64,000 nt of DNA from Saccharopolyspora rosea (GTDB taxonomy: Bacteria; Actinomycetota; Actinomycetes; Mycobacteriales; Pseudonocardiaceae), in NCBI RefSeq assembly GCF_025643595.1, contig NZ_CP102826.1, positions 1,612,001 through 1,676,000 of the forward strand, read 5' to 3'. Position 1 is the stretch's first letter. Each line of letters begins with the position of its first letter. The translations under genes were made by a program, and so were the position numbers. This document shows positions 1 to 64,000 of the stretch, piece after piece. The notes below the pieces were generated by a model. That model was not told where the DNA came from. It worked only from the letters and a program-made list of their open reading frames with translations, and searched no databases.

Positions 1-1558
1 AGCGGCCGCGGGAGTGCTGCTGGAGCGCCTGCCGGGCGCGTTTGGCCCGCTTGCGGCGGCTCAGCACACCACCGGTGGCGCCGATCGGGAACAGCAGCGA
101 ACCGCCGTGGTAGGTGCGAACGCGGTGCCAGGGGCGGGACGTCAGCGGCGGCGCGTCGTCGGCGGACCAGACCGCGATCCACTGGTTCTTGCCGCTGCCG
201 ACGATCGCGGCGCGCCGGACGTGGTGCCACGGGATCCCGCGGTGCAGGCCCATCCGCGAGACCACCAGGCCGTCGGCGTTGATCTTCAGGCGCAGGCCGG
301 GGAGCAGGATGATGATCAGCGACCACAGCGCGCTCAGGCTCAGCAGCAGCACGCCGAGCCGGTAGACGATCGACAGCTCCATGCTCACGCCGGTCCGCGC
401 GGCCATCCAGCGGGCCGCCACCATGATCGCCACGCAGGCCAGCGCCGACAGCGCCGCGGGGACCTTGCCGCGGGTGCGGAACACCGGCCCCGGCAGGTCG
501 CGCCGGACCTGTTCCGCCGTCTGCTGGACGGTTCCCCTGGGCCGCTTCGCCACGATCGGTGCCCCGTTGGCGGGCGGGACCGGCGTGGGCGGCGCGACGG
601 GTGCGGTTCGGACGCTGTTCGCCGGGGCGGGTGCCGGCGGCGGGACGTCGGGCGGTGGGGCGTCGGGCAGCGGCGCGTTCGCGGTCCGCTGGAGCTCGGT
701 GGCGTGCTGGGCGATCACGTCGGTGATCGCCGCGGGCAGCCACTGGTTCCCCTGCGGTCGCGGTTCGCCGACCATGTCGAGCAGTCCCGCCGGGGTCGGA
801 CGCGCCGCCGGGTCCTTGGCCAGGCAGGCCGCCAGCAGCGGGCGCAGCCCCGCGGGGACCCGGCTGAGGTCCGGTTCGTTGTGGACCACCCGGTAGAGCA
901 GGGCGGTGGTGTTGTCGTCGCCGAAGGGGCCGGAGCCCGTCGCGGCGAAGACCAGCACGGCGCCCAGCGAGAACACGTCGCTGGGCGGACCGACCTCGTC
1001 ACCGGTGGTCTGCTCCGGGGAGAAGAAGCCCGGGGTGCCCAGGAACATGCCGGTGGCGGTGAGGGCGTTGCCGCTCATCGCCCGGGAGATGCCGAAGTCG
1101 ATCACGCGCGGCCCGTCCGGTCCCAGCAGGACGTTGGCCGGTTTGAGGTCGCGGTGCACCAGGCCGGCCCGGTGGATCGCGGCAAGGGCTTCGGCGAGCC
1201 CGGCCGCCAGGGCGCGCACCGTGCGTTCCGGCAGCGGCCCGTGGTCGGACACCGCCTGGTGCAGCGTCGGCCCCGGCACGTACTCGGTGGCCAACCAGGG
1301 CTGCTCGGCGGCCGGGTCGGCGTCGACGACCGCCGCGGTCCAGAAGCCGCCGACCGACCGGGCGCTGTGCACCTCGCGGCGGAACCGTTCGCGGAACTCG
1401 GGGTTCTCGGCGAGCTCGGGCCGGACGACCTTGACGGCCACGACCCGGCCGCCCCGCGACCGTCCGAGGTAGACCCCGCCCATCGCGCCGCGCCCGAGGC
1501 GGGCGAGCAGCCGGTAGTCGCCGACCCGGTTCGGTTCGCTGGCCAGCAGCGGCTGCAC
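1..1558 (-). CDS. Serine/threonine protein kinase, membrane-linked (C-terminus cut by window edge)
   Basis: Hanks-type kinase that phosphorylates Ser/Thr on unidentified partners. The GTG at 1558 follows an AGGAGAGG ribosome site. The glycine loop GRGAMGGVY lies near residues 22-30, the ATP lysine is Lys43 (VAVKVV), the catalytic loop HRDLKPAN is at 135-142 and DFG at 154-156, so the kinase core is intact. A Pro/Ala-rich linker follows from about residue 270. Two hydrophobic segments lie near residues 365-420, followed by a basic region resembling a small PH-like fold. It carries no PASTA repeats in the visible part, so it is not a PknB orthologue. The reading frame is still open at base 1, so the end is missing. 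Substrate unknown. Confidence 0.95.
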   Translation of the reverse strand, partial: MQPLLASEPNRVGDYRLLARLGRGAMGGVYLGRSRGGRVVAVKVVRPELAENPEFRERFRREVHSARSVGGFWTAAVVDADPAAEQPWLATEYVPGPTLHQAVSDHGPLPERTVRALAAGLAEALAAIHRAGLVHRDLKPANVLLGPDGPRVIDFGISRAMSGNALTATGMFLGTPGFFSPEQTTGDEVGPPSDVFSLGAVLVFAATGSGPFGDDNTTALLYRVVHNEPDLSRVPAGLRPLLAACLAKDPAARPTPAGLLDMVGEPRPQGNQWLPAAITDVIAQHATELQRTANAPLPDAPPPDVPPPAPAPANSVRTAPVAPPTPVPPANGAPIVAKRPRGTVQQTAEQVRRDLPGPVFRTRGKVPAALSALACVAIMVAARWMAARTGVSMELSIVYRLGVLLLSLSALWSLIIILLPGLRLKINADGLVVSRMGLHRGIPWHHVRRAAIVGSGKNQWIAVWSADDAPPLTSRPWHRVRTYHGGSLLFPIGATGGVLSRRKRAKRARQALQQHSRGR

Positions 1559-1711
1559 GGTCCCTCTCCTCACTGATCGCGGCACACGTCGCCACCGAGC
1601 TTACGTATCGGCGCCGGGGCGCGTGCCGGACGCGGTCGGACCGGGTCTTCCGCGTTCCCCGAACTGGTTTCACTCGGACTGTCGGTAATCGAATACTTGG
1701 CTTCGTTTCAA

Positions 1712-1743
1712 CCCTTTCCCGTGAAGGGGGATGTGGGTATGAT
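1712..1743 (+). promoter_or_regulatory. Probable promoter of the sugar ABC operon with an inverted repeat
   Basis: A good -10 hexamer TATGAT sits at 1738-1743, about 55 bp before the ABC ATPase start. Just upstream is an inverted repeat, CCCTT (1712-1716) and AAGGG (1724-1728), placed where a repressor could block the promoter. The -35 box is weak. The regulator is not obvious in the window. Confidence 0.45.
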
Positions 1744-1797
1744 CCGGCGCACTGCGAGCCGATGCGGTCGATCACCGCTGATCGAGGGGAGGCGCGC

Positions 1798-3309
1798 GTG
1801 GCATCAACGGCACCGTCGCCGGCGCGCCCGGCCGTGGCGCTGACGGGGGTCGGGAAGCGCTTCCCCGGCGTCGTCGCGGTCTCCGACGTCACGCTGTCCG
1901 TGCCACCCGGCGAGGTGCACGTGTTCGCCGGTGAGAACGGCGCGGGCAAGTCGACGCTGATGAAACTGGTCGCCCAGGTCGAACCGCCCACGTCGGGCAC
2001 CATCGAGTTGGACGGGCGTTCGGTCGGCTACCAGGGACCGGGAGCGGCGCGGCGGCTGGGCGTGTCGATGGTGCACCAGGAGTTCGCGCTGGCCCCCGAC
2101 CTGTCGGTGGCCGAGAACCTGTTCATCGGGCACGAGCCGGGCCGGTGGGGGTGGATCACCCGCGCCGGGGAGCGCCGGGCCGCCCGCGACCTGCTCGCCC
2201 GGGTCGGCCTGGACGTCGACCCGAACCGCCGGGTGTCCCAGCTGTCCACCGCGGAGCAGCAGCGCGTCGAGCTGGCCAAGGCGCTGGCCGTGCGCGCGAA
2301 GGTGCTGATCCTCGACGAACCGACCGCCAGCCTCACCGAACGCGAGACCGCCGAGCTGTTCGGCATCGTCCGCGAACTCACCGCGCAGGGCATCGCCGTC
2401 CTGTACATCTCGCACCGGCTGGACGAGATCTTCGAGATCGGCGACCGGGTCACGGTGATGCGCGACGGCGCCGTGGTGGCCACCCGACCGGTGTCCGAAC
2501 TGGACGAAGCCGAGCTGGTCCGGCTGATGGTCGGCCGGGACGTCGACAACCTCTACCCGCGCTCGCACGCCTCGCCCGGCGAGGTGCGGTTGCGGGTGTC
2601 CGGGCTGTCCCGCGGCGACCGGGTGCGGGACGTGTCCTTCGAGGTCCGCGCCGGGGAGATCGTCGGCCTCGCCGGACTGGTCGGCGCCGGGCGCACCGAA
2701 CTGGCGCGGTCGGTGTTCGGCGCGGAGCCGCCGGAGACCGGCACCGTCGAACTGGACGGCGCAACGCTGCGCATCCGGACCCCGGCGGACGCCATCGCGG
2801 CCGGGATCGGCTACCTCACCGAGAGCCGGAAGACCGATGGTCTTGCCCTCCAGCTGGGGGTGGACAAGAACATCACGATGGCCCGGCTGCCGATGCGCGG
2901 CGGGCTGATCGACCTGCGCACCGAGCGGTCGGTCGCCGAGCGGAGCCGCGACGGCCTGCGCATCCGGGTGCCGTGGGTGGGGCGGCCGGTGCGGCTGCTG
3001 TCCGGCGGCAACCAGCAGAAGGTGATCCTCGCGCGCTGGCTGGAGACCGGGGCGGAGGTGCTGTTCTTCGACGAGCCGGGCCGCGGCATGGACGTCGGGG
3101 CGAAGTCGGAGATGTTCCAGCAGATGGACGAACTCGCCGCGCGCGGCAAGGCGGTCGTGTTCATCTCCAGCTATCTGCCGGAACTGCTGAACATGTGCGA
3201 TCGGATCCTGGTCATGCGCGGTGGGCGGATCACCGGCGAGGTCCCGCGCGCGGACTTCTCGGAGGAACGCGTCGTCGCGCTGGCGACCGGAGCGAGGGAC
3301 GAATCATGA
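1798..3309 (+). CDS. Sugar ABC transporter ATP-binding protein (RbsA/XylG/MglA type)
   Basis: ATPase of a CUT2-type importer, which powers uptake of a monosaccharide or similar small molecule at the membrane. It has two fused nucleotide-binding domains (503 aa). The first has Walker A GENGAGKST at residues 45-53, signature STAEQQRVELAKAL and Walker B LILDEPT. The second has the degenerate P-loop typical of this family (GLVGAGRTE) but a good LSGGNQQKV signature and FFDEPGRGMDVG. I chose GTG 1798 because GAGGGGAGG lies just upstream; an in-frame ATG at 1762 lacks a ribosome site. The stop overlaps the permease start by 4 bp (ATGA). The sugar cannot be read from sequence. Confidence 0.93.
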   Translation: MASTAPSPARPAVALTGVGKRFPGVVAVSDVTLSVPPGEVHVFAGENGAGKSTLMKLVAQVEPPTSGTIELDGRSVGYQGPGAARRLGVSMVHQEFALAPDLSVAENLFIGHEPGRWGWITRAGERRAARDLLARVGLDVDPNRRVSQLSTAEQQRVELAKALAVRAKVLILDEPTASLTERETAELFGIVRELTAQGIAVLYISHRLDEIFEIGDRVTVMRDGAVVATRPVSELDEAELVRLMVGRDVDNLYPRSHASPGEVRLRVSGLSRGDRVRDVSFEVRAGEIVGLAGLVGAGRTELARSVFGAEPPETGTVELDGATLRIRTPADAIAAGIGYLTESRKTDGLALQLGVDKNITMARLPMRGGLIDLRTERSVAERSRDGLRIRVPWVGRPVRLLSGGNQQKVILARWLETGAEVLFFDEPGRGMDVGAKSEMFQQMDELAARGKAVVFISSYLPELLNMCDRILVMRGGRITGEVPRADFSEERVVALATGARDES

Positions 3310-4295
3310 CTGAGCGGACCAGCACGCTGCCGGGCAGGCTCACCGAACGGATGTCGGGCGCGGTCTCGCAGGTCGCCGCGGCGGGTGCGCTGATCGTGAT
3401 CTTCGTGGCGCTCTCCGTGGTGGCGCCCTCGTTCCTGAGTCTCGACAACCTGTTCAACCTGGCCTCGCAGACCTCGGTGAACGCGGTGATGGCGGTCGGC
3501 GTCACGCTGGTGATCATCACCGCCGGCATCGACCTGTCGGTCGGGTCGGTGGCCGCGCTGTCCGGGGTGATCGGCGTGATGCTCATGGCCCAGTACGGGT
3601 TCAACCCGCTGGTCGGCATCGTCGGCGGCATCGCGGTCGGCGCGCTCGCCGGACTGGTGAACGGGCTGTTGGTCTCGGTGGTCGGGCTGCCGCCGTTCAT
3701 CGCCACGCTCGGCATGCTCAGCGTCGGGCGCGGGCTGGTGCTCATCGTGACCGGTGCGGTCGCGGTGTTCGGCGCGCCCGCGTCGTTCCGGTTGCTCGGG
3801 CAGGGCGTCATCGGCGCGGTGCCGATCCCGGTGCTGCTGATCGTGCTCGTCGCGGTGCTCGGGCACCTGGTGCTCACCCGGACCCGCCTCGGCCGCTACG
3901 CCTACGTGATGGGGTCCAACATGGAAGCCGCGCGGCTGTCCGGGGTGCCGGTGCGCAAGTACACCACGGCGGTCTACGTGCTCTCCGGCGCGCTGGCCGG
4001 TCTCGGCGGCATGATCGCGGCCTCGCGGATCAACTCCGGGCAGCCGAACTTCGGCGAGGGCCTGGAACTCGACGTGATCGCCGCGGTGGTCATCGGCGGC
4101 GCGAGCCTGTTCGGCGGCCGCGGCACCGTGCTCGGTTCGCTGATCGGCGCGTTCCTGGTCGCGGTGATCCGCAACGGCGCGGTGCAGCTGAACATCGGCA
4201 CCTTCTACCAGAACGTGCTGATCGGCGTGATCATCTGGCTCGCCGTCTGGTGGGACCACTACCAACGACGCAAGCTCGGCGCCGACGCCGGGTGA
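3306..4295 (+). CDS. Sugar ABC transporter permease (RbsC type)
   Basis: Membrane permease that pairs with the preceding ATPase. The protein is 329 aa with about ten hydrophobic segments. It carries the family motifs ITAGIDLSVGSVAALSG near the first third and AAVVIGGASLFGGRGTVLGS near the end, which are hallmarks of the BPD_transp_2 permeases of CUT2 importers. The start ATG overlaps the ATPase stop (ATGA), so translation is probably coupled, and the binding-protein gene begins 19 bp after the stop. One permease gene implies a homodimeric channel, as in ribose and xylose systems. Confidence 0.94.
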   Translation: MTERTSTLPGRLTERMSGAVSQVAAAGALIVIFVALSVVAPSFLSLDNLFNLASQTSVNAVMAVGVTLVIITAGIDLSVGSVAALSGVIGVMLMAQYGFNPLVGIVGGIAVGALAGLVNGLLVSVVGLPPFIATLGMLSVGRGLVLIVTGAVAVFGAPASFRLLGQGVIGAVPIPVLLIVLVAVLGHLVLTRTRLGRYAYVMGSNMEAARLSGVPVRKYTTAVYVLSGALAGLGGMIAASRINSGQPNFGEGLELDVIAAVVIGGASLFGGRGTVLGSLIGAFLVAVIRNGAVQLNIGTFYQNVLIGVIIWLAVWWDHYQRRKLGADAG

Positions 4296-4314
4296 GACGG
4301 AGGGGAGCGCGGCG

Positions 4315-5319
4315 ATGAAGAAGGTTCTCACGGCGGCTTGCGCGGCGTTGTCGCTGTTCGCGTCCGGGTGCAGCGTCGGGGTGTACCAGCAGAGCGGCGG
4401 TGGCGAGCAGCAGGGCGGGCCGCTGCGGCTCGCGGTGGTCCCCAAGGCGATCGGGTTCGACTTCTGGGAGAAGGTCCGGGTCGGTGCCGAGTGCGCCGCG
4501 TCCAAGCAGCCCGGGGTGCAGGTGCACTGGGACGGCGTGCACGCCGAGAGCGACGTCAGCGGGCAGCAGAGCCTGTTGCAGGACCTGTTGTCCCAGGGCA
4601 GTTACAAGGGCCTGGTCTACGCGGCGACGGACGCCAAGGCGCTGGCGGACATCACCAACACCGCGCGCAGCCAGGGCACCGCGGTGGTCAACATGGACTC
4701 CGGGACCGATCCGCAGCCGCCCGACGTCCCGGTGTTCGCCACCAACAACGTCGCCGCCGCCGAACAGGCCACCGACCTGCTGGCCCGCCAGCTCGGCGAC
4801 CGCGGCAGGATCGCGTTCATCGAGTTCCAGCCGGGCACCAGCACCAACGAGACCCGCGCTCAGGGCTTCAAGCAGGGGCTGGCCCGGCACCCGGGGATGC
4901 AGCTGGTCGCCCAGCAGTCCAGCGAGAGCGAGTACAACAAGGCGCTGCAGGTCACCCAGGACATCCTGACCGCCCACCCGGACCTCAACGGCATCTACGC
5001 GGCCAACGAGCCCAGCGTCCTCGGCGCCGCCGAGGCGGTGCGCCAGGCCGGCAAGGCCGGGAAGATCAAGATCATCGGGTGGGACACCTCGGACGGTGAG
5101 GTGCAGGCCCTGCGGGAGGGCGTGATCACCGGCCTCATCGCGCAGAACCCGTTCCGGATGGGCTACGCGTCGGTGAACGCGGCGATCGACGAGGTCCGGC
5201 ACCGGCAGGGCGCGGCGCAGCACACCGACACCGGGGCGACGCTGATCACCAAGGACAACGTGGACAGCCCCGAGGTGCAGAAGATCCTGCACCCCAGCTG
5301 CCAGAACCCGCCCGCGTGA
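4315..5319 (+). CDS. Sugar-binding lipoprotein of the ABC importer
   Basis: Extracytoplasmic substrate-binding protein (334 aa) for the transporter encoded just upstream. It opens with a lipoprotein signal: positive MKK, a hydrophobic stretch and the lipobox ASGC with Cys19 as the lipid attachment site. The rest matches the periplasmic binding protein type 1 (LacI/RbsB-like) fold, with features such as LAVVPKAIGFDFWEKVR near the start, VVNMDSGTD, and NGIYAANEPSVLGAAEAV in the C-terminal lobe. Gene order ATPase-permease-binding protein differs from the common rbs order but is seen in actinobacteria. Ligand not determined; the RbsB-like fold suggests a sugar or related small molecule. Confidence 0.92.
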   Translation: MKKVLTAACAALSLFASGCSVGVYQQSGGGEQQGGPLRLAVVPKAIGFDFWEKVRVGAECAASKQPGVQVHWDGVHAESDVSGQQSLLQDLLSQGSYKGLVYAATDAKALADITNTARSQGTAVVNMDSGTDPQPPDVPVFATNNVAAAEQATDLLARQLGDRGRIAFIEFQPGTSTNETRAQGFKQGLARHPGMQLVAQQSSESEYNKALQVTQDILTAHPDLNGIYAANEPSVLGAAEAVRQAGKAGKIKIIGWDTSDGEVQALREGVITGLIAQNPFRMGYASVNAAIDEVRHRQGAAQHTDTGATLITKDNVDSPEVQKILHPSCQNPPA

Positions 5320-5408
5320 GGAGTGCGCCCGGCCGTCGCACACTGTGGCGCACAGCGCCTCCGCGGGAGGCGGTGGTCGGGGCGACGGGTGGGAGGTAGA
5401 ACGAAGCG

Positions 5409-6044
5409 GTGTCCACCGCGATCGTGAATCCGCTCGTCCAGGAGGTCCTGGATCTGATCGGGATCTTCGCCTTCGCGCTGTCGGGCGCGCTGCTGGCGGT
5501 GCGCAAGCGTTTCGACGCGGTCGGCATCGCGGTGCTGGCGGAGGTCACCGCCCTGGGCGGCGGGGTGTTCCGGGACCTGGTGATCGGTGCGGTTCCGCCG
5601 GTCGCGTTCACCGACATGCAGTACTTCCTGACGCCGTTCGCCGCCGCGGCGCTGGCGTTCTTCTGGCATCCCCGGCTCGCGCGGATCCGGCGCTTCGTGC
5701 TGCTGTTCGACGCGGTCGGGCTCGGGGTCTTCTGCGTCGCGGGGACGATCAAGGCGCTCAACCACGGGTTGCACCCGCTGCCCGCGATCGCGCTCGGCGC
5801 CGCCACCGCGATCGGGGGCGGCGCGCTGCGCGACGTGCTGGCGGGCGACGTCCCCGCGCTGCTGCACCCGGAGAGCGAGATCTACGCGGTGCCCGCGCTG
5901 GTGGGCAGCTCGCTGGTGGCGCTGCTGGCGGTGCTGCACGACCTGACGCCGCTCACCGCCGCGCTCGCCGCGCTCGCGGTGCGCCTGCTGGCGCTGCGGT
6001 ACGGGTGGCGCGCTCCGCTGGCCCGCGGCGTCAGCTCTCGGTGA
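5409..6044 (+). CDS. Trimeric intracellular cation channel (TRIC/UPF0126) family membrane protein
   Basis: Small integral membrane protein of 211 aa with about seven transmembrane segments, made of two similar halves. The halves carry the glycine motifs AVTALGGGVFRDLVIG and ATAIGGGALRDVLAGD, diagnostic of the UPF0126/TRIC family. Prokaryotic TRIC proteins form potassium-permeable trimers; some relatives of this family are annotated as glycine transporters. The GTG start at 5409 is preceded by GGGAGG at a rather long spacing. The 3' end overlaps the convergent peroxiredoxin gene by 14 bp. Confidence 0.88.
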   Translation: MSTAIVNPLVQEVLDLIGIFAFALSGALLAVRKRFDAVGIAVLAEVTALGGGVFRDLVIGAVPPVAFTDMQYFLTPFAAAALAFFWHPRLARIRRFVLLFDAVGLGVFCVAGTIKALNHGLHPLPAIALGAATAIGGGALRDVLAGDVPALLHPESEIYAVPALVGSSLVALLAVLHDLTPLTAALAALAVRLLALRYGWRAPLARGVSSR

Positions 6045-6492
6045 CGCGGTCGCGCAGCACCCGCAGCGCGGTGTCGGCGTGCGCGGTCATCCGGAACTCG
6101 TCGCGCACGACGGTCAGCACCGAGCTGTCGGTGTCGACGACGAAGGTGTGCCGCTTGACCGGGATCGGCCCGAACCGGCGTTTGACGCCGAACCGGCGGG
6201 CCACCACGCCATCGAAGTCCGACAGCAGCGGGAACGGCACCGAGTTCGCCTCGGCGAACCGGTACTGCTTGCCCACCGGGTCGGCGCTGATGCCCACCGG
6301 CTGCGCGCCGAGTTCGGCGAACTCGGCGGACAGGTCCCGGAAGTGGCAGGTTTCCGCGGTGCACCCGGTGGTCATCGCCGCGGGGTAGAAGAACAGCACC
6401 ACCGGGCCCGCGTCGAGCAGTTCGGACAGCGCGCGTTCGGTGCCGTGCTGGTCGGGCAGGACGAAGTCCGCCACGACGTCGCCTGGTCGCAT
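6031..6492 (-). CDS. bcp: Peroxiredoxin, Bcp/PrxQ type
   Basis: Thiol peroxidase that reduces hydrogen peroxide and organic hydroperoxides in the cytoplasm. The 153-aa protein has the AhpC/TSA fold with FYPAAMTTGCTAETCHFRD. Cys44 is the peroxidatic residue and Cys49, five residues on, the resolving residue, which is the PrxQ/Bcp arrangement. The usual proline-rich active site is altered (AMTTGC rather than TPGC), but the Thr and Cys are kept. The start ATG at 6492 follows a GGGAGACAGG ribosome site. It is convergent with the TRIC gene. The electron donor is probably a thioredoxin, by family. Confidence 0.88.
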   Translation of the reverse strand: MRPGDVVADFVLPDQHGTERALSELLDAGPVVLFFYPAAMTTGCTAETCHFRDLSAEFAELGAQPVGISADPVGKQYRFAEANSVPFPLLSDFDGVVARRFGVKRRFGPIPVKRHTFVVDTDSSVLTVVRDEFRMTAHADTALRVLRDRVTES

Positions 6493-6591
6493 CCTGTCTC
6501 CCTCGGACGGAGATTCGCCGCAGCAAGGGTATTCCCGGTCACTTTCCGCCCGCCGCCGGTGCCGGTTGGCGGGTCACCGCGTGGACGTGGA

Positions 6592-7194
6592 TCAGGGCAG
6601 TCCGGCGAGGAAGGCGCGCAGCTCGCGCAGGTCCAGCGCTTCCGCGGGGCGTTGCCGGACCAGCGCGACGACGAGCTGGGTGCGGCGCGGCGGGACGTCG
6701 CCGAGCACCGCGGCCAGCGCGCTTTCCAACACCGGGTCGGTGATCTCGGGGGACAGGTCCACCAGCATCGGGTGGAAGAACTCGATGAAGGCGGTGGCGC
6801 CGCGGTGGTGGACGGCCGCGCGCATCCCGGTCATCCGGATCTCCAGGTCGCCGACCAGGCAGGTCAGCGCGTTCGGGTCGGCGGGCGGCAGCTCCAGGTC
6901 GTCGAACTCCCACAGGTGGTCCGGTGCGGGGGCCGCGGCGAGCACGGCAGCCGCCGCCCGGCGGGCCGCGGGGGTGGCCGCGGTGATGGTCAGGGCGTGC
7001 GCGGCGCGCAACCCCGGGTGGGTGGCGAACCGCAGGTCCGGGTGCAGCGCGGTGAGGGCGTCCCGCAGCGGCGGGACGAATTCCTCGGAGCGGAACTCGG
7101 CGATCGCCTCGGCCAGCGGCTCCCGGATGCGCGCCCACCAGAACCAGAACCGGGTGATCGCGTCCGGGTCCGGGATGCGCTGGTCGTCGGCCAT
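6592..7194 (-). CDS. Conserved hypothetical protein, soluble, about 200 aa
   Basis: I do not recognise a named family. From ATG 7194 the protein is 200 aa. It opens MADDQRIPDPDAITRFWFWW, is rich in Ala, Arg and acidic residues, and has no signal peptide, membrane span or cysteine cluster beyond one Cys. Codon use is typical of the neighbours, and the frame stays open upstream into a divergent promoter region, so the start could be further out, but the Met at 7194 is the natural one. It is divergent from the DNA glycosylase gene. A DUF-type cytoplasmic protein is the best description. Confidence 0.65.
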   Translation of the reverse strand: MADDQRIPDPDAITRFWFWWARIREPLAEAIAEFRSEEFVPPLRDALTALHPDLRFATHPGLRAAHALTITAATPAARRAAAAVLAAAPAPDHLWEFDDLELPPADPNALTCLVGDLEIRMTGMRAAVHHRGATAFIEFFHPMLVDLSPEITDPVLESALAAVLGDVPPRRTQLVVALVRQRPAEALDLRELRAFLAGLP

Positions 7195-7339
7195 GTCCGC
7201 CAGCCCACCACATCCGGCATGCGCGGGGTAGGCGGTCCGCGCGAACTCACCGGGATTTCGGAACGTCCTCAGTGGACACTTCGGGTGCGGTGCAGCGGGG
7301 GCGGGCGTGCGGGCGCGGTTCGGCGGGTATCCGGGGAGC

Positions 7340-8140
7340 ATGCCCGAGCTTCCGGACGTCGAGGGGTTCCGCCGGGTCGCCGAGGAGGCGGTCAAGCGCC
7401 AGGTGCGCGCGGTGCACGTGCACGATGCCCAAGTGCTGCGCGACAGCTCGGCGGAGGAGTTCGCCGACGCGCTGCGGCGGCGCTACGTCGCCGAACCGTC
7501 GCGGCACGGCAAGTGGCTGATGGTCCCGACGGCCTCCTCCGCCGGGGGATCGCCGGCCGCGCCGTGGGTGCTGCTGCACTTCGGCATGACCGGCAGCCTG
7601 CGGTGGTGCGAGCACGACGCCGAGCTGCACCCGCACGACCGGGTCGTGTTCGACTTCGCCGACGGCGAACTGCGGTACCGGGACATGCGCAAGCTGACCG
7701 GTCTGCACCTCGCCCGCGAGCAGGATGAGGTGGATCGGCAGCTCGACGAACTCGGTCCGGACGCGCTGGAGGTCGGGCGCGACGAGTTCACCGAGCGGCT
7801 CACCCGGACCAGGCGCCGCATCAAGCCCGCGCTGATGGACCAGTCGATCATCGCCGGGCTCGGCAACCTGTGCGCGGACGAGATCCTGTGGCGCTCCCGG
7901 ATCAACCCGGCGCGCGCCGCCACCGACCTGACCTCGGGCGAGTTCGGCCGGGTGCACGGGGACATGCGCTCGATGCTGCGGCAGGCGATCCGGGTCGGTC
8001 GGGTCCCGGACCGCGCTTCCTGGCTGACCGGGCACCGGGACGAGCCGGACCCGCACTGCCCCCGCTGCTCGACGGCGCTGAGCCGGGGACGCGTGGGCGG
8101 CCGCAGCACCCTGTGGTGCCCGCACTGCCAGCCGGAATGA
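7340..8140 (+). CDS. DNA glycosylase/AP lyase of the Fpg/Nei family
   Basis: Base-excision repair enzyme that removes oxidised bases and cuts the abasic site. The protein (266 aa) begins MPELPDVEGF, so Pro2 is the Schiff-base nucleophile after Met removal and Glu3 is conserved. The central helix-two-turn-helix is visible (LMDQSIIAGLGNLCADEILW), and the C-terminal zinc finger has CPRC and CPHC pairs at the extreme end. I chose ATG 7340 because the active-site proline must be residue 2; the frame is open upstream. Actinobacteria have several Fpg/Nei paralogues, and this MPELPDVEGFRR form is not the main Fpg. Which lesions it prefers is unknown. Confidence 0.9.
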   Translation: MPELPDVEGFRRVAEEAVKRQVRAVHVHDAQVLRDSSAEEFADALRRRYVAEPSRHGKWLMVPTASSAGGSPAAPWVLLHFGMTGSLRWCEHDAELHPHDRVVFDFADGELRYRDMRKLTGLHLAREQDEVDRQLDELGPDALEVGRDEFTERLTRTRRRIKPALMDQSIIAGLGNLCADEILWRSRINPARAATDLTSGEFGRVHGDMRSMLRQAIRVGRVPDRASWLTGHRDEPDPHCPRCSTALSRGRVGGRSTLWCPHCQPE

Positions 8141-8239
8141 TCGGACGTCATGCGGACGCGCGCATGTGGTCGTGCCGCACCGTGGGTTAATCTGAAAATC
8201 CTTCGGGGGTCAGGGTCGGTGCTGGGGGGCCGACCGCCC

Positions 8240-8272
8240 GGAGCCGGGCCGCGGCGAACGCGGCCTGGCTCC
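8240..8272 (+). terminator. Strong GC-rich stem-loop downstream of the glycosylase gene
   Basis: A 14-bp stem with one G-T wobble: GGAGCCGGGCCGCG (8240-8253), loop GCGAA, then CGCGGCCTGGCTCC (8259-8272). No T-run follows. Stems of this kind without a T-run commonly act as terminators in actinobacteria. It lies 100 bp after the Fpg/Nei stop and about 100 bp before the next start. Confidence 0.55.
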
Positions 8273-8374
8273 CGCGGCGACGGCGCGCGGTGGCGTTGCG
8301 CACGCTCTACCGGTCGGTAACCGCTGTTCCTGGCATGATCGGGCGCCACGGACCCGTCATGCGGAAGGATCGGT

Positions 8375-9241
8375 GTGGTGACGAAGATCGAGCGGCTGGG
8401 AGTGGTCGGCGGCGGGCAGATGGGCGGCGGCATCGCCGAGGTCGGCGCCCGCTCCGGGATCGACGTGATCGTGGTCGAGGTCAGCGACGACGCCGCGCGG
8501 GCCGGACGCGCCAGGCTGTGGAAGTCGCTGAACCGGGCGGTGCAGGCCGGCAAGATCACCGAGGCCGACCGCGACGAGGCGCAGTCGCGGCTGCACTTCA
8601 CCACCACGCTCACCGACCTCGACGACCGGCAGATGGTCATCGAGGCGATCGCCGAAGACGCCGAGCTCAAGACCAAGCTGTTCGCCGAGCTGGACGAGGT
8701 GGTGTCCGACCCGGACGCCATCCTGGCGTCGAACACCTCGTCCATCCCGATCGCCAAGCTCGCGGCGGCCACCGAGCGCCCCGGGCAGGTGCTGGGCGTG
8801 CACTTCTTCAACCCCGTCCCGGTGCTCAAGCTCGTCGAGCTGGTGCCCTCGCTGCTGACCGGCGAGGACACCGTGGAGCGGGCCGCGGCGTTCGCCACCG
8901 AGCAGCTCGGCAAGCAGACCATCCGGGCCAAGGACCGCTCCGGTTTCATCGTCAACGCGCTGCTGGTGCCCTACCTGCTGTCCGCGGTGCGCATGGTCGA
9001 GGGCGGGTACGCGACCGCCGAGGACGTCGACAACGGCATGGTGCTCGGCTGCGCCCACCCGATGGGCCCGCTGCGGTTGGCCGACCTGGTCGGCCTGGAC
9101 ACCCTCAAGGCCATCGCCGACTCGATGCACGAGGAGTACGGCGACCCGAACTACGCCGCCCCGCCGCTGCTGCGCCGCATGGTCGAGGCCGGGCTGAAGG
9201 GCAAGAAGTCCGGCCGGGGCTTCTACGACTACGGCTCCTGA
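8375..9241 (+). CDS. 3-hydroxyacyl-CoA (3-hydroxybutyryl-CoA) dehydrogenase
   Basis: NAD(P)-dependent oxidation of 3-hydroxyacyl-CoA to 3-oxoacyl-CoA, as in fatty acid, butyrate or phenylacetate pathways. The protein is about 288 aa. The Rossmann motif is GVVGGGQMGGGIA near residues 9-21, the catalytic His lies in GVHFFNPVPV and the partner Glu in VIEAIAED; SGFIVNALLVPYL matches the C-terminal dimer domain. Start is GTG 8375 or GTG 8378, both after GGAAGGA. It stands alone between hairpin 8240-8272 and a convergent oxidoreductase, so its pathway is not fixed by context. FadB2/PaaH-type annotation fits. Confidence 0.9.
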   Translation: MVTKIERLGVVGGGQMGGGIAEVGARSGIDVIVVEVSDDAARAGRARLWKSLNRAVQAGKITEADRDEAQSRLHFTTTLTDLDDRQMVIEAIAEDAELKTKLFAELDEVVSDPDAILASNTSSIPIAKLAAATERPGQVLGVHFFNPVPVLKLVELVPSLLTGEDTVERAAAFATEQLGKQTIRAKDRSGFIVNALLVPYLLSAVRMVEGGYATAEDVDNGMVLGCAHPMGPLRLADLVGLDTLKAIADSMHEEYGDPNYAAPPLLRRMVEAGLKGKKSGRGFYDYGS

Positions 9242-9271
9242 TCCGGCAGCGCCGCGGTCTCCGCCGCGGGA

Positions 9272-10315
9272 TCACGCCGCCACCTCGACCACCAGCTTGC
9301 CGGCGAAGTCCTTGGCGGTGAACGCCTCCTGCGCCTCGCGCAGGGCGTGCAGCGGGAAGGTGCCCGCGAGCAGCGGAGCCAGCTCGCCGCGCGCGACGTG
9401 GCCGATGACGTCGGCGAAGTCCTGGTGGGTGCCGAACGAGGAACCGACCAACCGCAGCTGGCGCAGGTAGATCGTCCGCAGGTCCGCCTGCACCACCGGC
9501 CCCGCGATGCCGCCCGCGACGACGTAGCGGCCCAGCGGCGCGAGCGCGCCCAGCAGCGGGCCGAACAGCGGTCCGGCCACCACGTCGGCGACGACCTCCG
9601 GTTCGCCGCCCGCCGCGTCCCGCACCCGGGCCGCGAGATCGGCGGTGTCGCGGTCCACGGCGGCGTGCGCGCCGAGCCGCAGCGCGCGGTCCCGCTTCGC
9701 CGCGCTGGTCACCGCGACGGTCCGGGCGCCGCGCAACGCGGCCAGCTGGACCAGCGCCGACCCGACGCCACCGGCGGCCCCGGTGACGACCACGGTCTCG
9801 CCCGCCCGGACCTCGGCCCGGCCCAGCATCCGCGCCGCGGTCGAGTACGCGGTGGGGAAGGTGGCCAGCTCGGCGTCGGTGAGCGCGCTGTCGACCGGGT
9901 GGGCGTTGGCCGCGGGGACGGTGACGAACTCGGCGAACCCGCCGTCGCGTTCGCTGCCGAGGTAGTCCGTGGTCACCAGCTCGCGTTCGGTCCCGGTGTA
10001 GAGCATCGGGTCCACCACGACCCGCTGCCCGAGCGCGGGCCCGTCGACGCCCTCGCCGACCTGGTCGATCCGGCCGACCACGTCGGCCCCCTGGATGCGG
10101 GGGAAGGTGAGCGGGAGACGGCGCCAGCCGGTTCCGGCCGACGGGTCGTCGGCGGCCCCGTAGGCGCCCTGGCGGGTCCAGATGTCGGTGTTGTTGATGC
10201 CCGTCGCGGCGACCCGGACCCGGACCTCACCGGGCCCTGCCGCCGGTTCGGGCACGTCGTCCCGGTATTCCAGCTTCTCCGTGCCGCCGAAGCCGGTGAG
10301 CAGCACTGCGCGCAT
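9272..10315 (-). CDS. Zinc-independent alcohol dehydrogenase/quinone oxidoreductase (MDR superfamily)
   Basis: Cytoplasmic NADPH-dependent MDR oxidoreductase, 347 aa, of the quinone oxidoreductase type. The N-terminal GroES-like part has GEVRVRVAATGINNTDIWTR (Asn-Asn in place of the zinc ligands), and the Rossmann motif is TGAAGGVGSALVQLA. No structural zinc Cys set is present. Start ATG 10315 has AGGAGG upstream. It is divergent from a TetR gene, with two TetR-type operators between them, so it is almost certainly the regulated target. Likely role: detoxification of a quinone or enal that is also the inducer. Confidence 0.86.
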   Translation of the reverse strand: MRAVLLTGFGGTEKLEYRDDVPEPAAGPGEVRVRVAATGINNTDIWTRQGAYGAADDPSAGTGWRRLPLTFPRIQGADVVGRIDQVGEGVDGPALGQRVVVDPMLYTGTERELVTTDYLGSERDGGFAEFVTVPAANAHPVDSALTDAELATFPTAYSTAARMLGRAEVRAGETVVVTGAAGGVGSALVQLAALRGARTVAVTSAAKRDRALRLGAHAAVDRDTADLAARVRDAAGGEPEVVADVVAGPLFGPLLGALAPLGRYVVAGGIAGPVVQADLRTIYLRQLRLVGSSFGTHQDFADVIGHVARGELAPLLAGTFPLHALREAQEAFTAKDFAGKLVVEVAA

Positions 10316-10331
10316 CTCGTCCTCCTGAGGT

Positions 10332-10345
10332 ATACCGACCGGTAT
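10332..10345. promoter_or_regulatory. TetR operator 1 (in front of the MDR oxidoreductase)
   Basis: ATACCGACCGGTAT: arms ATACCG and CGGTAT around a 2-bp centre. It lies 17 bp before the oxidoreductase start and matches a second copy at 10383-10396 read on the other strand with one mismatch. Binding by the adjacent TetR is inferred. Confidence 0.7.
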
Positions 10346-10382
10346 GGTTACCACGGAATCACGGTAGGGACGTTGCGTCCAC

Positions 10383-10396
10383 ACACCGGTCGGTAT
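10383..10396. promoter_or_regulatory. TetR operator 2 and leaderless tetR promoter
   Basis: ACACCGGTCGGTAT is the inverse of operator 1 with one change. It runs into the -10 box TATAGT (10394-10399), which is only 7 bp before the tetR ATG at 10407, so the transcript should be leaderless and directly blocked by bound TetR: autoregulation. Confidence 0.68.
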
Positions 10397-10406
10397 AGTC
10401 GGCGCC

Positions 10407-10988
10407 ATGGCTGACGTGGTGGAGCTGCTGGACGATCTGACCCCCGCCGGGCGGCGGGTGCTCGACGTGGCCGCCGGGCTGTTCTACCGGCAGGGCATCC
10501 ACGCCGTCGGGGTGGACGCCATCGCCGCGGACGCCGGGGTCACCAAGAAGACCCTCTACACCTGCTTCGGCTCGAAGGACCGCCTGGTCACCGCGTACCT
10601 GATCGAGCGCGACCGGCGCTGGCGGGAGTGGCTGGAACCGCGGCTGGGCGAGGTCGCCGCACCGCGCGAGGCGCTGCTCGCGGTGTTCGACGCGCTGGAG
10701 GAGTGGATGGGCGGCGGTGACTTCCGGGGCTGCGGCTTCGTCAACGCGCTCGCGGAGATCCCCGAGGCCGACCACCCGGCCAGGGCCGTCATCGCCGAGC
10801 AGAAGCGGTGGATGCGCGAGCGCTTCGCGCGTCTCGCGGCCGATGCCGCGCTCGCCGATCCCGAGGACTTCGCCGACAGCGCCTTCCTGCTCTACGAGGG
10901 CGCCACCGTGGCCGCTTCCGCGGGCATCCCCGGGGCGGTCCGGCAGGCGCGCCGCACCGCGGAGCGGTTGCTGGCCGGCGAGGGGTGA
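10407..10988 (+). CDS. TetR/AcrR family transcriptional repressor
   Basis: Ligand-responsive repressor of 193 aa. The N-terminal helix-turn-helix is clear: GLFYRQGIHAVGVDAIAADAG followed by TKKTLYTCFGSKDRLV, close to residues 20-65, and the rest is the all-helical ligand domain. The start ATG lies 7 bp after a TATAGT -10 box, so the mRNA is probably leaderless. The gene is divergent from the MDR oxidoreductase, and both promoters carry the ATACCG/CGGTAT palindrome. Inducer unknown. Confidence 0.9.
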   Translation: MADVVELLDDLTPAGRRVLDVAAGLFYRQGIHAVGVDAIAADAGVTKKTLYTCFGSKDRLVTAYLIERDRRWREWLEPRLGEVAAPREALLAVFDALEEWMGGGDFRGCGFVNALAEIPEADHPARAVIAEQKRWMRERFARLAADAALADPEDFADSAFLLYEGATVAASAGIPGAVRQARRTAERLLAGEG

Positions 10989-11006
10989 CCTGGCGCGGCG
11001 CCGCGG

Positions 11007-11105
11007 TCACGCCGCCTCGGGAGCCGGCAGCGCCTGGAGGGCGGACGGGGCGCGGGCCGGCCGTGCCGCGTGGACGTCGGCCAGCGCCTTGAAGACCTCG
11101 TCCAT
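11007..11105 (-). pseudogene. Possible remnant of an ArsR-family regulator (32 codons)
   Basis: A short frame opens MDEVFKALAD, which is the usual opening of ArsR/SmtB-type regulators, but the family continuation (helix-turn-helix) is absent: the frame runs VHAARPARAPSALQ and stops after 32 codons. It lies 42 bp downstream of the GntR stop on the same strand and has only GAGG touching the ATG as a ribosome site. I read it as an internally deleted gene stump; chance similarity of ten residues cannot be excluded. Confidence 0.3.
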
Positions 11106-11147
11106 CCTCGACCGTTGGCGGGGAACGCGCGACCGTCCGGCCGCACG

Positions 11148-11816
11148 TCAACGCCGGTCGTTCGCCGGGATCGTGGTGCGCAGCGCCCGCACCGCGTGCG
11201 CGCGGTGTTCGTCCAGCAGGCGCACCAGGTCCGCGCGCCTGCGCTCGGTCGCGGCCGCCACGATCGCGGTGTGCTCGCGGCGGACGCGCGCGCGGTTGTG
11301 GTCCGAGTTGTAGTACACCGCGCGGTAGGCGTCGGTGGCGTCCCACAGGGTGCGCACCACGCGCACCAGCCGCGGCATCCCGGACGGTTCCAGGAGCGCG
11401 AAGTGGAACCGCCGGTTCGCGGCGATCATCCCGACCAGGTCGCCGTCGTCGGCGGCCCGTTCGACGTCCCGCCGCGCGTCGTCGACGCGGGCCAGGTCGG
11501 TGTCGGTGAACCGCTCCACGGCGACCGACGCGGCCTCGGACTCCAGCAGCTCCCGCATCCGGTAGACCTCCAGCAGGTCGGCCAACGACAGCTCGGCGAC
11601 CGAATAGCCGCGGTGCGGTTGGTACACGACCTGGCCCTCGGCCTCCAGCGTCTTCAGCGCCTCGCGCAGCGGCACCCGGCTCACGCCGAGGCGCTGCGCG
11701 ATCGCGTCCTGCCGGATCGGTTGGCCGGGGGAGAGCTCCCCGGCGACGATCGCGCTGCGCAGCTCGCCGAGCACGAACTCCTGCGTGGTCGGCGGACGTC
11801 GCGGGCTGTCGGGCAT
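11148..11816 (-). CDS. GntR family regulator, FCD (FadR-type) subfamily
   Basis: Transcription factor of 222 aa. The N-terminal winged helix shows LRSAIVAGELSPGQPIRQDAIAQ and RLGVSRVPLREALKTLEAEG near residues 20-60; the C-terminal FCD domain is all helical, with metal-binding type residues (RFHFALLEPSG, RREHTAIVAA). The ATG at 11816 follows GGGAG. The gene is divergent from the CoA-transferase/glutaryl-CoA dehydrogenase operon, and a palindrome TTGGATCCAA lies between them, so it is most likely the local repressor responding to glutarate or a CoA ester. The effector is an inference. Confidence 0.88.
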   Translation of the reverse strand: MPDSPRRPPTTQEFVLGELRSAIVAGELSPGQPIRQDAIAQRLGVSRVPLREALKTLEAEGQVVYQPHRGYSVAELSLADLLEVYRMRELLESEAASVAVERFTDTDLARVDDARRDVERAADDGDLVGMIAANRRFHFALLEPSGMPRLVRVVRTLWDATDAYRAVYYNSDHNRARVRREHTAIVAAATERRRADLVRLLDEHRAHAVRALRTTIPANDRR

Positions 11817-11865
11817 CGGGCTCCCGGGGTCGAACGGGGTTGACCGCAGTCGGTACGACTGTATA

Positions 11866-11875
11866 TTGGATCCAA
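11866..11875. promoter_or_regulatory. Candidate GntR operator
   Basis: Perfect 10-bp palindrome TTGGATCCAA in an AT-richer patch (GTATATTGGATCCAAAATC) in the 163-bp gap between the divergent GntR and CoA-transferase genes. FCD-type GntR proteins bind short palindromes in such gaps. Binding is inferred. Confidence 0.5.
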
Positions 11876-11979
11876 AATCGCCGTGACGCAAGCCACTGCC
11901 GCCTCCCGGTCCGGACTCCGGTGGCGCGCGTGGGCACGACCGCAGGCGCCCGCGGACGGGGCGCGGAAGGGCTGGGCGC

Positions 11980-13164
11980 ATGGACGCAACGCTGCCGCTG
12001 GACGGCGTGCTCGTCGCGGACTTCAGCCGCGTGCTGGCCGGTCCGTACGCGAGCATGTTGCTCGCCGACCTCGGGGCGACCGTGATCAAGGTCGAGCGCC
12101 CGGGCACCGGTGACGACACCCGCTCCTGGGGTCCACCGTGGACCGAGCGCGGCTCGTCCTACTTCGAGTCGGTCAACCGCGGCAAGCGCAGCGTCGAACT
12201 GGACCTCGACGACCCGGACGACCTCGCGGCCGCGCGGGAACTGGTGCGGCGTGCCGACGTCCTGGTGCAGAACTTCCGACCCGGCTCGCTGGCCCGCCAC
12301 GGCCTGGACCACGAGAGCGCGCGGGAGCTGAACCCGCGGTTGATCTACACCTCGATCTCCGGCTTCGGCAGCGGGGAGGGCGCCGACCTGCCCGGCTACG
12401 ACTTCGTGGTGCAGGCGGTGGGCGGCCTGATGAGCATCACCGGCGACGCCGACGGTCCGCCGACCAAGGTCGGCGTGGCCCTGGTCGACGTGCTGACCGG
12501 CAAGGACGCCGCGTTCGGCATCATGGCCGCGTTGCGCCACCGGGAGCGCACCGGCACCGGCCAGCACGTCGAGGTGAACCTGCTGTCCAGCCTGCTGGCA
12601 TCGCTGGTGAACCAGATGAGCGGCATGCTCGCCACCGGCGTCCCACCGCAGCGGATGGGCAACCGGCACCCCAGCATCGCGCCCTACGAGACGTTGCGCT
12701 GCGAGGACGCCTTCCTGGCCGTGGCGGTCGGCAACGACGCCCAGTTCCGGCGCCTCACCGAGGCGCTCGGCCTGGTCGGCGTCGCCGACGACGAACGGTT
12801 CGCGACCAACGCGCAGCGCGTGGCCAACCGGGACGAACTGGTGCGCCTGCTGGAGAACGTGCTCGGCGCGCGCACCGCCGCCGACTGGCAGCAGCGCCTG
12901 CAGGCGGTCGGGATCGCCTGCGGCCAGGTCAACGACCTGGCCCGCGCCGTGCACTACGCCGAGTCGCTGGGGCTGCGACCGATGGTCGACCCGGGCGGCG
13001 GCGCGGCCATGCAGGTGCGCACTCCCATCGACTTCTCCGGTTTCGACGGCGCCGCACCGACGCCGCCGCCGGAGCTCGGCGAGCACACCGAGGAGGTCCT
13101 CGCGTGGCTCGGCGATTCCGCACGACGACTTCCCACGACCGCTGCCAGGAGGACCGTCCGATGA
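11980..13164 (+). CDS. CaiB/BaiF family III CoA-transferase, probably succinyl-CoA:glutarate CoA-transferase
   Basis: Transfers CoA between acids through an aspartyl-CoA thioester. The 394-aa protein carries the family opening GVLVADFSRVLAGPYASMLL, then ATVIKVERPGTGD and YFESVNRGKRS; the catalytic aspartate is Asp170 in ALVDVLTGKD. The stop overlaps the start of a glutaryl-CoA dehydrogenase (ATGA). This pairing matches the mammalian SUGCT-GCDH step and bacterial glutarate catabolism: glutarate is activated here and oxidised by the next enzyme. The substrate is therefore inferred from the neighbour; the family also handles other dicarboxylates. Confidence 0.88.
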   Translation: MDATLPLDGVLVADFSRVLAGPYASMLLADLGATVIKVERPGTGDDTRSWGPPWTERGSSYFESVNRGKRSVELDLDDPDDLAAARELVRRADVLVQNFRPGSLARHGLDHESARELNPRLIYTSISGFGSGEGADLPGYDFVVQAVGGLMSITGDADGPPTKVGVALVDVLTGKDAAFGIMAALRHRERTGTGQHVEVNLLSSLLASLVNQMSGMLATGVPPQRMGNRHPSIAPYETLRCEDAFLAVAVGNDAQFRRLTEALGLVGVADDERFATNAQRVANRDELVRLLENVLGARTAADWQQRLQAVGIACGQVNDLARAVHYAESLGLRPMVDPGGGAAMQVRTPIDFSGFDGAAPTPPPELGEHTEEVLAWLGDSARRLPTTAARRTVR

Positions 13165-14354
13165 GTGCCGCTGGACACCGCCCCGCCTTCGACCCGCACG
13201 ACCCGCTCGGGATCGACGCCGAGCTGACCGAGGAACAGCTCGCCATCCGCGACAGCGTGCGGGCGCTGTGCCGCGACCACGTCGACCCGCACATCGCCGA
13301 GTGGTACGAGCGCGGCGAGTTCCCGCAGGTCCGCGAAATCGCTCGGGAACTCGGCAAGCTCGGGGTGCTCGGCATGCACCTGGAGGGCTACGGCTGCGCC
13401 GGGCTGTCCGCTGTGGACTACGGCGTGGTGTGCGAGGAGGTGGAAGCCTGCGACTCCGGCCTGCGCTCGCTGGTCTCAGTGCAGGGATCGCTGGCGATGT
13501 TCGCGATCTGGCGCTGGGGTTCCGAGGAGCACAAGCAGCAGTGGCTGCCGAGGATGGCCGCGGGCGAGGCGCTGGGCTGCTTCGGGCTGACCGAGCCGGA
13601 CCACGGTTCCGACCCGGCCTCGATGCGCACCGCCGCGCGCCGCGACGGCTCCGACTGGGTGCTCAACGGTCGCAAGATGTGGATCACCAACGGCAGCGTC
13701 GCCTCCGTCGCCGTGGTGTGGGCGCGCACCGACGAAGGCGTGCGCGGCTTCGTCGTGCCCACCGACACGCCCGGCTTCTCCGCGCCGGAGATCAAGCACA
13801 AGGGCTCGCTGCGCGCCTCGGTGACCAGCGAACTGGTCCTCGACGACGTCCGGTTGCCCGCCGACGCGGTGCTGCCCGAGGTCACCGGCCTGCGCGGTCC
13901 GCTGAGCTGCCTCAACGAAGCGCGCTACGGGATCGTCTGGGGCGCGACCGGTGCGGCCCGCAGCTGCCTGGAGGCGGCGATGGACTACGCGGGCACCCGG
14001 GAGCAGTTCGGCCGCCCCATCGGCGGGTTCCAGCTCACCCAGGCCAAACTCGCCGACATGGCCGTCCGAGTCCACAACGGACGGTTGCTGGCGCTGCACC
14101 TCGGCCGCCGCAAGGACGCCGGAACGCTGCTGCCGCAGCAGATCAGCTTCGGCAAGCTGGACAACGTGCGGGGCGCCCTGGAAGTCGCCCGCACCGCCCG
14201 CACGATCCTCGGCGCCAACGGCATCTCCTTGGAGTACCCGGTCATCCGCCACATGGCCAACCTGGAGTCGGTGCTCACCTACGAGGGCACCAGCGAGATG
14301 CACGCCTTGACCATCGGACAAGCCCTCACCGGCCACAACGCCTTCCGGGGGTGA
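13161..14354 (+). CDS. gcdH: Glutaryl-CoA dehydrogenase
   Basis: FAD enzyme that oxidises and decarboxylates glutaryl-CoA to crotonyl-CoA in lysine/tryptophan/glutarate degradation. The 397-aa protein shows the acyl-CoA dehydrogenase signatures CFGLTEPDHGSDPASMRT and WITNGSVASVAVVWA. The GcdH-specific stretches include SLRASVTSELVLDDVRLP, LSCLNEARYGIVWGATGAA and LTYEGTSEMHALTIG, with the catalytic base Glu375. Length and motifs fit GcdH better than generic acyl-CoA dehydrogenases. Translationally coupled to the CoA-transferase (ATGA overlap) and probably controlled by the divergent GntR. Crotonyl-CoA would need hydratase and a 3-hydroxybutyryl-CoA dehydrogenase such as the one at 8375. Confidence 0.92.
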   Translation: MSAAGHRPAFDPHDPLGIDAELTEEQLAIRDSVRALCRDHVDPHIAEWYERGEFPQVREIARELGKLGVLGMHLEGYGCAGLSAVDYGVVCEEVEACDSGLRSLVSVQGSLAMFAIWRWGSEEHKQQWLPRMAAGEALGCFGLTEPDHGSDPASMRTAARRDGSDWVLNGRKMWITNGSVASVAVVWARTDEGVRGFVVPTDTPGFSAPEIKHKGSLRASVTSELVLDDVRLPADAVLPEVTGLRGPLSCLNEARYGIVWGATGAARSCLEAAMDYAGTREQFGRPIGGFQLTQAKLADMAVRVHNGRLLALHLGRRKDAGTLLPQQISFGKLDNVRGALEVARTARTILGANGISLEYPVIRHMANLESVLTYEGTSEMHALTIGQALTGHNAFRG

Positions 14355-14377
14355 CTTTTCCCCATCGGCTGGTCGAT

Positions 14378-14711
14378 GCCTGTCTTTGAACTCGTTTTGG
14401 GGGCGGTGCCGGTGGCGGAACCTCAGAGCCTGTCTTCGAACTCCTTTTGCGTAGCGGTGCCGGTGGCGGAACCTCAGCGGCCCGCCCGTCACCCGACCAC
14501 CACCCCCACGGAGGCGCTTCGCGCCACAGCCACATCGACTGCGGAAGCCCCTCCTGATGTATGCCCAATACACGGCGTCGGGGCTGTCCTCGCGAGACGA
14601 CCGCTGAGAACCCGCGGCGGTGCAAGTTGCTTGCGTACTCACCGAAAGAGAAAGCGGCTGGCGCCGCTTGCCACGCGGGTTCCGGGAGCAGGTTCAAAGA
14701 CAGGCACTCAG
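14378..14711. repeat. Intergenic repeat, copy A (full length, double left end)
   Basis: Fills most of the 514-bp gene-free stretch after gcdH. The left end GCCTGTCTTTGAACTCG is at 14378 and a second left unit GCCTGTCTTCGAACTCC at 14428; each is followed by a GCGGTGCCGGTGGCGGAACCTCAG-like segment. The body follows, then the inverted right end GTTCAAAGACAGGC near 14692-14705. The body (about 14467-14658) is almost identical to copy B. It contains a hairpin GGCGC-TTC-GCGCC (14513-14525). No credible protein is encoded. Confidence 0.85.
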
Positions 14712-14860
14712 CGGCCCGCCCGTCGCCCGACCACCGCCCCCCGACGACGCGCTGACGCGCCGCCGTGCTCGTCGGAGAACCCGCGGCGGTGCCAGCGCGG
14801 CGGGACCACTCACCGGAAGAGGAAGCGCCACGAGGGCGGTGTCTGCCCGATGGGGCGCGG
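14712..14860. repeat. Degenerate partial body of the same repeat (copy A2)
   Basis: Directly after copy A's right end the sequence restarts as CGGCCCGCCCGTCGCCCGACC, then gives GAGAACCCGCGGCGGTGCC (14776 region) and ACTCACCGGAAGAGGAAGCG, a diverged second version of the body without the central GATGTATG segment. It ends at about 14860, just before the SDR stop. The small hairpin is kept in altered form (GCGC-TGAC-GCGC near 14749-14760). Confidence 0.65.
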
Positions 14861-14868
14861 AACCCGTG

Positions 14869-15627
14869 TCACCACACGGTGAAGCCGCCGTCGATGACGA
14901 CGTTGCTGCCGGTGACGAAGCTGCTGGCGTCGGAGGCGAGGTAGACCGCGAGCGGGCCGATCTCGCGGGGTTCGGCGACGCGGCCCAGCGGGGTCTGGGC
15001 CACCCAGCCGTCGTACCAGTCCGGTTTGGTGGTGCGGACACCGGTGAGCAGCTCGGTGCCGGTGTAGCCGGGGGAGATGGAGTTGACCCGCACGCCGCGG
15101 CCGCCCCACTCGCCGGCGAGGGACTTGGTGAGCATGATGACCCCGGCCTTGGAAGCGTTGTAGGACGCCTGCGGCTGAGGGTGGTTCGAGATGATCCCGG
15201 ACATCGACGCGAGGTTGACGATCGAGCCGGAACCCTGCGCCAGCATCACCTTCCCGACCTCGCGGCAGCACCAGAACACCGCATCCAGGTTCAGGCCCAC
15301 CACGGTCCGCCACGACTCGTCCGACATGGACTCCGCGGGTTCGTTGCGGACGGTTCCGGCGTTGTGCACGGACACGTCGATGCGCCCGTGATCGGCCGCG
15401 ACGGAGCCGATCACCTCGGCCACCGCGGCGGAGTCGGTGACGTCGAGCTTCCGGAACTCGCCGTCGACCTCGGCGGCGGCGCGTTCGCCCGTCTCCGGGT
15501 TGATCTCGGCGATCACCACGCGCGCACCGGCCGATCGCAGCGCCTTGGCGATCTCCAGACCGATGCCCTGGCCACCCCCGGTGACCAGCGCGACCCTGTC
15601 CTGCAACGAGAAGATCTCGGTTCCCAT
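14869..15627 (-). CDS. Short-chain dehydrogenase/reductase (SDR)
   Basis: NAD(P)-dependent oxidoreductase of 252 aa, classical SDR. The cofactor motif is TGGGQGIG at residues 16-23, NNAG is replaced by HNAG, and the catalytic residues are Ser143, Tyr156 and Lys160 (ASYNASKAG). The ending is the standard SSFVTGSNVVIDGG. Asp/Glu after the second strand (IAEIN) suggests NAD(H). The start ATG 15627 has no clear ribosome site and could be leaderless; a GTG at 15675 would add 16 residues. The gene is isolated between two direct copies of the intergenic repeat. Substrate unknown; sugar alcohol or polyol dehydrogenases of this form are common. Confidence 0.88.
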   Translation of the reverse strand: MGTEIFSLQDRVALVTGGGQGIGLEIAKALRSAGARVVIAEINPETGERAAAEVDGEFRKLDVTDSAAVAEVIGSVAADHGRIDVSVHNAGTVRNEPAESMSDESWRTVVGLNLDAVFWCCREVGKVMLAQGSGSIVNLASMSGIISNHPQPQASYNASKAGVIMLTKSLAGEWGGRGVRVNSISPGYTGTELLTGVRTTKPDWYDGWVAQTPLGRVAEPREIGPLAVYLASDASSFVTGSNVVIDGGFTVW

Positions 15628-15731
15628 GCCCAGAACGTACGCGGCCACGCCGCCGCGTTCCAGAGCGAACTCCACTGCGCCTGCCTTCGAACCCGGTTCC
15701 TTCCCGAACGGTCACGGGCGGGCCGCTGAGT

Positions 15732-16063
15732 GCCTGTCTTTGAACTCGTTGTGCGGGGCGGTGCCGGGAGCGGAACCTCAGCGGCCCGCCCGTCACCCGA
15801 CCACCACCCCCACGGAGGCGCTTCGCGCCACAGCCACATCGACTGCGGAAGCCCCTCCTGATGTATGCCCAATACACGGCGTCGGGGCTGTCTCGCGAGA
15901 CGACCGCTGAGAACCCGCGGCGGTGCCGGTTGCTTGCGTACTCACCGAAAGAGAAAGCGGCTCACGCCACTTACCACGCCCGTCGGAACCAAGTTCAAAG
16001 ACAGGCACTGAGGTTCCGCCACCGGCACCGCTACCCAAAAAGAGTTCGAAGACAGGCGCTCAG
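15732..16063. repeat. Intergenic repeat, copy B (full length, double right end)
   Basis: Occupies most of the 432-bp gap between the SDR start and the amidase stop. The left end is GCCTGTCTTTGAACTCG at 15732. The body (15771-15961) is nearly identical to copy A in the same orientation, with the hairpin GGCGC-TTC-GCGCC at 15817-15829. The inner right end GTTCAAAGACAGGC is at 15993-16006 and the outer right end GAGTTCGAAGACAGGC at 16042-16057. The outer edge runs into the amidase stop codon (TGA 16060-16062 on the minus strand). A further degenerate left end (GCCTGCCTTCGAACCCG) begins near 15680, beside the SDR start. Confidence 0.85.
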
Positions 16064-17523
16064 CGCAGTGCCGGGGGCAGCACGCGGTGCACCCAGTCGC
16101 TGGCGCGCTCGTAGGCGTGCGCCAGCTGCAGGACCGCCCACTCGGCGTGGTTGCGGCCGATGAGCTGCACGCCCATCGGCAGCCCGGCGTCGTTGAAACC
16201 GACCGGCAGGTTCGCGACCGGGTGGCCGGACAGCGTCCACGGCGCCACCGTCTCCATCCACCGGTGGTAGGTGTCCATCCGGCGGCCGTCGATCTCCTGC
16301 GGCCAGCGCAGTTCCGCGTCGAACGGGAACACCTGGGCGCTGGGCGCCAGCAGGAAGTCGTAGCGGTCGAACAGCCGGGCCACCGCGGCGTACCAGGCGT
16401 TGCGGCCGTCGAGGGCGCGCGTGATGTCCCGGATTCCCAGCCCCAGGTAGCCCTCGACCTCGTAGACGGCCTCCGGTTTGAGCAGTGCGCGGGTGCCCGG
16501 ATCGGCGTGCAGGTCGGCGAGCTTCTGCCCGACCATCCAGTGCCGCCACAGCAGGAAGATCTCCCACATCCGCTCGACCGGCAGTTCCTCGGTGACCGGC
16601 ACGATCTCGCAGCCGATGGCGGCGAACGTCGCGAAGGACCGCTCGCACAGCTCCAGCACGCCGGGTTCGGTCGGCAGGTGGCCGCCGAAGTCGCCGATCC
16701 ACCCGATGCGCGTCCGGGAGAAGTCGCGCTCCAGCTTCCCGGTGAACATCTCCGGATCCTGCTCGATGCTCAGCGGCGCGCGCTCGTCCGGACCGGCCAT
16801 TGTGGACAGCAGCATCGCGATGTCGCGCACCGTCCGGCCCATCGGGCCGTTGACCCCCGGGGCGCTGACGAATCCCTCCTCGGGGACGCGCCCGAAACCG
16901 GGCCGGAGCGACACGATGTTGCCGAACGCGGCCGGATTGCGCAGCGAGCCCATGAAGTCGCTGCCGTCGGCCACCGGCAGCAGCCGCATCGCCACGGCCG
17001 CCGCGGCGCCCCCGCTGCTGCCGCCCGCCGTCAGCGAGTGGTCGTAGGCGTTGCAGGTGGTGCCGAAGACCGGGTTGAAGGTGTGCGAGCCGAGCCCGAA
17101 CTCGGGCACGTTGGTCTTGCCGATGACGATCGCACCGGCCTCGCGCATCCGGCGCACGTGCAGGTCGTCGGTGGTGGCGACGTCGTCGGCGAAGATCGGC
17201 GACCCCATCGTGGCCGGGAACCCGTCGGCGTTGGCGAGGTCCTTGATCGCGACCGGGAATCCGTGCATCCAGCCGAAGCACTCGCCCCGGTCGAGCTCCT
17301 GGTCGCGCTGCCGCGCCTGGTCGAGCAGCTTCTCCTCGTCGGCGCGCGAGACGATCGCGTTGACGGCCGGGTTGAAGCGGTCGATGTGCGCCAGGTAGGT
17401 CCGCATCACCTCCACGCAGGAGACCTCGCGCCTGCGGATCGACCAGGACAGCTCGACCGCGTCGAGCAGCACCAGATCGGGGATCTTCGCCGCAGGAAGG
17501 CCGGAACCCGGTGGCACGCCCAA
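16060..17523 (-). CDS. Amidase (amidase signature family)
   Basis: Hydrolyses an amide bond with a Ser-cisSer-Lys triad. With the TTG start at 17523 (AGGAGG six bases upstream) the protein is 487 aa. Lys94 lies in VAIKD, the cis-Ser is Ser170 in AGGSSGG, and the nucleophile is Ser193 in GSDFMGSLRNPA. A GTG at 17517 is an alternative start. The length is normal for bacterial amidases of the AtzF/indoleacetamide-hydrolase group; it is not GatA, since no gatB/C neighbours are present. It is divergent from an MFS transporter with a FadR-type site in the gap, so the transporter may import the amide. Its stop codon forms the edge of repeat copy B. Confidence 0.88.
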   Translation of the reverse strand: MGVPPGSGLPAAKIPDLVLLDAVELSWSIRRREVSCVEVMRTYLAHIDRFNPAVNAIVSRADEEKLLDQARQRDQELDRGECFGWMHGFPVAIKDLANADGFPATMGSPIFADDVATTDDLHVRRMREAGAIVIGKTNVPEFGLGSHTFNPVFGTTCNAYDHSLTAGGSSGGAAAAVAMRLLPVADGSDFMGSLRNPAAFGNIVSLRPGFGRVPEEGFVSAPGVNGPMGRTVRDIAMLLSTMAGPDERAPLSIEQDPEMFTGKLERDFSRTRIGWIGDFGGHLPTEPGVLELCERSFATFAAIGCEIVPVTEELPVERMWEIFLLWRHWMVGQKLADLHADPGTRALLKPEAVYEVEGYLGLGIRDITRALDGRNAWYAAVARLFDRYDFLLAPSAQVFPFDAELRWPQEIDGRRMDTYHRWMETVAPWTLSGHPVANLPVGFNDAGLPMGVQLIGRNHAEWAVLQLAHAYERASDWVHRVLPPALR

Positions 17524-17681
17524 CGTCGTCCTCCTGTTGTCGATCAGCCCGCTTGAGGAACCTTCGCGGGTGCGGCGTGTCCGCGTCAACCCGGCAAAAC
17601 GGTATCGGTACTCCAGCAGGAGGAGCTGGACGGAGGCGTGGGTCACGTCGCCGTTGCCAACCGGTGCGCGGGTTCGCAGTC

Positions 17682-17692
17682 TGGTAAGACCA
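17682..17692. promoter_or_regulatory. FadR/GntR-consensus operator TGGTAAGACCA
   Basis: TGGTNNNACCA is a perfect match to the FadR/LldR-type GntR half-sites. It lies 25 bp before the MFS start in the gap between the divergent amidase and MFS genes. No GntR gene is adjacent, so the regulator may be encoded elsewhere. Binding is inferred from the motif alone. Confidence 0.5.
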
Positions 17693-17717
17693 TTGCGCCG
17701 CACCGCGAGGAGAGGCG

Positions 17718-18920
17718 ATGTCCGGGGTCGCCGTGGTCGGTGGCCGTCCGACCGCTGTCGGAGTGCCCAGAGTGCTGTCCTCGGTGGCGGCCGTGGTCAC
17801 CGTGGGCGTGTTCCCCGTCTTCCTCGTCGGCGGACTCGGCGTGCAGCTGCGGCAGGACCTGCACTTCGGGGCCGCGTTGCTGGGTTTCGCCGCGGCGGGT
17901 TTCTTCGCCGTCGCGGCGGTGTTCTCCCGCGCCATGGGCTGGCTGGTCGAGCGGATCGGGTCCCGTTCGGGCATGCGGCTGGCCGCGCTGGGCAGTGCGC
18001 TGTGCCTGGGTGGCATGGCCCTGGCGGGCAGCGCCGGATGGCTGCTGGTGCTGCTGTGGATCGCCGGATTGCCGAACTCGCTGGGACAACCGGCCGCCAA
18101 CCTGCTGATCGCGCAGGGCGTTCCCGCGCACCGCCGGGGCATGGGCTTCGGCGTCAAGCAGTCGTCGATCCCGGCCGCGACCTTGCTGGCCGGCGTGGCG
18201 GTGCCCGCCGTGGCGTTGACCGTCGGCTGGCGCTGGGTCTTCGCCATCGCCGCGGTGGTCGCGCTCGTCGCGGCGGCGACCGTGCCCTGGCTGCCGCAGG
18301 CGGAACGGTCCGCGGCCCCGGCCGGGACCGGGGAGGCCGGTTCGGGCCGCGGGGCGCTCGTGCTGCTGGCGCTCGCCGGCGGTCTCGGTTCGGCGGCGGC
18401 GAACGCGCTCGGCGCGTTCGTGACCAGCACGGCGGTGGACGTCGGGTTCCGGCCGTCCACGGCGGGCCTGGTGCTGTCGCTGGGGTCCGCGGCCGGGCTG
18501 ACGATCCGGCTGCTGGTCGGGGTGGCCGCCGACCGCCGGAACCCGAACCTGGTGCGCACCATCACGGTGATGCTGCTGGTCGGATCGGTCGGCTACGCCC
18601 TGATGGCGGTGCCGCGGCCCGGGGGCTTCCTGGTCGGGGTGGCCGTCGCCTTCGGCGCCGGGTGGGCCTGGCCCGGACTGCTGAACTTCGCCGTCGCCAA
18701 GCTCAACCCCGGGCGGGTCGCCAGCGCGACCTCGTTCACCCAGACCGGCATCTACTTCGGGGGCAGCGCGGGACCGCTGCTGTTCGGCGTCCTGGCCGAA
18801 CAGGTCGGCCTCGGCGGCGCGTGGCTGGTGGCGGGCGTCGCCGCCGTGGTCGCGGGCGTGCTGATGCTCTTCGTGCGTCAACCCGACTTCCGCGCCACAC
18901 CGCCGTACAGGAGCGGGTAG
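17718..18920 (+). CDS. MFS transporter
   Basis: Major facilitator of 400 aa with about 12 hydrophobic segments. The A-motif-like loop between TM2 and TM3 reads MGWLVERIGSRSGMR, and the cytosolic loops are positively charged. ATG 17718 follows GAGGAGAGG. It is divergent from the amidase, with which it probably forms a functional pair (uptake of an amide or export of a product). The last 43 bp overlap the convergent methyltransferase gene, which is unusually long for a tail overlap but both frames read cleanly. Confidence 0.87.
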   Translation: MSGVAVVGGRPTAVGVPRVLSSVAAVVTVGVFPVFLVGGLGVQLRQDLHFGAALLGFAAAGFFAVAAVFSRAMGWLVERIGSRSGMRLAALGSALCLGGMALAGSAGWLLVLLWIAGLPNSLGQPAANLLIAQGVPAHRRGMGFGVKQSSIPAATLLAGVAVPAVALTVGWRWVFAIAAVVALVAAATVPWLPQAERSAAPAGTGEAGSGRGALVLLALAGGLGSAAANALGAFVTSTAVDVGFRPSTAGLVLSLGSAAGLTIRLLVGVAADRRNPNLVRTITVMLLVGSVGYALMAVPRPGGFLVGVAVAFGAGWAWPGLLNFAVAKLNPGRVASATSFTQTGIYFGGSAGPLLFGVLAEQVGLGGAWLVAGVAAVVAGVLMLFVRQPDFRATPPYRSG

Positions 18921-19684
18921 CGGGTGCTGGTGACGATCTGGTCGGGATCCGGGCGCCAGGCGGACAGGTACGTCGCGCCGGGTGGCAGCAGCTCGAAGTC
19001 GCCGAACAGGCCGTCGATCCAGGAGGTCGGGCGGGCGCGCAGCGGATCGGCCGTCTCGGCGTAGAAGTCCTCCAGCACGCCCATCGCCCGCGTGTCGCGG
19101 TCACCGGTGACGTGCGAGACCACCAGGTGGCTGCCCGGCGGGAGGGCGGCGCGGTAGGTCCGCACCAGACCGCTCGGATCGTCGGCGTCCGGGACGAAGT
19201 GCAGCACCGCCGACAGCAGCAGTCCCACCGGTTGCCCGAAGTCGAGCAGTTCGGCCGCCTCCGGTGCGCGCAGCACCGACTCGGGGTCCCGGCAGTCGGC
19301 CCGGATGATCTCGGCGCGCGGCTCGTCGGCCAGCAGCGGTGCGCTGTGCGCGACGGTCAGCGGCTCGTTGTCCACGTAGAGCACGCGGAAGTGGCGGGTG
19401 CGGCGGCGGGCCACCTCGTGCACGTGGCCGATCGTCGGGATGCCCGAGCCGAGGTCCAGGAACTGCCGCACGCCGCGCGCCAGCAGGTACTCGACCGCGC
19501 GGCGGATGAACGCCCGGTTCTCCCGGTAGGTCTCGGTGATCCCGGGAAGCGTCTCCTCGACACGCTCGACGAACCCGCGCTCGACCCCGAAGTTGTGGCT
19601 CCCGCCGAGGAAGGCGTCGTAGATGCGGGCGGCGCACGGGCGGTCGATGTCCATCTCGCGCGGCGGGTCCTGCGTGTCGAACAT
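18878..19684 (-). CDS. SAM-dependent methyltransferase, SAV2177/DUF574 family
   Basis: Protein of 268 aa of a family typical of actinobacteria. It opens with DRPCAARIYDAFLGGSHNF, the family hallmark, then shows a degenerate SAM loop QFLDLGSGIPTIGHVHEVA and the acid VLYVDNEPLTVAHS. RBS GGGGGAGGAG precedes ATG 19684. Members have the Rossmann methyltransferase fold, but substrates are mostly unknown; many sit beside DUF397/XRE pairs, which is not the case here. Divergent from the mscR gene. Confidence 0.86.
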   Translation of the reverse strand: MFDTQDPPREMDIDRPCAARIYDAFLGGSHNFGVERGFVERVEETLPGITETYRENRAFIRRAVEYLLARGVRQFLDLGSGIPTIGHVHEVARRRTRHFRVLYVDNEPLTVAHSAPLLADEPRAEIIRADCRDPESVLRAPEAAELLDFGQPVGLLLSAVLHFVPDADDPSGLVRTYRAALPPGSHLVVSHVTGDRDTRAMGVLEDFYAETADPLRARPTSWIDGLFGDFELLPPGATYLSAWRPDPDQIVTSTRYPLLYGGVARKSG

Positions 19685-19827
19685 GGGCTCCTCCCCCTTT
19701 CCGCCGAAATCTTACAGTAACCGTCTGACGACACTCGGTGTTCGCGGGGAAGATCCAGTTCAGGTATTGCCATGGCGATGGGCGCATATCACGATGGCGG
19801 CTCTCGTCCCGGTCAGAGGAGGTGCAC

Positions 19828-20910
19828 GTGTCCGAGGTCCGTGCGGTGGTGTCGACCGGCAAGGGCCGGCCGGTCGAGGTCGTGACGATCAACGTCCCGG
19901 ATCCGGGACCCGGCGAGGCGGTGGTGCGGGTGCAGGCGTGCGGTGTCTGCCACACCGACCTGCACTACCGCGAGGGGGGCATCAGCGACGACTACCCGTT
20001 CCTGCTCGGGCACGAGGCCGCCGGGGTCGTCGAGGCCGTCGGTGACGGGGTGCGCAACGTCGAACCCGGCGACTTCGTCGTGCTCAACTGGCGCGCGGTG
20101 TGCGGCTTGTGCCGGGCGTGCAGGCGCGGTCGCCCGCAGTACTGCTTCGACACCCACAACGCGGCCCAGCCGATGACGCTGACCGACGGCACCCCGCTGT
20201 CGCCGGCGCTGGGCATCGGCGCGTTCGCGGAGCGGACGCTGGTCCACTCCGGCCAGTGCACGAAGGTGGACCCGCAGGCGCGGCCGGCGGTCGCCGGTCT
20301 GCTGGGCTGCGGTGTCATGGCCGGGATCGGCGCGGCGGTCAACACGGGTGGCGCCGGACCCGGCGACACGGTCGCGGTCATCGGCTGCGGCGGCGTCGGC
20401 GACGGCGCGGTGGCGGGCGCGGCGATGGCCGGGGCGCGCCGGATCATCGCCGTGGACACCGATCCGACGAAGCTGGAGTGGGCGCGGCAGTTCGGCGCCA
20501 CGCACGTGGTCAACGCCGCCGAGTCCGACTCGGTCGAGGCGATCCGCGACCTCACCGGCGGGTTCGGCGCCGACGTGGTGGTGGAGGCGGTCGGGCGGCC
20601 GGAGACGTTCGAGCAGGCTTTCTACGCGCGCGACCTGGCGGGCACCGTGGTGCTCGTCGGCGTGCCGACGCCGGAGATGGAGCTCCGGCTGCCGATGCTG
20701 GACGTGTTCGCCCGCGGCGGTGCGATCAAGTCCAGCTGGTACGGCGACTGCCTGCCGGAACGCGACTTCCCGATGCTGGTCGAGCTGTACCTGCAGGGCC
20801 GCCTGCCGCTGGAGAAGTTCGTGACCGAGGAGATCGCTCTGGACCAGGTGGAGCAGGCGTTCGACAAGATGCACCGCGGAGAGGTGCTGCGTTCGGTGGT
20901 GACCTTCTGA
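19828..20910 (+). CDS. mscR: S-(hydroxymethyl)mycothiol dehydrogenase (mycothiol-dependent formaldehyde dehydrogenase)
   Basis: Oxidises the adduct of formaldehyde and mycothiol to S-formylmycothiol with NAD, and also acts on S-nitrosomycothiol. The 360-aa zinc MDR has the catalytic zinc set ([19 protein letters not shown]) and a structural zinc loop with Cys in [47 protein letters not shown] and [16 protein letters not shown] are very close to known mscR products. The GTG at 19828 follows AGAGGAGG. The stop shares a base with the next start (TGATG), so the MBL hydrolase is co-translated. Confirms a mycothiol-using organism. Confidence 0.94.
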
Positions 20911-21539
20911 TGGCGCTGCGCATCGACCACACGACGACGTCGGGCACGTTCTCGCTGGACGGGCAGACCTTCGACGTCGACAACAACGCCTGGGTCGTCG
21001 GCGACGACCGGGAGTGCGTGGTCATCGACGCACCGCACGACGTGGCCGCCATCCTCGCCCTGGTCGGCGACCGCGAGGTGCTGGCGGTGCTGTGCACGCA
21101 CGCCCACGACGACCACGTGCGCAAGGCTCCCGAACTCGCCGACGCGGTCGGGGCGCCGGTGTTCCTGCACCCGGACGACATGGTGCTGTGGAACCTCACG
21201 CACCCGGACCGCCCACCGGACCGGGAGCTGGCCGACCGGCAGGTCGTGGGCGTCGGCGGTTCCGGTTTGCAGGTGCTGCACACGCCCGGGCACGCACCCG
21301 GTGCGGTCTGCCTGCACTCGGTGGACCTCGGCGTGGTGTTCACCGGGGACACGCTGTTCGCGGGCGGCCCCGGGGCGACGGGGCGGTCCTATTCGGACTT
21401 CGACGTCATCGTGCGGTCCATCCGGGACCGGCTGCTGACCCTGCCGGATTCCACGGTGGTCCACCCGGGGCACGGCGAGAGCACGACCATCGGTGCGGTC
21501 AGACCGCAGTTCGACGAATGGGTCCGACGCGGCTACTGA
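20910..21539 (+). CDS. MBL-fold metallohydrolase, putative S-formylmycothiol hydrolase partner of MscR
   Basis: Metallo-beta-lactamase fold hydrolase of 209 aa. The binuclear metal motif is THAHDDH, with later ligands in TPGHAPGAV, GDTLFAGG and HPGHGE, which is the glyoxalase II-like set. The start ATG uses the A of the mscR TGA, so the two proteins are produced together. The same pair is conserved in mycobacteria and streptomycetes. The likely job is cleavage of S-formylmycothiol to formate and mycothiol; this reaction is inferred from genomic pairing. Confidence 0.88.
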   Translation: MALRIDHTTTSGTFSLDGQTFDVDNNAWVVGDDRECVVIDAPHDVAAILALVGDREVLAVLCTHAHDDHVRKAPELADAVGAPVFLHPDDMVLWNLTHPDRPPDRELADRQVVGVGGSGLQVLHTPGHAPGAVCLHSVDLGVVFTGDTLFAGGPGATGRSYSDFDVIVRSIRDRLLTLPDSTVVHPGHGESTTIGAVRPQFDEWVRRGY

Positions 21540-21581
21540 CACGAACCCCTACCACTTTCGTGGGATGGATGTTGCACTCGT

Positions 21582-22973
21582 GTGGTGCATGATCCCGAAT
21601 ACCGTCCGTCGTCACCGGACAGGGGCGGCGGTGGAGGTACGAGTGCCGCGGGCCCGGTGCTCCCCACCAACCCGCCGGGCCCGCGGCACGCGGCCGGAGC
21701 AGGTCGGCGCGGGCGCGGCCTGCTGGACTGGGCGCGGCGGCACCGCACGACGCTCGGCGATCTCGGCATCGTGCTCCCGCTGTCCGTGCTCCAGGTGGTG
21801 GACCTGACCGCCTCCCCGCACCCGCCGCAGATCGCGTGGTGGTGGCCGGCGGTCGCCAGCGTTCCCGCGACCTGCGCGCTGTGGCTGCGGCGGCGCGCGC
21901 CGTGGGCGGTGCTGCTCGTGATGGTCGCCGTCGCGGTGGCGCTCAACTCGTTCAAGCTCTCGATCGGCTCGTTGAACCTGGGGATCCTCGTCGCGGTCTA
22001 CGCCGTGTGCTCGCGGGGTTCGCCGGCGCAGAGCGTGGCCGCCGGGCTGGTCGCGATGGCGTACCCGGTCAGCGACCTGCCGTTCATGGACTCCCCGATG
22101 GAACGAGCGCTGCGCATCGTCGGGGCCGTGGTGAACCTGATCATGGTGATCGGTTGGGCCCGCGCGATGCGCGTCGGCCGGCTGCGCGCCGCGCAGCTGG
22201 AACGCAGCATGGCGCTGCTCGACGAGGCTCGCGACCAGCGGGCCGCCGACGCCGCGGTGATCGAGCGCGCCCGGATCGCGCGGGAGTTCCACGACATCGT
22301 GTCGCACAACCTGTCCGTGGTGGCGCTGCGCGCGGGCGTGGCCCGGGCGCTCATCGACCGCGACCAGGAGCACGCCAGGCAGACGCTCCAGGAGCTGGAG
22401 CGCAGTTCGCGGGCGGCGCTGTCGGAGATGCGCCACCTGCTCGAAGCGCTGCGCGGGGACGGGTCCGACGGCGGCGGCGAGCTGGTGGACCGGCAGCCCA
22501 CCCCGATGTTGGCGGAACTGGACGAGCTGGTCGACTCGGTGCGCGGTGGTGCCGTGAGCTGGACGCTGGACCGCCGCGGCCAGGTCCGGGAACTCGGGCC
22601 CGGCGTCGAGATGACCGCCTACCGCATCGTGCAGGAGGCGGTGACCAACGTCCTCAAGCACGCCGGGACCGGGCGGGCCCGGGTGCTGCTGGACTACGGC
22701 GCGCAGGCGCTGCGCATCGAGGTCAGCAACGAGACGAGCGAGCCGCGCAGCCGCGAGGGCTCCCACAGTCCTGGACACGGATTGATCGGACTGCGGGAAC
22801 GCGTTGCGCTGCTGGGCGGAACTCTGACCGCGCATCCGATTTCCGGCGGGTTCCGCCTGGAGGCCGTGCTACCGTGCGCGGGAAATTCGGACCCGGGAAG
22901 AGCCGGAATTCCGGGGCACACCGAGGAGGTCGGCGAGAGTGGATGCGGAGACGACCGTTCTCATCGCCGATGA
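21582..22973 (+). CDS. Sensor histidine kinase, NarL/DesK type
   Basis: Membrane sensor that autophosphorylates and passes phosphate to the next gene's product. The protein is up to 463 aa: a Pro/Gly-rich N-terminus, four to five hydrophobic segments (about residues 65-185), a coiled linker, then the HisKA_3 dimerisation domain with His237 in EFHDIVSHNLSVV. The ATPase domain shows VQEAVTNVLKHAG (N box) and HGLIGLRERVALLGG (G box). The GTG 21582 start has no strong ribosome site, so the true start is uncertain. The 3' end overlaps the response regulator by 35 bp. Confidence 0.88.
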   Translation: MVHDPEYRPSSPDRGGGGGTSAAGPVLPTNPPGPRHAAGAGRRGRGLLDWARRHRTTLGDLGIVLPLSVLQVVDLTASPHPPQIAWWWPAVASVPATCALWLRRRAPWAVLLVMVAVAVALNSFKLSIGSLNLGILVAVYAVCSRGSPAQSVAAGLVAMAYPVSDLPFMDSPMERALRIVGAVVNLIMVIGWARAMRVGRLRAAQLERSMALLDEARDQRAADAAVIERARIAREFHDIVSHNLSVVALRAGVARALIDRDQEHARQTLQELERSSRAALSEMRHLLEALRGDGSDGGGELVDRQPTPMLAELDELVDSVRGGAVSWTLDRRGQVRELGPGVEMTAYRIVQEAVTNVLKHAGTGRARVLLDYGAQALRIEVSNETSEPRSREGSHSPGHGLIGLRERVALLGGTLTAHPISGGFRLEAVLPCAGNSDPGRAGIPGHTEEVGESGCGDDRSHRR

Positions 22974-23619
22974 CCAGGCGATGATCCGGGCGGGCCTGGT
23001 GGCGCTGGTGTCCGCCGAGCCGGGCCTGCGGGTGCTGGCCGAGGCCGCCGACGGCGACTCGGCGGTGGCCGCGGTGCGCCGCAGGCGCCCCGACGTGGTG
23101 CTCATGGACGTGCGGATGCCCGGCAAGGACGGCATCACCGCGGCCGCCGAGATCATCGAGGCCACCGGCGGGGACACCGCCGTGATCATGCTGACCGTGC
23201 ACGACCTGGACGAGCACGTCTACGCCGCGTTGCGCGCCGGGGCCAGCGGGTTCCTGCTCAAGGACGCCGGGCCGGAGGAGCTGGTCCGGGCGGTGCGCAC
23301 GGTCGCGGCCGGGGAGGCGCTGCTCGCCCCCCGCGTCACCAAGCGGTTGCTGCGCCGGTTCGCGTCGCTGGGCGTGCGGGACGCGCGCAGCGAGCTCAGC
23401 CGGCTCACCGATCGGGAGTTGGACGTGCTGCTGGAGGTGGCCCGGGGCGGGTCCAACGCGGAGATCGCGCGCAACCTCGGCCTCGCCGAACTGACCGTGA
23501 AGTCGCACGTCTACCACATGATGCAGAAGCTGCACCTGAACTCGCGCACCCAGCTGGTCATCACCGCCTACGAAACCGGCCTGGTCTGCCCGGGGCAGGA
23601 CCCCCGCGCCTCGGCGTAG
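22939..23619 (+). CDS. Response regulator, NarL/LuxR type
   Basis: DNA-binding partner of the upstream kinase, 226 aa. The receiver domain has the acidic pair DD at 11-12, the phospho-acceptor Asp57 in VVLMDVRMPG, Thr in MLTVHD and Lys in LLKDAG. The C-terminal LuxR helix-turn-helix runs LTDRELDVLLEVARGGSNAE then LTVKSHVYHMMQKL. GTG 22939 follows GAGGAGG inside the kinase gene, so expression is coupled. Targets unknown. Confidence 0.92.
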   Translation: MDAETTVLIADDQAMIRAGLVALVSAEPGLRVLAEAADGDSAVAAVRRRRPDVVLMDVRMPGKDGITAAAEIIEATGGDTAVIMLTVHDLDEHVYAALRAGASGFLLKDAGPEELVRAVRTVAAGEALLAPRVTKRLLRRFASLGVRDARSELSRLTDRELDVLLEVARGGSNAEIARNLGLAELTVKSHVYHMMQKLHLNSRTQLVITAYETGLVCPGQDPRASA

Positions 23620-23664
23620 CCGCTGCCGGGCCCACCGCGCCGGGAGCCGGGTTGGTGTAATGGG

Positions 23665-24726
23665 GTGGTGCGTGGTGAACCGGTGCGAGTGGGACTTGTC
23701 GGCTACGGGTTGGCGGGGGCGGTGTTCCACGCGCCGTTCCTGGCCGCCGACCCGGACCTGCGGCTGGACGTGGTGGTGACCGGGAACCCGGAGCGGCGGG
23801 CGCAGGCGGAGGCCGAGCACCCGGGCGTCGCCGTGGTCGAGGACTTCGAGGCGTTGCTGGCCCGGTCCGCGGACCTGGACCTGGTCGTGCTCGCCACCCC
23901 GAACCGGTTCCACTACGAGCAGGCGCTCGCCGTGCTGGACGCGGGACTGCCGGTGGTGGTGGACAAGCCGTTCGTGCCCACGTCGCTGGAGGCCCGGCAG
24001 CTCGTCGAGCACGCGAAGTCCCGGGGCCTGCTGCTGACCGTGTACCAGAACCGGCGGTGGGACGGCGATTTCCGCACCGTCGCCGGGCTGGTGGACTCCG
24101 GCGAACTCGGCCGGGTGCACCGCTTCGAGTCCCGCATCGAGCGCTGGTCGCCGACCCCGAAGCCCACCTGGCGCGACTCGGGCGGTGCCGAGGACGTCGC
24201 CGGGTTGCTCTACGACCTCGGCAGCCACCTCATCGACCAGGCGCTGCGGTTGTTCGGCCCGGTCGCGGCGGTCTACGCCGAGATCGACCGGCGCAGGCCG
24301 GGGGTGCGGGCCGACGACGACACCTTCGTCGCGCTCACCCACTCCAACGGCGTGCGCTCGCACCTGTGGATGAGCAAGGTCGCCGCGCAGGAAGGGCCGC
24401 GGTTCCGGCTGTTGGGCGAGAACGGGGCGTTCACCAAGCACGGCACGGATCCGCAGGAGGCGGACCTGCGCGCCGGGCGCCGTCCGGACGACGCGGACTG
24501 GGGCCGCGAACCCGCCGGGCAGCGCGGCGAACTGGTCCTCGCCGGAGAAACCCGGCAGGTGCCCACCGAGCGCGGTGCCTACCAGGACTTCTACGCCGGG
24601 GTGGTGCGCGCGCTCCGGGACGGCGCGCCCGCCCCGGTCGACCCGTCCGACGCGGTGACCGCGCTCGACATCATCGCCGCGGCCCGCCGGTCGGCGGCCG
24701 AGGTCACGGTGGAACGGCTGATCTGA
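23665..24726 (+). CDS. Gfo/Idh/MocA family oxidoreductase
   Basis: NAD(P)-dependent dehydrogenase probably acting on a sugar, inositol or related ring compound. The 353-aa protein starts with the Rossmann motif GLVGYGLAGAVFHAPFLAA and carries the family EKP-like motif as VVDKPFVPTS (Asp in place of Glu, as in the YdgJ/scyllo-inositol dehydrogenase branch). LGSHLIDQALRLFG carries the conserved GxHxxD-type site. The GTG start at 23665 is 1-2 codons after TAATGG, which could be a -10 box of a leaderless promoter. Stands alone between the two-component pair and phosphoketolase. Confidence 0.87.
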   Translation: MVRGEPVRVGLVGYGLAGAVFHAPFLAADPDLRLDVVVTGNPERRAQAEAEHPGVAVVEDFEALLARSADLDLVVLATPNRFHYEQALAVLDAGLPVVVDKPFVPTSLEARQLVEHAKSRGLLLTVYQNRRWDGDFRTVAGLVDSGELGRVHRFESRIERWSPTPKPTWRDSGGAEDVAGLLYDLGSHLIDQALRLFGPVAAVYAEIDRRRPGVRADDDTFVALTHSNGVRSHLWMSKVAAQEGPRFRLLGENGAFTKHGTDPQEADLRAGRRPDDADWGREPAGQRGELVLAGETRQVPTERGAYQDFYAGVVRALRDGAPAPVDPSDAVTALDIIAAARRSAAEVTVERLI

Positions 24727-24803
24727 TCGGCGGTCGCACGACTGGCACGGTGGCCCGCCGACTCCCACGCTGAGACCTGAGGTCGACGGCGGAGGAGAGC
24801 GGG

Positions 24804-27218
24804 ATGGCGGAGACCACCGGAACCCAGGCGTCCTGGGCGACGACGCCCGCGGCGACCGAGCACCTGAGCGCCCAGGAGCTCGACGGGCTGGACATGTGGT
24901 GGCGCGCGGCGAACTACCTGTCCGTCGGGCAGATCTACCTGATGGGCAACCCGCTGCTGCGGGAACCGCTGCGCCCGGAGCACGTCAAGCCGCGCCTGCT
25001 CGGCCACTGGGGCACCACGCCCGGGCTGAACTTCGTCTACGCGCACCTCAACCGCGCCATCCGGACCCGGGACCTGGACATGATGTACGTGATCGGACCG
25101 GGCCACGGCGGTCCGGGGCTGATCGCCGCCGCGTGGCTGGAGGGCACCTACAGCGAGGTCTACCCGGACGTCGCGCAGGACCACGACGGACTGGTCCGGC
25201 TGGTCACCCAGTTCTCCTTCCCCGGTGGGGTGCCCAGCCACGTGGCGCCGGAGACGCCGGGGTCGATCCACGAGGGCGGCGAGCTGGGGTACTCGCTCGC
25301 GCACGCCTTCGGCGCCGCGCTCGACAACCCGGAGCTGGTGGTGGCCTGCGTCGTCGGCGACGGTGAGGCGGAGACGGGACCGCTGGCGGCCGGCTGGCAG
25401 TCGAACAAGTTCCTCGACCCGGCCACCGACGGGGCGGTGCTGCCGATCCTGCACCTCAACGGGTACAAGATCGCCAGCCCGACGGTGTGGGCGCGGATCC
25501 CGGAGGAGGAACTGCTGAGCACGCTGCGCGGTTTCGGCTACGAACCGTTCGTGGTGGCCGGTTCGGACCCCGGGTCGATGCACCACCTGTTCGCCGCGAC
25601 GCTGGACCGCTGCCTGGACGGCATCGCCGCGGTCCAGCGGCGGGCCCGCCGGGACGGCATCCAGCGCCGGCCGCGCTGGCCGATGATCGTGCTGCGCACC
25701 CCGAAGGGCTGGACCGGACCAGCCACAGTGGACGGAAAGCGGGTGGAGGGGACGTGGCGGTCGCACCAGATCCCGCTCTCCGACCCGCGCCGGAACCCGG
25801 AACACCTCGCCCAGCTGGAGTCCTGGCTGCTCAGCTACGAACCGGCCGAGCTGTTCGACCACGACGGCGCCCCGGTCCCGCCGATCCGGGAGCACAGCCC
25901 CGTCGGGATCCGGCGGATGAGCGCCAACCCGCACGCCAACGGAGGGCGGCTGCTGCGCGCGCTGCGGATGCCGGACTTCCGCGACTACGCGGTCCCGGTG
26001 GCGCGACCGGGTGCCGAGACCGCGGAGGCGACGCGGGTGCTCGGCGGTTTCCTGCGCGACGTGGTGCGCCGCAACAGGCAGAACTTCCGGGTTTTCGCGC
26101 CGGACGAGAACAACTCCAACCGGCTGGACGCCGTGCTGGAGGCGACCACCCGGGCCTGGGTTGCCGAGACCGAACCCGGTGACGAGTCGTTGGCCCCGGA
26201 CGGGCGGGTGATGGAGATCCTGTCCGAGCACACCTGCCAGGGCTGGTTGGAGGGGTACCTGCTCACCGGCAGGCACGGGTTCTTCTCCTGCTACGAGGCG
26301 TTCGCGCACATCGTGGACTCGATGGTCAACCAGCACGCCAAGTGGCTGAAGGTCAGCAACCAGCTGCCGTGGCGGGCGCCGATCGCGTCGCTGAACTACC
26401 TTCTGACCTCGCACGTGTGGCGCCAGGACCACAACGGTTTCTCGCACCAGGACCCGGGATTCATCGACCACGTGGTGAACAAGAAGGCCGAGATCGTGCG
26501 GGTCTACCTGCCGCCGGACGCCAACACGCTGCTGTCGGTGGCCGACCACTGCCTGCGCAGCCGCGACTACATCAACGTCGTGGTGGCGGGCAAGCAGCCC
26601 GAGCCGCAGTACCTCGACATGGACGCGGCGATCGTGCACTGCACCAAGGGCATCGGGATCTGGGACTGGGCCAGCAGCGACCAGAGCGGCGACCCCGACG
26701 TGGTGATGGCCTGCGCCGGGGACGTGCCGACCATGGAGACGCTCGCCGCCGTGGACCACCTCCGCCACGACTTCCCGGACCTGCGCATGCGGGTGGTCAA
26801 CGTGGTGGACCTGATGCGCCTGCAGGAGGAGCGGGAGCACCCGCACGGGTTGTCCGACACCGCGTTCGACAGCCTGTTCACCCGCGACCGGCCGGTCATC
26901 TTCGCCTTCCACGGCTATCCCTGGCTGATCCACCGGCTGACGTACCGGCGGCACAACCACGCCAACATCCACGTGCGCGGGTACAAGGAGGAGGGCACCA
27001 CGACCACGCCGTTCGACATGTGCGTGCTCAACGAGATCGACCGGTTCCACCTGGCCATCGACGTCATCGACCGGGTGCCGCGGCTCGGGCCGCGTGCCGC
27101 GTACGCGCGGGAGGCGTTGAAGAGCAAGCTCATCGAGCACCGCCAGTACGTGTCCGCGCACGGCGAGGACATGCCGGAGATCCAGGAGTGGACGTGGCCG
27201 GGCCGGCTCGGGTCCTGA
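24804..27218 (+). CDS. xfp: Xylulose-5-phosphate/fructose-6-phosphate phosphoketolase
   Basis: Thiamine-diphosphate enzyme that splits xylulose-5-P (or fructose-6-P) with phosphate to acetyl-phosphate plus glyceraldehyde-3-P (or erythrose-4-P). The protein is full length (804 aa). Visible motifs are [19 protein letters not shown], the ThDP/metal motif [19 protein letters not shown], and [15 protein letters not shown] in the pyrimidine domain. GGAGGAGAG precedes ATG 24804. The acetate kinase gene overlaps its 3' end by 25 bp, so acetyl-phosphate can be used at once to make ATP. Confidence 0.96.
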
Positions 27219-28288
27219 CGGTCAACGCCGGGTCCAGCAGCCTGAAGCTCCGCCTGCTCGACGGCGAGGTCCTCACCGTCGAACAGGAGCTGGAGCGCTG
27301 GGACGGCGACGCCGAGCCGATCCGGGCGTTCCTCGTCGAGCACGGCGCCGACGCCATCGGGCACCGGGTGGTGCACGGCGGCACCCGCATGTCGGCGGCC
27401 GCGGTGGTCGACGACGACGTGGCGCAGTACCTGGACTCGCTGACCGAACTCGCCCCGCTGCACCAGCCGAGAGCGCTGGCGGGCATCCGCGCGGCGCGGC
27501 GCGCGGCTCCGGGCACACCGTCGGTGGCGTGCGTGGACACGGCCTTCCACGCGACGCTCCCGGCCGCCGCGGCGACCTACGCGCTGCCGCGCGAGTGGAA
27601 CCGCAAGTGGTCGCTGCGCCGGTACGGCTTCCACGGCCTCTCGCACGCGTACGCGTCGGTGCGCGGCGCCCATGCGACCGGGCTGGTGCCCGGCCGAGGG
27701 CGGGTGCTGAGCTGCCACCTCGGCGCCGGGGCGTCGCTGGCCGCGGTGCGCGACGGCCGGTCCGTGGACACCACGATGGGGTTCACGCCGGAGGAGGGGC
27801 TGGTGATGGCCAGCCGCAGCGGGTCGGTGGACCCGGGCCTGCTCGGCTTCCTGTTGACGGTGAAGGGGATGCCCGTCGCGGACCTGTTCGACGCGTTGGC
27901 CACGCGCGGCGGGCTCGCCGGGTTGTCGGGCTCCGGCGACCTGCGCGACGTGTTCGCGGCGCGCGACGGCGGGGACCGCGACGCCGCGCTGGCCCTCGAC
28001 GTGTACCTGCACAGCCTCGTCCGGCACGCCGGGGCGATGCTCGCCGTGCTCGGCGGTCTCGACCTCGTCGTGTTCACCGGCGGCGTCGGCGAGCACCAGC
28101 CGCCGGTGCGGTCGGCGGTGTGCGCGGCCCTGGAGTGCGCCGGTGTCGCGGTGGACCCGGCGCGCAACGCGGCGGCTGACGGCGACACCGACATCGGCGC
28201 CCCGGGCGCCCGCGTCCGGGTGGCGGTCGTCCAGGCCCGCGAGGACCTGGAGATCGCCCGGCAGACGCGGGCCGCCTTGAGCGGGTGA
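27194..28288 (+). CDS. ackA: Acetate kinase
   Basis: Converts acetyl-phosphate and ADP to acetate and ATP. The 364-aa protein shows the ASKHA signatures [15 protein letters not shown] at the start, [29 protein letters not shown] and [15 protein letters not shown] prefer GTG 27194, which has AGGAG five bases upstream; GTG 27188 sits on the Shine-Dalgarno itself. It overlaps the end of xfp and is surely co-expressed. No pta gene is present, so acetyl-phosphate comes from phosphoketolase. Confidence 0.94.
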
Positions 28289-28298
28289 CCCGGGCGGC

Positions 28299-28324
28299 AC
28301 AACGAGTTCAAAGACGGGCTCTCA
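28299..28324. repeat. Intergenic repeat, single terminal unit (copy E)
   Basis: Contains GAGTTCAAAGACGGGC (28304-28319) followed by TCTCA, the right-end unit of the repeat family with no body. It fills the 33-bp gap between convergent ackA and the FhuF-like gene, and the TCA at 28322-28324 is the FhuF stop codon read on the minus strand. Confidence 0.7.
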
Positions 28325-29023
28325 AGCGCGGCGTGCGGCCGAGTTCCAGAGCACGCACTCGGAGCAGTAGCCGGTGCCGTTCGCGCGCCACCACTGGCAG
28401 CAGGTGTTGCGGCGCGCCCACGGCACCCGGTGTGCGTCGATGTCCAGGAGGTGCTCGCGTCCGGTCGCCGCGCGCAGGGCGCGGGCGGTGGCCACCGCGT
28501 CGCCGGGCAGGCCCGCGCAGTCCAGCCGCCACAGCACCGCGCCGAGCAGGCCGACTGGGTTGCCCCAGTACTCGTGGCTGTCCGGGGCCGGGCCGCCGAG
28601 GGCGTGCAGTCCCTCGGTCAGCGGCGCGAACGCCGCCTCGACCTGCCGCCACCACTGCTGCGGCGACGGCGACCCCAGCGGTTCGGCCGTCGGCCGCAGG
28701 CCCGCCAACCGGCCCTCGTCGGTGACCGCGACGCGCAGGTCGTCGAGGGCGGGGACCGGTGCGCCGAGGTGGCACTCCGGCACGGTCGCGCAGCAGGCCA
28801 GCCAGCCGAACCGGAACGCGACCAGCACGATCCCGGCCCGCCGGTGCCGGAAACCGCCGCGTTCCTGCCACTCCTCGACGCAGCGCGCCAGCCACGGTCC
28901 GGACGGGTCGCAGAACTCCCGCCACGGCACGGTCGGCAGCGTCGAGGACGGCACGCTGCCGGGCCTGGGCAGCAGCCGGTCGCATTCCCGGACTCGGGCG
29001 TGCAGGACGGCGGACGAAGTCAC
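28322..29023 (-). CDS. FhuF-like [2Fe-2S] protein, probable ferric-siderophore reductase
   Basis: Cytoplasmic iron-sulfur protein that likely releases iron from imported siderophores by reducing it. Start GTG 29023 follows AGGAGA; length 233 aa. The diagnostic C-terminal cluster site is TCCQWWRANGTGYCSEC (CC-x10-C-x2-C), as in FhuF. The rest is a weakly conserved helical domain. It is not next to siderophore genes. Its stop codon is the first part of a repeat unit (copy E). Confidence 0.85.
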   Translation of the reverse strand: MTSSAVLHARVRECDRLLPRPGSVPSSTLPTVPWREFCDPSGPWLARCVEEWQERGGFRHRRAGIVLVAFRFGWLACCATVPECHLGAPVPALDDLRVAVTDEGRLAGLRPTAEPLGSPSPQQWWRQVEAAFAPLTEGLHALGGPAPDSHEYWGNPVGLLGAVLWRLDCAGLPGDAVATARALRAATGREHLLDIDAHRVPWARRNTCCQWWRANGTGYCSECVLWNSAARRA

Positions 29024-29051
29024 GATGTCTCCTGTGGACTGTCGACGTGGA

Positions 29052-29294
29052 GCCTGTCTTCGGTGCTCGTCGTGCGCGGCGGTGCCGGTGGCTGGAGCGG
29101 ACACCCGAGAACCGTCCGCGGAGGCGCCGCGCGCGACTCCACCGAGCCCCGACATCATGGACCACTCGCGTACCACGCCGGGGCCGTCCTCGCGAGACGC
29201 CGACCTGCCCCCGGACGCCGCGGCGACAGCCGGAGGCCCCGCGGCGGTGCCGACCGCGCGAGCGAGCGTTCCGGGACCGGGTTCGAAGACGGGC
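29052..29294. repeat. Intergenic repeat, diverged full-length copy D
   Basis: Takes up most of the 329-bp gap between the divergent FhuF-like and KimA genes. The left end is GCCTGTCTTCGGTGCTCG at 29052, then GGCGGTGCCGGTGG as in the other copies. CCTCGCGAGACG and CCCGCGGCGGTGCC are kept in the body, and the right end is GTTCGAAGACGGGC at 29281-29294. Identity to copies A/B is much lower than A to B. This is the only copy lying in a promoter-containing region between divergent genes. Confidence 0.72.
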
Positions 29295-29352
29295 GCTCAC
29301 CGGGGGAGCCTGGCGGCGCGCGCGGGCCGGGCGTTGCGAACGCGCCTAGCCT

Positions 29353-31356
29353 GTGGCCGTGGCCTCATCGGTGCAGCTGATCAAGCGACTGGTGTTGGGG
29401 CGGCCGGTGCGGACCGACCGCCTCCAGGAGACGCTGCTGCCGAAGCGGCTGGCGCTGCCGATCTTCGCCAGCGACCCGCTGTCCTCGGTGGCCTACGCGA
29501 CGCAGGAGATCCTGCTCGTGCTGTCCGCGGGCGGGCTGGCCTACCTGTACCTGGCGTCGTGGGTCGGCGTCGCCGTGGTGGTGCTGCTGGCGCTGGTGGT
29601 CGCCTCCTACCGGCAGGTGGTGCACGCCTATCCCGGCGGGGGCGGGTCCTACGAGGTGGTGGCGCGCAACCTGGGCCGCAACGCGAGCCTGGTGGTGGCC
29701 GCCGCCCTGATGGTCGACTACGTGATGACCGTCGCCGTGTCCGTGGCGGCGGGCGTCGACAACCTCGTGTCGGCCGTGCCCGAGCTCTACCAGCACCGGG
29801 TCGTGGTGAACGTCCTGCTCGTGGTCCTGCTGAGCGCGGTCAACCTGCGCGGGGTGCGCGAGTCGGGGCGCGCGTTCGCGGTGCCGACCTACCTGTTCGT
29901 CGTCGGGCTCGGCGTGACGATCGTGGTCGGCCTGGCGCAAACCGCCGTCGGCCACCCGCCGGTGGCCGACAGCGCCGGATACGGCATCCGGCCGACCGAG
30001 TTCGACCTCACCGGTCTGGCCCTGGTGTTCCTGCTGCTGCGGGCGTTCTCCTCCGGGTGCACCGCGCTGACCGGGGTGGAGGCGATCTCCAACGGCGTCC
30101 CCGCGTTCCGCCGCCCCAAGGACGTCAACGCCGGGCGCACCATGCTGATCATGGGAGTGCTGGCGATCGGCCTGTTCAGCGGGGTGACCGCGCTGGCGTT
30201 GATCAGCCACGTGCGCATCGCCGAGGACCCGTGCGACCTCATCGGATTCCGCGGCGACTGCCACGCCGAGGGGCAGCGCACGGTGATCGCGCAGCTCGCC
30301 GCAGCGGTGTTCGGCAGTGGCAGCCCGATGTTCTACGTCGTGCAGGCGGGCGCCATCCTGATCCTGGTGCTCGCGGCGAACACCGCGTTCAACGGGTTCC
30401 CGCTGCTCAGCTCGCTCCTCGCGCAACGCCGGTACCTGCCGCGCCAGCTGCACACCCGGGGCGACCGGCTGGTGCACTCCAACGGCATCATCCTGCTCGG
30501 GCTGATCGCGATCCTGCTGCTCGCGGTGTTCGAGGGTTCGGTGACCCGGCTGATCCAGCTGTACATCCTGGGCGTGTTCACCTCGTTCACGCTCAGCCAG
30601 ATCGGCATGGTCCGGCACTGGAACGCCGAGCTGCGGGAGACCGACGACCAGGCCCGACGGCGGCGGATCCACCGGGCCCGGGCCATCAACGCGCTCGGCG
30701 CCTGCATGACCGCTGTGGTGCTGGCGGTCGTCCTGGTCACCAAGTTCGACCACGGCGCCTGGCTGGTGGTGATCGCGGTACCGGCGCTGTTCGCGCTGAT
30801 GCGCGGCATCCACCGGCACTACGTCGAGGTCCGCCGCGAGCTGGAACCCGAGGCGGACGGCCCGACGCTGCCGAGCCGGGTGCACGCCGTGGTGCTGGTG
30901 TCCACGCTGCACAAACCGACGCTGCGGGCGCTGGCGTTCGCCCGCGCCAACCGGCCGGACAGCCTCACCGCGCTGACCGTCAACGTCGACGACGCCGACA
31001 CCCGGGTGCTGGAGGGGGAGTGGGAGCGCCGCGACATCCAGGTGCCGCTGAAGGTGGTGGAGTCCCCGTACCGGGAGATCACCCGCCCGGTCGTCGACTA
31101 CGTCAAGCGGATCCGCCGCAGCGGCCCGCGCGACCTGGTGTGCGTCTACATCCCGGAGTACGTGGTCGGGCACTGGTGGGAGAACCTGCTGCACAACCAG
31201 AGCTCGCTGCGCCTGAGCTGGCGGCTGCGGTTCGAACCCGGCGTCATGGTCGTCTCCGTGCCCTGGCAGCTGCACTCCAGCCACCTCCGCGAGATCGACC
31301 GGCCCCGGCCGGGGCCCGGGCGGCTGCGCCGCGGCTTCGTCCCGCCGTCCAGCTGA
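29353..31356 (+). CDS. kimA: KimA-type (KUP-like) potassium transporter, APC superfamily
   Basis: Proton-coupled potassium importer of the plasma membrane. The 667-aa protein resembles Bacillus KimA (YdaO) throughout: PIFASDPLSSVAYATQEIL near the N-terminus, VASYRQVVHAYPGGGGSYE, LMVDYVMTVAVSVAAGVDN, SSGCTALTGVEAISNGVPAF and ILVLAANTAFNGFPLL. About 12 hydrophobic segments occupy the first 480 residues; the C-terminal part is a cytosolic domain of the universal-stress type shape (VLVSTLHKPTLRALAFARAN). The start is GTG 29353 or GTG 29359; TAGCCT just upstream could serve a leaderless transcript. No c-di-AMP riboswitch is recognised upstream. Confidence 0.85.
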   Translation: MAVASSVQLIKRLVLGRPVRTDRLQETLLPKRLALPIFASDPLSSVAYATQEILLVLSAGGLAYLYLASWVGVAVVVLLALVVASYRQVVHAYPGGGGSYEVVARNLGRNASLVVAAALMVDYVMTVAVSVAAGVDNLVSAVPELYQHRVVVNVLLVVLLSAVNLRGVRESGRAFAVPTYLFVVGLGVTIVVGLAQTAVGHPPVADSAGYGIRPTEFDLTGLALVFLLLRAFSSGCTALTGVEAISNGVPAFRRPKDVNAGRTMLIMGVLAIGLFSGVTALALISHVRIAEDPCDLIGFRGDCHAEGQRTVIAQLAAAVFGSGSPMFYVVQAGAILILVLAANTAFNGFPLLSSLLAQRRYLPRQLHTRGDRLVHSNGIILLGLIAILLLAVFEGSVTRLIQLYILGVFTSFTLSQIGMVRHWNAELRETDDQARRRRIHRARAINALGACMTAVVLAVVLVTKFDHGAWLVVIAVPALFALMRGIHRHYVEVRRELEPEADGPTLPSRVHAVVLVSTLHKPTLRALAFARANRPDSLTALTVNVDDADTRVLEGEWERRDIQVPLKVVESPYREITRPVVDYVKRIRRSGPRDLVCVYIPEYVVGHWWENLLHNQSSLRLSWRLRFEPGVMVVSVPWQLHSSHLREIDRPRPGPGRLRRGFVPPSS

Positions 31357-31358
31357 CG

Positions 31359-32333
31359 TCAGCCGACGAGCGCGGCGAGGCGGCGGTAGGAGTCCAGGCG
31401 TTCGGACTGGTCGTGGCCGGTCGTCGTGACCAGCAGCTCGTCGGCCCCGGTGCGGGTGACGAGGTCGCCGAGCTCGTTCGCCACCTCGTCCTCGGTGCCC
31501 GCCAGGTGGCCTTCCAACGCGCGTTCGAAGTGCAGCCGCTCGCGGTCGGTCATGGCCCGGGACAGCACGTCCTCCGGCGGTTCCAGCGGCGGGAACTCGC
31601 CGCGGGTGCGCGAGTACGCCTGCGCCCACGCCTCCGGCACGAGCAGGCGGCGCGCCTGCTCGGTGCTGTCGGCGACCGCGACCGATCGCGCGACCACCAC
31701 GTGCGGTTCCGGATTCGCCGGGGACGGGCGGAAGCGCTCGCGGTAGCGCTCGATCGCGGCGACCAGCCGGGACTCGCCGCGCACCGGGGCGATCACCAGC
31801 GGCAGCCCGAAGTCGGCGGCGGTGTCCGCGCCGGACCCGGTGGCCAGCACGAACACCGGCACGGACAGGCCCGCGGCCGGGACCGCGCGCACCGGCCCGT
31901 CCCCGGTGAAGTACCCGAGCAGTTCGGCGAGCTGGTCGCCGAACCGCGCCGCGGTCTCCCGGTCGGCGCCGAGGGCGCGGCGCACGTCGCCGGTGAAGCC
32001 GACGGACCGGCCCAGTCCCAGGTCGATGCGGTCGCCGAACAGCGAGGCGAGCACGCCGACCTGCTCGGCGACCACGAGCGGCCGGTGGTTGGGCAGCATC
32101 ACACCGCCGGTGCCGACGCGGATCCGCGACGTCGCCGCGGCCACCGCGGCGGCCAGCACGGTCGGCGCCGCCCCGGCGACGCCGGGGACACCGTGGTGCT
32201 CGGCCACCCAGAACCTGTGGTACCCGGCCTCCTCGATGCGCTGCGCGAACCGCACGGTCTCCCGCACCGCTTCCTGCGCCGGCCGCCCACGCAGGACGTG
32301 CGACCGGTCCAGCACCGACAGAGGCAACGTCAC
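31359..32333 (-). CDS. Luciferase-like monooxygenase (LLM family, F420- or FMN-dependent)
   Basis: Flavin-dependent oxidoreductase, 324 aa from GTG 32333. It matches the MsnO8-type LLM group: TLPLSVLDRSHVLRG, YHRFWVAEHHGVPGVAGAAP, RIRVGTGGVMLPNHRPLVVA, LLVTTTGHDQSERLDSYRRL. The conserved AEHH motif is intact. No ribosome site precedes the GTG; an in-frame ATG at 32387 falls inside repeat copy C (the same ATG occurs in copies A and B), so I regard it as part of the repeat rather than the gene start. The stop is only 2 bp from the convergent KimA stop. Confidence 0.85.
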   Translation of the reverse strand: MTLPLSVLDRSHVLRGRPAQEAVRETVRFAQRIEEAGYHRFWVAEHHGVPGVAGAAPTVLAAAVAAATSRIRVGTGGVMLPNHRPLVVAEQVGVLASLFGDRIDLGLGRSVGFTGDVRRALGADRETAARFGDQLAELLGYFTGDGPVRAVPAAGLSVPVFVLATGSGADTAADFGLPLVIAPVRGESRLVAAIERYRERFRPSPANPEPHVVVARSVAVADSTEQARRLLVPEAWAQAYSRTRGEFPPLEPPEDVLSRAMTDRERLHFERALEGHLAGTEDEVANELGDLVTRTGADELLVTTTGHDQSERLDSYRRLAALVG

Positions 32334-32384
32334 GTCCGGTGCAACGCGCGGAGCGCGGCGAGATTCCGCGGCACGGGGCTCGAA

Positions 32385-32517
32385 CATCAAGAGGGGCTTG
32401 CGCAGTCGACGTGACCGCGGCGCGTCAGCGCCTCGTCGGGGGTCGGGTGACGGGCGGGGCGCTGCCGTTTCTGCCACCGGCACCGCCTCGCACAACGAGT
32501 TCGAAGACGGGCTCTCA
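32385..32517. repeat. Intergenic repeat, partial inverted copy C
   Basis: Opposite in orientation to copies A and B: the terminal unit GAGTTCGAAGACGGGC is at 32497-32512, then CACCGGCACCGCC and the body back to CATCAAGAGGGGCTTGCG at 32385, where similarity stops. The body hairpin is kept with a changed loop (GGCGC-GTCA-GCGCC, 32419-32432). The edge TCA at 32515-32517 is the stop codon of the PAP2 gene. It lies between the PAP2 stop and the LLM start, both on the minus strand. Confidence 0.78.
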
Positions 32518-33114
32518 GCCGGTCAGCAGGGCGAACAGGCCGCCGCCGACGAGGGCGCCGACGACGGCGCCGACGGTGGTCTGGGCCGGGGTGTGGTCGC
32601 CCAGGCGCACCCGGGACCAGCCGACGGCCGCGACCGGCAGCAACAGCGCCCAGCACAGCGGGCCCCAGCTCACCGCCAGGATCACCACGGCACCGGCCGC
32701 GACCGCCGTGTGCATCGAGATCTTCCACTTCGCGGTGATCGCCCCGGTCACCAGCAGGCTCGCGATCATCGCGATGTCCAGGGCCACCACCGGCCACGGT
32801 GCGCCACCGACCAGCAGCACCGCCAGACCCGCGCAGCTGAGCGCGATGAGCACGAGGAAGGGCACCAACCGCCCCTCCCGGTCGCGCACGTGGTGCCCGT
32901 CCCAGCGCCCGCGGCGGGCACCCCGGACGATCACCACCATCGGCAGGACGCTGCTGGTCAACGCGACCCACAGGCCCCAGCCGAGGGCGGGGCCCAGGGA
33001 GCGGGTGGCCTGCCACGCCACGGCGAGCGGCAGCAGCAGCACGATGACCCACGGGGCCAGCACCTCGGTGATCACCCGGGCGCACAGCTCGGCCCGGCCG
33101 GTGCGCTCAAGCAC
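32515..33114 (-). CDS. PAP2-like membrane phosphatase
   Basis: Integral membrane protein of 199 aa with about five to six spans, resembling lipid phosphatases. The second and third PAP2 motifs are recognisable: KWKISMHTAVAAG (SMH in place of PSGH) and SRVRLGDHTPAQTTVGAVVG (SR-x5-H with Gln where the family usually has Asp). The altered motifs leave activity uncertain. It is the last gene of the operon; GTG 33114 overlaps the preceding stop by 8 bp. Its TGA is continuous with repeat copy C. Confidence 0.8.
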   Translation of the reverse strand: MLERTGRAELCARVITEVLAPWVIVLLLPLAVAWQATRSLGPALGWGLWVALTSSVLPMVVIVRGARRGRWDGHHVRDREGRLVPFLVLIALSCAGLAVLLVGGAPWPVVALDIAMIASLLVTGAITAKWKISMHTAVAAGAVVILAVSWGPLCWALLLPVAAVGWSRVRLGDHTPAQTTVGAVVGALVGGGLFALLTG

Positions 33115-34271
33115 GTGACTCCTTCCCGGCCCGGCGGTACCGGGCGACGACCGGTGAACGGTGGTAGGCGCGCGCGACGCGCCGCAGCCAGGCGGTTTCC
33201 GAGGCGACGTCGGCGGCTTGGACGGCAGGAGGTTCGGGCGGGTCTGGCCGGGGCGGCGCGCCCCGCCGGTGGGCGCTCAGCGCGGCGGCGACCCGGGCGG
33301 CCTCCACCACCGCGGGGTCCGCGGAGGCGGTGCGCAGCTCGGCGTCCAGCGCCGGGTCCCGGTAGGGGGCGAGCAGCAGCAGGCCGTCGCGGATCTCCAC
33401 CAGTCGCCGCGCCAGCCGCCAGTGCGCGTCGCCGTCCGCCTCCGGCGTGCTGATCCGCGGCATCGCCTCGCGCAGCGCGCGCCACAGCGGTTCCAGCGCC
33501 CGGTGCGCCCGCCGCGCGCAGCCACCCGACCGGTCGGGCCAGCAGCGGGAACCACGTCGGCAACGTGACGCCGACCGCGATGAGCGCGACGCACGCCGCC
33601 GACAGCACCGCGGAGACCGGTCCCTCGACGGTCAGGCGGCGCCCGGTGGCGAGGACCACGAGCGCCGCGACGCTCTTCCACACCGCCCACACCGTCCCGA
33701 CCGCGGTGCCGACCTGCGCGATCGCCAGTCCGACCCGCATCAACGGCCGGTCGCTGTAGCGGCGGTGGTGCTGGATCAGCCGCACGAAGTTGCCGAGGCT
33801 CCACGCGATGTAGGCGCAGAACAGCAGCACGTAGCCGACCACGGCGGGTTCCCGGGCGTAACGGGCCACGAAGTCCGATGTGGACCGGATCGGCGCGGCG
33901 ACCAGCAAGCCGGCCAGCACCGCGAACGCGACGACGAGGAGCACCAGCTGGCGGCGCACCGCCCGCCGCGCCCGGTCGCGTTCGGACACCAGGTTGATCA
34001 GCAGTCCGTGCACGCAGAACGCGGACGCCATGGCGAACCCGTTGGCCACCAGGCGGGTCGCGCCGGGGAACGGTTCGAGGCGCAGCGTGGCGGTGAGCGT
34101 GCCCGGTGCCGCGAGCGCCGCGGACACGCCCACGCAGCTCACGGCCGAGCACAGGTACAGCACGCCGGGGGTGAGGTGCCGCCGCGCCCGGTACAGCCGG
34201 TGACCGGACAGCAGCACTGCGACCAGTCCCGCCGACCACAACACGACACTCGCCATACGAGCAAGTTTCAC
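33107..34271 (-). pseudogene. MAB_1171c-type 7-TM membrane protein, interrupted by one frameshift
   Basis: Two frames together make one typical protein of about 388 aa. The first runs from GTG 34271 (GTGA overlap with the upstream stop) or ATG 34256: seven hydrophobic segments, up to LPTWFPLLARPVGWLR. The second frame takes over at 33513-33519 with ARRAHRALEPLWRALREAMP and continues RLARRLVEIRDGLLLLAPYR, the cytosolic domain of the family, to the stop at 33107. The switch lies in a CGCGCGC run; adding one GC pair restores WLRARRAHRALEPLW exactly. It may be a real mutation, a phase-variable tract or a sequence error. Function unknown; likely a membrane sensor or transporter linked to the XRE/ImmA pair. 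Confidence 0.8.
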
Positions 34272-34870
34272 GGTTGGTCGAAGACCGAGTTCAGCCTGGT
34301 CACCGTCGCCTCGGTGGGCGCGTCCGGCGGTGGGAAGGGCCGACGCCGCCGTCGCTGGCGGGTGATCCGGGCCAGCAGCATCGTCGCGATCGTCTCCGCC
34401 TCGTGCTCCTCGGCCTGCACCGCCGCCCGGTCGAGCAGGTGCGCGAACGCGGCGGGCGCGAGGTGCGGGGCCCGCCGCTGCGCCTCCCGCACCGACAGCA
34501 CGCACCGCCCGCTGTGGTCGGAGACGAGGTGGCCCACCTCGTGCAGGATGATGTGGTCCTGGTGCAGCGGACTGGTGTTCACCGGGTAGACGATGACGTC
34601 GTGGTCGGCGCGCCGCTGCCAGGCACCGGTGCTCTCGCCGGCGGTCCAGGCCACCGCGCACAGGTCGATGTCCCGGCCGCGGTGTCGTTCCAGCCGGTCG
34701 AGGAATTCGTTGACGTCCCACGGGTTGGGCAGTTCGACGCCGCGCAGCAGGTGCGCCACGCGCAGGCGGCAGTCGGCGCGCACCCGAGCCCAGTCCACCG
34801 CCGCGCCGCCTCCTTCACCCCGAGCCGGGACGAGCCTGCCGCACCACGGAGCCGACCCGGCCGAGGTCAT
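34268..34870 (-). CDS. ImmA/IrrE-family metallopeptidase
   Basis: Zinc protease-like protein, 200 aa, related to ImmA and IrrE, which cleave XRE-type repressors when signalled. The zinc motif HEVGH is at residues 110-114, with the downstream glutamates EHEAE near 155-159 and a following helix TIATMLLARI. No signal peptide is present. ATG 34870 overlaps the stop of the XRE gene (ATGA), so regulator and protease are made together. The obvious hypothesis is that it cuts the XRE protein; this is inference from family and position. Confidence 0.88.
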   Translation of the reverse strand: MTSAGSAPWCGRLVPARGEGGGAAVDWARVRADCRLRVAHLLRGVELPNPWDVNEFLDRLERHRGRDIDLCAVAWTAGESTGAWQRRADHDVIVYPVNTSPLHQDHIILHEVGHLVSDHSGRCVLSVREAQRRAPHLAPAAFAHLLDRAAVQAEEHEAETIATMLLARITRQRRRRRPFPPPDAPTEATVTRLNSVFDQP

Positions 34871-35325
34871 TGTCCCATGTGCTCGTGGGGGGCCGGTTTG
34901 CGTCGGCGGCGCTGGCCGCGCGGCTGCTGCTCGTAGGCGGCGAGGTGGTCGATCATCGCCGAGACGGCGTTTCGGTGCGCCGGGCTCAGCTCGTTGAGCC
35001 GCTGGGCCAGCACGCCCTCCTCGGTGTTGCGCCAGTCGATGATGTCGCTGATCTCGGCGTCCACCTGGCGCGAGACGTCCTCGTCGAAGAAGTACGCGGC
35101 CGGGACGCCGAAGAACGCCGCGAGCGCCTCGATGTTGTGCTTGCGCGGGTTCGGTTGCTTGCCGGTGGCGAGCTGCTGGACGTGCGCGGCGGTCATCGCG
35201 CCGGGGTGCTCCCGGATGCCGGCCTCGATCTCCCGGTAGCTGTACGGGCCGCGGTCCGGTGGGTGCACGGTGTCGATCAGGTGCCGCAGCAGTTCGGCGA
35301 ACGTGCGGCCGGGTTCGTCGGTCAT
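34867..35325 (-). CDS. XRE-family helix-turn-helix regulator
   Basis: DNA-binding protein of 152 aa. The helix-turn-helix sits near residues 25-75 (YSYREIEAGIREHPGAMTAA, then HVQQLATGKQPNPRKHNIEA and FFGVPAAYFFDE), followed by a helical tail and a basic end. I chose ATG 35325 because GGGGGGCA lies about 8 bp upstream; GTG 35334 is possible. First gene of the four-gene operon with ImmA, MAB_1171c and PAP2. The gap to the divergent coiled-coil gene is about 250 bp. Confidence 0.88.
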   Translation of the reverse strand: MTDEPGRTFAELLRHLIDTVHPPDRGPYSYREIEAGIREHPGAMTAAHVQQLATGKQPNPRKHNIEALAAFFGVPAAYFFDEDVSRQVDAEISDIIDWRNTEEGVLAQRLNELSPAHRNAVSAMIDHLAAYEQQPRGQRRRRKPAPHEHMGQ

Positions 35326-35575
35326 GGGTGTCACTGCCCCCCGGTGCAGCTGTCAACGTCCGTTGGCGACTCTAGCACTCGGCGTATTCGCGAGTTGACA
35401 GGAAGGGATGTTGCGTGTTTACAGTGAAGGCCGCACCGCCGTCGATCTTCGGCGGTCGCGTGGTGGGTGAGTGCGCTCGGTGCGCGGGCGGCGGAGCACC
35501 GGCACGTGGGGGTGTGCCGGGTGCTCCGGGCTCGGTCGCGTCGCGGGCCCGCGGCACGCGTGGCACGTTGGGCCG

Positions 35576-36448
35576 GTGGCCGACCGGGAACTGCAGGACG
35601 CGGAGCGCGACCTCCACGTCGCGGACCCGGCCGAGTTCGTCCGCAGGCGCGGCGAACTCGTCGCGCTGGCCCGCGAACGCGGCGCCGGAGAACTCGCCGA
35701 ACGCGTCCGCGCCCTGCGCAAACCCACCACCGCGGCCTGGGCGGTCAACCTCCTCGCCGTCGAGGAGGCGGATCGCCTCGCCGAACTGCTCGACCTCGGC
35801 GACCGGTTGCGCGCCGCCCAACGCGACCTGCGCGGCGCCGAGCTCCGCGACCTCGCCGCCCAGCGCTCGCGCGCGCTGGCCGAGCTGACCGACCGAGCCG
35901 CCGCGCTGGCCGCCGACCGGGGCCACCCGCTCGCCGAGAGCGCGCGCCGCCAGGTCGAGCAGACCCTCACCGCCGCCCTCTCCGACCCCGAGGCCGGGGC
36001 CCGGGTGCGCGCCGCCGCGCTGGAAAAACCCCTGGAATACAGCGGATTCGGCCTCGACGAGCTGTCCGTCGAAGCGATCCGCCGCGCCGCCGAACAGCCA
36101 CCCGAACGCACCCGCGGAACCCGCACCCGCACCGGGACCCGGCGCGACGAGGAGACCGCGCGGAAGCGCTCGCGCCAGGCCGAACGGGAGCGCCGCGCGG
36201 CCCGCGAACAGGCGGACAAGGCCGCCGAATCGTTGCGCGAGGCCGACGAAGCGCTGGAACGCGCCGAACGCGCGCGGCGCGCCGCCGACGACCGCCGCGA
36301 GGAGCTGCGCGAGCGGCTCCGGCACGCCGAAGCGGAGTTGCGGCAGCAGCGGCGCGAGGTGAAAGCGGCGCGGGAGCACCGCGAACGCGCGCAGCGCGAG
36401 GTTGACGCGGCCGAGCGCGAGCTGCGGCGCCGCGAAGGCGGGGCGTGA
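35576..36448 (+). CDS. Coiled-coil protein, unknown function
   Basis: Protein of 290 aa from GTG 35576. The N-terminal part has the conserved RERGAGELAERVRALRKPTT and AAWAVNLLA region seen in many actinobacterial proteins of unknown role. The second half (about residues 165-285) is one long charged coiled coil, rich in Arg, Glu and Ala (EREARREQADKA-like heptads). No signal peptide or membrane segment. A cytoplasmic scaffold or DNA-associated role is possible, but nothing shows it. The frame is open upstream; the GTG was chosen because family members start just before ADRELQDAERD-like sequence. Confidence 0.7.
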   Translation: MADRELQDAERDLHVADPAEFVRRRGELVALARERGAGELAERVRALRKPTTAAWAVNLLAVEEADRLAELLDLGDRLRAAQRDLRGAELRDLAAQRSRALAELTDRAAALAADRGHPLAESARRQVEQTLTAALSDPEAGARVRAAALEKPLEYSGFGLDELSVEAIRRAAEQPPERTRGTRTRTGTRRDEETARKRSRQAERERRAAREQADKAAESLREADEALERAERARRAADDRREELRERLRHAEAELRQQRREVKAAREHRERAQREVDAAERELRRREGGA

Positions 36449-36456
36449 TCCGCGGA

Positions 36457-36482
36457 GCGGATGCCGCGCATGCGGAATCCGC
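36457..36482 (+). terminator. Hairpin after the coiled-coil gene
   Basis: GCGGATGCCGC (36457-36467), loop GCAT, GCGGAATCCGC (36472-36482): 11-bp stem with one mismatch. It begins 8 bp after the stop at 36448 and precedes the MFS promoter. Terminator role inferred; no T-run. Confidence 0.55.
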
Positions 36483-36599
36483 GCTTCACCGCCGGCGGCC
36501 GGTCCGCGTAGGGTCGGCGCCTGGCGCTCCCGGACCGGCGCGTCGATCCGGTGCGGGCCTCTCGCGTCCACTTCGGACGGTCGGCTGCGGAGGTGGGGC

Positions 36600-37850
36600 A
36601 TGCGCGCTCGGCGGAGGCTGCGCGGGATGCGGACCGCACTGCTGGTCCTGCTGCTGCTCATCGGCATCGTCAACTACCTGGACCGCAGCACGCTGTCCAT
36701 CGCAAACCACGCCGTGCAGCACGATTTCGGCGTCGGACCGGCCGCGATGGGGCTGCTGCTGTCCGTGTTCTCCTGGGCTTACGCGTTCGGGCAGCTCCCC
36801 GCGGGTGGGCTGCTCGACCGGTTCGGGCCGCGCAGGGTGCTCGGCGGCGGGCTGCTGCTGTGGTCCCTGGCGCAGGCGGCGAGCGGACTGGTCGGCGGCT
36901 TCAAGCAGCTGCTCGCCGCCCGCGCGGTCCTCGGCCTGGGCGAAGCGCCCGCCTACCCGGGCGGGGCGAAGGTGGTCGCCACCTGGTGGCCCCGGGATTC
37001 GCGGGGCGCGCCGACCGGGGTGTTCCAGATGTCGTCCACGCTCGGACCGGCGATCGGGCCGCCGCTGCTGACCTGGTTGATGCTCGGATTCGGCTGGCGC
37101 TGGATGTTCGTCGTCGCCGGAGCGGTCGGCGTCGTGCTCGCCCTGGTCTGGTTCGCGGTGTGCCGCGACCGGCGCGACGACCGGGAGGAGCCCGTCGCGG
37201 ACCGGGTGTCGGTGCGGGAGTGGCTCGGCCTGCTGCGGCACCGCACCACCTGGGGCATGATCATCGGCTTCAGCGGCGTCGTCTACTCCGTCTACCTGTA
37301 CCTCACCTGGCTGCCCGCCTACCTGGAGGGCGAACGCGGGATGAGCGTCGCGGCGACCGGTTTCGCGCTCGTGCTGCCGTACCTGGCGGGCACGCTCGGC
37401 ATGTTCTGCGGTGGAGCGGTCGGAGATGTGCTGGTGCGGCGCGGGATTCGCACCACGCTCGCGCGCAAGGCGCCCATCTGCTGCGGACTGGTCGTCGGCG
37501 GGCTGTGCACGGTCCCGGTCGCCCTCACGGCGAGCACCGCGCTGGCGCTGGTGTGCGTCTGCGCGGCGCAGTTCTTCATCAACAGCGCCAGCGCCGGTGC
37601 CTGGTCGCTGGCGACCGTGGTCGCCGACGAGCGCATCACCGCCTCGCTCGGCAGCCTGCAGAACTTCGGCGGCTACTTCGGGGGCGCGTTCGCGCCGCTG
37701 ATCACCGGCGTCATCGTGGAGCGGACCGGTTCGTTCGTGGCCGCGCTGCTGGCGGCCGGTGCCATCGCCGTCGTCGCGGCGCTCAGCTACGCCGTCCTGG
37801 TGCGCGAACCGGTCGGCGTCGACCGGCGGCCGGTCGTGGCGAAACGGTGA
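36600..37850 (+). CDS. MFS transporter, anion:cation symporter (ACS) type
   Basis: Twelve-span transporter of 416 aa. It opens LLLIGIVNYLDRSTLSIANH, the classic ACS/D-galactonate or glucarate transporter signature, with the A-motif GLLDRFGPRRVLGGG and AYPGGAKVVATWWPRDSRG. ATG 36600 follows GGAGGTGGGG. The substrate is probably a sugar acid or other organic anion, by family. It is followed closely by a LysR gene on the same strand that carries a frameshift. Confidence 0.88.
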   Translation: MRARRRLRGMRTALLVLLLLIGIVNYLDRSTLSIANHAVQHDFGVGPAAMGLLLSVFSWAYAFGQLPAGGLLDRFGPRRVLGGGLLLWSLAQAASGLVGGFKQLLAARAVLGLGEAPAYPGGAKVVATWWPRDSRGAPTGVFQMSSTLGPAIGPPLLTWLMLGFGWRWMFVVAGAVGVVLALVWFAVCRDRRDDREEPVADRVSVREWLGLLRHRTTWGMIIGFSGVVYSVYLYLTWLPAYLEGERGMSVAATGFALVLPYLAGTLGMFCGGAVGDVLVRRGIRTTLARKAPICCGLVVGGLCTVPVALTASTALALVCVCAAQFFINSASAGAWSLATVVADERITASLGSLQNFGGYFGGAFAPLITGVIVERTGSFVAALLAAGAIAVVAALSYAVLVREPVGVDRRPVVAKR

Positions 37851-37945
37851 CCTCTTCCGGCGCCGCGCGGTGTCATGATCTAGCGCTGAGGACGGCCGCC
37901 GCGGTGGGAGGTGCCTGTGCCGACGCGCGAGACGGGACGGCTGCG

Positions 37946-38897
37946 GTGAAAGCGGCCGACGCCTACCGGTTCCGCCTCGACTGGTTCGTCAGCTTCGTGT
38001 CGGTGGCCGAGCACAGCGGCTTCTCGGCGGCCGCCCAGGCGCTGTACCGGTCGCAGTCGCGGATCAGCACGCACGTCGCGGAACTGGAGCGCGCGCTGGG
38101 CGTGCGGCTGTTCGACCGGTCCCGCCGGCACCCCGTGGAGCTCACCGCCGAGGGTCGCGCCCTGCTGCCGCACGCCCGCGGCATCCTCGGCCATCTGCGC
38201 GCCGCGAGCGAGGAGGCGGGCCGCCGCACCCGCGGGGCTGCGCGGCCGGGTCCGGCTCGGCGCGTACCCGAGCGCGGCCGCGCACCTGTTCCCGTTCCTG
38301 TTCGAGCGCGCGGCCCAGCGGTTCCCGGGCGTCGAACTGGTCCCGTGCGAAGGGTCGACGCGGGAGTTGGAGGCGGCGTTGCGGCACGGCGAGCTCGACC
38401 TGGCGGTCCGCCCGGTGCTGCCGATCGCCGGCGGCGACGTGCTGACCTGCCGCCCGCTGTGGCACGAACCGCTGGTCGCCGTGGTCGCCGCCGACGCCCG
38501 GCCGATCGGTGGCGTGTTCCGGCTCGCCGACCTCGCGAACCGGCCGCTGATCACGGTGGGGGAGAACACCGGTAGCGGACCCGAACACCACCAGACGCCC
38601 CTGGCGTTCGAGCAGGCGGGGATCTCGCCGAACGTCGTCTTCCACACCAACCGGCCGCAGACGATGGTCGCCATGGTGCGCCGGGGCATCGCCGTCGGCG
38701 TCACCAACGCGCTCGACATGACCACGGCCAACACCGCCGGTGTGCACCTCGTCCCGATCAGCGACCTCCCGAGCGGACGCGAGGTCGCCCTGTGGTGGCG
38801 CACCGACCGCACCCCGAGCACGGCCCACGACGCCGTCCGCGCGCTCGTCGCCGAATGCGGGCCGCCGGACTTCTCCGGCCTCGACCGCTCCCGCTAG
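37946..38897 (+). pseudogene. LysR-family regulator with a single-base frameshift
   Basis: The GTG at 37946 starts a good LysR helix-turn-helix: FVSVAEHSGFSAAAQALYRS and RISTHVAELERALGVRLFDR. At GGGG 38234-38237 the frame breaks. Removing one G gives TRGLRGRVRLGAYPSAAAHL and continues through LFERAAQRFPGVELVPCEGS to the normal effector domain (LDLAVRPVLPIAGGDVLTCR, TVGENTGSGPEHHQTP), ending at 38897. Intact length would be about 316 aa. Everything else is conserved, so this is either a recent loss or a base-call error in a G run. Context suggests control of the MFS or hydantoinase genes. Confidence 0.82.
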
Positions 38898-38995
38898 TCG
38901 GGCACCAGGACGCGACCGCCACGTGCCGTTCGACGCCGTCCTGTTCGTCCCGAACGAGGTCTCCGGTAGCCCGGCCACGTCGGGACGCTCCGGGT

Positions 38996-40546
38996 TCAGC
39001 GGGGCCTCCCCCAGCCGCCCCCGCCCGGGGTCTCGATGCGGACCCGGTCGCCGCGGTGCAGCGACCAGGTGCCCTTGGCGGGGAGGTCGCGCTCGGGTTC
39101 GCCGGGGCGCAGCAGGACGTTGCGGCCGGCCTGTCCGTCGCCGCCGCCCGCCGCGCCCGGCGGGCGGTGTTCGCGCCGTTCGGACTGGATGGTCAGGGTG
39201 CAGTCGGCGAGCACCTCGATCTCGCGGACCAGCCCGTCGCCGCCGCGGTGGCGTCCGACGCCGCCGGAGGAGGGGCGCAGCTCGTAGCGCCAGACGCGCA
39301 GCGGGTAGTCCAGCTCCACGGCCTCGGCCGGGGTGTTCTGCGTGTTGGTCATGCCGGTGTGCACCCCGGACATGCCCGGGCGCGTCGGGGTGCCGCCCTC
39401 GCCGCCGCCCAGCGTCTCGTAGTAGCTGAACGCCGGGTCGGAGCCCCCGATGAGCAGGTTGTTCATCGTCCCCTGCCCGGACGCGGGCACCCGGTCCGGG
39501 ATGGCCTGCGCGAACGCGCCGAGCAGCACGTCGACGATGCGCTGGCTGGTCTCGACGTTGCCCGCCGCGGTCGGCGCCGGGAACGTCGGGTGCACCACGG
39601 ACCCCTCCGGCGCGCGGACGTGCAGCGCGCGGTAGCACCCCGCGTTCGGCGGTGCGTCCGGGTCGGTGAGCATCCGGAACACGAACATCGTCGACGACAT
39701 GGTCACCGCGAAGACCGCGTTGCAGTTGACCGGGATCTGCGGGTCGCTGCCGTCGAAGTCGACGGTCACCTCGTCGCCGGAGACCGCCACGCACGCCCTG
39801 ATCCGCACCCCGTCACCGATCTCCAGCACGTCCTCGCCGTGGTACCGCCCGTCCGGGATGTCGCGGATCGCCGCGCGGACCCGCCGGTCCGAGTAGTCGC
39901 ACACCGCCGCCATCGCCTGGCGCAGCCGCGCCGAACCCATGCGCCCGGCGAGCTCGCGCATCCGCACCGCGCCGACGTGGTTGGCGGCGAACTGGGCGCG
40001 CAGGTCGCCCCGGCGTTCGCGCGGGGTCCGCGAGTTCGCCGCGATGAGCCGCACCACGTCCTCGCGCTCACCGTCGGCGTCGGCGACGCGCACCGGTGGG
40101 ATCCGCACGCCCTCCATCGCGATCTCGGTGGCCGACGCGGGCATCGAGCCGGGCGCGGCGCCGCCGACGTCGGCGTGGTGCGCGCGGTTCGCCACGTAGC
40201 CCAGCAGCCGGTCGCCGTAGCCGACCGCGGACACGATCGTCAGGTCGGGCAGGTGCGTGCCGCCGAGGTACGGGTCGTTGACGCACACCTGGTCACCGGG
40301 CCGCAGTTCGCCGCAGGTGTCGAGCACCGCCCGCACGCTCTCGGGCATCGCCCCGAGGTGCACCGGGATGTGCTCGGCCTGGGCGACCATCTCGCCCGCG
40401 GCGTCGAACACGGCCGCCGAGCAGTCGGCGCGCTCCTTGATGTTGGGGGAGTAGGAGGCGCGTCGCAGCGCCACGCCCATCTCGTCGGCGATCCCGGCGA
40501 GCGCGTGCCGGAACACCTCAAGCTCCACAGGGGACAGTTCAGCCAT
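38996..40546 (-). CDS. hyuB: Hydantoinase B/5-oxoprolinase-type subunit
   Basis: Second subunit of an ATP-dependent N-methylhydantoinase/oxoprolinase/acetone-carboxylase-like enzyme, 516 aa. It shows LRRASYSPNIKERADCSAAV, NDPYLGGTHLPDLTIVSAV, AHHADVGGAAPGSMPASATE and the C-terminal GGGGWGRP, all normal for HyuB. ATG 40546 overlaps the HyuA stop by 8 bp. The protein contributes the metal-site half of the amide-cleaving reaction in the family. Convergent with the broken LysR gene. Confidence 0.92.
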   Translation of the reverse strand: MAELSPVELEVFRHALAGIADEMGVALRRASYSPNIKERADCSAAVFDAAGEMVAQAEHIPVHLGAMPESVRAVLDTCGELRPGDQVCVNDPYLGGTHLPDLTIVSAVGYGDRLLGYVANRAHHADVGGAAPGSMPASATEIAMEGVRIPPVRVADADGEREDVVRLIAANSRTPRERRGDLRAQFAANHVGAVRMRELAGRMGSARLRQAMAAVCDYSDRRVRAAIRDIPDGRYHGEDVLEIGDGVRIRACVAVSGDEVTVDFDGSDPQIPVNCNAVFAVTMSSTMFVFRMLTDPDAPPNAGCYRALHVRAPEGSVVHPTFPAPTAAGNVETSQRIVDVLLGAFAQAIPDRVPASGQGTMNNLLIGGSDPAFSYYETLGGGEGGTPTRPGMSGVHTGMTNTQNTPAEAVELDYPLRVWRYELRPSSGGVGRHRGGDGLVREIEVLADCTLTIQSERREHRPPGAAGGGDGQAGRNVLLRPGEPERDLPAKGTWSLHRGDRVRIETPGGGGWGRPR

Positions 40547-42497
40547 GCAGCCGCACCACCAGATTCCCCGAATCGTCCACTGTGGCCACTTCGTCGGGTG
40601 CGAGCAGCGTCGTGGTGTCCGGTTGCTCCACGAGCGCGGGCCCGCGGATCTCGTCGCCGTGGCGCAGGGCGGCGCGCGAGACGATCCGGGCGGTCACGTC
40701 GCCGTCCTCGAAACCGATCGCGCGGTCCGGTTTGTCCTCGGGTTCGCCCTGGTCCCAGTCGTGCGGCGGGGCGTCCAGGACGGGTTCGCCGCGGGCCACG
40801 ACCCGCAGCGTGACGACCTCGACCCGTTCGTCGCGCATCGCGTACCCGTAGGACTCCCGGTGCGCGTCGTGCAGCAGTTCGGCGATGTCGGCGTCGTCCG
40901 GGACGTCCACGCGCAGTTCGTGCGACTGACCCGCGTACCGCGCATCGGCCACTCTGGACAGTGTGATTTCCCCTGTTGCGCCTTGCTTTTCCAGTTCTCG
41001 GAGGGCGTCGTCGGACAGTTCGCGCCATGCCGCGGAGAGGTCGTCCGAGGCGTCGGCCAGCACGGTGCGCGAGGACTCGTAGCGCGGCGGCGCGAGCAGC
41101 AGCCCGAGCGCGCTGAGCACGCCGGGGGCAGGGGGCACGACGACGGCGGTGCAACCGAGTTCGCGCGCCAGCGCGGTGGCGTGCAGCGGTCCCGCCCCGC
41201 CGTAGGCGACCAGCGCGAGTCCGGACGGGTCGACGCCGCGTTCGGTGCTGACGCGGCGCAACGCCCGCGCCATCGTCGCCCGCACCACGGAGAGCACTCC
41301 GCGCGCGCCGCCCGCCGACTCGGGCAGCGTGGCGAGGGCGCGTCGTGCCGCGTCGACGTCCAGCCGCAGTCCGCCGCCGAGCTCCCGCGCCGGGTCGAGG
41401 TGCCCGAGGGCGCAGTGCGCGTCGGTCACGGTGGGTTGCTCACCGCCGAGGCCGTAGCAGGCCGGTCCCGGCTCGGCGCCCGCCGAGTGCGGCCCGACCC
41501 GCAGCGCGCCACCGGTGTCCACCCACGCGATCGACCCACCACCGGCACCGACGGTGTGGATGCCGACCGCGGGGGTGCGGAACGGCAGGCCGGCGATCTC
41601 CGAGGAGGTGGACACCTCCGGCCGCCCGTCGCGCACCAGGCACACGTCGGTCGACGTGCCGCCCATGTCGAAGGCGATGGCGTCGCCGAACCCGGCGGCC
41701 CGCGCCACCGCCCCGGCGGCCACCACCCCGGCGGCCGGGCCGGACAGCAGCGTGTGCACCGGTGCCGCGGCGGCGAACTCGACGCCCGCGGTGCCGCCGC
41801 TGGAGGTCATCACGGTGATCGTGGGTTCGGGCAGCCGCGCGCTCAGGTTGGACAGGTACCGGCGCATGACCGGCTCGACGGCCGCGTTGAGCACGCACGT
41901 CGACGCCCGCTCGAACTCCCGGAATTCCGGCAGCAGCGCGCTGGAGCGGGTGATCGGCACGCCGAGCTCCTGCAACGCCGCGCACAGCCGCCGCTCGTGT
42001 TCGGCGTCGACGTAGGAGAACAGCAGGCTCACCGCGACCGCTCCGGGCTCCAGCCGCCGCACGCGGTCGACGACCCGGTCGATCTCGGCGTCCCGCAGCG
42101 CGACGATCACCTCGCCGTCCGCTCCGATCCGCTCGTCGACGGTCACGACGCGGTCGTGCGGCACCAGCGGTTCCGCCCGGGTCGCGGACAGGTCGTAGAG
42201 CGCGGGGCGGTTCTGCCGCGCGATCTGCAGCACGTCGGTGAACCCGGCGGTGGTGACCAGCACGGCCCGCGCGATCCTGCGCTCCAGGACGGCGTTGGTC
42301 GCCGTGGTGCTGCCGTGCGGGAGCAGTCGCAGCGCCCCGTCCGGGAACCCTTCGCGAACCCCCCGGGACACGCCTTCGGCCTGGTCGCCGGGGGTCGTCG
42401 GCACCTTGACCGCACGCGGTCGCCGCCCCTCGGCGTGCACCACGACGTCCGTGAACGTCCCGCCGACGTCCACCCCGGCACTCGCCCCAACCGGCAT
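40539..42497 (-). CDS. hyuA: Hydantoinase A/5-oxoprolinase-type subunit
   Basis: ATP-binding subunit partnered with HyuB, 652 aa. The N-terminal hydantoinase/oxoprolinase motif is AGVDVGGTFTDVVVHAEG, with HGSTTATNAVLERR and FDMGGTSTDVCLVRDG (the second ATP-site segment) and GGAGPLHATALARELG in the C-terminal part. ATG 42497 is preceded by GAGGGTGAG; a GTG at 42506 is in frame. Likely substrate class: hydantoins, 5-oxoproline or similar cyclic amides; not decided by sequence. The two genes form one operon. Confidence 0.92.
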   Translation of the reverse strand: MPVGASAGVDVGGTFTDVVVHAEGRRPRAVKVPTTPGDQAEGVSRGVREGFPDGALRLLPHGSTTATNAVLERRIARAVLVTTAGFTDVLQIARQNRPALYDLSATRAEPLVPHDRVVTVDERIGADGEVIVALRDAEIDRVVDRVRRLEPGAVAVSLLFSYVDAEHERRLCAALQELGVPITRSSALLPEFREFERASTCVLNAAVEPVMRRYLSNLSARLPEPTITVMTSSGGTAGVEFAAAAPVHTLLSGPAAGVVAAGAVARAAGFGDAIAFDMGGTSTDVCLVRDGRPEVSTSSEIAGLPFRTPAVGIHTVGAGGGSIAWVDTGGALRVGPHSAGAEPGPACYGLGGEQPTVTDAHCALGHLDPARELGGGLRLDVDAARRALATLPESAGGARGVLSVVRATMARALRRVSTERGVDPSGLALVAYGGAGPLHATALARELGCTAVVVPPAPGVLSALGLLLAPPRYESSRTVLADASDDLSAAWRELSDDALRELEKQGATGEITLSRVADARYAGQSHELRVDVPDDADIAELLHDAHRESYGYAMRDERVEVVTLRVVARGEPVLDAPPHDWDQGEPEDKPDRAIGFEDGDVTARIVSRAALRHGDEIRGPALVEQPDTTTLLAPDEVATVDDSGNLVVRLHG

Positions 42498-42657
42498 CGC
42501 GCTCACCCTCGCCCATCATCCCGCAGCGCGGGTGCTCCGGCAGGGTGCGAACGGTCGACGTCGGGCGAGGCCGGCGGTGCTCGCGGTCGGCCTGCGGGAG
42601 TCGGCGAGGTCGCCGATTATCGTGCCGCCGACATCCGCCGGACGCGTGGAGGACGCG

Positions 42658-43419
42658 ATGAGCGATGTGACCGCCAACCAGCCGCACGGCACGCCGACCT
42701 GGATCGACCTGGGCGTCCCGGACCTGGAGCAGGCCATGGACTTCTACGGTGCGCTGTTCGGCTGGGAGTTCGACGTCGGCCCGGCGGAGATGGGGCACTA
42801 CACGATGTGCCTGCTGCGCGACCGCCGGGTGGCTGCGATGGCGCCGAACCCCGACACGGCCACGACGTGCTGGTGGAACGTCTACCTCGCCGTCGACGAC
42901 TGCGACGAGGCGGCCAAGCGCATCGCCGACGAGGGCGGCGCGGTGCTGGCCGAACCGGTGGACGTCGTGAACCAGGGCCGGATGGCGATCGTCCGCGATC
43001 CGGTCGGCGCGCACCTCGGCCTGTGGCAGGGCAGGGAGCACATCGGCAGCGAGGTGGTGGGCGAACCGGGCGCGGTGCTGCGCCACGACCTGGCCACCCC
43101 GATGCCCGGTCCGGCCCGCGAGTTCTACCCGGCGGTGTTCGGCCTGACCCTGGACCGCGACGAGGACCTGCCGGAGCTCGACCGCACCGCGCTGCGGCGT
43201 CCGGACGGCCACGAGGTCGCGGGCATCCTCGCCACCCCGGGCGCCCCGGGATCCGCGTGGACCACCACGTTCGAGGTCGCCGACGTCGACGAGGCGGTGC
43301 GCCTGGTGACCGAGGCGGGCGGTGCTTGCGACGGCGCGCGCACCGCGGTCCGCGGCCGCACCGCCGTGGTCACCGATCCGTTCGGCGCCCGCTTCGCGGT
43401 CACCTCGCGCACCCGTTGA
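42658..43419 (+). CDS. VOC-family protein with two glyoxalase-like domains
   Basis: Protein of 253 aa made of two vicinal-oxygen-chelate domains. The first opens PTWIDLGVPDLEQAMDFYGA and the second TPMPGPAREFYPAVFGLTLD; each ends in a DPVGAHLGLW or DPFGARFAV tail. It resembles the mycobacterial CFP30B/27-kDa antigen group. ATG 42658 follows GTGGAGGACGCG. Whether it is an enzyme or a binding protein is unknown. Confidence 0.87.
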   Translation: MSDVTANQPHGTPTWIDLGVPDLEQAMDFYGALFGWEFDVGPAEMGHYTMCLLRDRRVAAMAPNPDTATTCWWNVYLAVDDCDEAAKRIADEGGAVLAEPVDVVNQGRMAIVRDPVGAHLGLWQGREHIGSEVVGEPGAVLRHDLATPMPGPAREFYPAVFGLTLDRDEDLPELDRTALRRPDGHEVAGILATPGAPGSAWTTTFEVADVDEAVRLVTEAGGACDGARTAVRGRTAVVTDPFGARFAVTSRTR

Positions 43420-43501
43420 CCCGCGCGCGGTCTTGACCGCCCGGAACGGGGCTGCCTACCGTCGTCCGGCGGTACGGGTGCGGATCGGCGGAGGTCTGGT
43501 G

Positions 43502-43543
43502 ATGGCGGAGAACTTCACTGTCCACTGTGGAGTGATCGGGTGA
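43502..43543 (+). CDS. Possible 13-residue leader peptide coupled to the FAD oxidoreductase
   Basis: The frame MAENFTVHCGVIG has an ideal ribosome site (GGAGG 43490-43494, 7-bp spacer) and its TGA overlaps the GTG of the next gene (GTGA). It contains the self-complementary stretch TCCACTGTGGA. The downstream gene has no Shine-Dalgarno of its own, so it may depend on translation of this leader. Too short to prove from composition. Confidence 0.4.
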   Translation: MAENFTVHCGVIG

Positions 43544-44796
43544 CCGCGGGGCACCGCGCACCGCGCCGGGTGGGCGTGGTGGGCGCGGGGATGAACGGGC
43601 TGGCCTGCGCCTGGTTCCTCCAGCAGGCGGGCGTCGACGTCACCGTCGTCGAGCGCACCGACGTCGCGGCCGGCGCCTCGTGGGGCAACGCCGGGTTGCT
43701 CACGCCCGCGCTGAGCGTCCCGCTGCCGGAGCCGTCGGTGCTGCGCTACGGGGTGCGGGCGCTGGCCGACCCGCGTTCCCCGGTGTCCGTGCCGGTGCGG
43801 GCCGACCGCGATCTGGCCCGGTTCCTGACCCGCTTCGTCGCGCACTGCACCGGCGGCCGGTGGCGGCGCGGGATGGCCGCCTACCGACCGCTCAACGAGC
43901 AGGCGCTGGAGGCGTTCGACGAACTGGCGCGGGGCGGGGTCGCCGCGCCCACCCGGGTCGCGCCGTTCACCGCCGCGTGCCGGACCGAGCGGGAGGCCGA
44001 GCACTTCGCCGCCGAGATCGGCCGGGTCGTCGGCGCGGGCCAGGCGGTGGACGTCGAACTGCTCACCGCGTCGGAACTGCGGGACCAGCTGCCGATGTTG
44101 GCGCCGTCGATGCGGATGGGGGTGCGGGTGCTCGGGCAACGCGCGATCGACCCGCCCGCCTACGTCGCCGCGCTGGCCGACAGCGTCCGGGCGCGCGGCG
44201 GCAAGATCGTGACCGGTGTCGACGTGGCGGGCGTCCGCCGCGACGGTGGGAAGATCTCGCTGGCCACCAGGGACGGGCAGTACGCCGAGCAGTTCGACGC
44301 CGCGGTGCTCGCCTCCGGCGCCTGGCTGCCGGAGCTCGGCGCCGCGCACGGGGTGCGCACCCCGGTGCACGGCGGGCGCGGTTACAGCTTCACCGTCGAC
44401 GCCGAGCACCCGATCCCGGAACCGGTGGACTTCCCGGGCCTGCGGCTGGCCTGCGCGCCGTACCGGGGTGGCGTCCGGGTCACCGGGATCATGGAGTTCC
44501 AACGTCCGGACGCGGCCGCCGATGAGCGGAAGTTCGCCACCATCCGGGAATCCGCTGCCGCAGCGCTGACCACAGTGGACTGGAGCTCCGCGCGGGACCA
44601 CTGGGTGGGCGCCCGACCGGTCACATCGGACGGTCTGCCGCTGATCGGTGCCACCGCCACACCCGGCCTGCACGTCACCGGCGGGCACGGCATGTGGGGC
44701 ATGACGCTGGGACCGCTGAGCGGGAAGCTGCTCGCTGAGCTGATCGTCACCGGCCGGACGCCGCGGGAGCTGCTCCCGCTCGACCCGTGCCGCTGA
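43540..44796 (+). CDS. FAD-dependent oxidoreductase (D-amino-acid dehydrogenase/DadA-like)
   Basis: DAO-family flavoenzyme of 418 aa. The FAD motif is GVVGAGMNGLACAWFLQQAG followed by VTVVERTDVAAGASWGNAG, the usual DadA layout, and the end has HVTGGHGMWGMTLGPLSGKL. It probably deaminates D-amino acids or a related amine and passes electrons to the membrane chain. The GTG start overlaps the stop of a 13-codon leader frame. The 3' end lies 49 bp past the sortase stop, so the two convergent genes overlap. Confidence 0.88.
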   Translation: MTAGHRAPRRVGVVGAGMNGLACAWFLQQAGVDVTVVERTDVAAGASWGNAGLLTPALSVPLPEPSVLRYGVRALADPRSPVSVPVRADRDLARFLTRFVAHCTGGRWRRGMAAYRPLNEQALEAFDELARGGVAAPTRVAPFTAACRTEREAEHFAAEIGRVVGAGQAVDVELLTASELRDQLPMLAPSMRMGVRVLGQRAIDPPAYVAALADSVRARGGKIVTGVDVAGVRRDGGKISLATRDGQYAEQFDAAVLASGAWLPELGAAHGVRTPVHGGRGYSFTVDAEHPIPEPVDFPGLRLACAPYRGGVRVTGIMEFQRPDAAADERKFATIRESAAAALTTVDWSSARDHWVGARPVTSDGLPLIGATATPGLHVTGGHGMWGMTLGPLSGKLLAELIVTGRTPRELLPLDPCR

Positions 44797-45373
44797 CCTC
44801 GTGCCCGAAGACGATGACGTTGTCGTCGTAGCTGCGCTTGGTGCGGTCGAAACTGCCGCCGCAGGTGATCAACCGGATCTCCGGGCGGTTCACGTCGCCG
44901 TACACCTCGTCGGTGGGGAAGTCGTCCTTGGACACGCGGTCGATCCGGTCCACGACGTAGGTGATCCGGCTGCCGTCCCGCCGGTCGATGTGGACGAGAT
45001 CGCCCTCCCGCAGGTCCCGCAGCGGGTAGAACACGCCCGCCTCGGTGTAGGAGTCGACGTGCCCGAGCACCACGAACGGGCCGACCTGCCCGGCGCTCGG
45101 CCCGAGCCGGTACCACCCGGCCTGCATCGGGTTGTGGATGTCGGGCACCTGCACCGTCCCGTCCGGGTTGAGCCCCAGCGGCACCAACGTGGACGAGACG
45201 CGCACCGACGGGATGGACAGGGCGGTGGGCTCCACCCGCGGACCGGGATCGGTCACCGGCGCGGCCACCGGCGCGGGCCGGGCGGCGCGCGGCGGTTCGT
45301 GGCGCGGGGGAGCCGAAGAACACCCGGCGACCGCCGCGCACGCGATGCAGACCAGGACGAGGAACCTTCTCAC
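44747..45373 (-). CDS. Class F-like sortase, lipoprotein signal
   Basis: Membrane-anchored transpeptidase that would join a surface protein to the cell wall. The 208-aa protein begins MRRFLVLVCI and has a lipobox AVAGC with Cys18. The sortase fold shows LSIPSVRVSSTLVPLGLNPD, catalytic His105 (VVLGHVDSY), Cys171 (RLITCGG) and Arg180 (DRTKRSYDD). GTG 45373 follows GGAGG at 6 bp. The gene for a Cys- and Pro-rich secreted protein lies directly upstream, separated by a perfect 20-bp hairpin; that protein is the obvious candidate partner. Confidence 0.88.
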   Translation of the reverse strand: MRRFLVLVCIACAAVAGCSSAPPRHEPPRAARPAPVAAPVTDPGPRVEPTALSIPSVRVSSTLVPLGLNPDGTVQVPDIHNPMQAGWYRLGPSAGQVGPFVVLGHVDSYTEAGVFYPLRDLREGDLVHIDRRDGSRITYVVDRIDRVSKDDFPTDEVYGDVNRPEIRLITCGGSFDRTKRSYDDNVIVFGHEVSGTGRAGAAPAASGR

Positions 45374-45403
45374 CAGCCACCTCCGAGGCCGCACGACAGT
45401 CGA

Positions 45404-45446
45404 AATGGGGTGGTGCGCGTTCCGCGGGAACGCGCACCACCCCATT
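45404..45446. terminator. Perfect 20-bp inverted repeat between surface-protein and sortase genes
   Basis: AATGGGGTGGTGCGCGTTCC (45404-45423), loop GCG, then the exact reverse complement (45427-45446). It begins 13 bp past the surface-protein stop and ends 31 bp before the sortase GTG in the direction of transcription. It could terminate most transcripts after the first gene or protect the mRNA end, giving much more substrate than sortase. No T-run. Confidence 0.75.
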
Positions 45447-45458
45447 CCAGGGCGGGTG

Positions 45459-46004
45459 TCAGCTGCGCTGCGCGGCGCGCCGACGGTGGAACAGGTACGC
45501 CCCGCCGAGGGCCGTCGCCGCGGCGCCGCCGGCCAGGCCGAGCGGACCGAGCGCGTCGGACCGGTCGTCCGCAGTGGCACCGCCACCCGCCTGCACCGCA
45601 CCGTGCGGCTTCTGCGCCACCTGCGGCTTGTGCTGCTGCTGCGGCCTCTGCTGCGCCGGCGGCCTGGTCGTCGGCGCTTGCTGCGCCGGCGGCTGCTGCT
45701 GCGCCGGAGGTGCCGCCGGAGGTGCTGCGGGCGGAGGCGCAGCCGGGGGTGCCGCCGGAGGCGGCGGTGGCGGCGCGGGAACCTCGTGTTCCGGCGGCTT
45801 CGGCTTGGGCGGGCAGAACTCCCCCACGCAGTGGGGCTTGCAGTGTTCGCAGGGCCCGCAATTGGGGCCCTGGCACTTGTCATTGGCGAGCACCGGTGGC
45901 GGCGCCGCCGGATTGACCACGGCTCCGGCAACGGGTGCCAGGCCGATTGCTGCTCCGAGCGCCATGGCGGCAATACCGCCGAGGCGAGCGCTTGTCGACG
46001 ACAC
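45459..46004 (-). CDS. Secreted Cys-cluster, Pro/Gln-rich surface protein
   Basis: Exported protein of 181 aa from GTG 46004 (AGGAGG six bases upstream; an ATG at 46019 lacks a site). The N-terminal signal is SARLGGIAAMALGAAIGLAP with an AxA-type cut near VAGAV. A six-cysteine patch follows (KCQGPNCGPCEHCKPHCVG, then EFC), then a long Pro/Ala/Gln tract (about residues 60-135), and finally a hydrophobic segment and a basic tail (LFHRRRAAQRS). It has the build of a sortase substrate, but no LPxTG or LAxTG motif is seen before the anchor segment. Function unknown; the Cys patch could bind metal or form disulfides. Confidence 0.72.
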   Translation of the reverse strand: MSSTSARLGGIAAMALGAAIGLAPVAGAVVNPAAPPPVLANDKCQGPNCGPCEHCKPHCVGEFCPPKPKPPEHEVPAPPPPPPAAPPAAPPPAAPPAAPPAQQQPPAQQAPTTRPPAQQRPQQQHKPQVAQKPHGAVQAGGGATADDRSDALGPLGLAGGAAATALGGAYLFHRRRAAQRS

Positions 46005-46217
46005 CACACCCCTCCTCATCGATCACTACGAACAAGAAGATCGTTGTGCGCGTTACCGATCGGCAACTGCTCCGACCGTAAGCAGCGCGAGACGTGGCGG
46101 CAGCGGGAGAGGTCGATGATCCTCCGATAGAGTCAATCATCCGGTGGCGGCGTGATCGTTGTCGGGCGATCGTCCACTTCGGCCGTGCTCGAACCGCACA
46201 AGATCGCGTTGAGCACG

Positions 46218-46254
46218 AAAAAAACCGCCTGGTGCCAGGATGAGCACCAGGCGG
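46218..46254 (-). terminator. Intrinsic terminator of pcaHG
   Basis: Minus-strand reading: an 11-bp perfect stem (CCGCCTGGTGC, loop of 8, GCACCAGGCGG; 46225-46254) followed by seven T (A run 46218-46224 on the plus strand). It lies about 65 bp past the pcaG stop. A textbook rho-independent terminator, unusual for this GC-rich region. The rest of the 300-bp gap (46020-46319) holds GATGATC-rich sequence and the surface-protein promoter; no gene is seen there. Confidence 0.9.
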
Positions 46255-46319
46255 CCGGAGGATCGTCCTCAGTGGGCGCGCCGACGATCGGGTGATCACT
46301 CGAAAGAGATCATCGATGA

Positions 46320-46901
46320 TCAGCCGAAGTCGAGGAAGACCGTTTCGCGCTCGCCCTGCAGCCGGATGTCGAACCGGTAGGTGCGGTCCTGCTCCGCGGT
46401 GGCCACCAGTGTGCCGCGGCGCGCGGCGTCCAACGAGGACAGCAGCGGGTCGGCGGCGTTGGCCTCGGTGTTCTCCGGGAAGTAGACCCGGGTGAACAGG
46501 TGGTGCAGCAGGCCACGGGCGAAGACGCACACGCTGATGTGGGGCGCGTGACCGGGGCGCGCGCCGGGGAGCAGGGTGCGGGCCACCCACCGGCCCTTGG
46601 CGTCTGTGGCGATGCGGCCGAATCCGGTGAAGTCCACACCGTTGCGGCCCAGGTAGCCGCCGTCGACCGGGTTGCGCCGCATCGACCCGCCGACGCGCGG
46701 GAACTCGCCCGCCGGGTCGGCCTGCCACAGCTCGACGAGCGCGTCCGGGATCGGCGCGCCCGCGCCGTCCAGCACGTACCCGTGGACGGTGACGGTGTCC
46801 GGGTGACCGGCCGGGGCCATCGTGCCGCCGTCCGGGAACGGCAGGGCGTAGCCGAAGAACGGGCCGACGGTCTGCGACGGGGTGAGCTCCGGGCGGGACA
46901 T
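46320..46901 (-). CDS. pcaG: Protocatechuate 3,4-dioxygenase, alpha subunit
   Basis: Non-catalytic partner of PcaH in intradiol ring cleavage of protocatechuate to 3-carboxy-cis,cis-muconate. The 193-aa protein reads LTPSQTVGPFFGYALPFPDG, LVELWQADPAGEFPR and GHAPHISVCVFARGLLHHLF, which are typical of PcaG; the iron ligands of the beta subunit are missing, as expected. The start ATG 46901 shares one base with the pcaH stop (TGATG). A strong terminator follows at 46254-46218. Operator control through the divergent MarR is expected. Confidence 0.94.
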   Translation of the reverse strand: MSRPELTPSQTVGPFFGYALPFPDGGTMAPAGHPDTVTVHGYVLDGAGAPIPDALVELWQADPAGEFPRVGGSMRRNPVDGGYLGRNGVDFTGFGRIATDAKGRWVARTLLPGARPGHAPHISVCVFARGLLHHLFTRVYFPENTEANAADPLLSSLDAARRGTLVATAEQDRTYRFDIRLQGERETVFLDFG

Positions 46902-47668
46902 CAGCGGCCCTCCTCGATCCAGGTGGCGGACGGTCCGTCGAGCACGATGTCCCAGCGGTACTTCAGGGAGAACTCCGGCTCGGACAGGTCGTGGTCGTAG
47001 CGGGCGACCAGGCGCTGCCGGGCCGAGGGGTCGGTGACCGACTGCAGGATCGGGTCGTACGGGAACAGCGGGTCGTTCGGGAAGTACATCTGGGTCACCA
47101 GGCGCTGGGTGAACGCGTTGCCGAACACCGAGAAGTGGATGTGCGCCGGGCGCCAGGCGTTGGTGTGGTTGCGCCACGGGTACGGGCCCGGGCGGATGGT
47201 GGTGAAGCTGTAGCGGCCGTCGTCGTCGGTGATGGTGCGGCCGAATCCGGTGAAGTTCGGGTCCAGCGGAGCCGGGTGCTGGTCGCGGTGGTGCGCGTAG
47301 CGCCCGGCGGAGTTGGCCTGCCAGATCTCGACCAGCTGGCCGCGCACCGGGCGGCCGTCGCGGTCCAGCAGCCGACCGGTGACCGTCATCCGCTCGCCGA
47401 GCGGCTCGCCGGCGTGCTGCCGGGTGAGGTCGTTGTCGATGTCGGTGACGTCGGTCGGGCCGAACACCGGGCCGCTCAGCTCCACGGTCTCCGGGTCGCC
47501 GGTCACCGCGACCAGCGGCTGCTTCGGGTGGCGCAGGGCGCTGCTGCGGTAGGGCGGGTAGTCGCGCGCGGGGTGGTCGGCCGCGGGAGCGCCGCCGGCG
47601 AGGCGCTTCTCGTACGCCTCCAGCTGTTCGGCGATCTCCCGGTCGATCTCGCGTTGGGTGGCGGACAT
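46901..47668 (-). CDS. pcaH: Protocatechuate 3,4-dioxygenase, beta subunit
   Basis: Catalytic subunit with a non-haem Fe(III). The 255-aa protein has the intradiol dioxygenase signature LVEIWQANSAGRYAHHRDQH with the first iron Tyr (GRYAHH), then TTIRPGPYPWRNHTNAWRPA with the second Tyr, and His-x-His in AHIHFSVFG. All four ligands are thus present. ATG 47668 opens the operon. The promoter carries an 18-bp perfect palindrome at 47749-47766. Later pca genes (pcaB, L, I, J, F) are not in this window. Confidence 0.95.
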   Translation of the reverse strand: MSATQREIDREIAEQLEAYEKRLAGGAPAADHPARDYPPYRSSALRHPKQPLVAVTGDPETVELSGPVFGPTDVTDIDNDLTRQHAGEPLGERMTVTGRLLDRDGRPVRGQLVEIWQANSAGRYAHHRDQHPAPLDPNFTGFGRTITDDDGRYSFTTIRPGPYPWRNHTNAWRPAHIHFSVFGNAFTQRLVTQMYFPNDPLFPYDPILQSVTDPSARQRLVARYDHDLSEPEFSLKYRWDIVLDGPSATWIEEGR

Positions 47669-47748
47669 GCCGGTGCTCCTTCGCGCTCCGGCCGCTGGTG
47701 GATAGCGGCGTCATGGTGCCGGGTCGAGGCGCCCCGGGCACCCCGATT

Positions 47749-47766
47749 TAGTCAGTGCACTGACTA
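47749..47766. promoter_or_regulatory. PcaV/MarR operator at the pcaH promoter
   Basis: TAGTCAGTGCACTGACTA is a perfect 18-bp palindrome. A related 12-bp site TCAGTGCACCGA (47851-47862), one mismatch from the core TCAGTGCACTGA, lies over the transcription start expected from the CATAAT -10 box (47842-47847) of the divergent marR gene. Two sites, one per promoter, are the layout expected for MarR repression of both genes. Confidence 0.75.
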
Positions 47767-47850
47767 GTTTCTGCACGGTGCCACTTCGGGGAGTCGACGT
47801 CAACAGGTCGGAGCGAGCGGAACCGTGCCGGTCGCGGTTGCCATAATCGT

Positions 47851-47862
47851 TCAGTGCACCGA
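47851..47862. promoter_or_regulatory. Second MarR site, autoregulatory, with CATAAT promoter
   Basis: TCAGTGCACCGA just after the -10 box CATAAT (47842-47847) and 21 bp before the marR ATG. Core shared with the 47749-47766 palindrome. Predicts negative autoregulation. Confidence 0.6.
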
Positions 47863-47882
47863 CGAAACGGCGGGAGGCGGCG

Positions 47883-48332
47883 ATGTCCGAGGTCGACCTG
47901 AGCACGCACCCCGGGCACCTCGCCCGGCGCCTCCAGCAGGCCCACTACCTGCTGTGGAACAGCATGGTCTCGGAGCGGATCACCTCGCCGCAGTTCGCCG
48001 TGCTCAACGCCCTGGTCGCCGGCGACGACCTCGACCAGCGCGCGGTCGGCGAGCAGGTCGGTCTCGACCGCTCCACGATCGCCGAGGTCGTCACGCGGCT
48101 GGAGCGCGGCGGACTGCTGCGCCGGGTCCGCGATCCCCGGGACGGGCGCCGCTACCTGCTGCGGCTGACGTCCGAAGGGGCCGACGTGCACCGCGACGTC
48201 GCCCGGCGGACCGCGCGGATGAACCAGGTCTTCCTGGCGCCGCTGGAGCCCGACGAGCGCCGGGTCCTGCTGGACCTCATGCGCCGCGTCGCCGACGCCG
48301 CCGAGGAGATCCGCGCCGCGGGCGAGGGCTGA
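47883..48332 (+). CDS. pcaV: MarR-family repressor, PcaV-like
   Basis: Repressor of protocatechuate catabolism, 149 aa. The N-terminal stretch THPGHLARRLQQAHYLLWNS and MVSERITSPQFAVLNAL closely recall Streptomyces PcaV; the winged helix runs DQRAVGEQVGLDRSTIAEVV and RRVRDPRDGRRYLLRLT. In PcaV an N-terminal Arg binds protocatechuate, and Arg residues are present in LARRLQQ. GGGAGG precedes ATG 47883. Divergent from pcaHG with matching operators on both promoters. Ligand assigned by homology. Confidence 0.88.
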   Translation: MSEVDLSTHPGHLARRLQQAHYLLWNSMVSERITSPQFAVLNALVAGDDLDQRAVGEQVGLDRSTIAEVVTRLERGGLLRRVRDPRDGRRYLLRLTSEGADVHRDVARRTARMNQVFLAPLEPDERRVLLDLMRRVADAAEEIRAAGEG

Positions 48333-48424
48333 GTGCCTCGGCCCGGTCCGGTTCGGGCCGAGGGACTACGGTCGGGAGTCCGGCCCTCGCCGGTGCCGGG
48401 GGCCTCGTCGGGAGAGGAGTCCGC

Positions 48425-48847
48425 ATGCCGTTGTCCGCCGACGAACGCCAGTCCTTCCTCGCCGAGGAGGGGCACGTCGCCTCCCTGGCCGTCGAGCGGG
48501 GAGACGGACGGGCGCCGCTGAACGTGCCGATCTGGTACGAGTACGCGCCCGGCGGCGAGGTGCGGTTCCTGACCGGGCGCGACTCCGCCAAGGCGGCGCT
48601 GATCGCCGCGGCGGGCCGGGTGGCGCTGCTCGTCCAGCGCACGACACCCACCTACCGCTACGTCTCGGTGGAGGGGCCGGTGGTCGGCTCCGCGCCGACC
48701 GCCGAGTCCGAACTGGCCCGGATCGCCGGGCGCTACCTGGCCGCCGACGCGGTGCCCGGCTACGTCGAGGCGTCCGACCTCGGCGCCCTGGTGACCTACC
48801 GGATCCGCCCCGAGCACTGGCTCTCCGCCGACCTCGGGGCGATCTGA
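48425..48847 (+). CDS. Pyridoxamine-5'-phosphate-oxidase-like (split barrel) flavin/F420-type protein
   Basis: Small beta-barrel protein of 140 aa. The N-terminal region ADERQSFLAEEGHVASLAVE and the strand APLNVPIWYEYAPGGEVRFL followed by LLVQRTTPTYRYVSVEGPVV match the PNPOx-like family; actinobacterial members often use F420 or FMN. GGAGAGGAG precedes ATG 48425. Cofactor and substrate are unknown; a general role in flavin/F420-dependent redox chemistry is likely. Confidence 0.82.
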   Translation: MPLSADERQSFLAEEGHVASLAVERGDGRAPLNVPIWYEYAPGGEVRFLTGRDSAKAALIAAAGRVALLVQRTTPTYRYVSVEGPVVGSAPTAESELARIAGRYLAADAVPGYVEASDLGALVTYRIRPEHWLSADLGAI

Positions 48848-48929
48848 CCCCGATCGGGCGATGTGGTGTCCGGGCAGGCCGGACGAAGACCGGGATGTCC
48901 GAATCAGTCGAGTTCCGGAGGTCCTCGCC

Positions 48930-49250
48930 GTGCGCTTCCTCGGCACGATCGCGTCCGCCGCGCCCGCCGCGGTGCTCGCCCTGCTGTCCGCGACCGCAAC
49001 GCCCGCGAGCGCCGACCCGGTGGTCGACGTCGACGGCGGGGACGTCGCGCGGGATCTGGCCCGGGACCTCGGGCGCGACCTGGCTCGGGACCTCGGGCGC
49101 GACCTGGCTCGGGACCTGGCCCGCGATCTCGGGCGCGACGTGGCTCGGGACCTGGCCCGCGATCTCGGGCGCGACCTGGGGCGCGATCAGGACCTGCTCC
49201 GCGAGGTCGCGCGCCGGGCCGCCGAGCGGGTGTCCGCGGTGGACGTCTGA
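48930..49250 (+). CDS. Secreted protein with RDLA/RDLG tetrapeptide repeats
   Basis: Exported protein of 106 aa from GTG 48930 (GGAGG 8 bp upstream). The signal peptide is VRFLGTIASAAPAAVLALLS, cut near TPASA. The mature part is almost only a tetrapeptide repeat R-D-[LV]-[AG] (about 14 units, residues 38-95), with an end EVARRAAERVSAVDV. The DNA is an imperfect tandem repeat as well (units of 12 and 24 bases around 49055-49185). I know no family. A continuous alpha-helix with a charged stripe, or a coiled oligomer, is the natural structure. It has no cysteines or anchor. Confidence 0.72.
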   Translation: MRFLGTIASAAPAAVLALLSATATPASADPVVDVDGGDVARDLARDLGRDLARDLGRDLARDLARDLGRDVARDLARDLGRDLGRDQDLLREVARRAAERVSAVDV

Positions 49251-49258
49251 CCGGGTGG

Positions 49259-51973
49259 TCAGGGGATGACGAGCCGGTCGATCGGCTCGGGGGTGCCGAT
49301 GTGGTGGCCCTGGGCCTGGTCGCAGCCGAGGCGGCGGACGAGCGCGAGCTGGCGCTCGGTTTCCACGCCCTCGGCCACGACCTCGGCGCCGAAGGCGTGG
49401 GCCATCGTGACGATGCTGCTGATGACGACCTCCAGCTGGGCCGAGTCGGGCAGGTCGCTGATGAAGGACTGGTCGATCTTGAGCACGTCCATCGGCAGCC
49501 GCCGCATCTGGGCCAGCGAGGAGTAGCCGGTCCCGAAGTCGTCGATCGCCAGCCGCACGCCCAGGTCGCGCAGCGCCTGCATCACGTGCGCGGCGGCGAT
49601 GGGGTCCTGCGGGATCGCGTTCTCGGTGATCTCCAGGCACAGCGCCCGCGGGGGCAGGCCGGAGGTGGCGAGCGCGTCGCGCACCGCGGGCAGCAGGTCC
49701 GGGTCCTCCAGCTGGCGCGGGGAGAGGTTGACGTTGAGCCGCAGCGCGTGGTTCCGGAGCTGGCGGTCCGCGGCGAGCTGGCGGGTGGCGACGCGCATCA
49801 TGTGCGCGCCGACGGAGTTGATCAGGTCGCTCTCCTCGGCGAGCGGGATGAACTCCGCGGGGGAGAGGAGCCCGTGCACCGGGTGCGTCCAGCGCAGCAA
49901 CCCTTCCACGGCCACCGCGTGGTTGGTGCGCAGTTCGATGATCGGCTGGTACGCCAGCCACAGCTCGTCGTACCGCACGGCGTGGCGGAGGTCCTGTTCC
50001 AGGACCATGTGCCGCTGGATGCGCTCGCGCAGCTCGACGTCGAAGAAGGCGTGGCGGCCGCCGCCGCGCACCTTGGCCTGGTACATCGCCACGTCGGCGT
50101 CGCGCAGCAGCTCCTCTCCGGTCCGGCGGTCGCCGGGCGGCGAGACGAGGATCCCGATGCTGCCGTTGACGTGCAGCTGCCTGCCCTGCACGTGGATCGG
50201 TTCGGTGAGCAGGCCGAGCACGCGGTGGCTCAGCGCGCCGAGCCGGTCGTGGTCGTCCTCGCCGTCGACCACGATCACGAACTCGTCGCCGCCCAGCCGT
50301 CCCACCACCGCGTCGTGCGGAGCCGTCCGCGCCAGCCGCTTCCCGACGACGCGGAGCACGTCGTCGCCGGTGCTGTGGCCGAGCGAGTCGTTGATGATCT
50401 TGAAGTGGTCCAGGTCGGCGAACAGCACGGCCATCGGGCGGGTGCGCTGCGGGCGTCCGAGGTGCTGGAGCACGAGCGTCCGGTTCGCCAGGCCGGTCAG
50501 CGGGTCGTGCGTGGCCTCGTACTCCAGGCGCTCCCGCGCGGCCCGGCTCTCGGTGATGTCGGTGAACGACGCGACGACCAGGTGCGGCGGGCGGTCCTCC
50601 GGGTTCAGCGCGTGCGCGGTGACCGCCAGCCACACGGCGCGCCCGTCCGGGCGGGCGAAGCGGATGACCCGCGAGTCCTCCGGCACCCCGGTCCACTGCG
50701 CCCGCGTGATCGGGTGCTGGTCGAACGGCAGCGGCGCCCCGGACTCGTCGTGCAGCGGCCAGTCCTGGAGCGAGGAGCCGACGATCCGTTCGGCGGGGAC
50801 GCCGAGGATGCGCTGCGCGGCGGGGTTGGCCGACTCGACGCCGTCGGGGCCGATCACCAGGACGCCCTCGTCGAGCGCGGCGACCACGGTGGCGAAGTCC
50901 TGCTCCGCCCGGCGGCGCGCGGTCTCGTCGGCGCACACCAGCACGTACCCGGAGTCCATCTGCGCGGCGGACACCCGGACCACGAGCGTGGCGCCGTCCC
51001 GACGGCGGTGCACGGCCTCGGTGGCCCCGTGCACCGACAGCGACTCCGGGTCCAGCGGTGCGCCGACGAGTTCGGCGACGTGCCGCCCCAGCGCCTCCTC
51101 CGGGGCGTGCCCGTAGACGGCCTCCGCCGCGCGGTTCCAGCTGGTGACCTTGCCCGAGCGGTCGGTGGCGATGATCGCGTTGTTGACGTGCTGGATCAGC
51201 GCGGCCTGGTAGCGCAGCGCCGCCTCGGCGGCCTTCTGCGTCGTGATGTCGCGGCCGATGACCTGCTGCGCCGGGCGGCCCTCCCACGTCGTGCGCACCG
51301 ACACCAGCTCGACCGGCACCGCGGCCCCGTCGACGCGCCGCAGCTCGGCGCGCGCCGGCCGCGTCGCGGCGCCCGGTGTGGTCAGCGCGTTGATGCGCTC
51401 GCGCATCCGGGGGATCGAGGCGGAGTCGACGAAGTCGGTGACCTGCCGTCCGACGAGTTCGTCGGGCGAGTCGGCGCCCACGATGGCGGCCATCGCGCGG
51501 TTGGCGTACTGGATGACCTCGTTCTGGTGCACGCAGATCGCGTCCGGGCTCAGCTCGACGAGCAACCGGTACCGGTCGGCGAGGTCGGCGAAGGCCGCCT
51601 GGTCGCGCCGCTGCCGGGTCACGTCCCGGATCAACCCCACCAGCACGCGGCCGCGGCGCAGCGGGCGCGCCTGCAGCCGCACGGTGCGGGTGCTCCCTCC
51701 CGTCGTGGTCACGGGGCGTTCGAGGTGCAGCTCCGGGCGCAGCGCGGTCCCCGTGGTCCGCGGTTCGATGAGCTCCAGCAGGCGGCTCCGGACGTCCTCC
51801 GCCGCGGCCTCCGGCATGCCCAGCAGCGCTGCCGCGTCGCCCAGCCACGTGATGTCGCCGGTGGTGGCGTCGAAGGTCCACCCCGCCGCGCCGGACGCGG
51901 ACAGCGACAGGTCGAGCAGTTCGCGGTCGAAGCCGGAATCGTCCGCGAACCCGCAGTCGGGATCGACAACCAT
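49259..51973 (-). CDS. Cyclic-di-GMP signalling protein: PAS x4, GGDEF, EAL
   Basis: Cytoplasmic sensor that makes and/or breaks cyclic di-GMP. The 904-aa protein has four PAS units: about 20-125 (AAGWTFDATTGDITWLGDAA), 145-255 (LVELSPDAICVHQNE), 265-375 (NAIIATDRSGKVTSWNRAAE) and 385-500 (ALDEGVLVIGPDGVESANPA). A GGDEF domain follows with intact RLGGDEFV, then an EAL domain in which the name motif reads EGLLRW, with DDFGTGYSSL and VVAEGVET conserved. Both activities are therefore possible. No membrane segments. It lies 164 bp downstream of the amidohydrolase gene on the same strand, so it may be the tail of that transcript. Confidence 0.92.
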   Translation of the reverse strand: MVVDPDCGFADDSGFDRELLDLSLSASGAAGWTFDATTGDITWLGDAAALLGMPEAAAEDVRSRLLELIEPRTTGTALRPELHLERPVTTTGGSTRTVRLQARPLRRGRVLVGLIRDVTRQRRDQAAFADLADRYRLLVELSPDAICVHQNEVIQYANRAMAAIVGADSPDELVGRQVTDFVDSASIPRMRERINALTTPGAATRPARAELRRVDGAAVPVELVSVRTTWEGRPAQQVIGRDITTQKAAEAALRYQAALIQHVNNAIIATDRSGKVTSWNRAAEAVYGHAPEEALGRHVAELVGAPLDPESLSVHGATEAVHRRRDGATLVVRVSAAQMDSGYVLVCADETARRRAEQDFATVVAALDEGVLVIGPDGVESANPAAQRILGVPAERIVGSSLQDWPLHDESGAPLPFDQHPITRAQWTGVPEDSRVIRFARPDGRAVWLAVTAHALNPEDRPPHLVVASFTDITESRAARERLEYEATHDPLTGLANRTLVLQHLGRPQRTRPMAVLFADLDHFKIINDSLGHSTGDDVLRVVGKRLARTAPHDAVVGRLGGDEFVIVVDGEDDHDRLGALSHRVLGLLTEPIHVQGRQLHVNGSIGILVSPPGDRRTGEELLRDADVAMYQAKVRGGGRHAFFDVELRERIQRHMVLEQDLRHAVRYDELWLAYQPIIELRTNHAVAVEGLLRWTHPVHGLLSPAEFIPLAEESDLINSVGAHMMRVATRQLAADRQLRNHALRLNVNLSPRQLEDPDLLPAVRDALATSGLPPRALCLEITENAIPQDPIAAAHVMQALRDLGVRLAIDDFGTGYSSLAQMRRLPMDVLKIDQSFISDLPDSAQLEVVISSIVTMAHAFGAEVVAEGVETERQLALVRRLGCDQAQGHHIGTPEPIDRLVIP

Positions 51974-52137
51974 GATCCGTCCACCATTCCGCACCCCGCC
52001 GGTCGGTACGGGGCTCGTGCACGGGGTTCCCGCCGCCGTCGCCCGCCAACCGTCCGGGACGCGCACGTCGTGACGGGTGGTGCGCGCGGGGCGGCCCCGC
52101 GGTTGGTCGGCACCGGGGAGCGCCGCGGCATGCCCGC

Positions 52138-53760
52138 TCACGCCGTCCACACCGGACTGCCCGCGATCCACGTCTGCTGCACCGAGATCCCGGGGAGCCC
52201 GCCGAGCTCGGCGGTGGTCGGGTCGGCGTCCAGCAGCACCAGGTCCGCCGCCGCGCCCGGGGTGAGGCGGCCGATGTCGCGCCTGCCGAGCAGCGCGGCC
52301 GGTGCCGAGGTCGTCCCGGCCAGCGCGACCCGGTGCGGCACGGCGAATCCCGGGCCGCCGGACGCCTCGGCGAGCGCCCCGCCGAGGGTCTGGCGGCTGG
52401 TGGCGGCCCACGCGGCTTCGACCGGGTTGGGCATCGTCACCGGGGCGTCCGAGCTGAGCACCACCGGCAGGCCCGCGCGGTGGAAGGAACCGGCGGGGTA
52501 GAACCGGGCGCCGTAGTCGCCGTAGTCGCCCATCAGGGAATCGCCGTAGAGGTGCACCTGCATCGGTTGCGGCACGGGCACCACGTCCAACCGCGCCATC
52601 CGCTCGATCTGCTGGTCGCTGGGGAAGCCGCAGTGCTCGATCCGGTGGACCAGCCCCGGCCTGGGGCGCTCGGCGCGGGCGCGCTCCACCGCGTCGAGCA
52701 CCAGTCCGATCGGGTACTCGCCCTGGGCGTGCGTGGCGGCGCGCAGACCCAGCCGGTGCGCCGCCACGATCAGCTCCTGCAACTCGTGCGGATCGTGGTA
52801 CAGGTACCCGTCGGGCACCGGCTCGCCGCAGCAGCCGCGGCCGCCGAGGTGGGCGGTGCGGGCGATCACCGAGCCGTCCGCGTAGAGCTTCACGCCGTGC
52901 AGCCGCAGCCGGTCGTCGCCCAGCGGCGCGCCGAGGCCCAACGCCTCCAGGTGCTCCAATGTGGACGAGAGGGCGAGCATGTGGACCCGCAGGCGCAGCC
53001 GGTCCTCGTCGCGGGCCGACAGGTACGCGGCCATCTCCCGGGACGTGACCTGCGCGTCGCAGATCGTGGTGATGCCCGCCCGCAGCATGGCCCGCTGGCC
53101 GAGGTCGAACAGCTGCCGCTCCTCCTGCGGGGTCAGCGGCAGGTGGAAGTTCGGGCCGTGGTTGCCCGTCTTGACCCCGTCCGGACCGGTGAGCAGGTCG
53201 CAGGCGGCGTCGAAGAGCGTGCCCAGCGGCTCGCCGGAGGGGGAGCGGTCGATCCGGCCGCCCGGTGGGGTCGGCGTCCCGGCGGTGATCCCGCACCGCC
53301 GCAGCGCGGCGGAGTTGACCGCGTAACCGTGGCCGCTGGCGTGCTGGATGTGCACCGGGCGCGGATCGTCCACCCGGTCCAGGTCGTACCGCGAAGGATG
53401 CCTGCGTTCGTCCAATTTGGACTGATCGTAGCCGTAGCCGGAGATGACCGCGGCGTCCGGGTTGCGCCGGGCCTGCGCGCGCAGCGCCTCGACGATCTCG
53501 GCCACGCTGCGCGCCCCGGACAGGTCGGCGGCCGCGACGGCGTATCCCGTGAGCAGGACGTGCACGTGCGGGTCGACGAAACCCGGCAGCAGCGCGCGGC
53601 CTTCGAGGTCGATCTCGCGCGGCGCCGCGGTGGCCGCGTCGCGGCACCGTGCGAGGGTGCCGGCGGCCGCGACGCGACCGTCGCGCACCAGCAACGCCTC
53701 CACCGGGCCGCCGGCGCCGGTGTGGATCGGACCTCCGCGGAACAGGGTGGTGTCGGACAT
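52138..53760 (-). CDS. Amidohydrolase (YtcJ-like, metal-dependent)
   Basis: Amidohydrolase-superfamily enzyme of 540 aa. The metal-binding HxH is in PGFVDPHVHVLLTG, a bridging-type Lys in LHGVKLYADGS, further His ligands in ATHAQGEYP and HRIEHCGFPS, and the Asp in VVLSSDAPVTMPNP. The C-terminal small beta domain (GRLTPGAAADLVLLDADP) is normal. It belongs to the YtcJ/N-substituted formamide deformylase group; substrate not known. Seventeen bp from the M20 hydrolase gene, so the two hydrolases and the MHS transporter form one operon that could import and degrade an amide or cyclic amide. Confidence 0.88.
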   Translation of the reverse strand: MSDTTLFRGGPIHTGAGGPVEALLVRDGRVAAAGTLARCRDAATAAPREIDLEGRALLPGFVDPHVHVLLTGYAVAAADLSGARSVAEIVEALRAQARRNPDAAVISGYGYDQSKLDERRHPSRYDLDRVDDPRPVHIQHASGHGYAVNSAALRRCGITAGTPTPPGGRIDRSPSGEPLGTLFDAACDLLTGPDGVKTGNHGPNFHLPLTPQEERQLFDLGQRAMLRAGITTICDAQVTSREMAAYLSARDEDRLRLRVHMLALSSTLEHLEALGLGAPLGDDRLRLHGVKLYADGSVIARTAHLGGRGCCGEPVPDGYLYHDPHELQELIVAAHRLGLRAATHAQGEYPIGLVLDAVERARAERPRPGLVHRIEHCGFPSDQQIERMARLDVVPVPQPMQVHLYGDSLMGDYGDYGARFYPAGSFHRAGLPVVLSSDAPVTMPNPVEAAWAATSRQTLGGALAEASGGPGFAVPHRVALAGTTSAPAALLGRRDIGRLTPGAAADLVLLDADPTTAELGGLPGISVQQTWIAGSPVWTA

Positions 53761-53777
53761 GCTCTCCTCGATGTGGT

Positions 53778-55340
53778 TCAGAAATCACCGGCCGGGACGC
53801 ACCAGTCGCGTCCGCGGGCGGTGGTGACGTACTCCGGCCAGGGCAGGTCGATCGGCGGGTGGAAGTCCGCGGGCAGCAGCGGTGGCGCGGGGTCCTCGGC
53901 GGTGCGCCGCTCGAACTCGGCGCGCGCGGCGGCCAGCACCTCGCGGTCGCACAGCAGGTCGAGCAGGCTGCCCGCGACCGCACGTGCCGCGACGTCGATG
54001 GTCGGGCCGATCGTCGCGGGCATCCCGCCCAGCGCGTTCATCACCCACGGCGGGAGCGGCTCGCCGCCCGCGGCCAGCGCGGGCCGGGCCACGTACAGCC
54101 GTGCCGTGGGCGCGTACCGGGTCATCTCGACGTAGTCGTCGGAGGTCCAGTTGCGCTGCTCGGGCGGGATGACCCGGCGCAGCAGGCGTTCGGCTTCGCG
54201 CGGGTCGATCAACCGTTCGCACTCCGCCTGGAACGGCCGCTCGTCCGGGGTCCGGCCCAGGGTCGCCTGGATCGCGCGCGCCCGCTCCACCGCCTCGGGA
54301 CCGAAGCGCGGCGCACCGGTCCGGCGCAGGTTCCGCCACCCGGCCTCGGCCATCGCGTGGTTGGCCAGGCCGGGCCGGTTGCGCGCGACCCACCGGGTGC
54401 TCAGCGCGCAGTGCGCGGCCGACGCGGCGGCGCGGGCGTTCGCGTCCAGCACCCGCAGCACCTGCTCGGCGGTGGCCAGGTCCGGGCAGCGCCACGAGTA
54501 CTGGATCTGGGCCAGCGGAGCGGGGAGGTTGTCCGCGGTGGCGTGGCCCGCGGACAGGACCGCCTCCGACAGCGACCAGCCGCCGAAGGCCGGGGCCATC
54601 GCGTCCTGGCTGTTCTTCGTCAGCTGGTACATCGCCACCAGCGCGGCGTTCGCGCCCGGCGCCCGCGCCGCCGAGTGCGAGGCGGGGATGGGGCTCTCGC
54701 CGCCGGCCGATCCCCAGAGCTGGGGATCGGCGCAGGTGAAGGTGTAGACGCGGCTGTAGTAGGCGCCGCAGTGCGTGTCCCACCGGACCGTGTTGCACAG
54801 CGGCAGGAGGTAGTGCGGGTGGAAGCTGACGATCGCGTCCACCCCGTCGTAGTAGCCGCGCAGGCCGTGCACGACCTTGGAGCCCTGGACCTTCTCCGCC
54901 GGCTCGCCGGTGTAGCGGAGCGTGCCGCCGATGCCGTGCCGCTGCATCACCGCCTTGGTCGCCAGCAGGGCCCCGAGGGTGGCGATGCCGAGGGCCGAGT
55001 GCGGGTCCGTGTGCCCGGGAGCGAACCGGGACAGGCCGGGACGCGATCCGGGGCGGACGTCGGCGGCCTGGCAGTTGCCGGGGACCGCGTCGTACTCGGC
55101 GTAGGTGAGCACCGTGGGGCCGGGCCCGTTGCGCCACTCGGCGCAGAACGCGGTCGGCATGCCGCCGCTGCCCGCCTCCACCTCGAAACCCTCGGCGCGC
55201 AGGCGGCGCACGTACCAGTCGGCCGACTCGTACTCCCGCCACGCCGGTTCGGCGAGGTTCCAGATCGTGCTGTGCCAGTCGAGCAACTCGGGCATCGCCG
55301 CGCGGACCCGCTGGTGCGCGTCGCGGACCACGTCGGTCAC
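53778..55340 (-). CDS. M20-family amidohydrolase, AbgB (p-aminobenzoyl-glutamate hydrolase)-like
   Basis: Metallo-amidohydrolase of 520 aa. The metal-site segments are EYDAVPGNCQAADVRPG, FAPGHTDPHSALGIATLGAL, HGIGGTLRYTGEPAEKVQGS and IVSFHPHYLLP, which match AbgB-type peptidases (not the Asp/Glu of carboxypeptidases). GTG 55340 overlaps the transporter stop (GTGA). In E. coli, AbgB works with a p-aminobenzoyl-glutamate transporter; here the partner is an MHS-type permease, so a related N-acyl compound is likely. No signal peptide. Confidence 0.87.
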   Translation of the reverse strand: MTDVVRDAHQRVRAAMPELLDWHSTIWNLAEPAWREYESADWYVRRLRAEGFEVEAGSGGMPTAFCAEWRNGPGPTVLTYAEYDAVPGNCQAADVRPGSRPGLSRFAPGHTDPHSALGIATLGALLATKAVMQRHGIGGTLRYTGEPAEKVQGSKVVHGLRGYYDGVDAIVSFHPHYLLPLCNTVRWDTHCGAYYSRVYTFTCADPQLWGSAGGESPIPASHSAARAPGANAALVAMYQLTKNSQDAMAPAFGGWSLSEAVLSAGHATADNLPAPLAQIQYSWRCPDLATAEQVLRVLDANARAAASAAHCALSTRWVARNRPGLANHAMAEAGWRNLRRTGAPRFGPEAVERARAIQATLGRTPDERPFQAECERLIDPREAERLLRRVIPPEQRNWTSDDYVEMTRYAPTARLYVARPALAAGGEPLPPWVMNALGGMPATIGPTIDVAARAVAGSLLDLLCDREVLAAARAEFERRTAEDPAPPLLPADFHPPIDLPWPEYVTTARGRDWCVPAGDF

Positions 55341-56641
55341 GCCGACACCCCTTCCCGCGCGGTCCGCGCCGCCGCGGTGCCCGCGTGCGGGGCCCGGGCC
55401 GTGCACCCGATGGCCACCAGGCACATCGCCACGAGCAGCACGACCACCGGCCACGGGTTGCCGGCCGCCCCGAGCAGCGCGGTGGCCGCGATCGGCGACA
55501 GGCCGCCGAAGACGGCGCCCGCGACCTGGTAGGACAGCGACACCCCGGTGTAGCGCGCCTCGACCGGGAACATCCCGGCGAGGATCGTCGGCAGCGGACC
55601 GTAGGTGCCGGACATGCCCAGCCGCATCAGCAGGATCATCAGCACGATCAGCGCCGCGTTGCGGGTCGGGACCACCAGGAACTGCGGGGCGGCGAGCACC
55701 GCGACCGCCACCAGACCGCCGATCAGCACCCGGCGGGGACCGACGCGGTCGCCCAGCCACGACGCGGCCAGCGTCGCGACCAGTTCGACGAACGCGGCGG
55801 CGGTGAGCGCGGTGAGCACCGTCTCCGACGGCACCCCGACGTCCGGGCCCGTGGCGTAGGCCAGCAGGAACGTCGTGACGATGTAGTAGCCGCCCACGGC
55901 GACCGGCAGCAGGCCGATGCCCAGCAGCACCGACCGCCACGAGCCGCGCAGCGCGGCCAGCACCGGGGCGGGGCGCTCGTGCTGCCGCTCCCGCACCGCT
56001 TCGAACTCCGGGGACTCCTCGACGCGCAGCCGGATCAGCAGGCCGACGACGATCAGCACGGCCGAGACCAGGAACGGCAGCCGCCACGCCCAGGCGTGCA
56101 GCGCGGGGTCCCCGAGCAGCGACACGGCGCTGAAGGCGCCGGTGGCCAGCAGCGCTCCGGCCGAGTTGCCGATCTGCGGGAACGCGCCGTAGAACGTCCG
56201 GCGCTCGGGCGGGGCGTGCTCGACCGCGATGAGCGCGGCACCGCCCCACTCGCCGCCGACCGCCAGGCCCTGCACGACCCGCAGCACCACCAGCAGGACG
56301 GGGGCGGCGATCCCGATGCTGGAGTAGGTCGGCAGCAGCCCCACGGCGACCGTCACCGCGCCCATCATGAGCAGCGTGGTGACCAGGGTGGCCTTGCGGC
56401 CGACCCGGTCGCCGAAGTGCCCGAACAGGACGCCGCCCAGCGGCCGGGCGAAGAACCCGACGGCGAAGATGGCGAACGAGGCCATCACGCCGGTCAGCCG
56501 GTCCGACGAGGGGAAGAACAACTCGCCGAGCACCAGCGATGCCGCCGTGGCGTAGACGTAGAAGTCGTACCACTCGATCGTGGTGCCGACGAACGCACCG
56601 AGCGCCGCGCGCCGCGCCGTCCGCGATCTCTCCAGATCCAT
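55337..56641 (-). CDS. MHS-family (metabolite:H+ symporter) MFS transporter
   Basis: Proton symporter of 434 aa with 12 spans. It starts GAFVGTTIEWYDFYVYATAA, the MHS hallmark, with FFPSSDRLTGVMASFAIFAV, the A-motif GHFGDRVGRK and QGLAVGGEWGGAALIAVEHA. ATG 56641 follows GGAGG. First gene of the transporter-M20-amidohydrolase operon; the GTGA overlap with the next gene suggests tight coupling. Divergent from a PucR-type regulator. Confidence 0.9.
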   Translation of the reverse strand: MDLERSRTARRAALGAFVGTTIEWYDFYVYATAASLVLGELFFPSSDRLTGVMASFAIFAVGFFARPLGGVLFGHFGDRVGRKATLVTTLLMMGAVTVAVGLLPTYSSIGIAAPVLLVVLRVVQGLAVGGEWGGAALIAVEHAPPERRTFYGAFPQIGNSAGALLATGAFSAVSLLGDPALHAWAWRLPFLVSAVLIVVGLLIRLRVEESPEFEAVRERQHERPAPVLAALRGSWRSVLLGIGLLPVAVGGYYIVTTFLLAYATGPDVGVPSETVLTALTAAAFVELVATLAASWLGDRVGPRRVLIGGLVAVAVLAAPQFLVVPTRNAALIVLMILLMRLGMSGTYGPLPTILAGMFPVEARYTGVSLSYQVAGAVFGGLSPIAATALLGAAGNPWPVVVLLVAMCLVAIGCTARAPHAGTAAARTAREGVSA

Positions 56642-56764
56642 GCTGACCTCCGCATCAGGCGAGTTGCCAGCACGGTAGGAGCGGCCACCCCGCTGCACCC
56701 CGTGCACGACGTACACTCCCGCCGTCCCGAATTGTGCGAACCGCACTCGACGAGGGGGCTCGCC

Positions 56765-58273
56765 GTGGCGCTGACGGTCGCCGACGTCCTCGACCTGCCG
56801 GACCTTCAGCTGCGACTGCTCACCGGCGACGGCGGCCTGGACCGGCAGGTGCGGTGGGCGCACGTCATCGAACTCGCCGACCCGGTGCCCTGGCTGCGCG
56901 GCGGGGAACTCGTCCTCACCATCGGGCTCGGCATCCCCAGCGACGCCGCGGGCCAGCGCGCCTACGTCCGCAGGCTGGTCGACGCGGGGTGCGCGGCCCT
57001 CGGGTTCGCCGCGGGCGAGGTGCTGGACGAGCTGCCGCCCGCCGTCCTCGGCACCGCCGAGGAACTGGGGCTACCGGTGATCGCGGTCGTCGGGACCACG
57101 CCGTTCCTCGCCGTGGCCGAAGCGGTCGCCCGCCGGCACGCCGAGGAACGCTCCCGGCACGAACGGCTCGCGCTGGCCGGTCAGGACGCGATGGCGCGGG
57201 CCGCGCTGCGCACCGGCCACGCGGGCGTGCTGCGGGAACTGGCCGCCGCGACCGCCGGCGAGGCCCTGCTGCTGGACGCGGCCGGGACGGTGCGGGCGGC
57301 CAGCACGCCGGAGCGCGACTGGCACGCGGTCGCGGCCGCGGACCGGGCGGCGGGTTCCCGCGGTGCCATCGGCCTCAGCCACGGCGAGTGGGACGTGCAC
57401 CTGCAGAGCCTGGGTTCGGCGGGCGGGTGGCTCGCGCTGGCCTGCCCGCGCCCCGCCGTGCCGCACACCCGCCTGCTGACCAACCACGCCGCCACGCTGA
57501 TCGGCGTCGGCCTCGCCGGGGTGCGCTCGGCCCGCGTCGCCACGCACCGGCACCGCAGCGCGGTGTTCTCCCTCATGCTCGACGACACCGCCGGTACCGG
57601 ACCGCTGTGGCAGCGGTGCGAGCAGCTGTGCCCGCTGCCCCCGCCGCCGCTGGAGGTCGCGGTGCTCGCGCACCCGGACCGCTCGGCGGGCGACCTCGTC
57701 CCGCACGTGCTCGACGAACTGTCCGATGTGGTCGGTGATGTGGAATCGGCGGAGCGGGCCGTGGTCTGCCCGCGCCCGCAGGGTCTCGTCGTCGTGCTGC
57801 CGGGACGGGAGCAGCCGCTCGGCGAGCGGCTCACCGCACGTCTGTCCACTGTGCTCGGAAAACCGTGCGCGGCCGGTTCCGCGCACGCGCTCAGCCGGAC
57901 CGAGGTCCCGCGCGCCGCGCTGCGGGCGGCCCGCGCCCGGCGCGGACCCGGGTACCACGACGCCGACGACGTGGGCGCGTGGCGGCTGCTCCGGGACGCG
58001 CTCGATCCGGACGGCACCGCCCGCTTCACCGAGACGGTGCTCGCGCCGCTGCGCGCGGCCGACACCGCGACGGTGCCCACCCTGGCGGCGTGCCTGCGCG
58101 CGGTCCTCGACCGGGACGGCAACCTGGAGTCCGCGGCGCAGGTCCTCGGCATCCACCGCAACACCCTGCGCACCCGGCTGCGGACCGCCGAACGCGCGGT
58201 GGGCCGTCCGCTGGACGACCCGCGCACCCGGTTGCAGCTGTGGCTCGCGCTCACCCTCGCCGACGAGGGATGA
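56765..58273 (+). CDS. PucR-family regulator (PucR/CdaR type helix-turn-helix)
   Basis: Transcription factor of 502 aa. The N-terminal PucR domain is clear (LTVADVLDLPDLQLRLLTGD, then WAHVIELADPVPWLRGGELV and LTIGLGI); the middle part is a GGDEF-like inactive fold; the C-terminus is HTH_30 (RDGNLESAAQVLGIHRNTLR). GTG 56765 follows GAGGGGG. PucR proteins control purine, allantoin and amine use; here the divergent operon has amide and acyl hydrolases, so a nitrogen-source role is likely. Binding site not resolved in the 123-bp gap. Confidence 0.9.
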   Translation: MALTVADVLDLPDLQLRLLTGDGGLDRQVRWAHVIELADPVPWLRGGELVLTIGLGIPSDAAGQRAYVRRLVDAGCAALGFAAGEVLDELPPAVLGTAEELGLPVIAVVGTTPFLAVAEAVARRHAEERSRHERLALAGQDAMARAALRTGHAGVLRELAAATAGEALLLDAAGTVRAASTPERDWHAVAAADRAAGSRGAIGLSHGEWDVHLQSLGSAGGWLALACPRPAVPHTRLLTNHAATLIGVGLAGVRSARVATHRHRSAVFSLMLDDTAGTGPLWQRCEQLCPLPPPPLEVAVLAHPDRSAGDLVPHVLDELSDVVGDVESAERAVVCPRPQGLVVVLPGREQPLGERLTARLSTVLGKPCAAGSAHALSRTEVPRAALRAARARRGPGYHDADDVGAWRLLRDALDPDGTARFTETVLAPLRAADTATVPTLAACLRAVLDRDGNLESAAQVLGIHRNTLRTRLRTAERAVGRPLDDPRTRLQLWLALTLADEG

Positions 58274-58496
58274 GCCGCGCCGCCCGGTGCGCGGGGCGCG
58301 TCCGCTGGTGCGCGTCGGCCACGGCGCTTTCCGCCGCAGCGGACCGGTCCCCGGCGGCAGTGCGTCCACAGAGGACGAACGTTGCTCCGTTCGGTGCTCG
58401 CGACGCCCGGTTCATTCGTCCGGCGGTAGCCGGAACCCGCGGGCTTGTGGACATCTTTCCCACCGGAGGAGTCGACGAGAGCGGAGGAGCGTCGGG

Positions 58497-59327
58497 ATGC
58501 GAGCCGGGGGTCACGCCTGCACGGGAGCGCTGGCGGGGGCGCTGACGTCGTCGGCGATCGGTGGGCTGACCGGCGCCGAGCTCGGCGCCGCGGGCACGGC
58601 GGTCGGGGCGCTGCTCGGTGCGGGCGCGGCGCTGCTGCCGGACCTGGACGCGGACGGCGCGACCGCGTACCGCTCCGCCGGTCCCGCCACCGGTCTGGTG
58701 GGCGAGGCCCTGCAAGCGCTGGCCAGGGCGGCGTACCGGAGCACCCGGCTCCCGCACGACCCGCCCGGTGAACGCGAACACCGCGGGCTGGTGCACACGC
58801 CGCTGTTCGCGGTCGGGCTCGGCCTGCTCGTCGCGTGCGGCGCCCTGATCTCGCCGTGGATCACCGCCGTGGTCCTGGTGCTGGTGCTCGCGCCGGGGAT
58901 CGGCGCGCTGTCGCGTTCGGGGCCCGGCTGGGTGCGGCGGAACCTCCGCACCCACCGGGACGTGCCGGCGCTGCTCGCGGCCGTTCTCGTCACGGCGGTG
59001 CTCAGCGCGTCCGGTGCGGTGGACCAGCTCGGCTGGTACGCGGGCGCGACCATCGCGATCGGCATGATCGTCCATTCGGCGGGCGATTCGGCGACCCGCT
59101 CGGGGATCCCGTGGTGCTGGCCGTTGCGCCGCTCCTGCGGTCGCTGCGGGTCCGGGTGTCCGGGTGCGCGCTGGCGCCGGTCGCACGTGCTGCCCGAAGC
59201 GCTGCGGTGGCGGGTCGGATCGCCGTCGGGCAAGCGGATCGAGCGGGTCATCGAGGTCGTCTGCCTGCTGGCCGTCGCATGGCTGTTGCTGCCGGATCTC
59301 GCACACCTGGCCGGGATGCGCGCCTGA
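58497..59327 (+). CDS. YdjM-type membrane metal-dependent hydrolase
   Basis: Integral membrane protein of 276 aa of the YdjM/LexA-regulated inner-membrane family. It has a conserved N-terminal segment (GHACTGALAGALTSSAIGGL) with the catalytic His, Asp in LLPDLDADG, a charged loop ending REHRGLVHTPLF, and about four to five hydrophobic segments. GGAGGAGC precedes ATG 58497. Also note a Cys/Gly patch (CGRCGSGC) near residue 218, of unknown role. Substrate unknown. Confidence 0.82.
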   Translation: MRAGGHACTGALAGALTSSAIGGLTGAELGAAGTAVGALLGAGAALLPDLDADGATAYRSAGPATGLVGEALQALARAAYRSTRLPHDPPGEREHRGLVHTPLFAVGLGLLVACGALISPWITAVVLVLVLAPGIGALSRSGPGWVRRNLRTHRDVPALLAAVLVTAVLSASGAVDQLGWYAGATIAIGMIVHSAGDSATRSGIPWCWPLRRSCGRCGSGCPGARWRRSHVLPEALRWRVGSPSGKRIERVIEVVCLLAVAWLLLPDLAHLAGMRA

Positions 59328-59475
59328 CGGCTCCGGGCGGTCCACGACGGGCCACTGTGGACGATGGTGGGGCCGCGTCAGCTGGAGGTGCGCCGGTGGG
59401 CGTGCGTGCTGACGCCGGTGGTCCGCTTGCCGCGGTCCCGCCTTCGACCTGCGCAGGCCCGTCGTGAAACGCCCG

Positions 59476-60390
59476 TCACCGCAAGGCGTCGAGGGCGGCC
59501 GAGGCGGCCTGGGCGATCAGCTGGTCGTCGTACTTCGCGTCCGCGGTCCGGCGGTCCGACGTGATCGCGACGACGACCGGCTCGCGGTGCGGTGGCCAGA
59601 GGACGGCGATGTCGTTGCGGGTGGCGTAGTCGCCACCGCCGGACTTGTCGCCGACCTGCCACCCGGCGGGCGCTCCCGCGCGGATCAGGGTGTCTCCGGT
59701 GGTGTTGCCGCGCATCGCCTCGGTGAGGATGGCCTGCTTGTCCGGGGGCAGCGCGGTGCCGAGGGCGAAAGCCCGCAGGCTGGTGGCCAGCGCGCGGGGT
59801 GTGCTGGTGTCCCGGAGGTCGCCGGGGGAGGTGTTGTTGAGCTCGGTTTCCACCCGGTCGGCGTGCGTGGTCGTGTCGCCGATGGCGCGCAGCGCCGCGG
59901 TGAAGCCCGCCGGGCCGCCCAGCTCGCGGAACAGCAGGTTGCCCGCGGTGTTGTCGCTGTAGCGGAGGGCCGCGTCGATGATCTCGCGCAGCGTCATCCC
60001 GGTGTCGACGTGCTTTTCGGTGATCGGCGAGTGGGCCACCAGGTCGTGCGCGTCGTACCGGACGGTCCGGTCCAGCGACGGGATGGAGTTGCGCTGGAGC
60101 ACCGCGGCGGCGGCCAGCGCCTTGTAGGTGGAGGCGTAGGCGAACCGCTCGTCGCCCCGGTGCGCGACCTGGCGACCGGTGGCGGTGTCCACGGCGTAGA
60201 CGCCCAGGCGCGCGTCGAATCGCCCTTCGAGGTCCTCGAACGCGCGGTTTCGCCCCTGATCCGCCGTCAGGGCCTGCTGCTGACCCGCTGCCGCGGGCCG
60301 GGTCGCGGTGTCGCCGGGAGCGCAGCCGGTCAGTGCGAGAACGGTCGCGGCGGCGAGCGCGGCGCGCAGGGTGTGCCTCGGGATCGGCAT
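59476..60390 (-). CDS. Class A beta-lactamase, lipoprotein
   Basis: Serine beta-lactamase of 304 aa that hydrolyses penicillins and possibly other beta-lactams outside the membrane. It has a lipobox ALTGC with Cys23. The active site shows S-T-Y-K at 87-90 (Ser87), SDN at 145-147, the deacylation glutamate E181 in RVETELN (Ambler Glu166 position) and KSG at 249-251. All class A motifs are intact, so it should be active. Divergent from a LysR gene (blaA-like) that is coupled to a second SxxK protein, the layout of Streptomyces cacaoi blaL-blaA-blaB. Confidence 0.95.
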
Positions 60391-60496
60391 CTGTCGTCCT
60401 TTCCGGATTCGGTCGGTGCGCGAAGTCTTGCGAGCCCCCGGTCATGCTGTCCAAGACACCGGTAGGAGGTTTGATGCCGAAATCGCATAAGGTGAG

Positions 60497-61384
60497 GTGG
60501 TGGACCTCATCGCCGGCTGCCGTGCGTTCGTGGGCGTGAGCGACACGGGCAGCTTCACCCGTGGCGCCGCGGCCGCGCGCATCCCGCAGTCGGTGGCCAG
60601 TCGGCGGATCGCCGCGCTGGAACGGCATCTCGGCGGTCGGCTGTTCGACCGCTCCACCCGGCGGGCCGCCCTGACCCCGTTCGGCCGGGAGGTGCTCCCG
60701 GCGGCCAGGCGCCTGGTGCAGTTGGCCGAGGCGCTGGAGCAGGACGCCCGGCGGGCCCGTCGCCGGCCGATGCGGATCGCCGTGCCCGAGACGTGCACCA
60801 CGCGCGCGCTGGCCGAACTCGACTCCGAAGCGCGCAGCCACGAGGTGTTCCTGGAGTTCCGCCCGGCGGCGCCCGCCGAACGCGCCGAGCTGGTCCGCCG
60901 CCACGACGTGCGCGCCGCGCTGGCCGCGGTGCCGCCAGAGGACGGGGCCTGGCGGGTGCCGCTGGGGGTGGCCGGTGCCGCCGCGCTGGGCCCGGGCGCG
61001 GTCTACCTGGAGAGCCTGCGCGTCGGCCGGTCGGGCCGGACGCCGCGCCGACGGGTCTGGATCCAGCCCGAGGACGACGTGCCGCACATCCGCGACCGGC
61101 TGACCCGCCTGCGCGACGCGGTGGGGCTGCCGCCGGCCCAGGTGGTCGCGGCCGACGCGGTCACCGCGGCGGTCGCCGAGGTGCTCGGCTCGGCGGACCT
61201 GCTGCTGTGCTCCCCGCAGCAGGCCCGCGAGCTCGGGCTGCACTGGCGGCCGCTCGGCGAGATCGACCTCGCCCGCGGTTTCGAGATCACCGCGGCCTTC
61301 GGCGACGACGTCGAACGCCTGCGGGCACCGCTGTGGTCGGCCATCGCACAATGCCTGGGAGCCGGGAGTGAGGAGAGCGGGTGA
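60497..61384 (+). CDS. blaA: LysR-family regulator, BlaA/AmpR type
   Basis: Activator or repressor of the divergent beta-lactamase, 295 aa. The helix-turn-helix is FVGVSDTGSFTRGAAAARIP and SVASRRIAALERHLGGRLFD. The start is GTG 60497 or GTG 60500. In S. cacaoi the homologous BlaA acts with BlaB to induce blaL; here the gene for the BlaB-like protein overlaps by 4 bp (GTGA). Intergenic gap to bla is 106 bp, enough for a LysR site; a CATAAG -10-like box is near the start. Confidence 0.88.
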   Translation: MVDLIAGCRAFVGVSDTGSFTRGAAAARIPQSVASRRIAALERHLGGRLFDRSTRRAALTPFGREVLPAARRLVQLAEALEQDARRARRRPMRIAVPETCTTRALAELDSEARSHEVFLEFRPAAPAERAELVRRHDVRAALAAVPPEDGAWRVPLGVAGAAALGPGAVYLESLRVGRSGRTPRRRVWIQPEDDVPHIRDRLTRLRDAVGLPPAQVVAADAVTAAVAEVLGSADLLLCSPQQARELGLHWRPLGEIDLARGFEITAAFGDDVERLRAPLWSAIAQCLGAGSEESG

Positions 61385-62283
61385 ACGTCGAAGCCCTGAT
61401 CCGGGATCTGCGCGGCGAACTCGACGACGGCGGGCTGGGCGGGTCGTTCCTGGTGCGCGATCTGCGTTCCGGCGAGGAGCTCGGCATCGACCAGGACCAG
61501 GAGCTGCCCATCGCCTCGCTGGTCAAGGTCCCGCTGGCCGCGGTCACCCTGGACCGCATCCGGCGCGGTGAACTCGACGGCTCCACCGCGGTGGAGGTGC
61601 AGCCCGGGCGGATCACCGCGCCGGGGCCGACGGGGGTGACCCGCTTCCGGCATCCCGCCCGCATCGCCGTCGACGACCTGCTGTACCTGTGCGTGTCGAT
61701 CAGCGACAACGCCGCTGCCGACGCGCTGTTCGAGCTCACCCCGCCTGTCGAGGTCACCCGGACGCTGCGCCGGTGGGGCCTCCACGGCATCACCGCCCGG
61801 CGTCCCATGCGCGACCTCACCGACACCCCGGCACAGCGCCTCGACGCCGACGAGGTCCCCCTCGCGCACTCGCTGGCCATCGGCGCGGGCACCGCGGGGC
61901 GCGGGCACCACATCCCCCAGCTCGACGTCACGCGCGCCAACGCCGGGTCGGCGCGCGCCTTCGTCGACCTGCTGCACGCGCTGTGGACCCCCTCCCGGAT
62001 CGACCCGTGGGTCGCCGAGCGGGTGCGCGACCTGATGGCCCACAACCTCCTGCGGCAGCGGTTGGCGCCCGACTTCAGCTCCGACGCCGCCACCTGGTCG
62101 TCGAAGACCGGCACGCTGCTCAACCTGCGGCACGAGGCAGGGGTCGTCGAACACGCCGACGGCGACGCGTTCGCCATCGCGGTCCTCACCGAATCCCGCG
62201 TGCCCGCGGCGACTCAGCCCGAAGCCGAGGTGCTCATGGCGCGCGTGGCCCGAACCCTGCGCGACCACCTGCGCTACCGGTGA
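61381..62283 (+). CDS. blaB: BlaB-like cytosolic SxxK protein (beta-lactamase fold)
   Basis: Protein of 300 aa with the serine acyltransferase triad: SLVK at 46-49, SDN at 108-110 and KTG at 242-244, but no signal peptide, so it should stay inside the cell. No ExxLN glutamate (class A Glu166) can be found, which would impair deacylation. This is the pattern of S. cacaoi BlaB, needed for beta-lactamase induction. GTG 61381 overlaps the blaA stop (GTGA). A sensor that binds a beta-lactam or a cell-wall fragment covalently is a reasonable idea. Alternative: an intracellular esterase or PBP-like hydrolase. Confidence 0.87.
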   Translation: MNVEALIRDLRGELDDGGLGGSFLVRDLRSGEELGIDQDQELPIASLVKVPLAAVTLDRIRRGELDGSTAVEVQPGRITAPGPTGVTRFRHPARIAVDDLLYLCVSISDNAAADALFELTPPVEVTRTLRRWGLHGITARRPMRDLTDTPAQRLDADEVPLAHSLAIGAGTAGRGHHIPQLDVTRANAGSARAFVDLLHALWTPSRIDPWVAERVRDLMAHNLLRQRLAPDFSSDAATWSSKTGTLLNLRHEAGVVEHADGDAFAIAVLTESRVPAATQPEAEVLMARVARTLRDHLRYR

Positions 62284-62314
62284 GTCCGTTGTGGACGCGA
62301 GGGGGTCCGGCCGG

Positions 62315-62884
62315 TCAGTCCCGGCGCATGCCTCGCCACACGAGATCGGCGAGCTTCTCGGCCTGGTCGCGCCAGTCGTCGCTCGGGTCGAGGTGCAGCA
62401 GACCGCTCAGCCCGCGCAGCACCGTTTCCGGTTCCAGGTCGGCGCGGACGGTTCCGGCCTCGACGTTGGCGTCCAGCAGTGCGGCGATCGCGCCGATCAG
62501 GGCCTCGTGGGCGCTCGCGGGCAGTTCTCCGCAGGACGCCGTCGCGGCGCGGAGGGCTTTGGCCAGGCCGCGTTTGGTCATCATGTAGTGCGCCAGGTGG
62601 TCGGTGGTCCACACCCGGAAGGCCCGTTCCGGCGGGTGCGTCGCGAGCAGTTCCGGCACCACGTCGACGAGGTGGCGCACCTCGCGCTGGTAGACGGCCA
62701 GGATGAGCGCTTCCGGGGTGGGGAAGTGCCGGTAGACCGTGCCGACCCCGACACCGGCCCGCTTCGCGATGGCGTTGAACGAGACCTCGCCCGAGCAGGC
62801 CAGCGGCTCCGCCGCCGCGGCCAGGATGCGCTCGTGGTTGCGCCGGGTGTCCGCGCGCCGGGGGTTGACCGCGCCCGTCGTCAT
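62315..62884 (-). CDS. TetR-family repressor
   Basis: Repressor of 189 aa. The helix-turn-helix lies near residues 20-60 (SFNAIAKRAGVGVGTVYRHF), followed by PTPEALILAVYQREV. ATG 62884 follows GGGAGGGG. It is divergent from the aldehyde-oxidoreductase genes starting at 63111, which it probably controls. Ligand unknown. Confidence 0.88.
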   Translation of the reverse strand: MTTGAVNPRRADTRRNHERILAAAAEPLACSGEVSFNAIAKRAGVGVGTVYRHFPTPEALILAVYQREVRHLVDVVPELLATHPPERAFRVWTTDHLAHYMMTKRGLAKALRAATASCGELPASAHEALIGAIAALLDANVEAGTVRADLEPETVLRGLSGLLHLDPSDDWRDQAEKLADLVWRGMRRD

Positions 62885-63110
62885 GGCCCCTCCCGGTTCG
62901 CCGCCTGGTCCGCCCTGAATGTAATGCACGAACCCGCCGGGGCCGGAGCGGCGCGGGAGTGATTCGTTGCGGAGCGGATTCCTATCCGCTAGCGTGGCGA
63001 CCGTCGAAGTGGATGATTATCCGGTTCGTCTCGGCGGTGGCCCCGACACCGACCACCACCATGCCACGCCGTCAGGCTGCTACGCGGGCGATCTGCGGGA
63101 AAGAGACCCA

Positions 63111-63563
63111 GTGGACATCTCACTCGAAATCAACGGCACGACACGACAACTCAGCGTCGACCCCGGGGTGACGCTGCTGGACGCGCTGCGCGAACGCCTC
63201 GACATCACCGGCCCGAAGAAGGGCTGCGACCGAGGGCAGTGCGGTGCCTGCACGGTGCACGTCGGCGGCAGGCCCGTGCTGTCCTGCCTCACCCTGGCCG
63301 CCACCGTGCGGCAGCCGGTGACCACGGTGGAGGGGCTGTCCGACGGGGACCGGTTGCACCCGGTCCAGCAGGCGTTCGTCGACCAGGACGCCCTCCAGTG
63401 CGGGTTCTGCACGTCCGGTCAGATCATGTCGGCTGTCGCCGCGGTCCGCCAGGACGTCGAGGACGTCCGGGAATTCATGTCCGGCAACCTGTGCCGCTGC
63501 GCGGCCTATCCGAACATCGTCGCGGCGGTCGAACAAGCGAGGCAGGCTGATGCGTCCCTTTGA
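63111..63563 (+). CDS. [2Fe-2S] subunit of an aldehyde/xanthine oxidoreductase (PaoA/YagT-like)
   Basis: Iron-sulfur subunit of 150 aa of a molybdenum hydroxylase. The first cluster motif is [18 protein letters not shown] with a later Cys (VLSC), the plant-ferredoxin type; the second is [10 protein letters not shown] with [14 protein letters not shown] 63111 is the only start near the conserved opening ([16 protein letters not shown]). The stop overlaps the FAD subunit gene by 13 bp. Unlike E. coli PaoA, no twin-arginine signal is seen, so the enzyme is probably cytosolic. Confidence 0.93.
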
Positions 63564-64000
63564 ACTCACCGAACCGGCGACGGTGCAAGCCGCTGTCGCC
63601 GAGCCCGGCACCTTCCTGGCCGGCGGGACGACGCTGGTCGACCTGATGAAGCTCGACGTGCTGACCCCGCAGCACGTCGTGGACATCAACGGGTTGCCGC
63701 TGCGCGGCATCGACACCCGCGACGGCCTGCGGATCGGCGCGCTGGAGCGGATGAGCGACGTCGCCGCGCACCCCGGGGTGTACCCGGCCATCTCCCGCGC
63801 CCTGCTGCAGAGCGCGTCCCAGCAGCTGCGGAACATGGCCAGCATCGGCGGGAACCTGTTGCAGCGCACCCGGTGCACCTACTTCCGCGATGTCGCCATG
63901 CCGTGCAACAAGCGGGAACCGGGCAGCGGTTGCCCCGCGATCTCCGGGAACAACCGGATGCACGCCGTGCTGGGCACGAGCGAGGCGTGCGTGGCCACGC
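63551..64000 (+). CDS. FAD-binding subunit with [4Fe-4S] site, PaoB/YagS-like (cut by window edge)
   Basis: Second subunit of the molybdenum hydroxylase; 150 residues are visible. The FAD motif is [13 protein letters not shown], and [19 protein letters not shown] leads into [20 protein letters not shown] with [20 protein letters not shown]. That Cys set (CTYF, CNKR, SGCPA) is the PaoB insert that carries an extra [4Fe-4S] cluster, absent from ordinary CoxM/XdhB. The large molybdopterin subunit is expected past the right edge. Likely oxidises aromatic or other aldehydes to acids. Confidence 0.92.

Follow-up and report, generated by a model that had tools for sequence, protein, structure and literature searches.

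MITEs of Haloquadratum are moved in trans, and some elements there have other elements as their main insertion targets: SMR-A, among others, attacks PATEs and IS605-type transposons (PMC3119063). ISLrh, an 857 bp member of the IS1031 subgroup, makes a 3 bp TNA duplication, has the inverted repeat GAACCTGTCTAGTATCT and carries two overlapping frames (PMC12016507). REP sequences are intergenic and serve as insertion hot spots targeted by specific IS (Tobes and Pareja 2006, PMC1525189), and in the eukaryotic PHIS elements the NuwaII group has a target duplication of either TNA or CTNAG with a conserved flanking C (PMC4482050).

The repeat family described here, T1, was found in a 64,000-nucleotide stretch of the Saccharopolyspora rosea genome (the window). 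Like other bacterial and archaeal MITEs, among them those of Haloquadratum, its members are short and non-coding and combine the ends of a resident transposon with an unrelated body; unlike the Haloquadratum elements as portrayed in that account, the T1 body holds the site of the resident IS and its core occurs in two sets of ends. The partner IS matches ISLrh in its TNA duplication, in its similar length and in an inverted repeat, GTGCCTGTCTTTGATCTTG, that resembles GAACCTGTCTAGTATCT, and departs from the published description of ISLrh in having an extended occupied site, ACC-TCA-GCG, in 10/10 copies and one frame only in each of the nine that are intact. With REPs T1 shares the character of an intergenic repeat family used as a target by a specific IS, although, unlike REPs as described in that paper, T1 and the inserting IS have ends in common and T1 also inserts into itself. 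The TNA/CTNAG target with its flanking C resembles that of NuwaII, whose hosts are eukaryotic. REP and REPIN sequences are associated with the REP tyrosine transposase (RAYT), and PHIS/NuwaII elements have been linked to Tourist-type MITEs; the target duplications and the IS5-type partner argue for a mechanism other than that of REP/REPIN in the present case.

T1 is a genuine MITE family of a kind already known, recently active and with a likely partner identified. Unusually, its core not only moves but is also a target, comes in two sets of ends and is linked to three resident IS types. In the explanation that we favour, with a probability of roughly 0.87, the T1 repeats are non-autonomous MITEs moved in trans by an IS5-family IS, the repeats form a dispersed landing platform, and a second subfamily, T2, is the same core with other ends. 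This would offer a concrete example of passive repeats that appear to direct the landing of active transposons, and target choice together with preservation of stop codons may explain the presence of hundreds of insertions in a genome that, where sampled, is 71% G+C and about 85% coding. Full-text literature searches, narrow in reach, returned no description of the family, which may have been described before, and nothing resembling the repeats turned up in plasmid and phage collections.

Anatomy and dispersal of the T1 repeats

A preliminary description of this DNA, made from its letters alone, had pointed to a terminal unit at five intergenic places, inverted at the two ends of full copies. 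The unit, GCCTGTCTTTGAACTCG, is indeed present at all five, with ten matches in the window (at most three mismatches) against 0.08 expected and a maximum of two in 100 shuffles, and the 17-mers are inverted at both termini of full copies. They are not confined to the window: the T1 17-mer occurs at 277 places in the genome (one 6.56-Mb contig; at most two mismatches), and the same pattern reversed at two. By similarity search there are 65 repeat clusters in 1.2 Mb (sample A) and 78 in 0.8 Mb (sample B), that is 143 in 2.0 Mb, which would extrapolate to about 470 clusters in the whole genome. Among 60 relatives, T1 ends number 45 in G014, 15 in G033, 11 in G034 and 6 in G012, the others having 0-4 and backward controls likewise 0-4.

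A full T1 element measures about 280 bp. Its ends read G[A/T]GCCTGTCTTTGAAC.. and a 3 bp TNA is duplicated within C-TNA-G. The left end, GAGCCTGTCTTTGAACTCG, is followed by a roughly 50-bp arm terminating in GGCGGAACC-TCA-GCGG, after which come a variable body of quasi-palindromes, the hairpin AAGCGGC/GCCGCTT and the right end, ...CAGGTTCAAAGACAGGCAC. The TNA duplication, which the preliminary description had suggested looking for, follows from three sets of observations: the outside flank is C-TNA-G at most of the 65 T1 ends of sample A; paired events with both ends outside other copies have identical duplications in four of seven cases (sample A; n=7 only); and nested copies are flanked by it. 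Self-nesting is modest, with 16/65 T1 ends lying in repeats in sample A and 24/93 in sample B; 13 of the 65 in sample A, outside repeats and without a CTNAG-like flank, were left out, as were 11 of the 93 in sample B, where 58 were kept.

In the window the single end, the partial copies and the full copies that had been distinguished are all present, but the first two of the supposed copies are each a full element nested in an older one. At the first place, on the plus strand, sequence read directly gives the left arm of an outer copy (14378-14425) broken at its internal target TCA (14423-14425) by a full element (14426-14707), beyond which the TCA is repeated (14708-14710) and the outer copy continues (14711-14827, right limit approximate); the flanks of the inner element join as GAACC-TCA-GCGGCCC, the uninterrupted form in other copies. 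At the second, a plus-strand full element (15730-16008), duplicating TGA (15727-15729 and 16009-16011), lies within a minus-strand copy made up of a degenerate part (15679-15726, approximate) and an arm (16012-16059), whose flanking TCA (16060-16062) provides the TGA stop codon for gene 16060-17646 on the minus strand. These inner elements, 279-282 bp long, both occupy the internal CTCAG of the older copy. Two further minus-strand copies also abut stop codons of genes on that strand: a single T1 end (28303-28321) meets TCA 28322-28324, which ends gene 28322-29023, and a partial copy with an arm (32385-32514) meets TCA 32515-32517, which ends gene 32515-33114. Between two divergent genes lies a diverged full copy (29050-29296, plus strand). 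The same two genes are paired in four relatives (L280, L282, L283 and L284) with a gap of 117-130 bp, as against 330 bp here, and no T1 end (at most four mismatches) was found at the 29 other loci examined. Insertion is therefore established by the nested window copies and by the absence of the 29-kb copy from four relatives. The window also contains, at 24804-28288, an 804-aa frame, which we assume may be a phosphoketolase, followed by a 366-aa frame that, from the motif at its start, we take to resemble acetate kinase.

The family is short and without transposase coding, has terminal inverted repeats and TNA target duplications, is dispersed in high copy number with nesting and an empty site in four relatives, and has as partner a full-length IS5-family element with similar ends. 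The non-autonomous, MITE-like character first suggested for it is thus borne out, as is the statement that the window has no transposase, in that all matches to the IS5 protein, PF01609 and PF13546 fall outside it; what had been missed were the nesting, the second type of terminus and the proposed role as a landing site.

Placement relative to genes

Gene calls came from our own codon-usage script rather than from a standard gene finder. In sample A, 49 of the 51 clusters of at least 80 bp overlap coding sequence by less than 10%, random placement giving a mean of 4.2 and a maximum of 10. When clusters of any length are counted, 59/65 (sample A) and 72/78 (sample B) fall below 10% and only one and three, respectively, are at least half coding. 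In the two samples together, 49 clusters lie in the 33.6 kb of convergent gaps, 39 in the 136 kb of tandem gaps and 11 in the 92 kb of divergent gaps, a density about 12-fold higher in convergent than in divergent gaps.

This placement may also be read as that of elements that serve the host in regulation or at transcript ends (terminators, RNA processing) and are maintained by selection, with mobility old and incidental, a reading that we consider improbable. The strong bias towards convergent genes agrees with it, and so does the finding, close to the right end of each full inner copy, of a hairpin resembling a terminator (three found, 0.9 expected): in one it reads AAGTGGC-gtga-GCCGCTT and is followed by a T-rich stretch (15955-15972, minus strand), and its counterpart in the other is at 14652-14669. 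The pairing of this stem is kept with other letters, as AAGCGGC/GCCGCTT in the genome under study (G000) and in G014, ATGCGCC/GGCGCAT in G007 and, by eye, ATGCCC/GGGCAT in G034. The element at 15730-16008 folds better than its shuffles (z -4.0 as DNA, -4.7 as RNA), with 17 terminal pairs in the predicted fold; the inverted repeats of any MITE, however, fold without a host role. Further points tell against selection for such a role: a scan of window positions 14000-33000 gave no Rfam match at the gathering threshold, the T-rich tail is missing in the G014 and G007 copies, left and right ends both face genes at stop codons (11 and five, respectively, by our own reading), and the 29-kb copy is missing in four relatives. 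A transcript-end role for the hairpin itself, which in G000 scores as terminator-like on one strand, is possible.

Active targeting of stop codons by T1 was considered separately and rejected. The 16/29 events at stop codons in sample A (p = 0.0025) were not replicated in sample B (12/45), and the pooled 28/74 (38%) compares with 33% expected (p = 0.22), close to the proportion predicted if CTNAG is chosen and insertions in genes are lost. When strand was strictly respected, 16 and 14 T1 ends were counted at stops of genes running into the element, with no wrong-strand coincidences.

The resident IS and its proposed landing site

By way of a transposase from the relative G034 we arrived at ten IS copies in the genome under study, all outside the window, with ends similar to those of T1; a transposase with matching ends was what the preliminary description had proposed to look for. 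They measure 956-959 bp between exact ends, GCCTGTCTTTGATCTTG; the frame is uninterrupted in nine and one copy is split into two matches. The transposase matches the NCBIfam model NF033580, IS5 family transposase (E 6.9e-59, 199.5 bits, cut-off 110), and among the best 80 of its 116 matches in named genomes the relatives, from Streptomyces and many others, reach at most 58% identity. TCA or TGA is duplicated on both sides of 10/10 copies, and the related IS of G034 has an identical TNA (TCA, TGA or TAA) in eight of nine two-ended copies, the ninth (L050) having TGA and TCA. One copy in G034 (L056:2009-2814) is cut short at about 2814 and followed by sequence resembling another transposon. From its ends and target duplication, not from a tree, we propose that the IS belongs to the IS1031 subgroup of the IS5 family. 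Its end differs from the MITE 17-mer by two mismatches; beyond the ends the two have little in common, with no wider likeness by eye, and this very IS is therefore only a likely mover. On this sequence evidence, T1 was most likely mobilized in trans by an IS5-family, IS1031-like IS of the same genome.

Nine of the ten IS copies occupy one identical internal point of the repeat, GGCGGAACC-TCA-GCGG, in either orientation, and the tenth (L068), outside any repeat and with a target duplication, is likewise at ACC-TCA-GCG. This 9-mer, occupied in 10/10 cases, may be what the IS transposase recognizes. In the 2.0 Mb sampled, 64 of the 79 ACCTCAGCG sites lie within repeat arms. When 92 arm sites were scored, 68 were empty, 18 were filled by a MITE or IS whose ends are of the T1 type, and six held something else; a split of the 18 between MITE and IS, as 6 and 12, is unclean because the right end of a MITE can differ from an IS end by one base. 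Pairwise identity is 0.995-1.000 among the IS copies and 0.81-1.00 among the arms of their host repeats, from which it follows that the insertions were recent and, for the most part, independent events in distinct older repeats.

The IS might be found in repeats merely because insertion is harmless there, with no preference for a target. Nearly all copies of the repeat stay clear of genes, neutral places would be favoured by selection alone, and the related IS of G034 has a looser link to repeats, directly adjoining a repeat end in only 3/10 copies (L048, L051 and L056, by our own reading), a weaker tie that slightly lowers our confidence in the overall explanation. Neutral alternatives are plentiful, however: sample A has 366 CTNAG sites, non-coding or at a stop codon, that do not lie in repeats. 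Against a null of 52/481, a simple one that mixes counts from two separate tallies, nesting in 9/10 copies has p = 2e-8. Since L071 and L072 have one composite in common, the independent count is nearer 8/9, for which p = 1.5e-7. In addition, the sole IS copy outside repeats is at the same 9-mer, and near-identical copies have left little time for selection to act. We regard harmlessness without preference as a poor explanation, on a par with the regulatory one. Spread of the IS among repeats by homologous recombination or gene conversion instead of transposition would account for the 2.6 kb common to L071 and L072 at 99.4%, but is very improbable given that the host repeats of the remaining copies differ, that of L076 bearing a T2 end on its arm, and that L068 has a target duplication outside any repeat.

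Under the favoured explanation, then, an IS5-family, IS1031-like transposase would insert T1 at TNA inside C-TNA-G and duplicate the TNA; the core carries ACC-TCA-GCG, so that repeats and IS alike nest in older copies at the same internal position. The CTNAG flanking T1 ends would be used by two IS701-like elements, and the repeats would take up insertions between genes as a dispersed landing platform. Such a function, and any benefit to host or element, we infer.

The two IS701-like elements, with three and six copies, are at a CTNAG touching a T1 end in 3/3 and 6/6 cases (9/9); the T1 end beside one of them (L264) is degenerate, and two (L266 and L268) have one composite in common and so are not independent. 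At a tenth PF13546 match (L272) no T1 end was present in the 3.5-kb locus, nor were ends of its own found. A composite of an IS701-like element, a repeat arm and the IS, bounded by transposon ends, is present at two places in the genome (L071/L072; L266/L268) with 99.4-99.9% identity, and its parts may have moved together.

A second set of ends on the same core

T2 ends read GGGAGTGTTTCGG.. and GCGCGTGTTTT.., and the probe GGAGTGTTTCGGAAGTGC finds 37 places in the genome (at most two mismatches), of which the 30 given as loci were used for the tallies. The repeat core of T1 is present at most of these 30. The left end is flanked by exact CTAG at 20/30, the right end is recognizable at 19, and the duplication may be either TA or CTAG. 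We suggest that this subfamily, the same core in different ends, would presumably be served by another transposase, one that targets CTAG. No partner transposase was found in a search of 61 genomes, and in the 110 bp read at each of the 30 loci no transposase end was recognized, which is compatible with more diverged partner ends. Outside G000 the search gave five single matches: by eye, those in G035 and G007 (L305 and L306) are related repeat copies and three are apparently unrelated.

A called stop codon lies exactly at a T2 junction at 21/30 loci genome-wide and in 11/14 events of samples A and B, two sets that overlap, the baseline being 48/264 (18%) non-coding or stop-codon CTAG sites (p = 7e-10 and 1.5e-6, respectively). 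A recount strand by strand bore out the genome-wide figure, with 20 TAG and two TAA codons at 22 junctions. A more far-reaching version of the favoured explanation can be built on this, in which one core, enclosed by the termini of two transposition systems unrelated to each other, would include the preferred target of one of them and at its edges would produce the target of a third system, and would thereby be a genome-wide insertion absorber; T2 would actively insert at stop codons in CTAG, the duplication and the first G of the element preserving a stop at no cost to the gene. We put this forward tentatively and think it rather unlikely as a whole.

At L072, beside a T2 end and past CTAG (about 2650-2900), the sequence, judged by eye, resembles a further transposase gene, presumably IS630-like. 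The scan for T2 ends also returned three identical stretches (G000:C1, about 1022966, 1417846 and 1918511), which by their look we take to be rRNA operon leaders.
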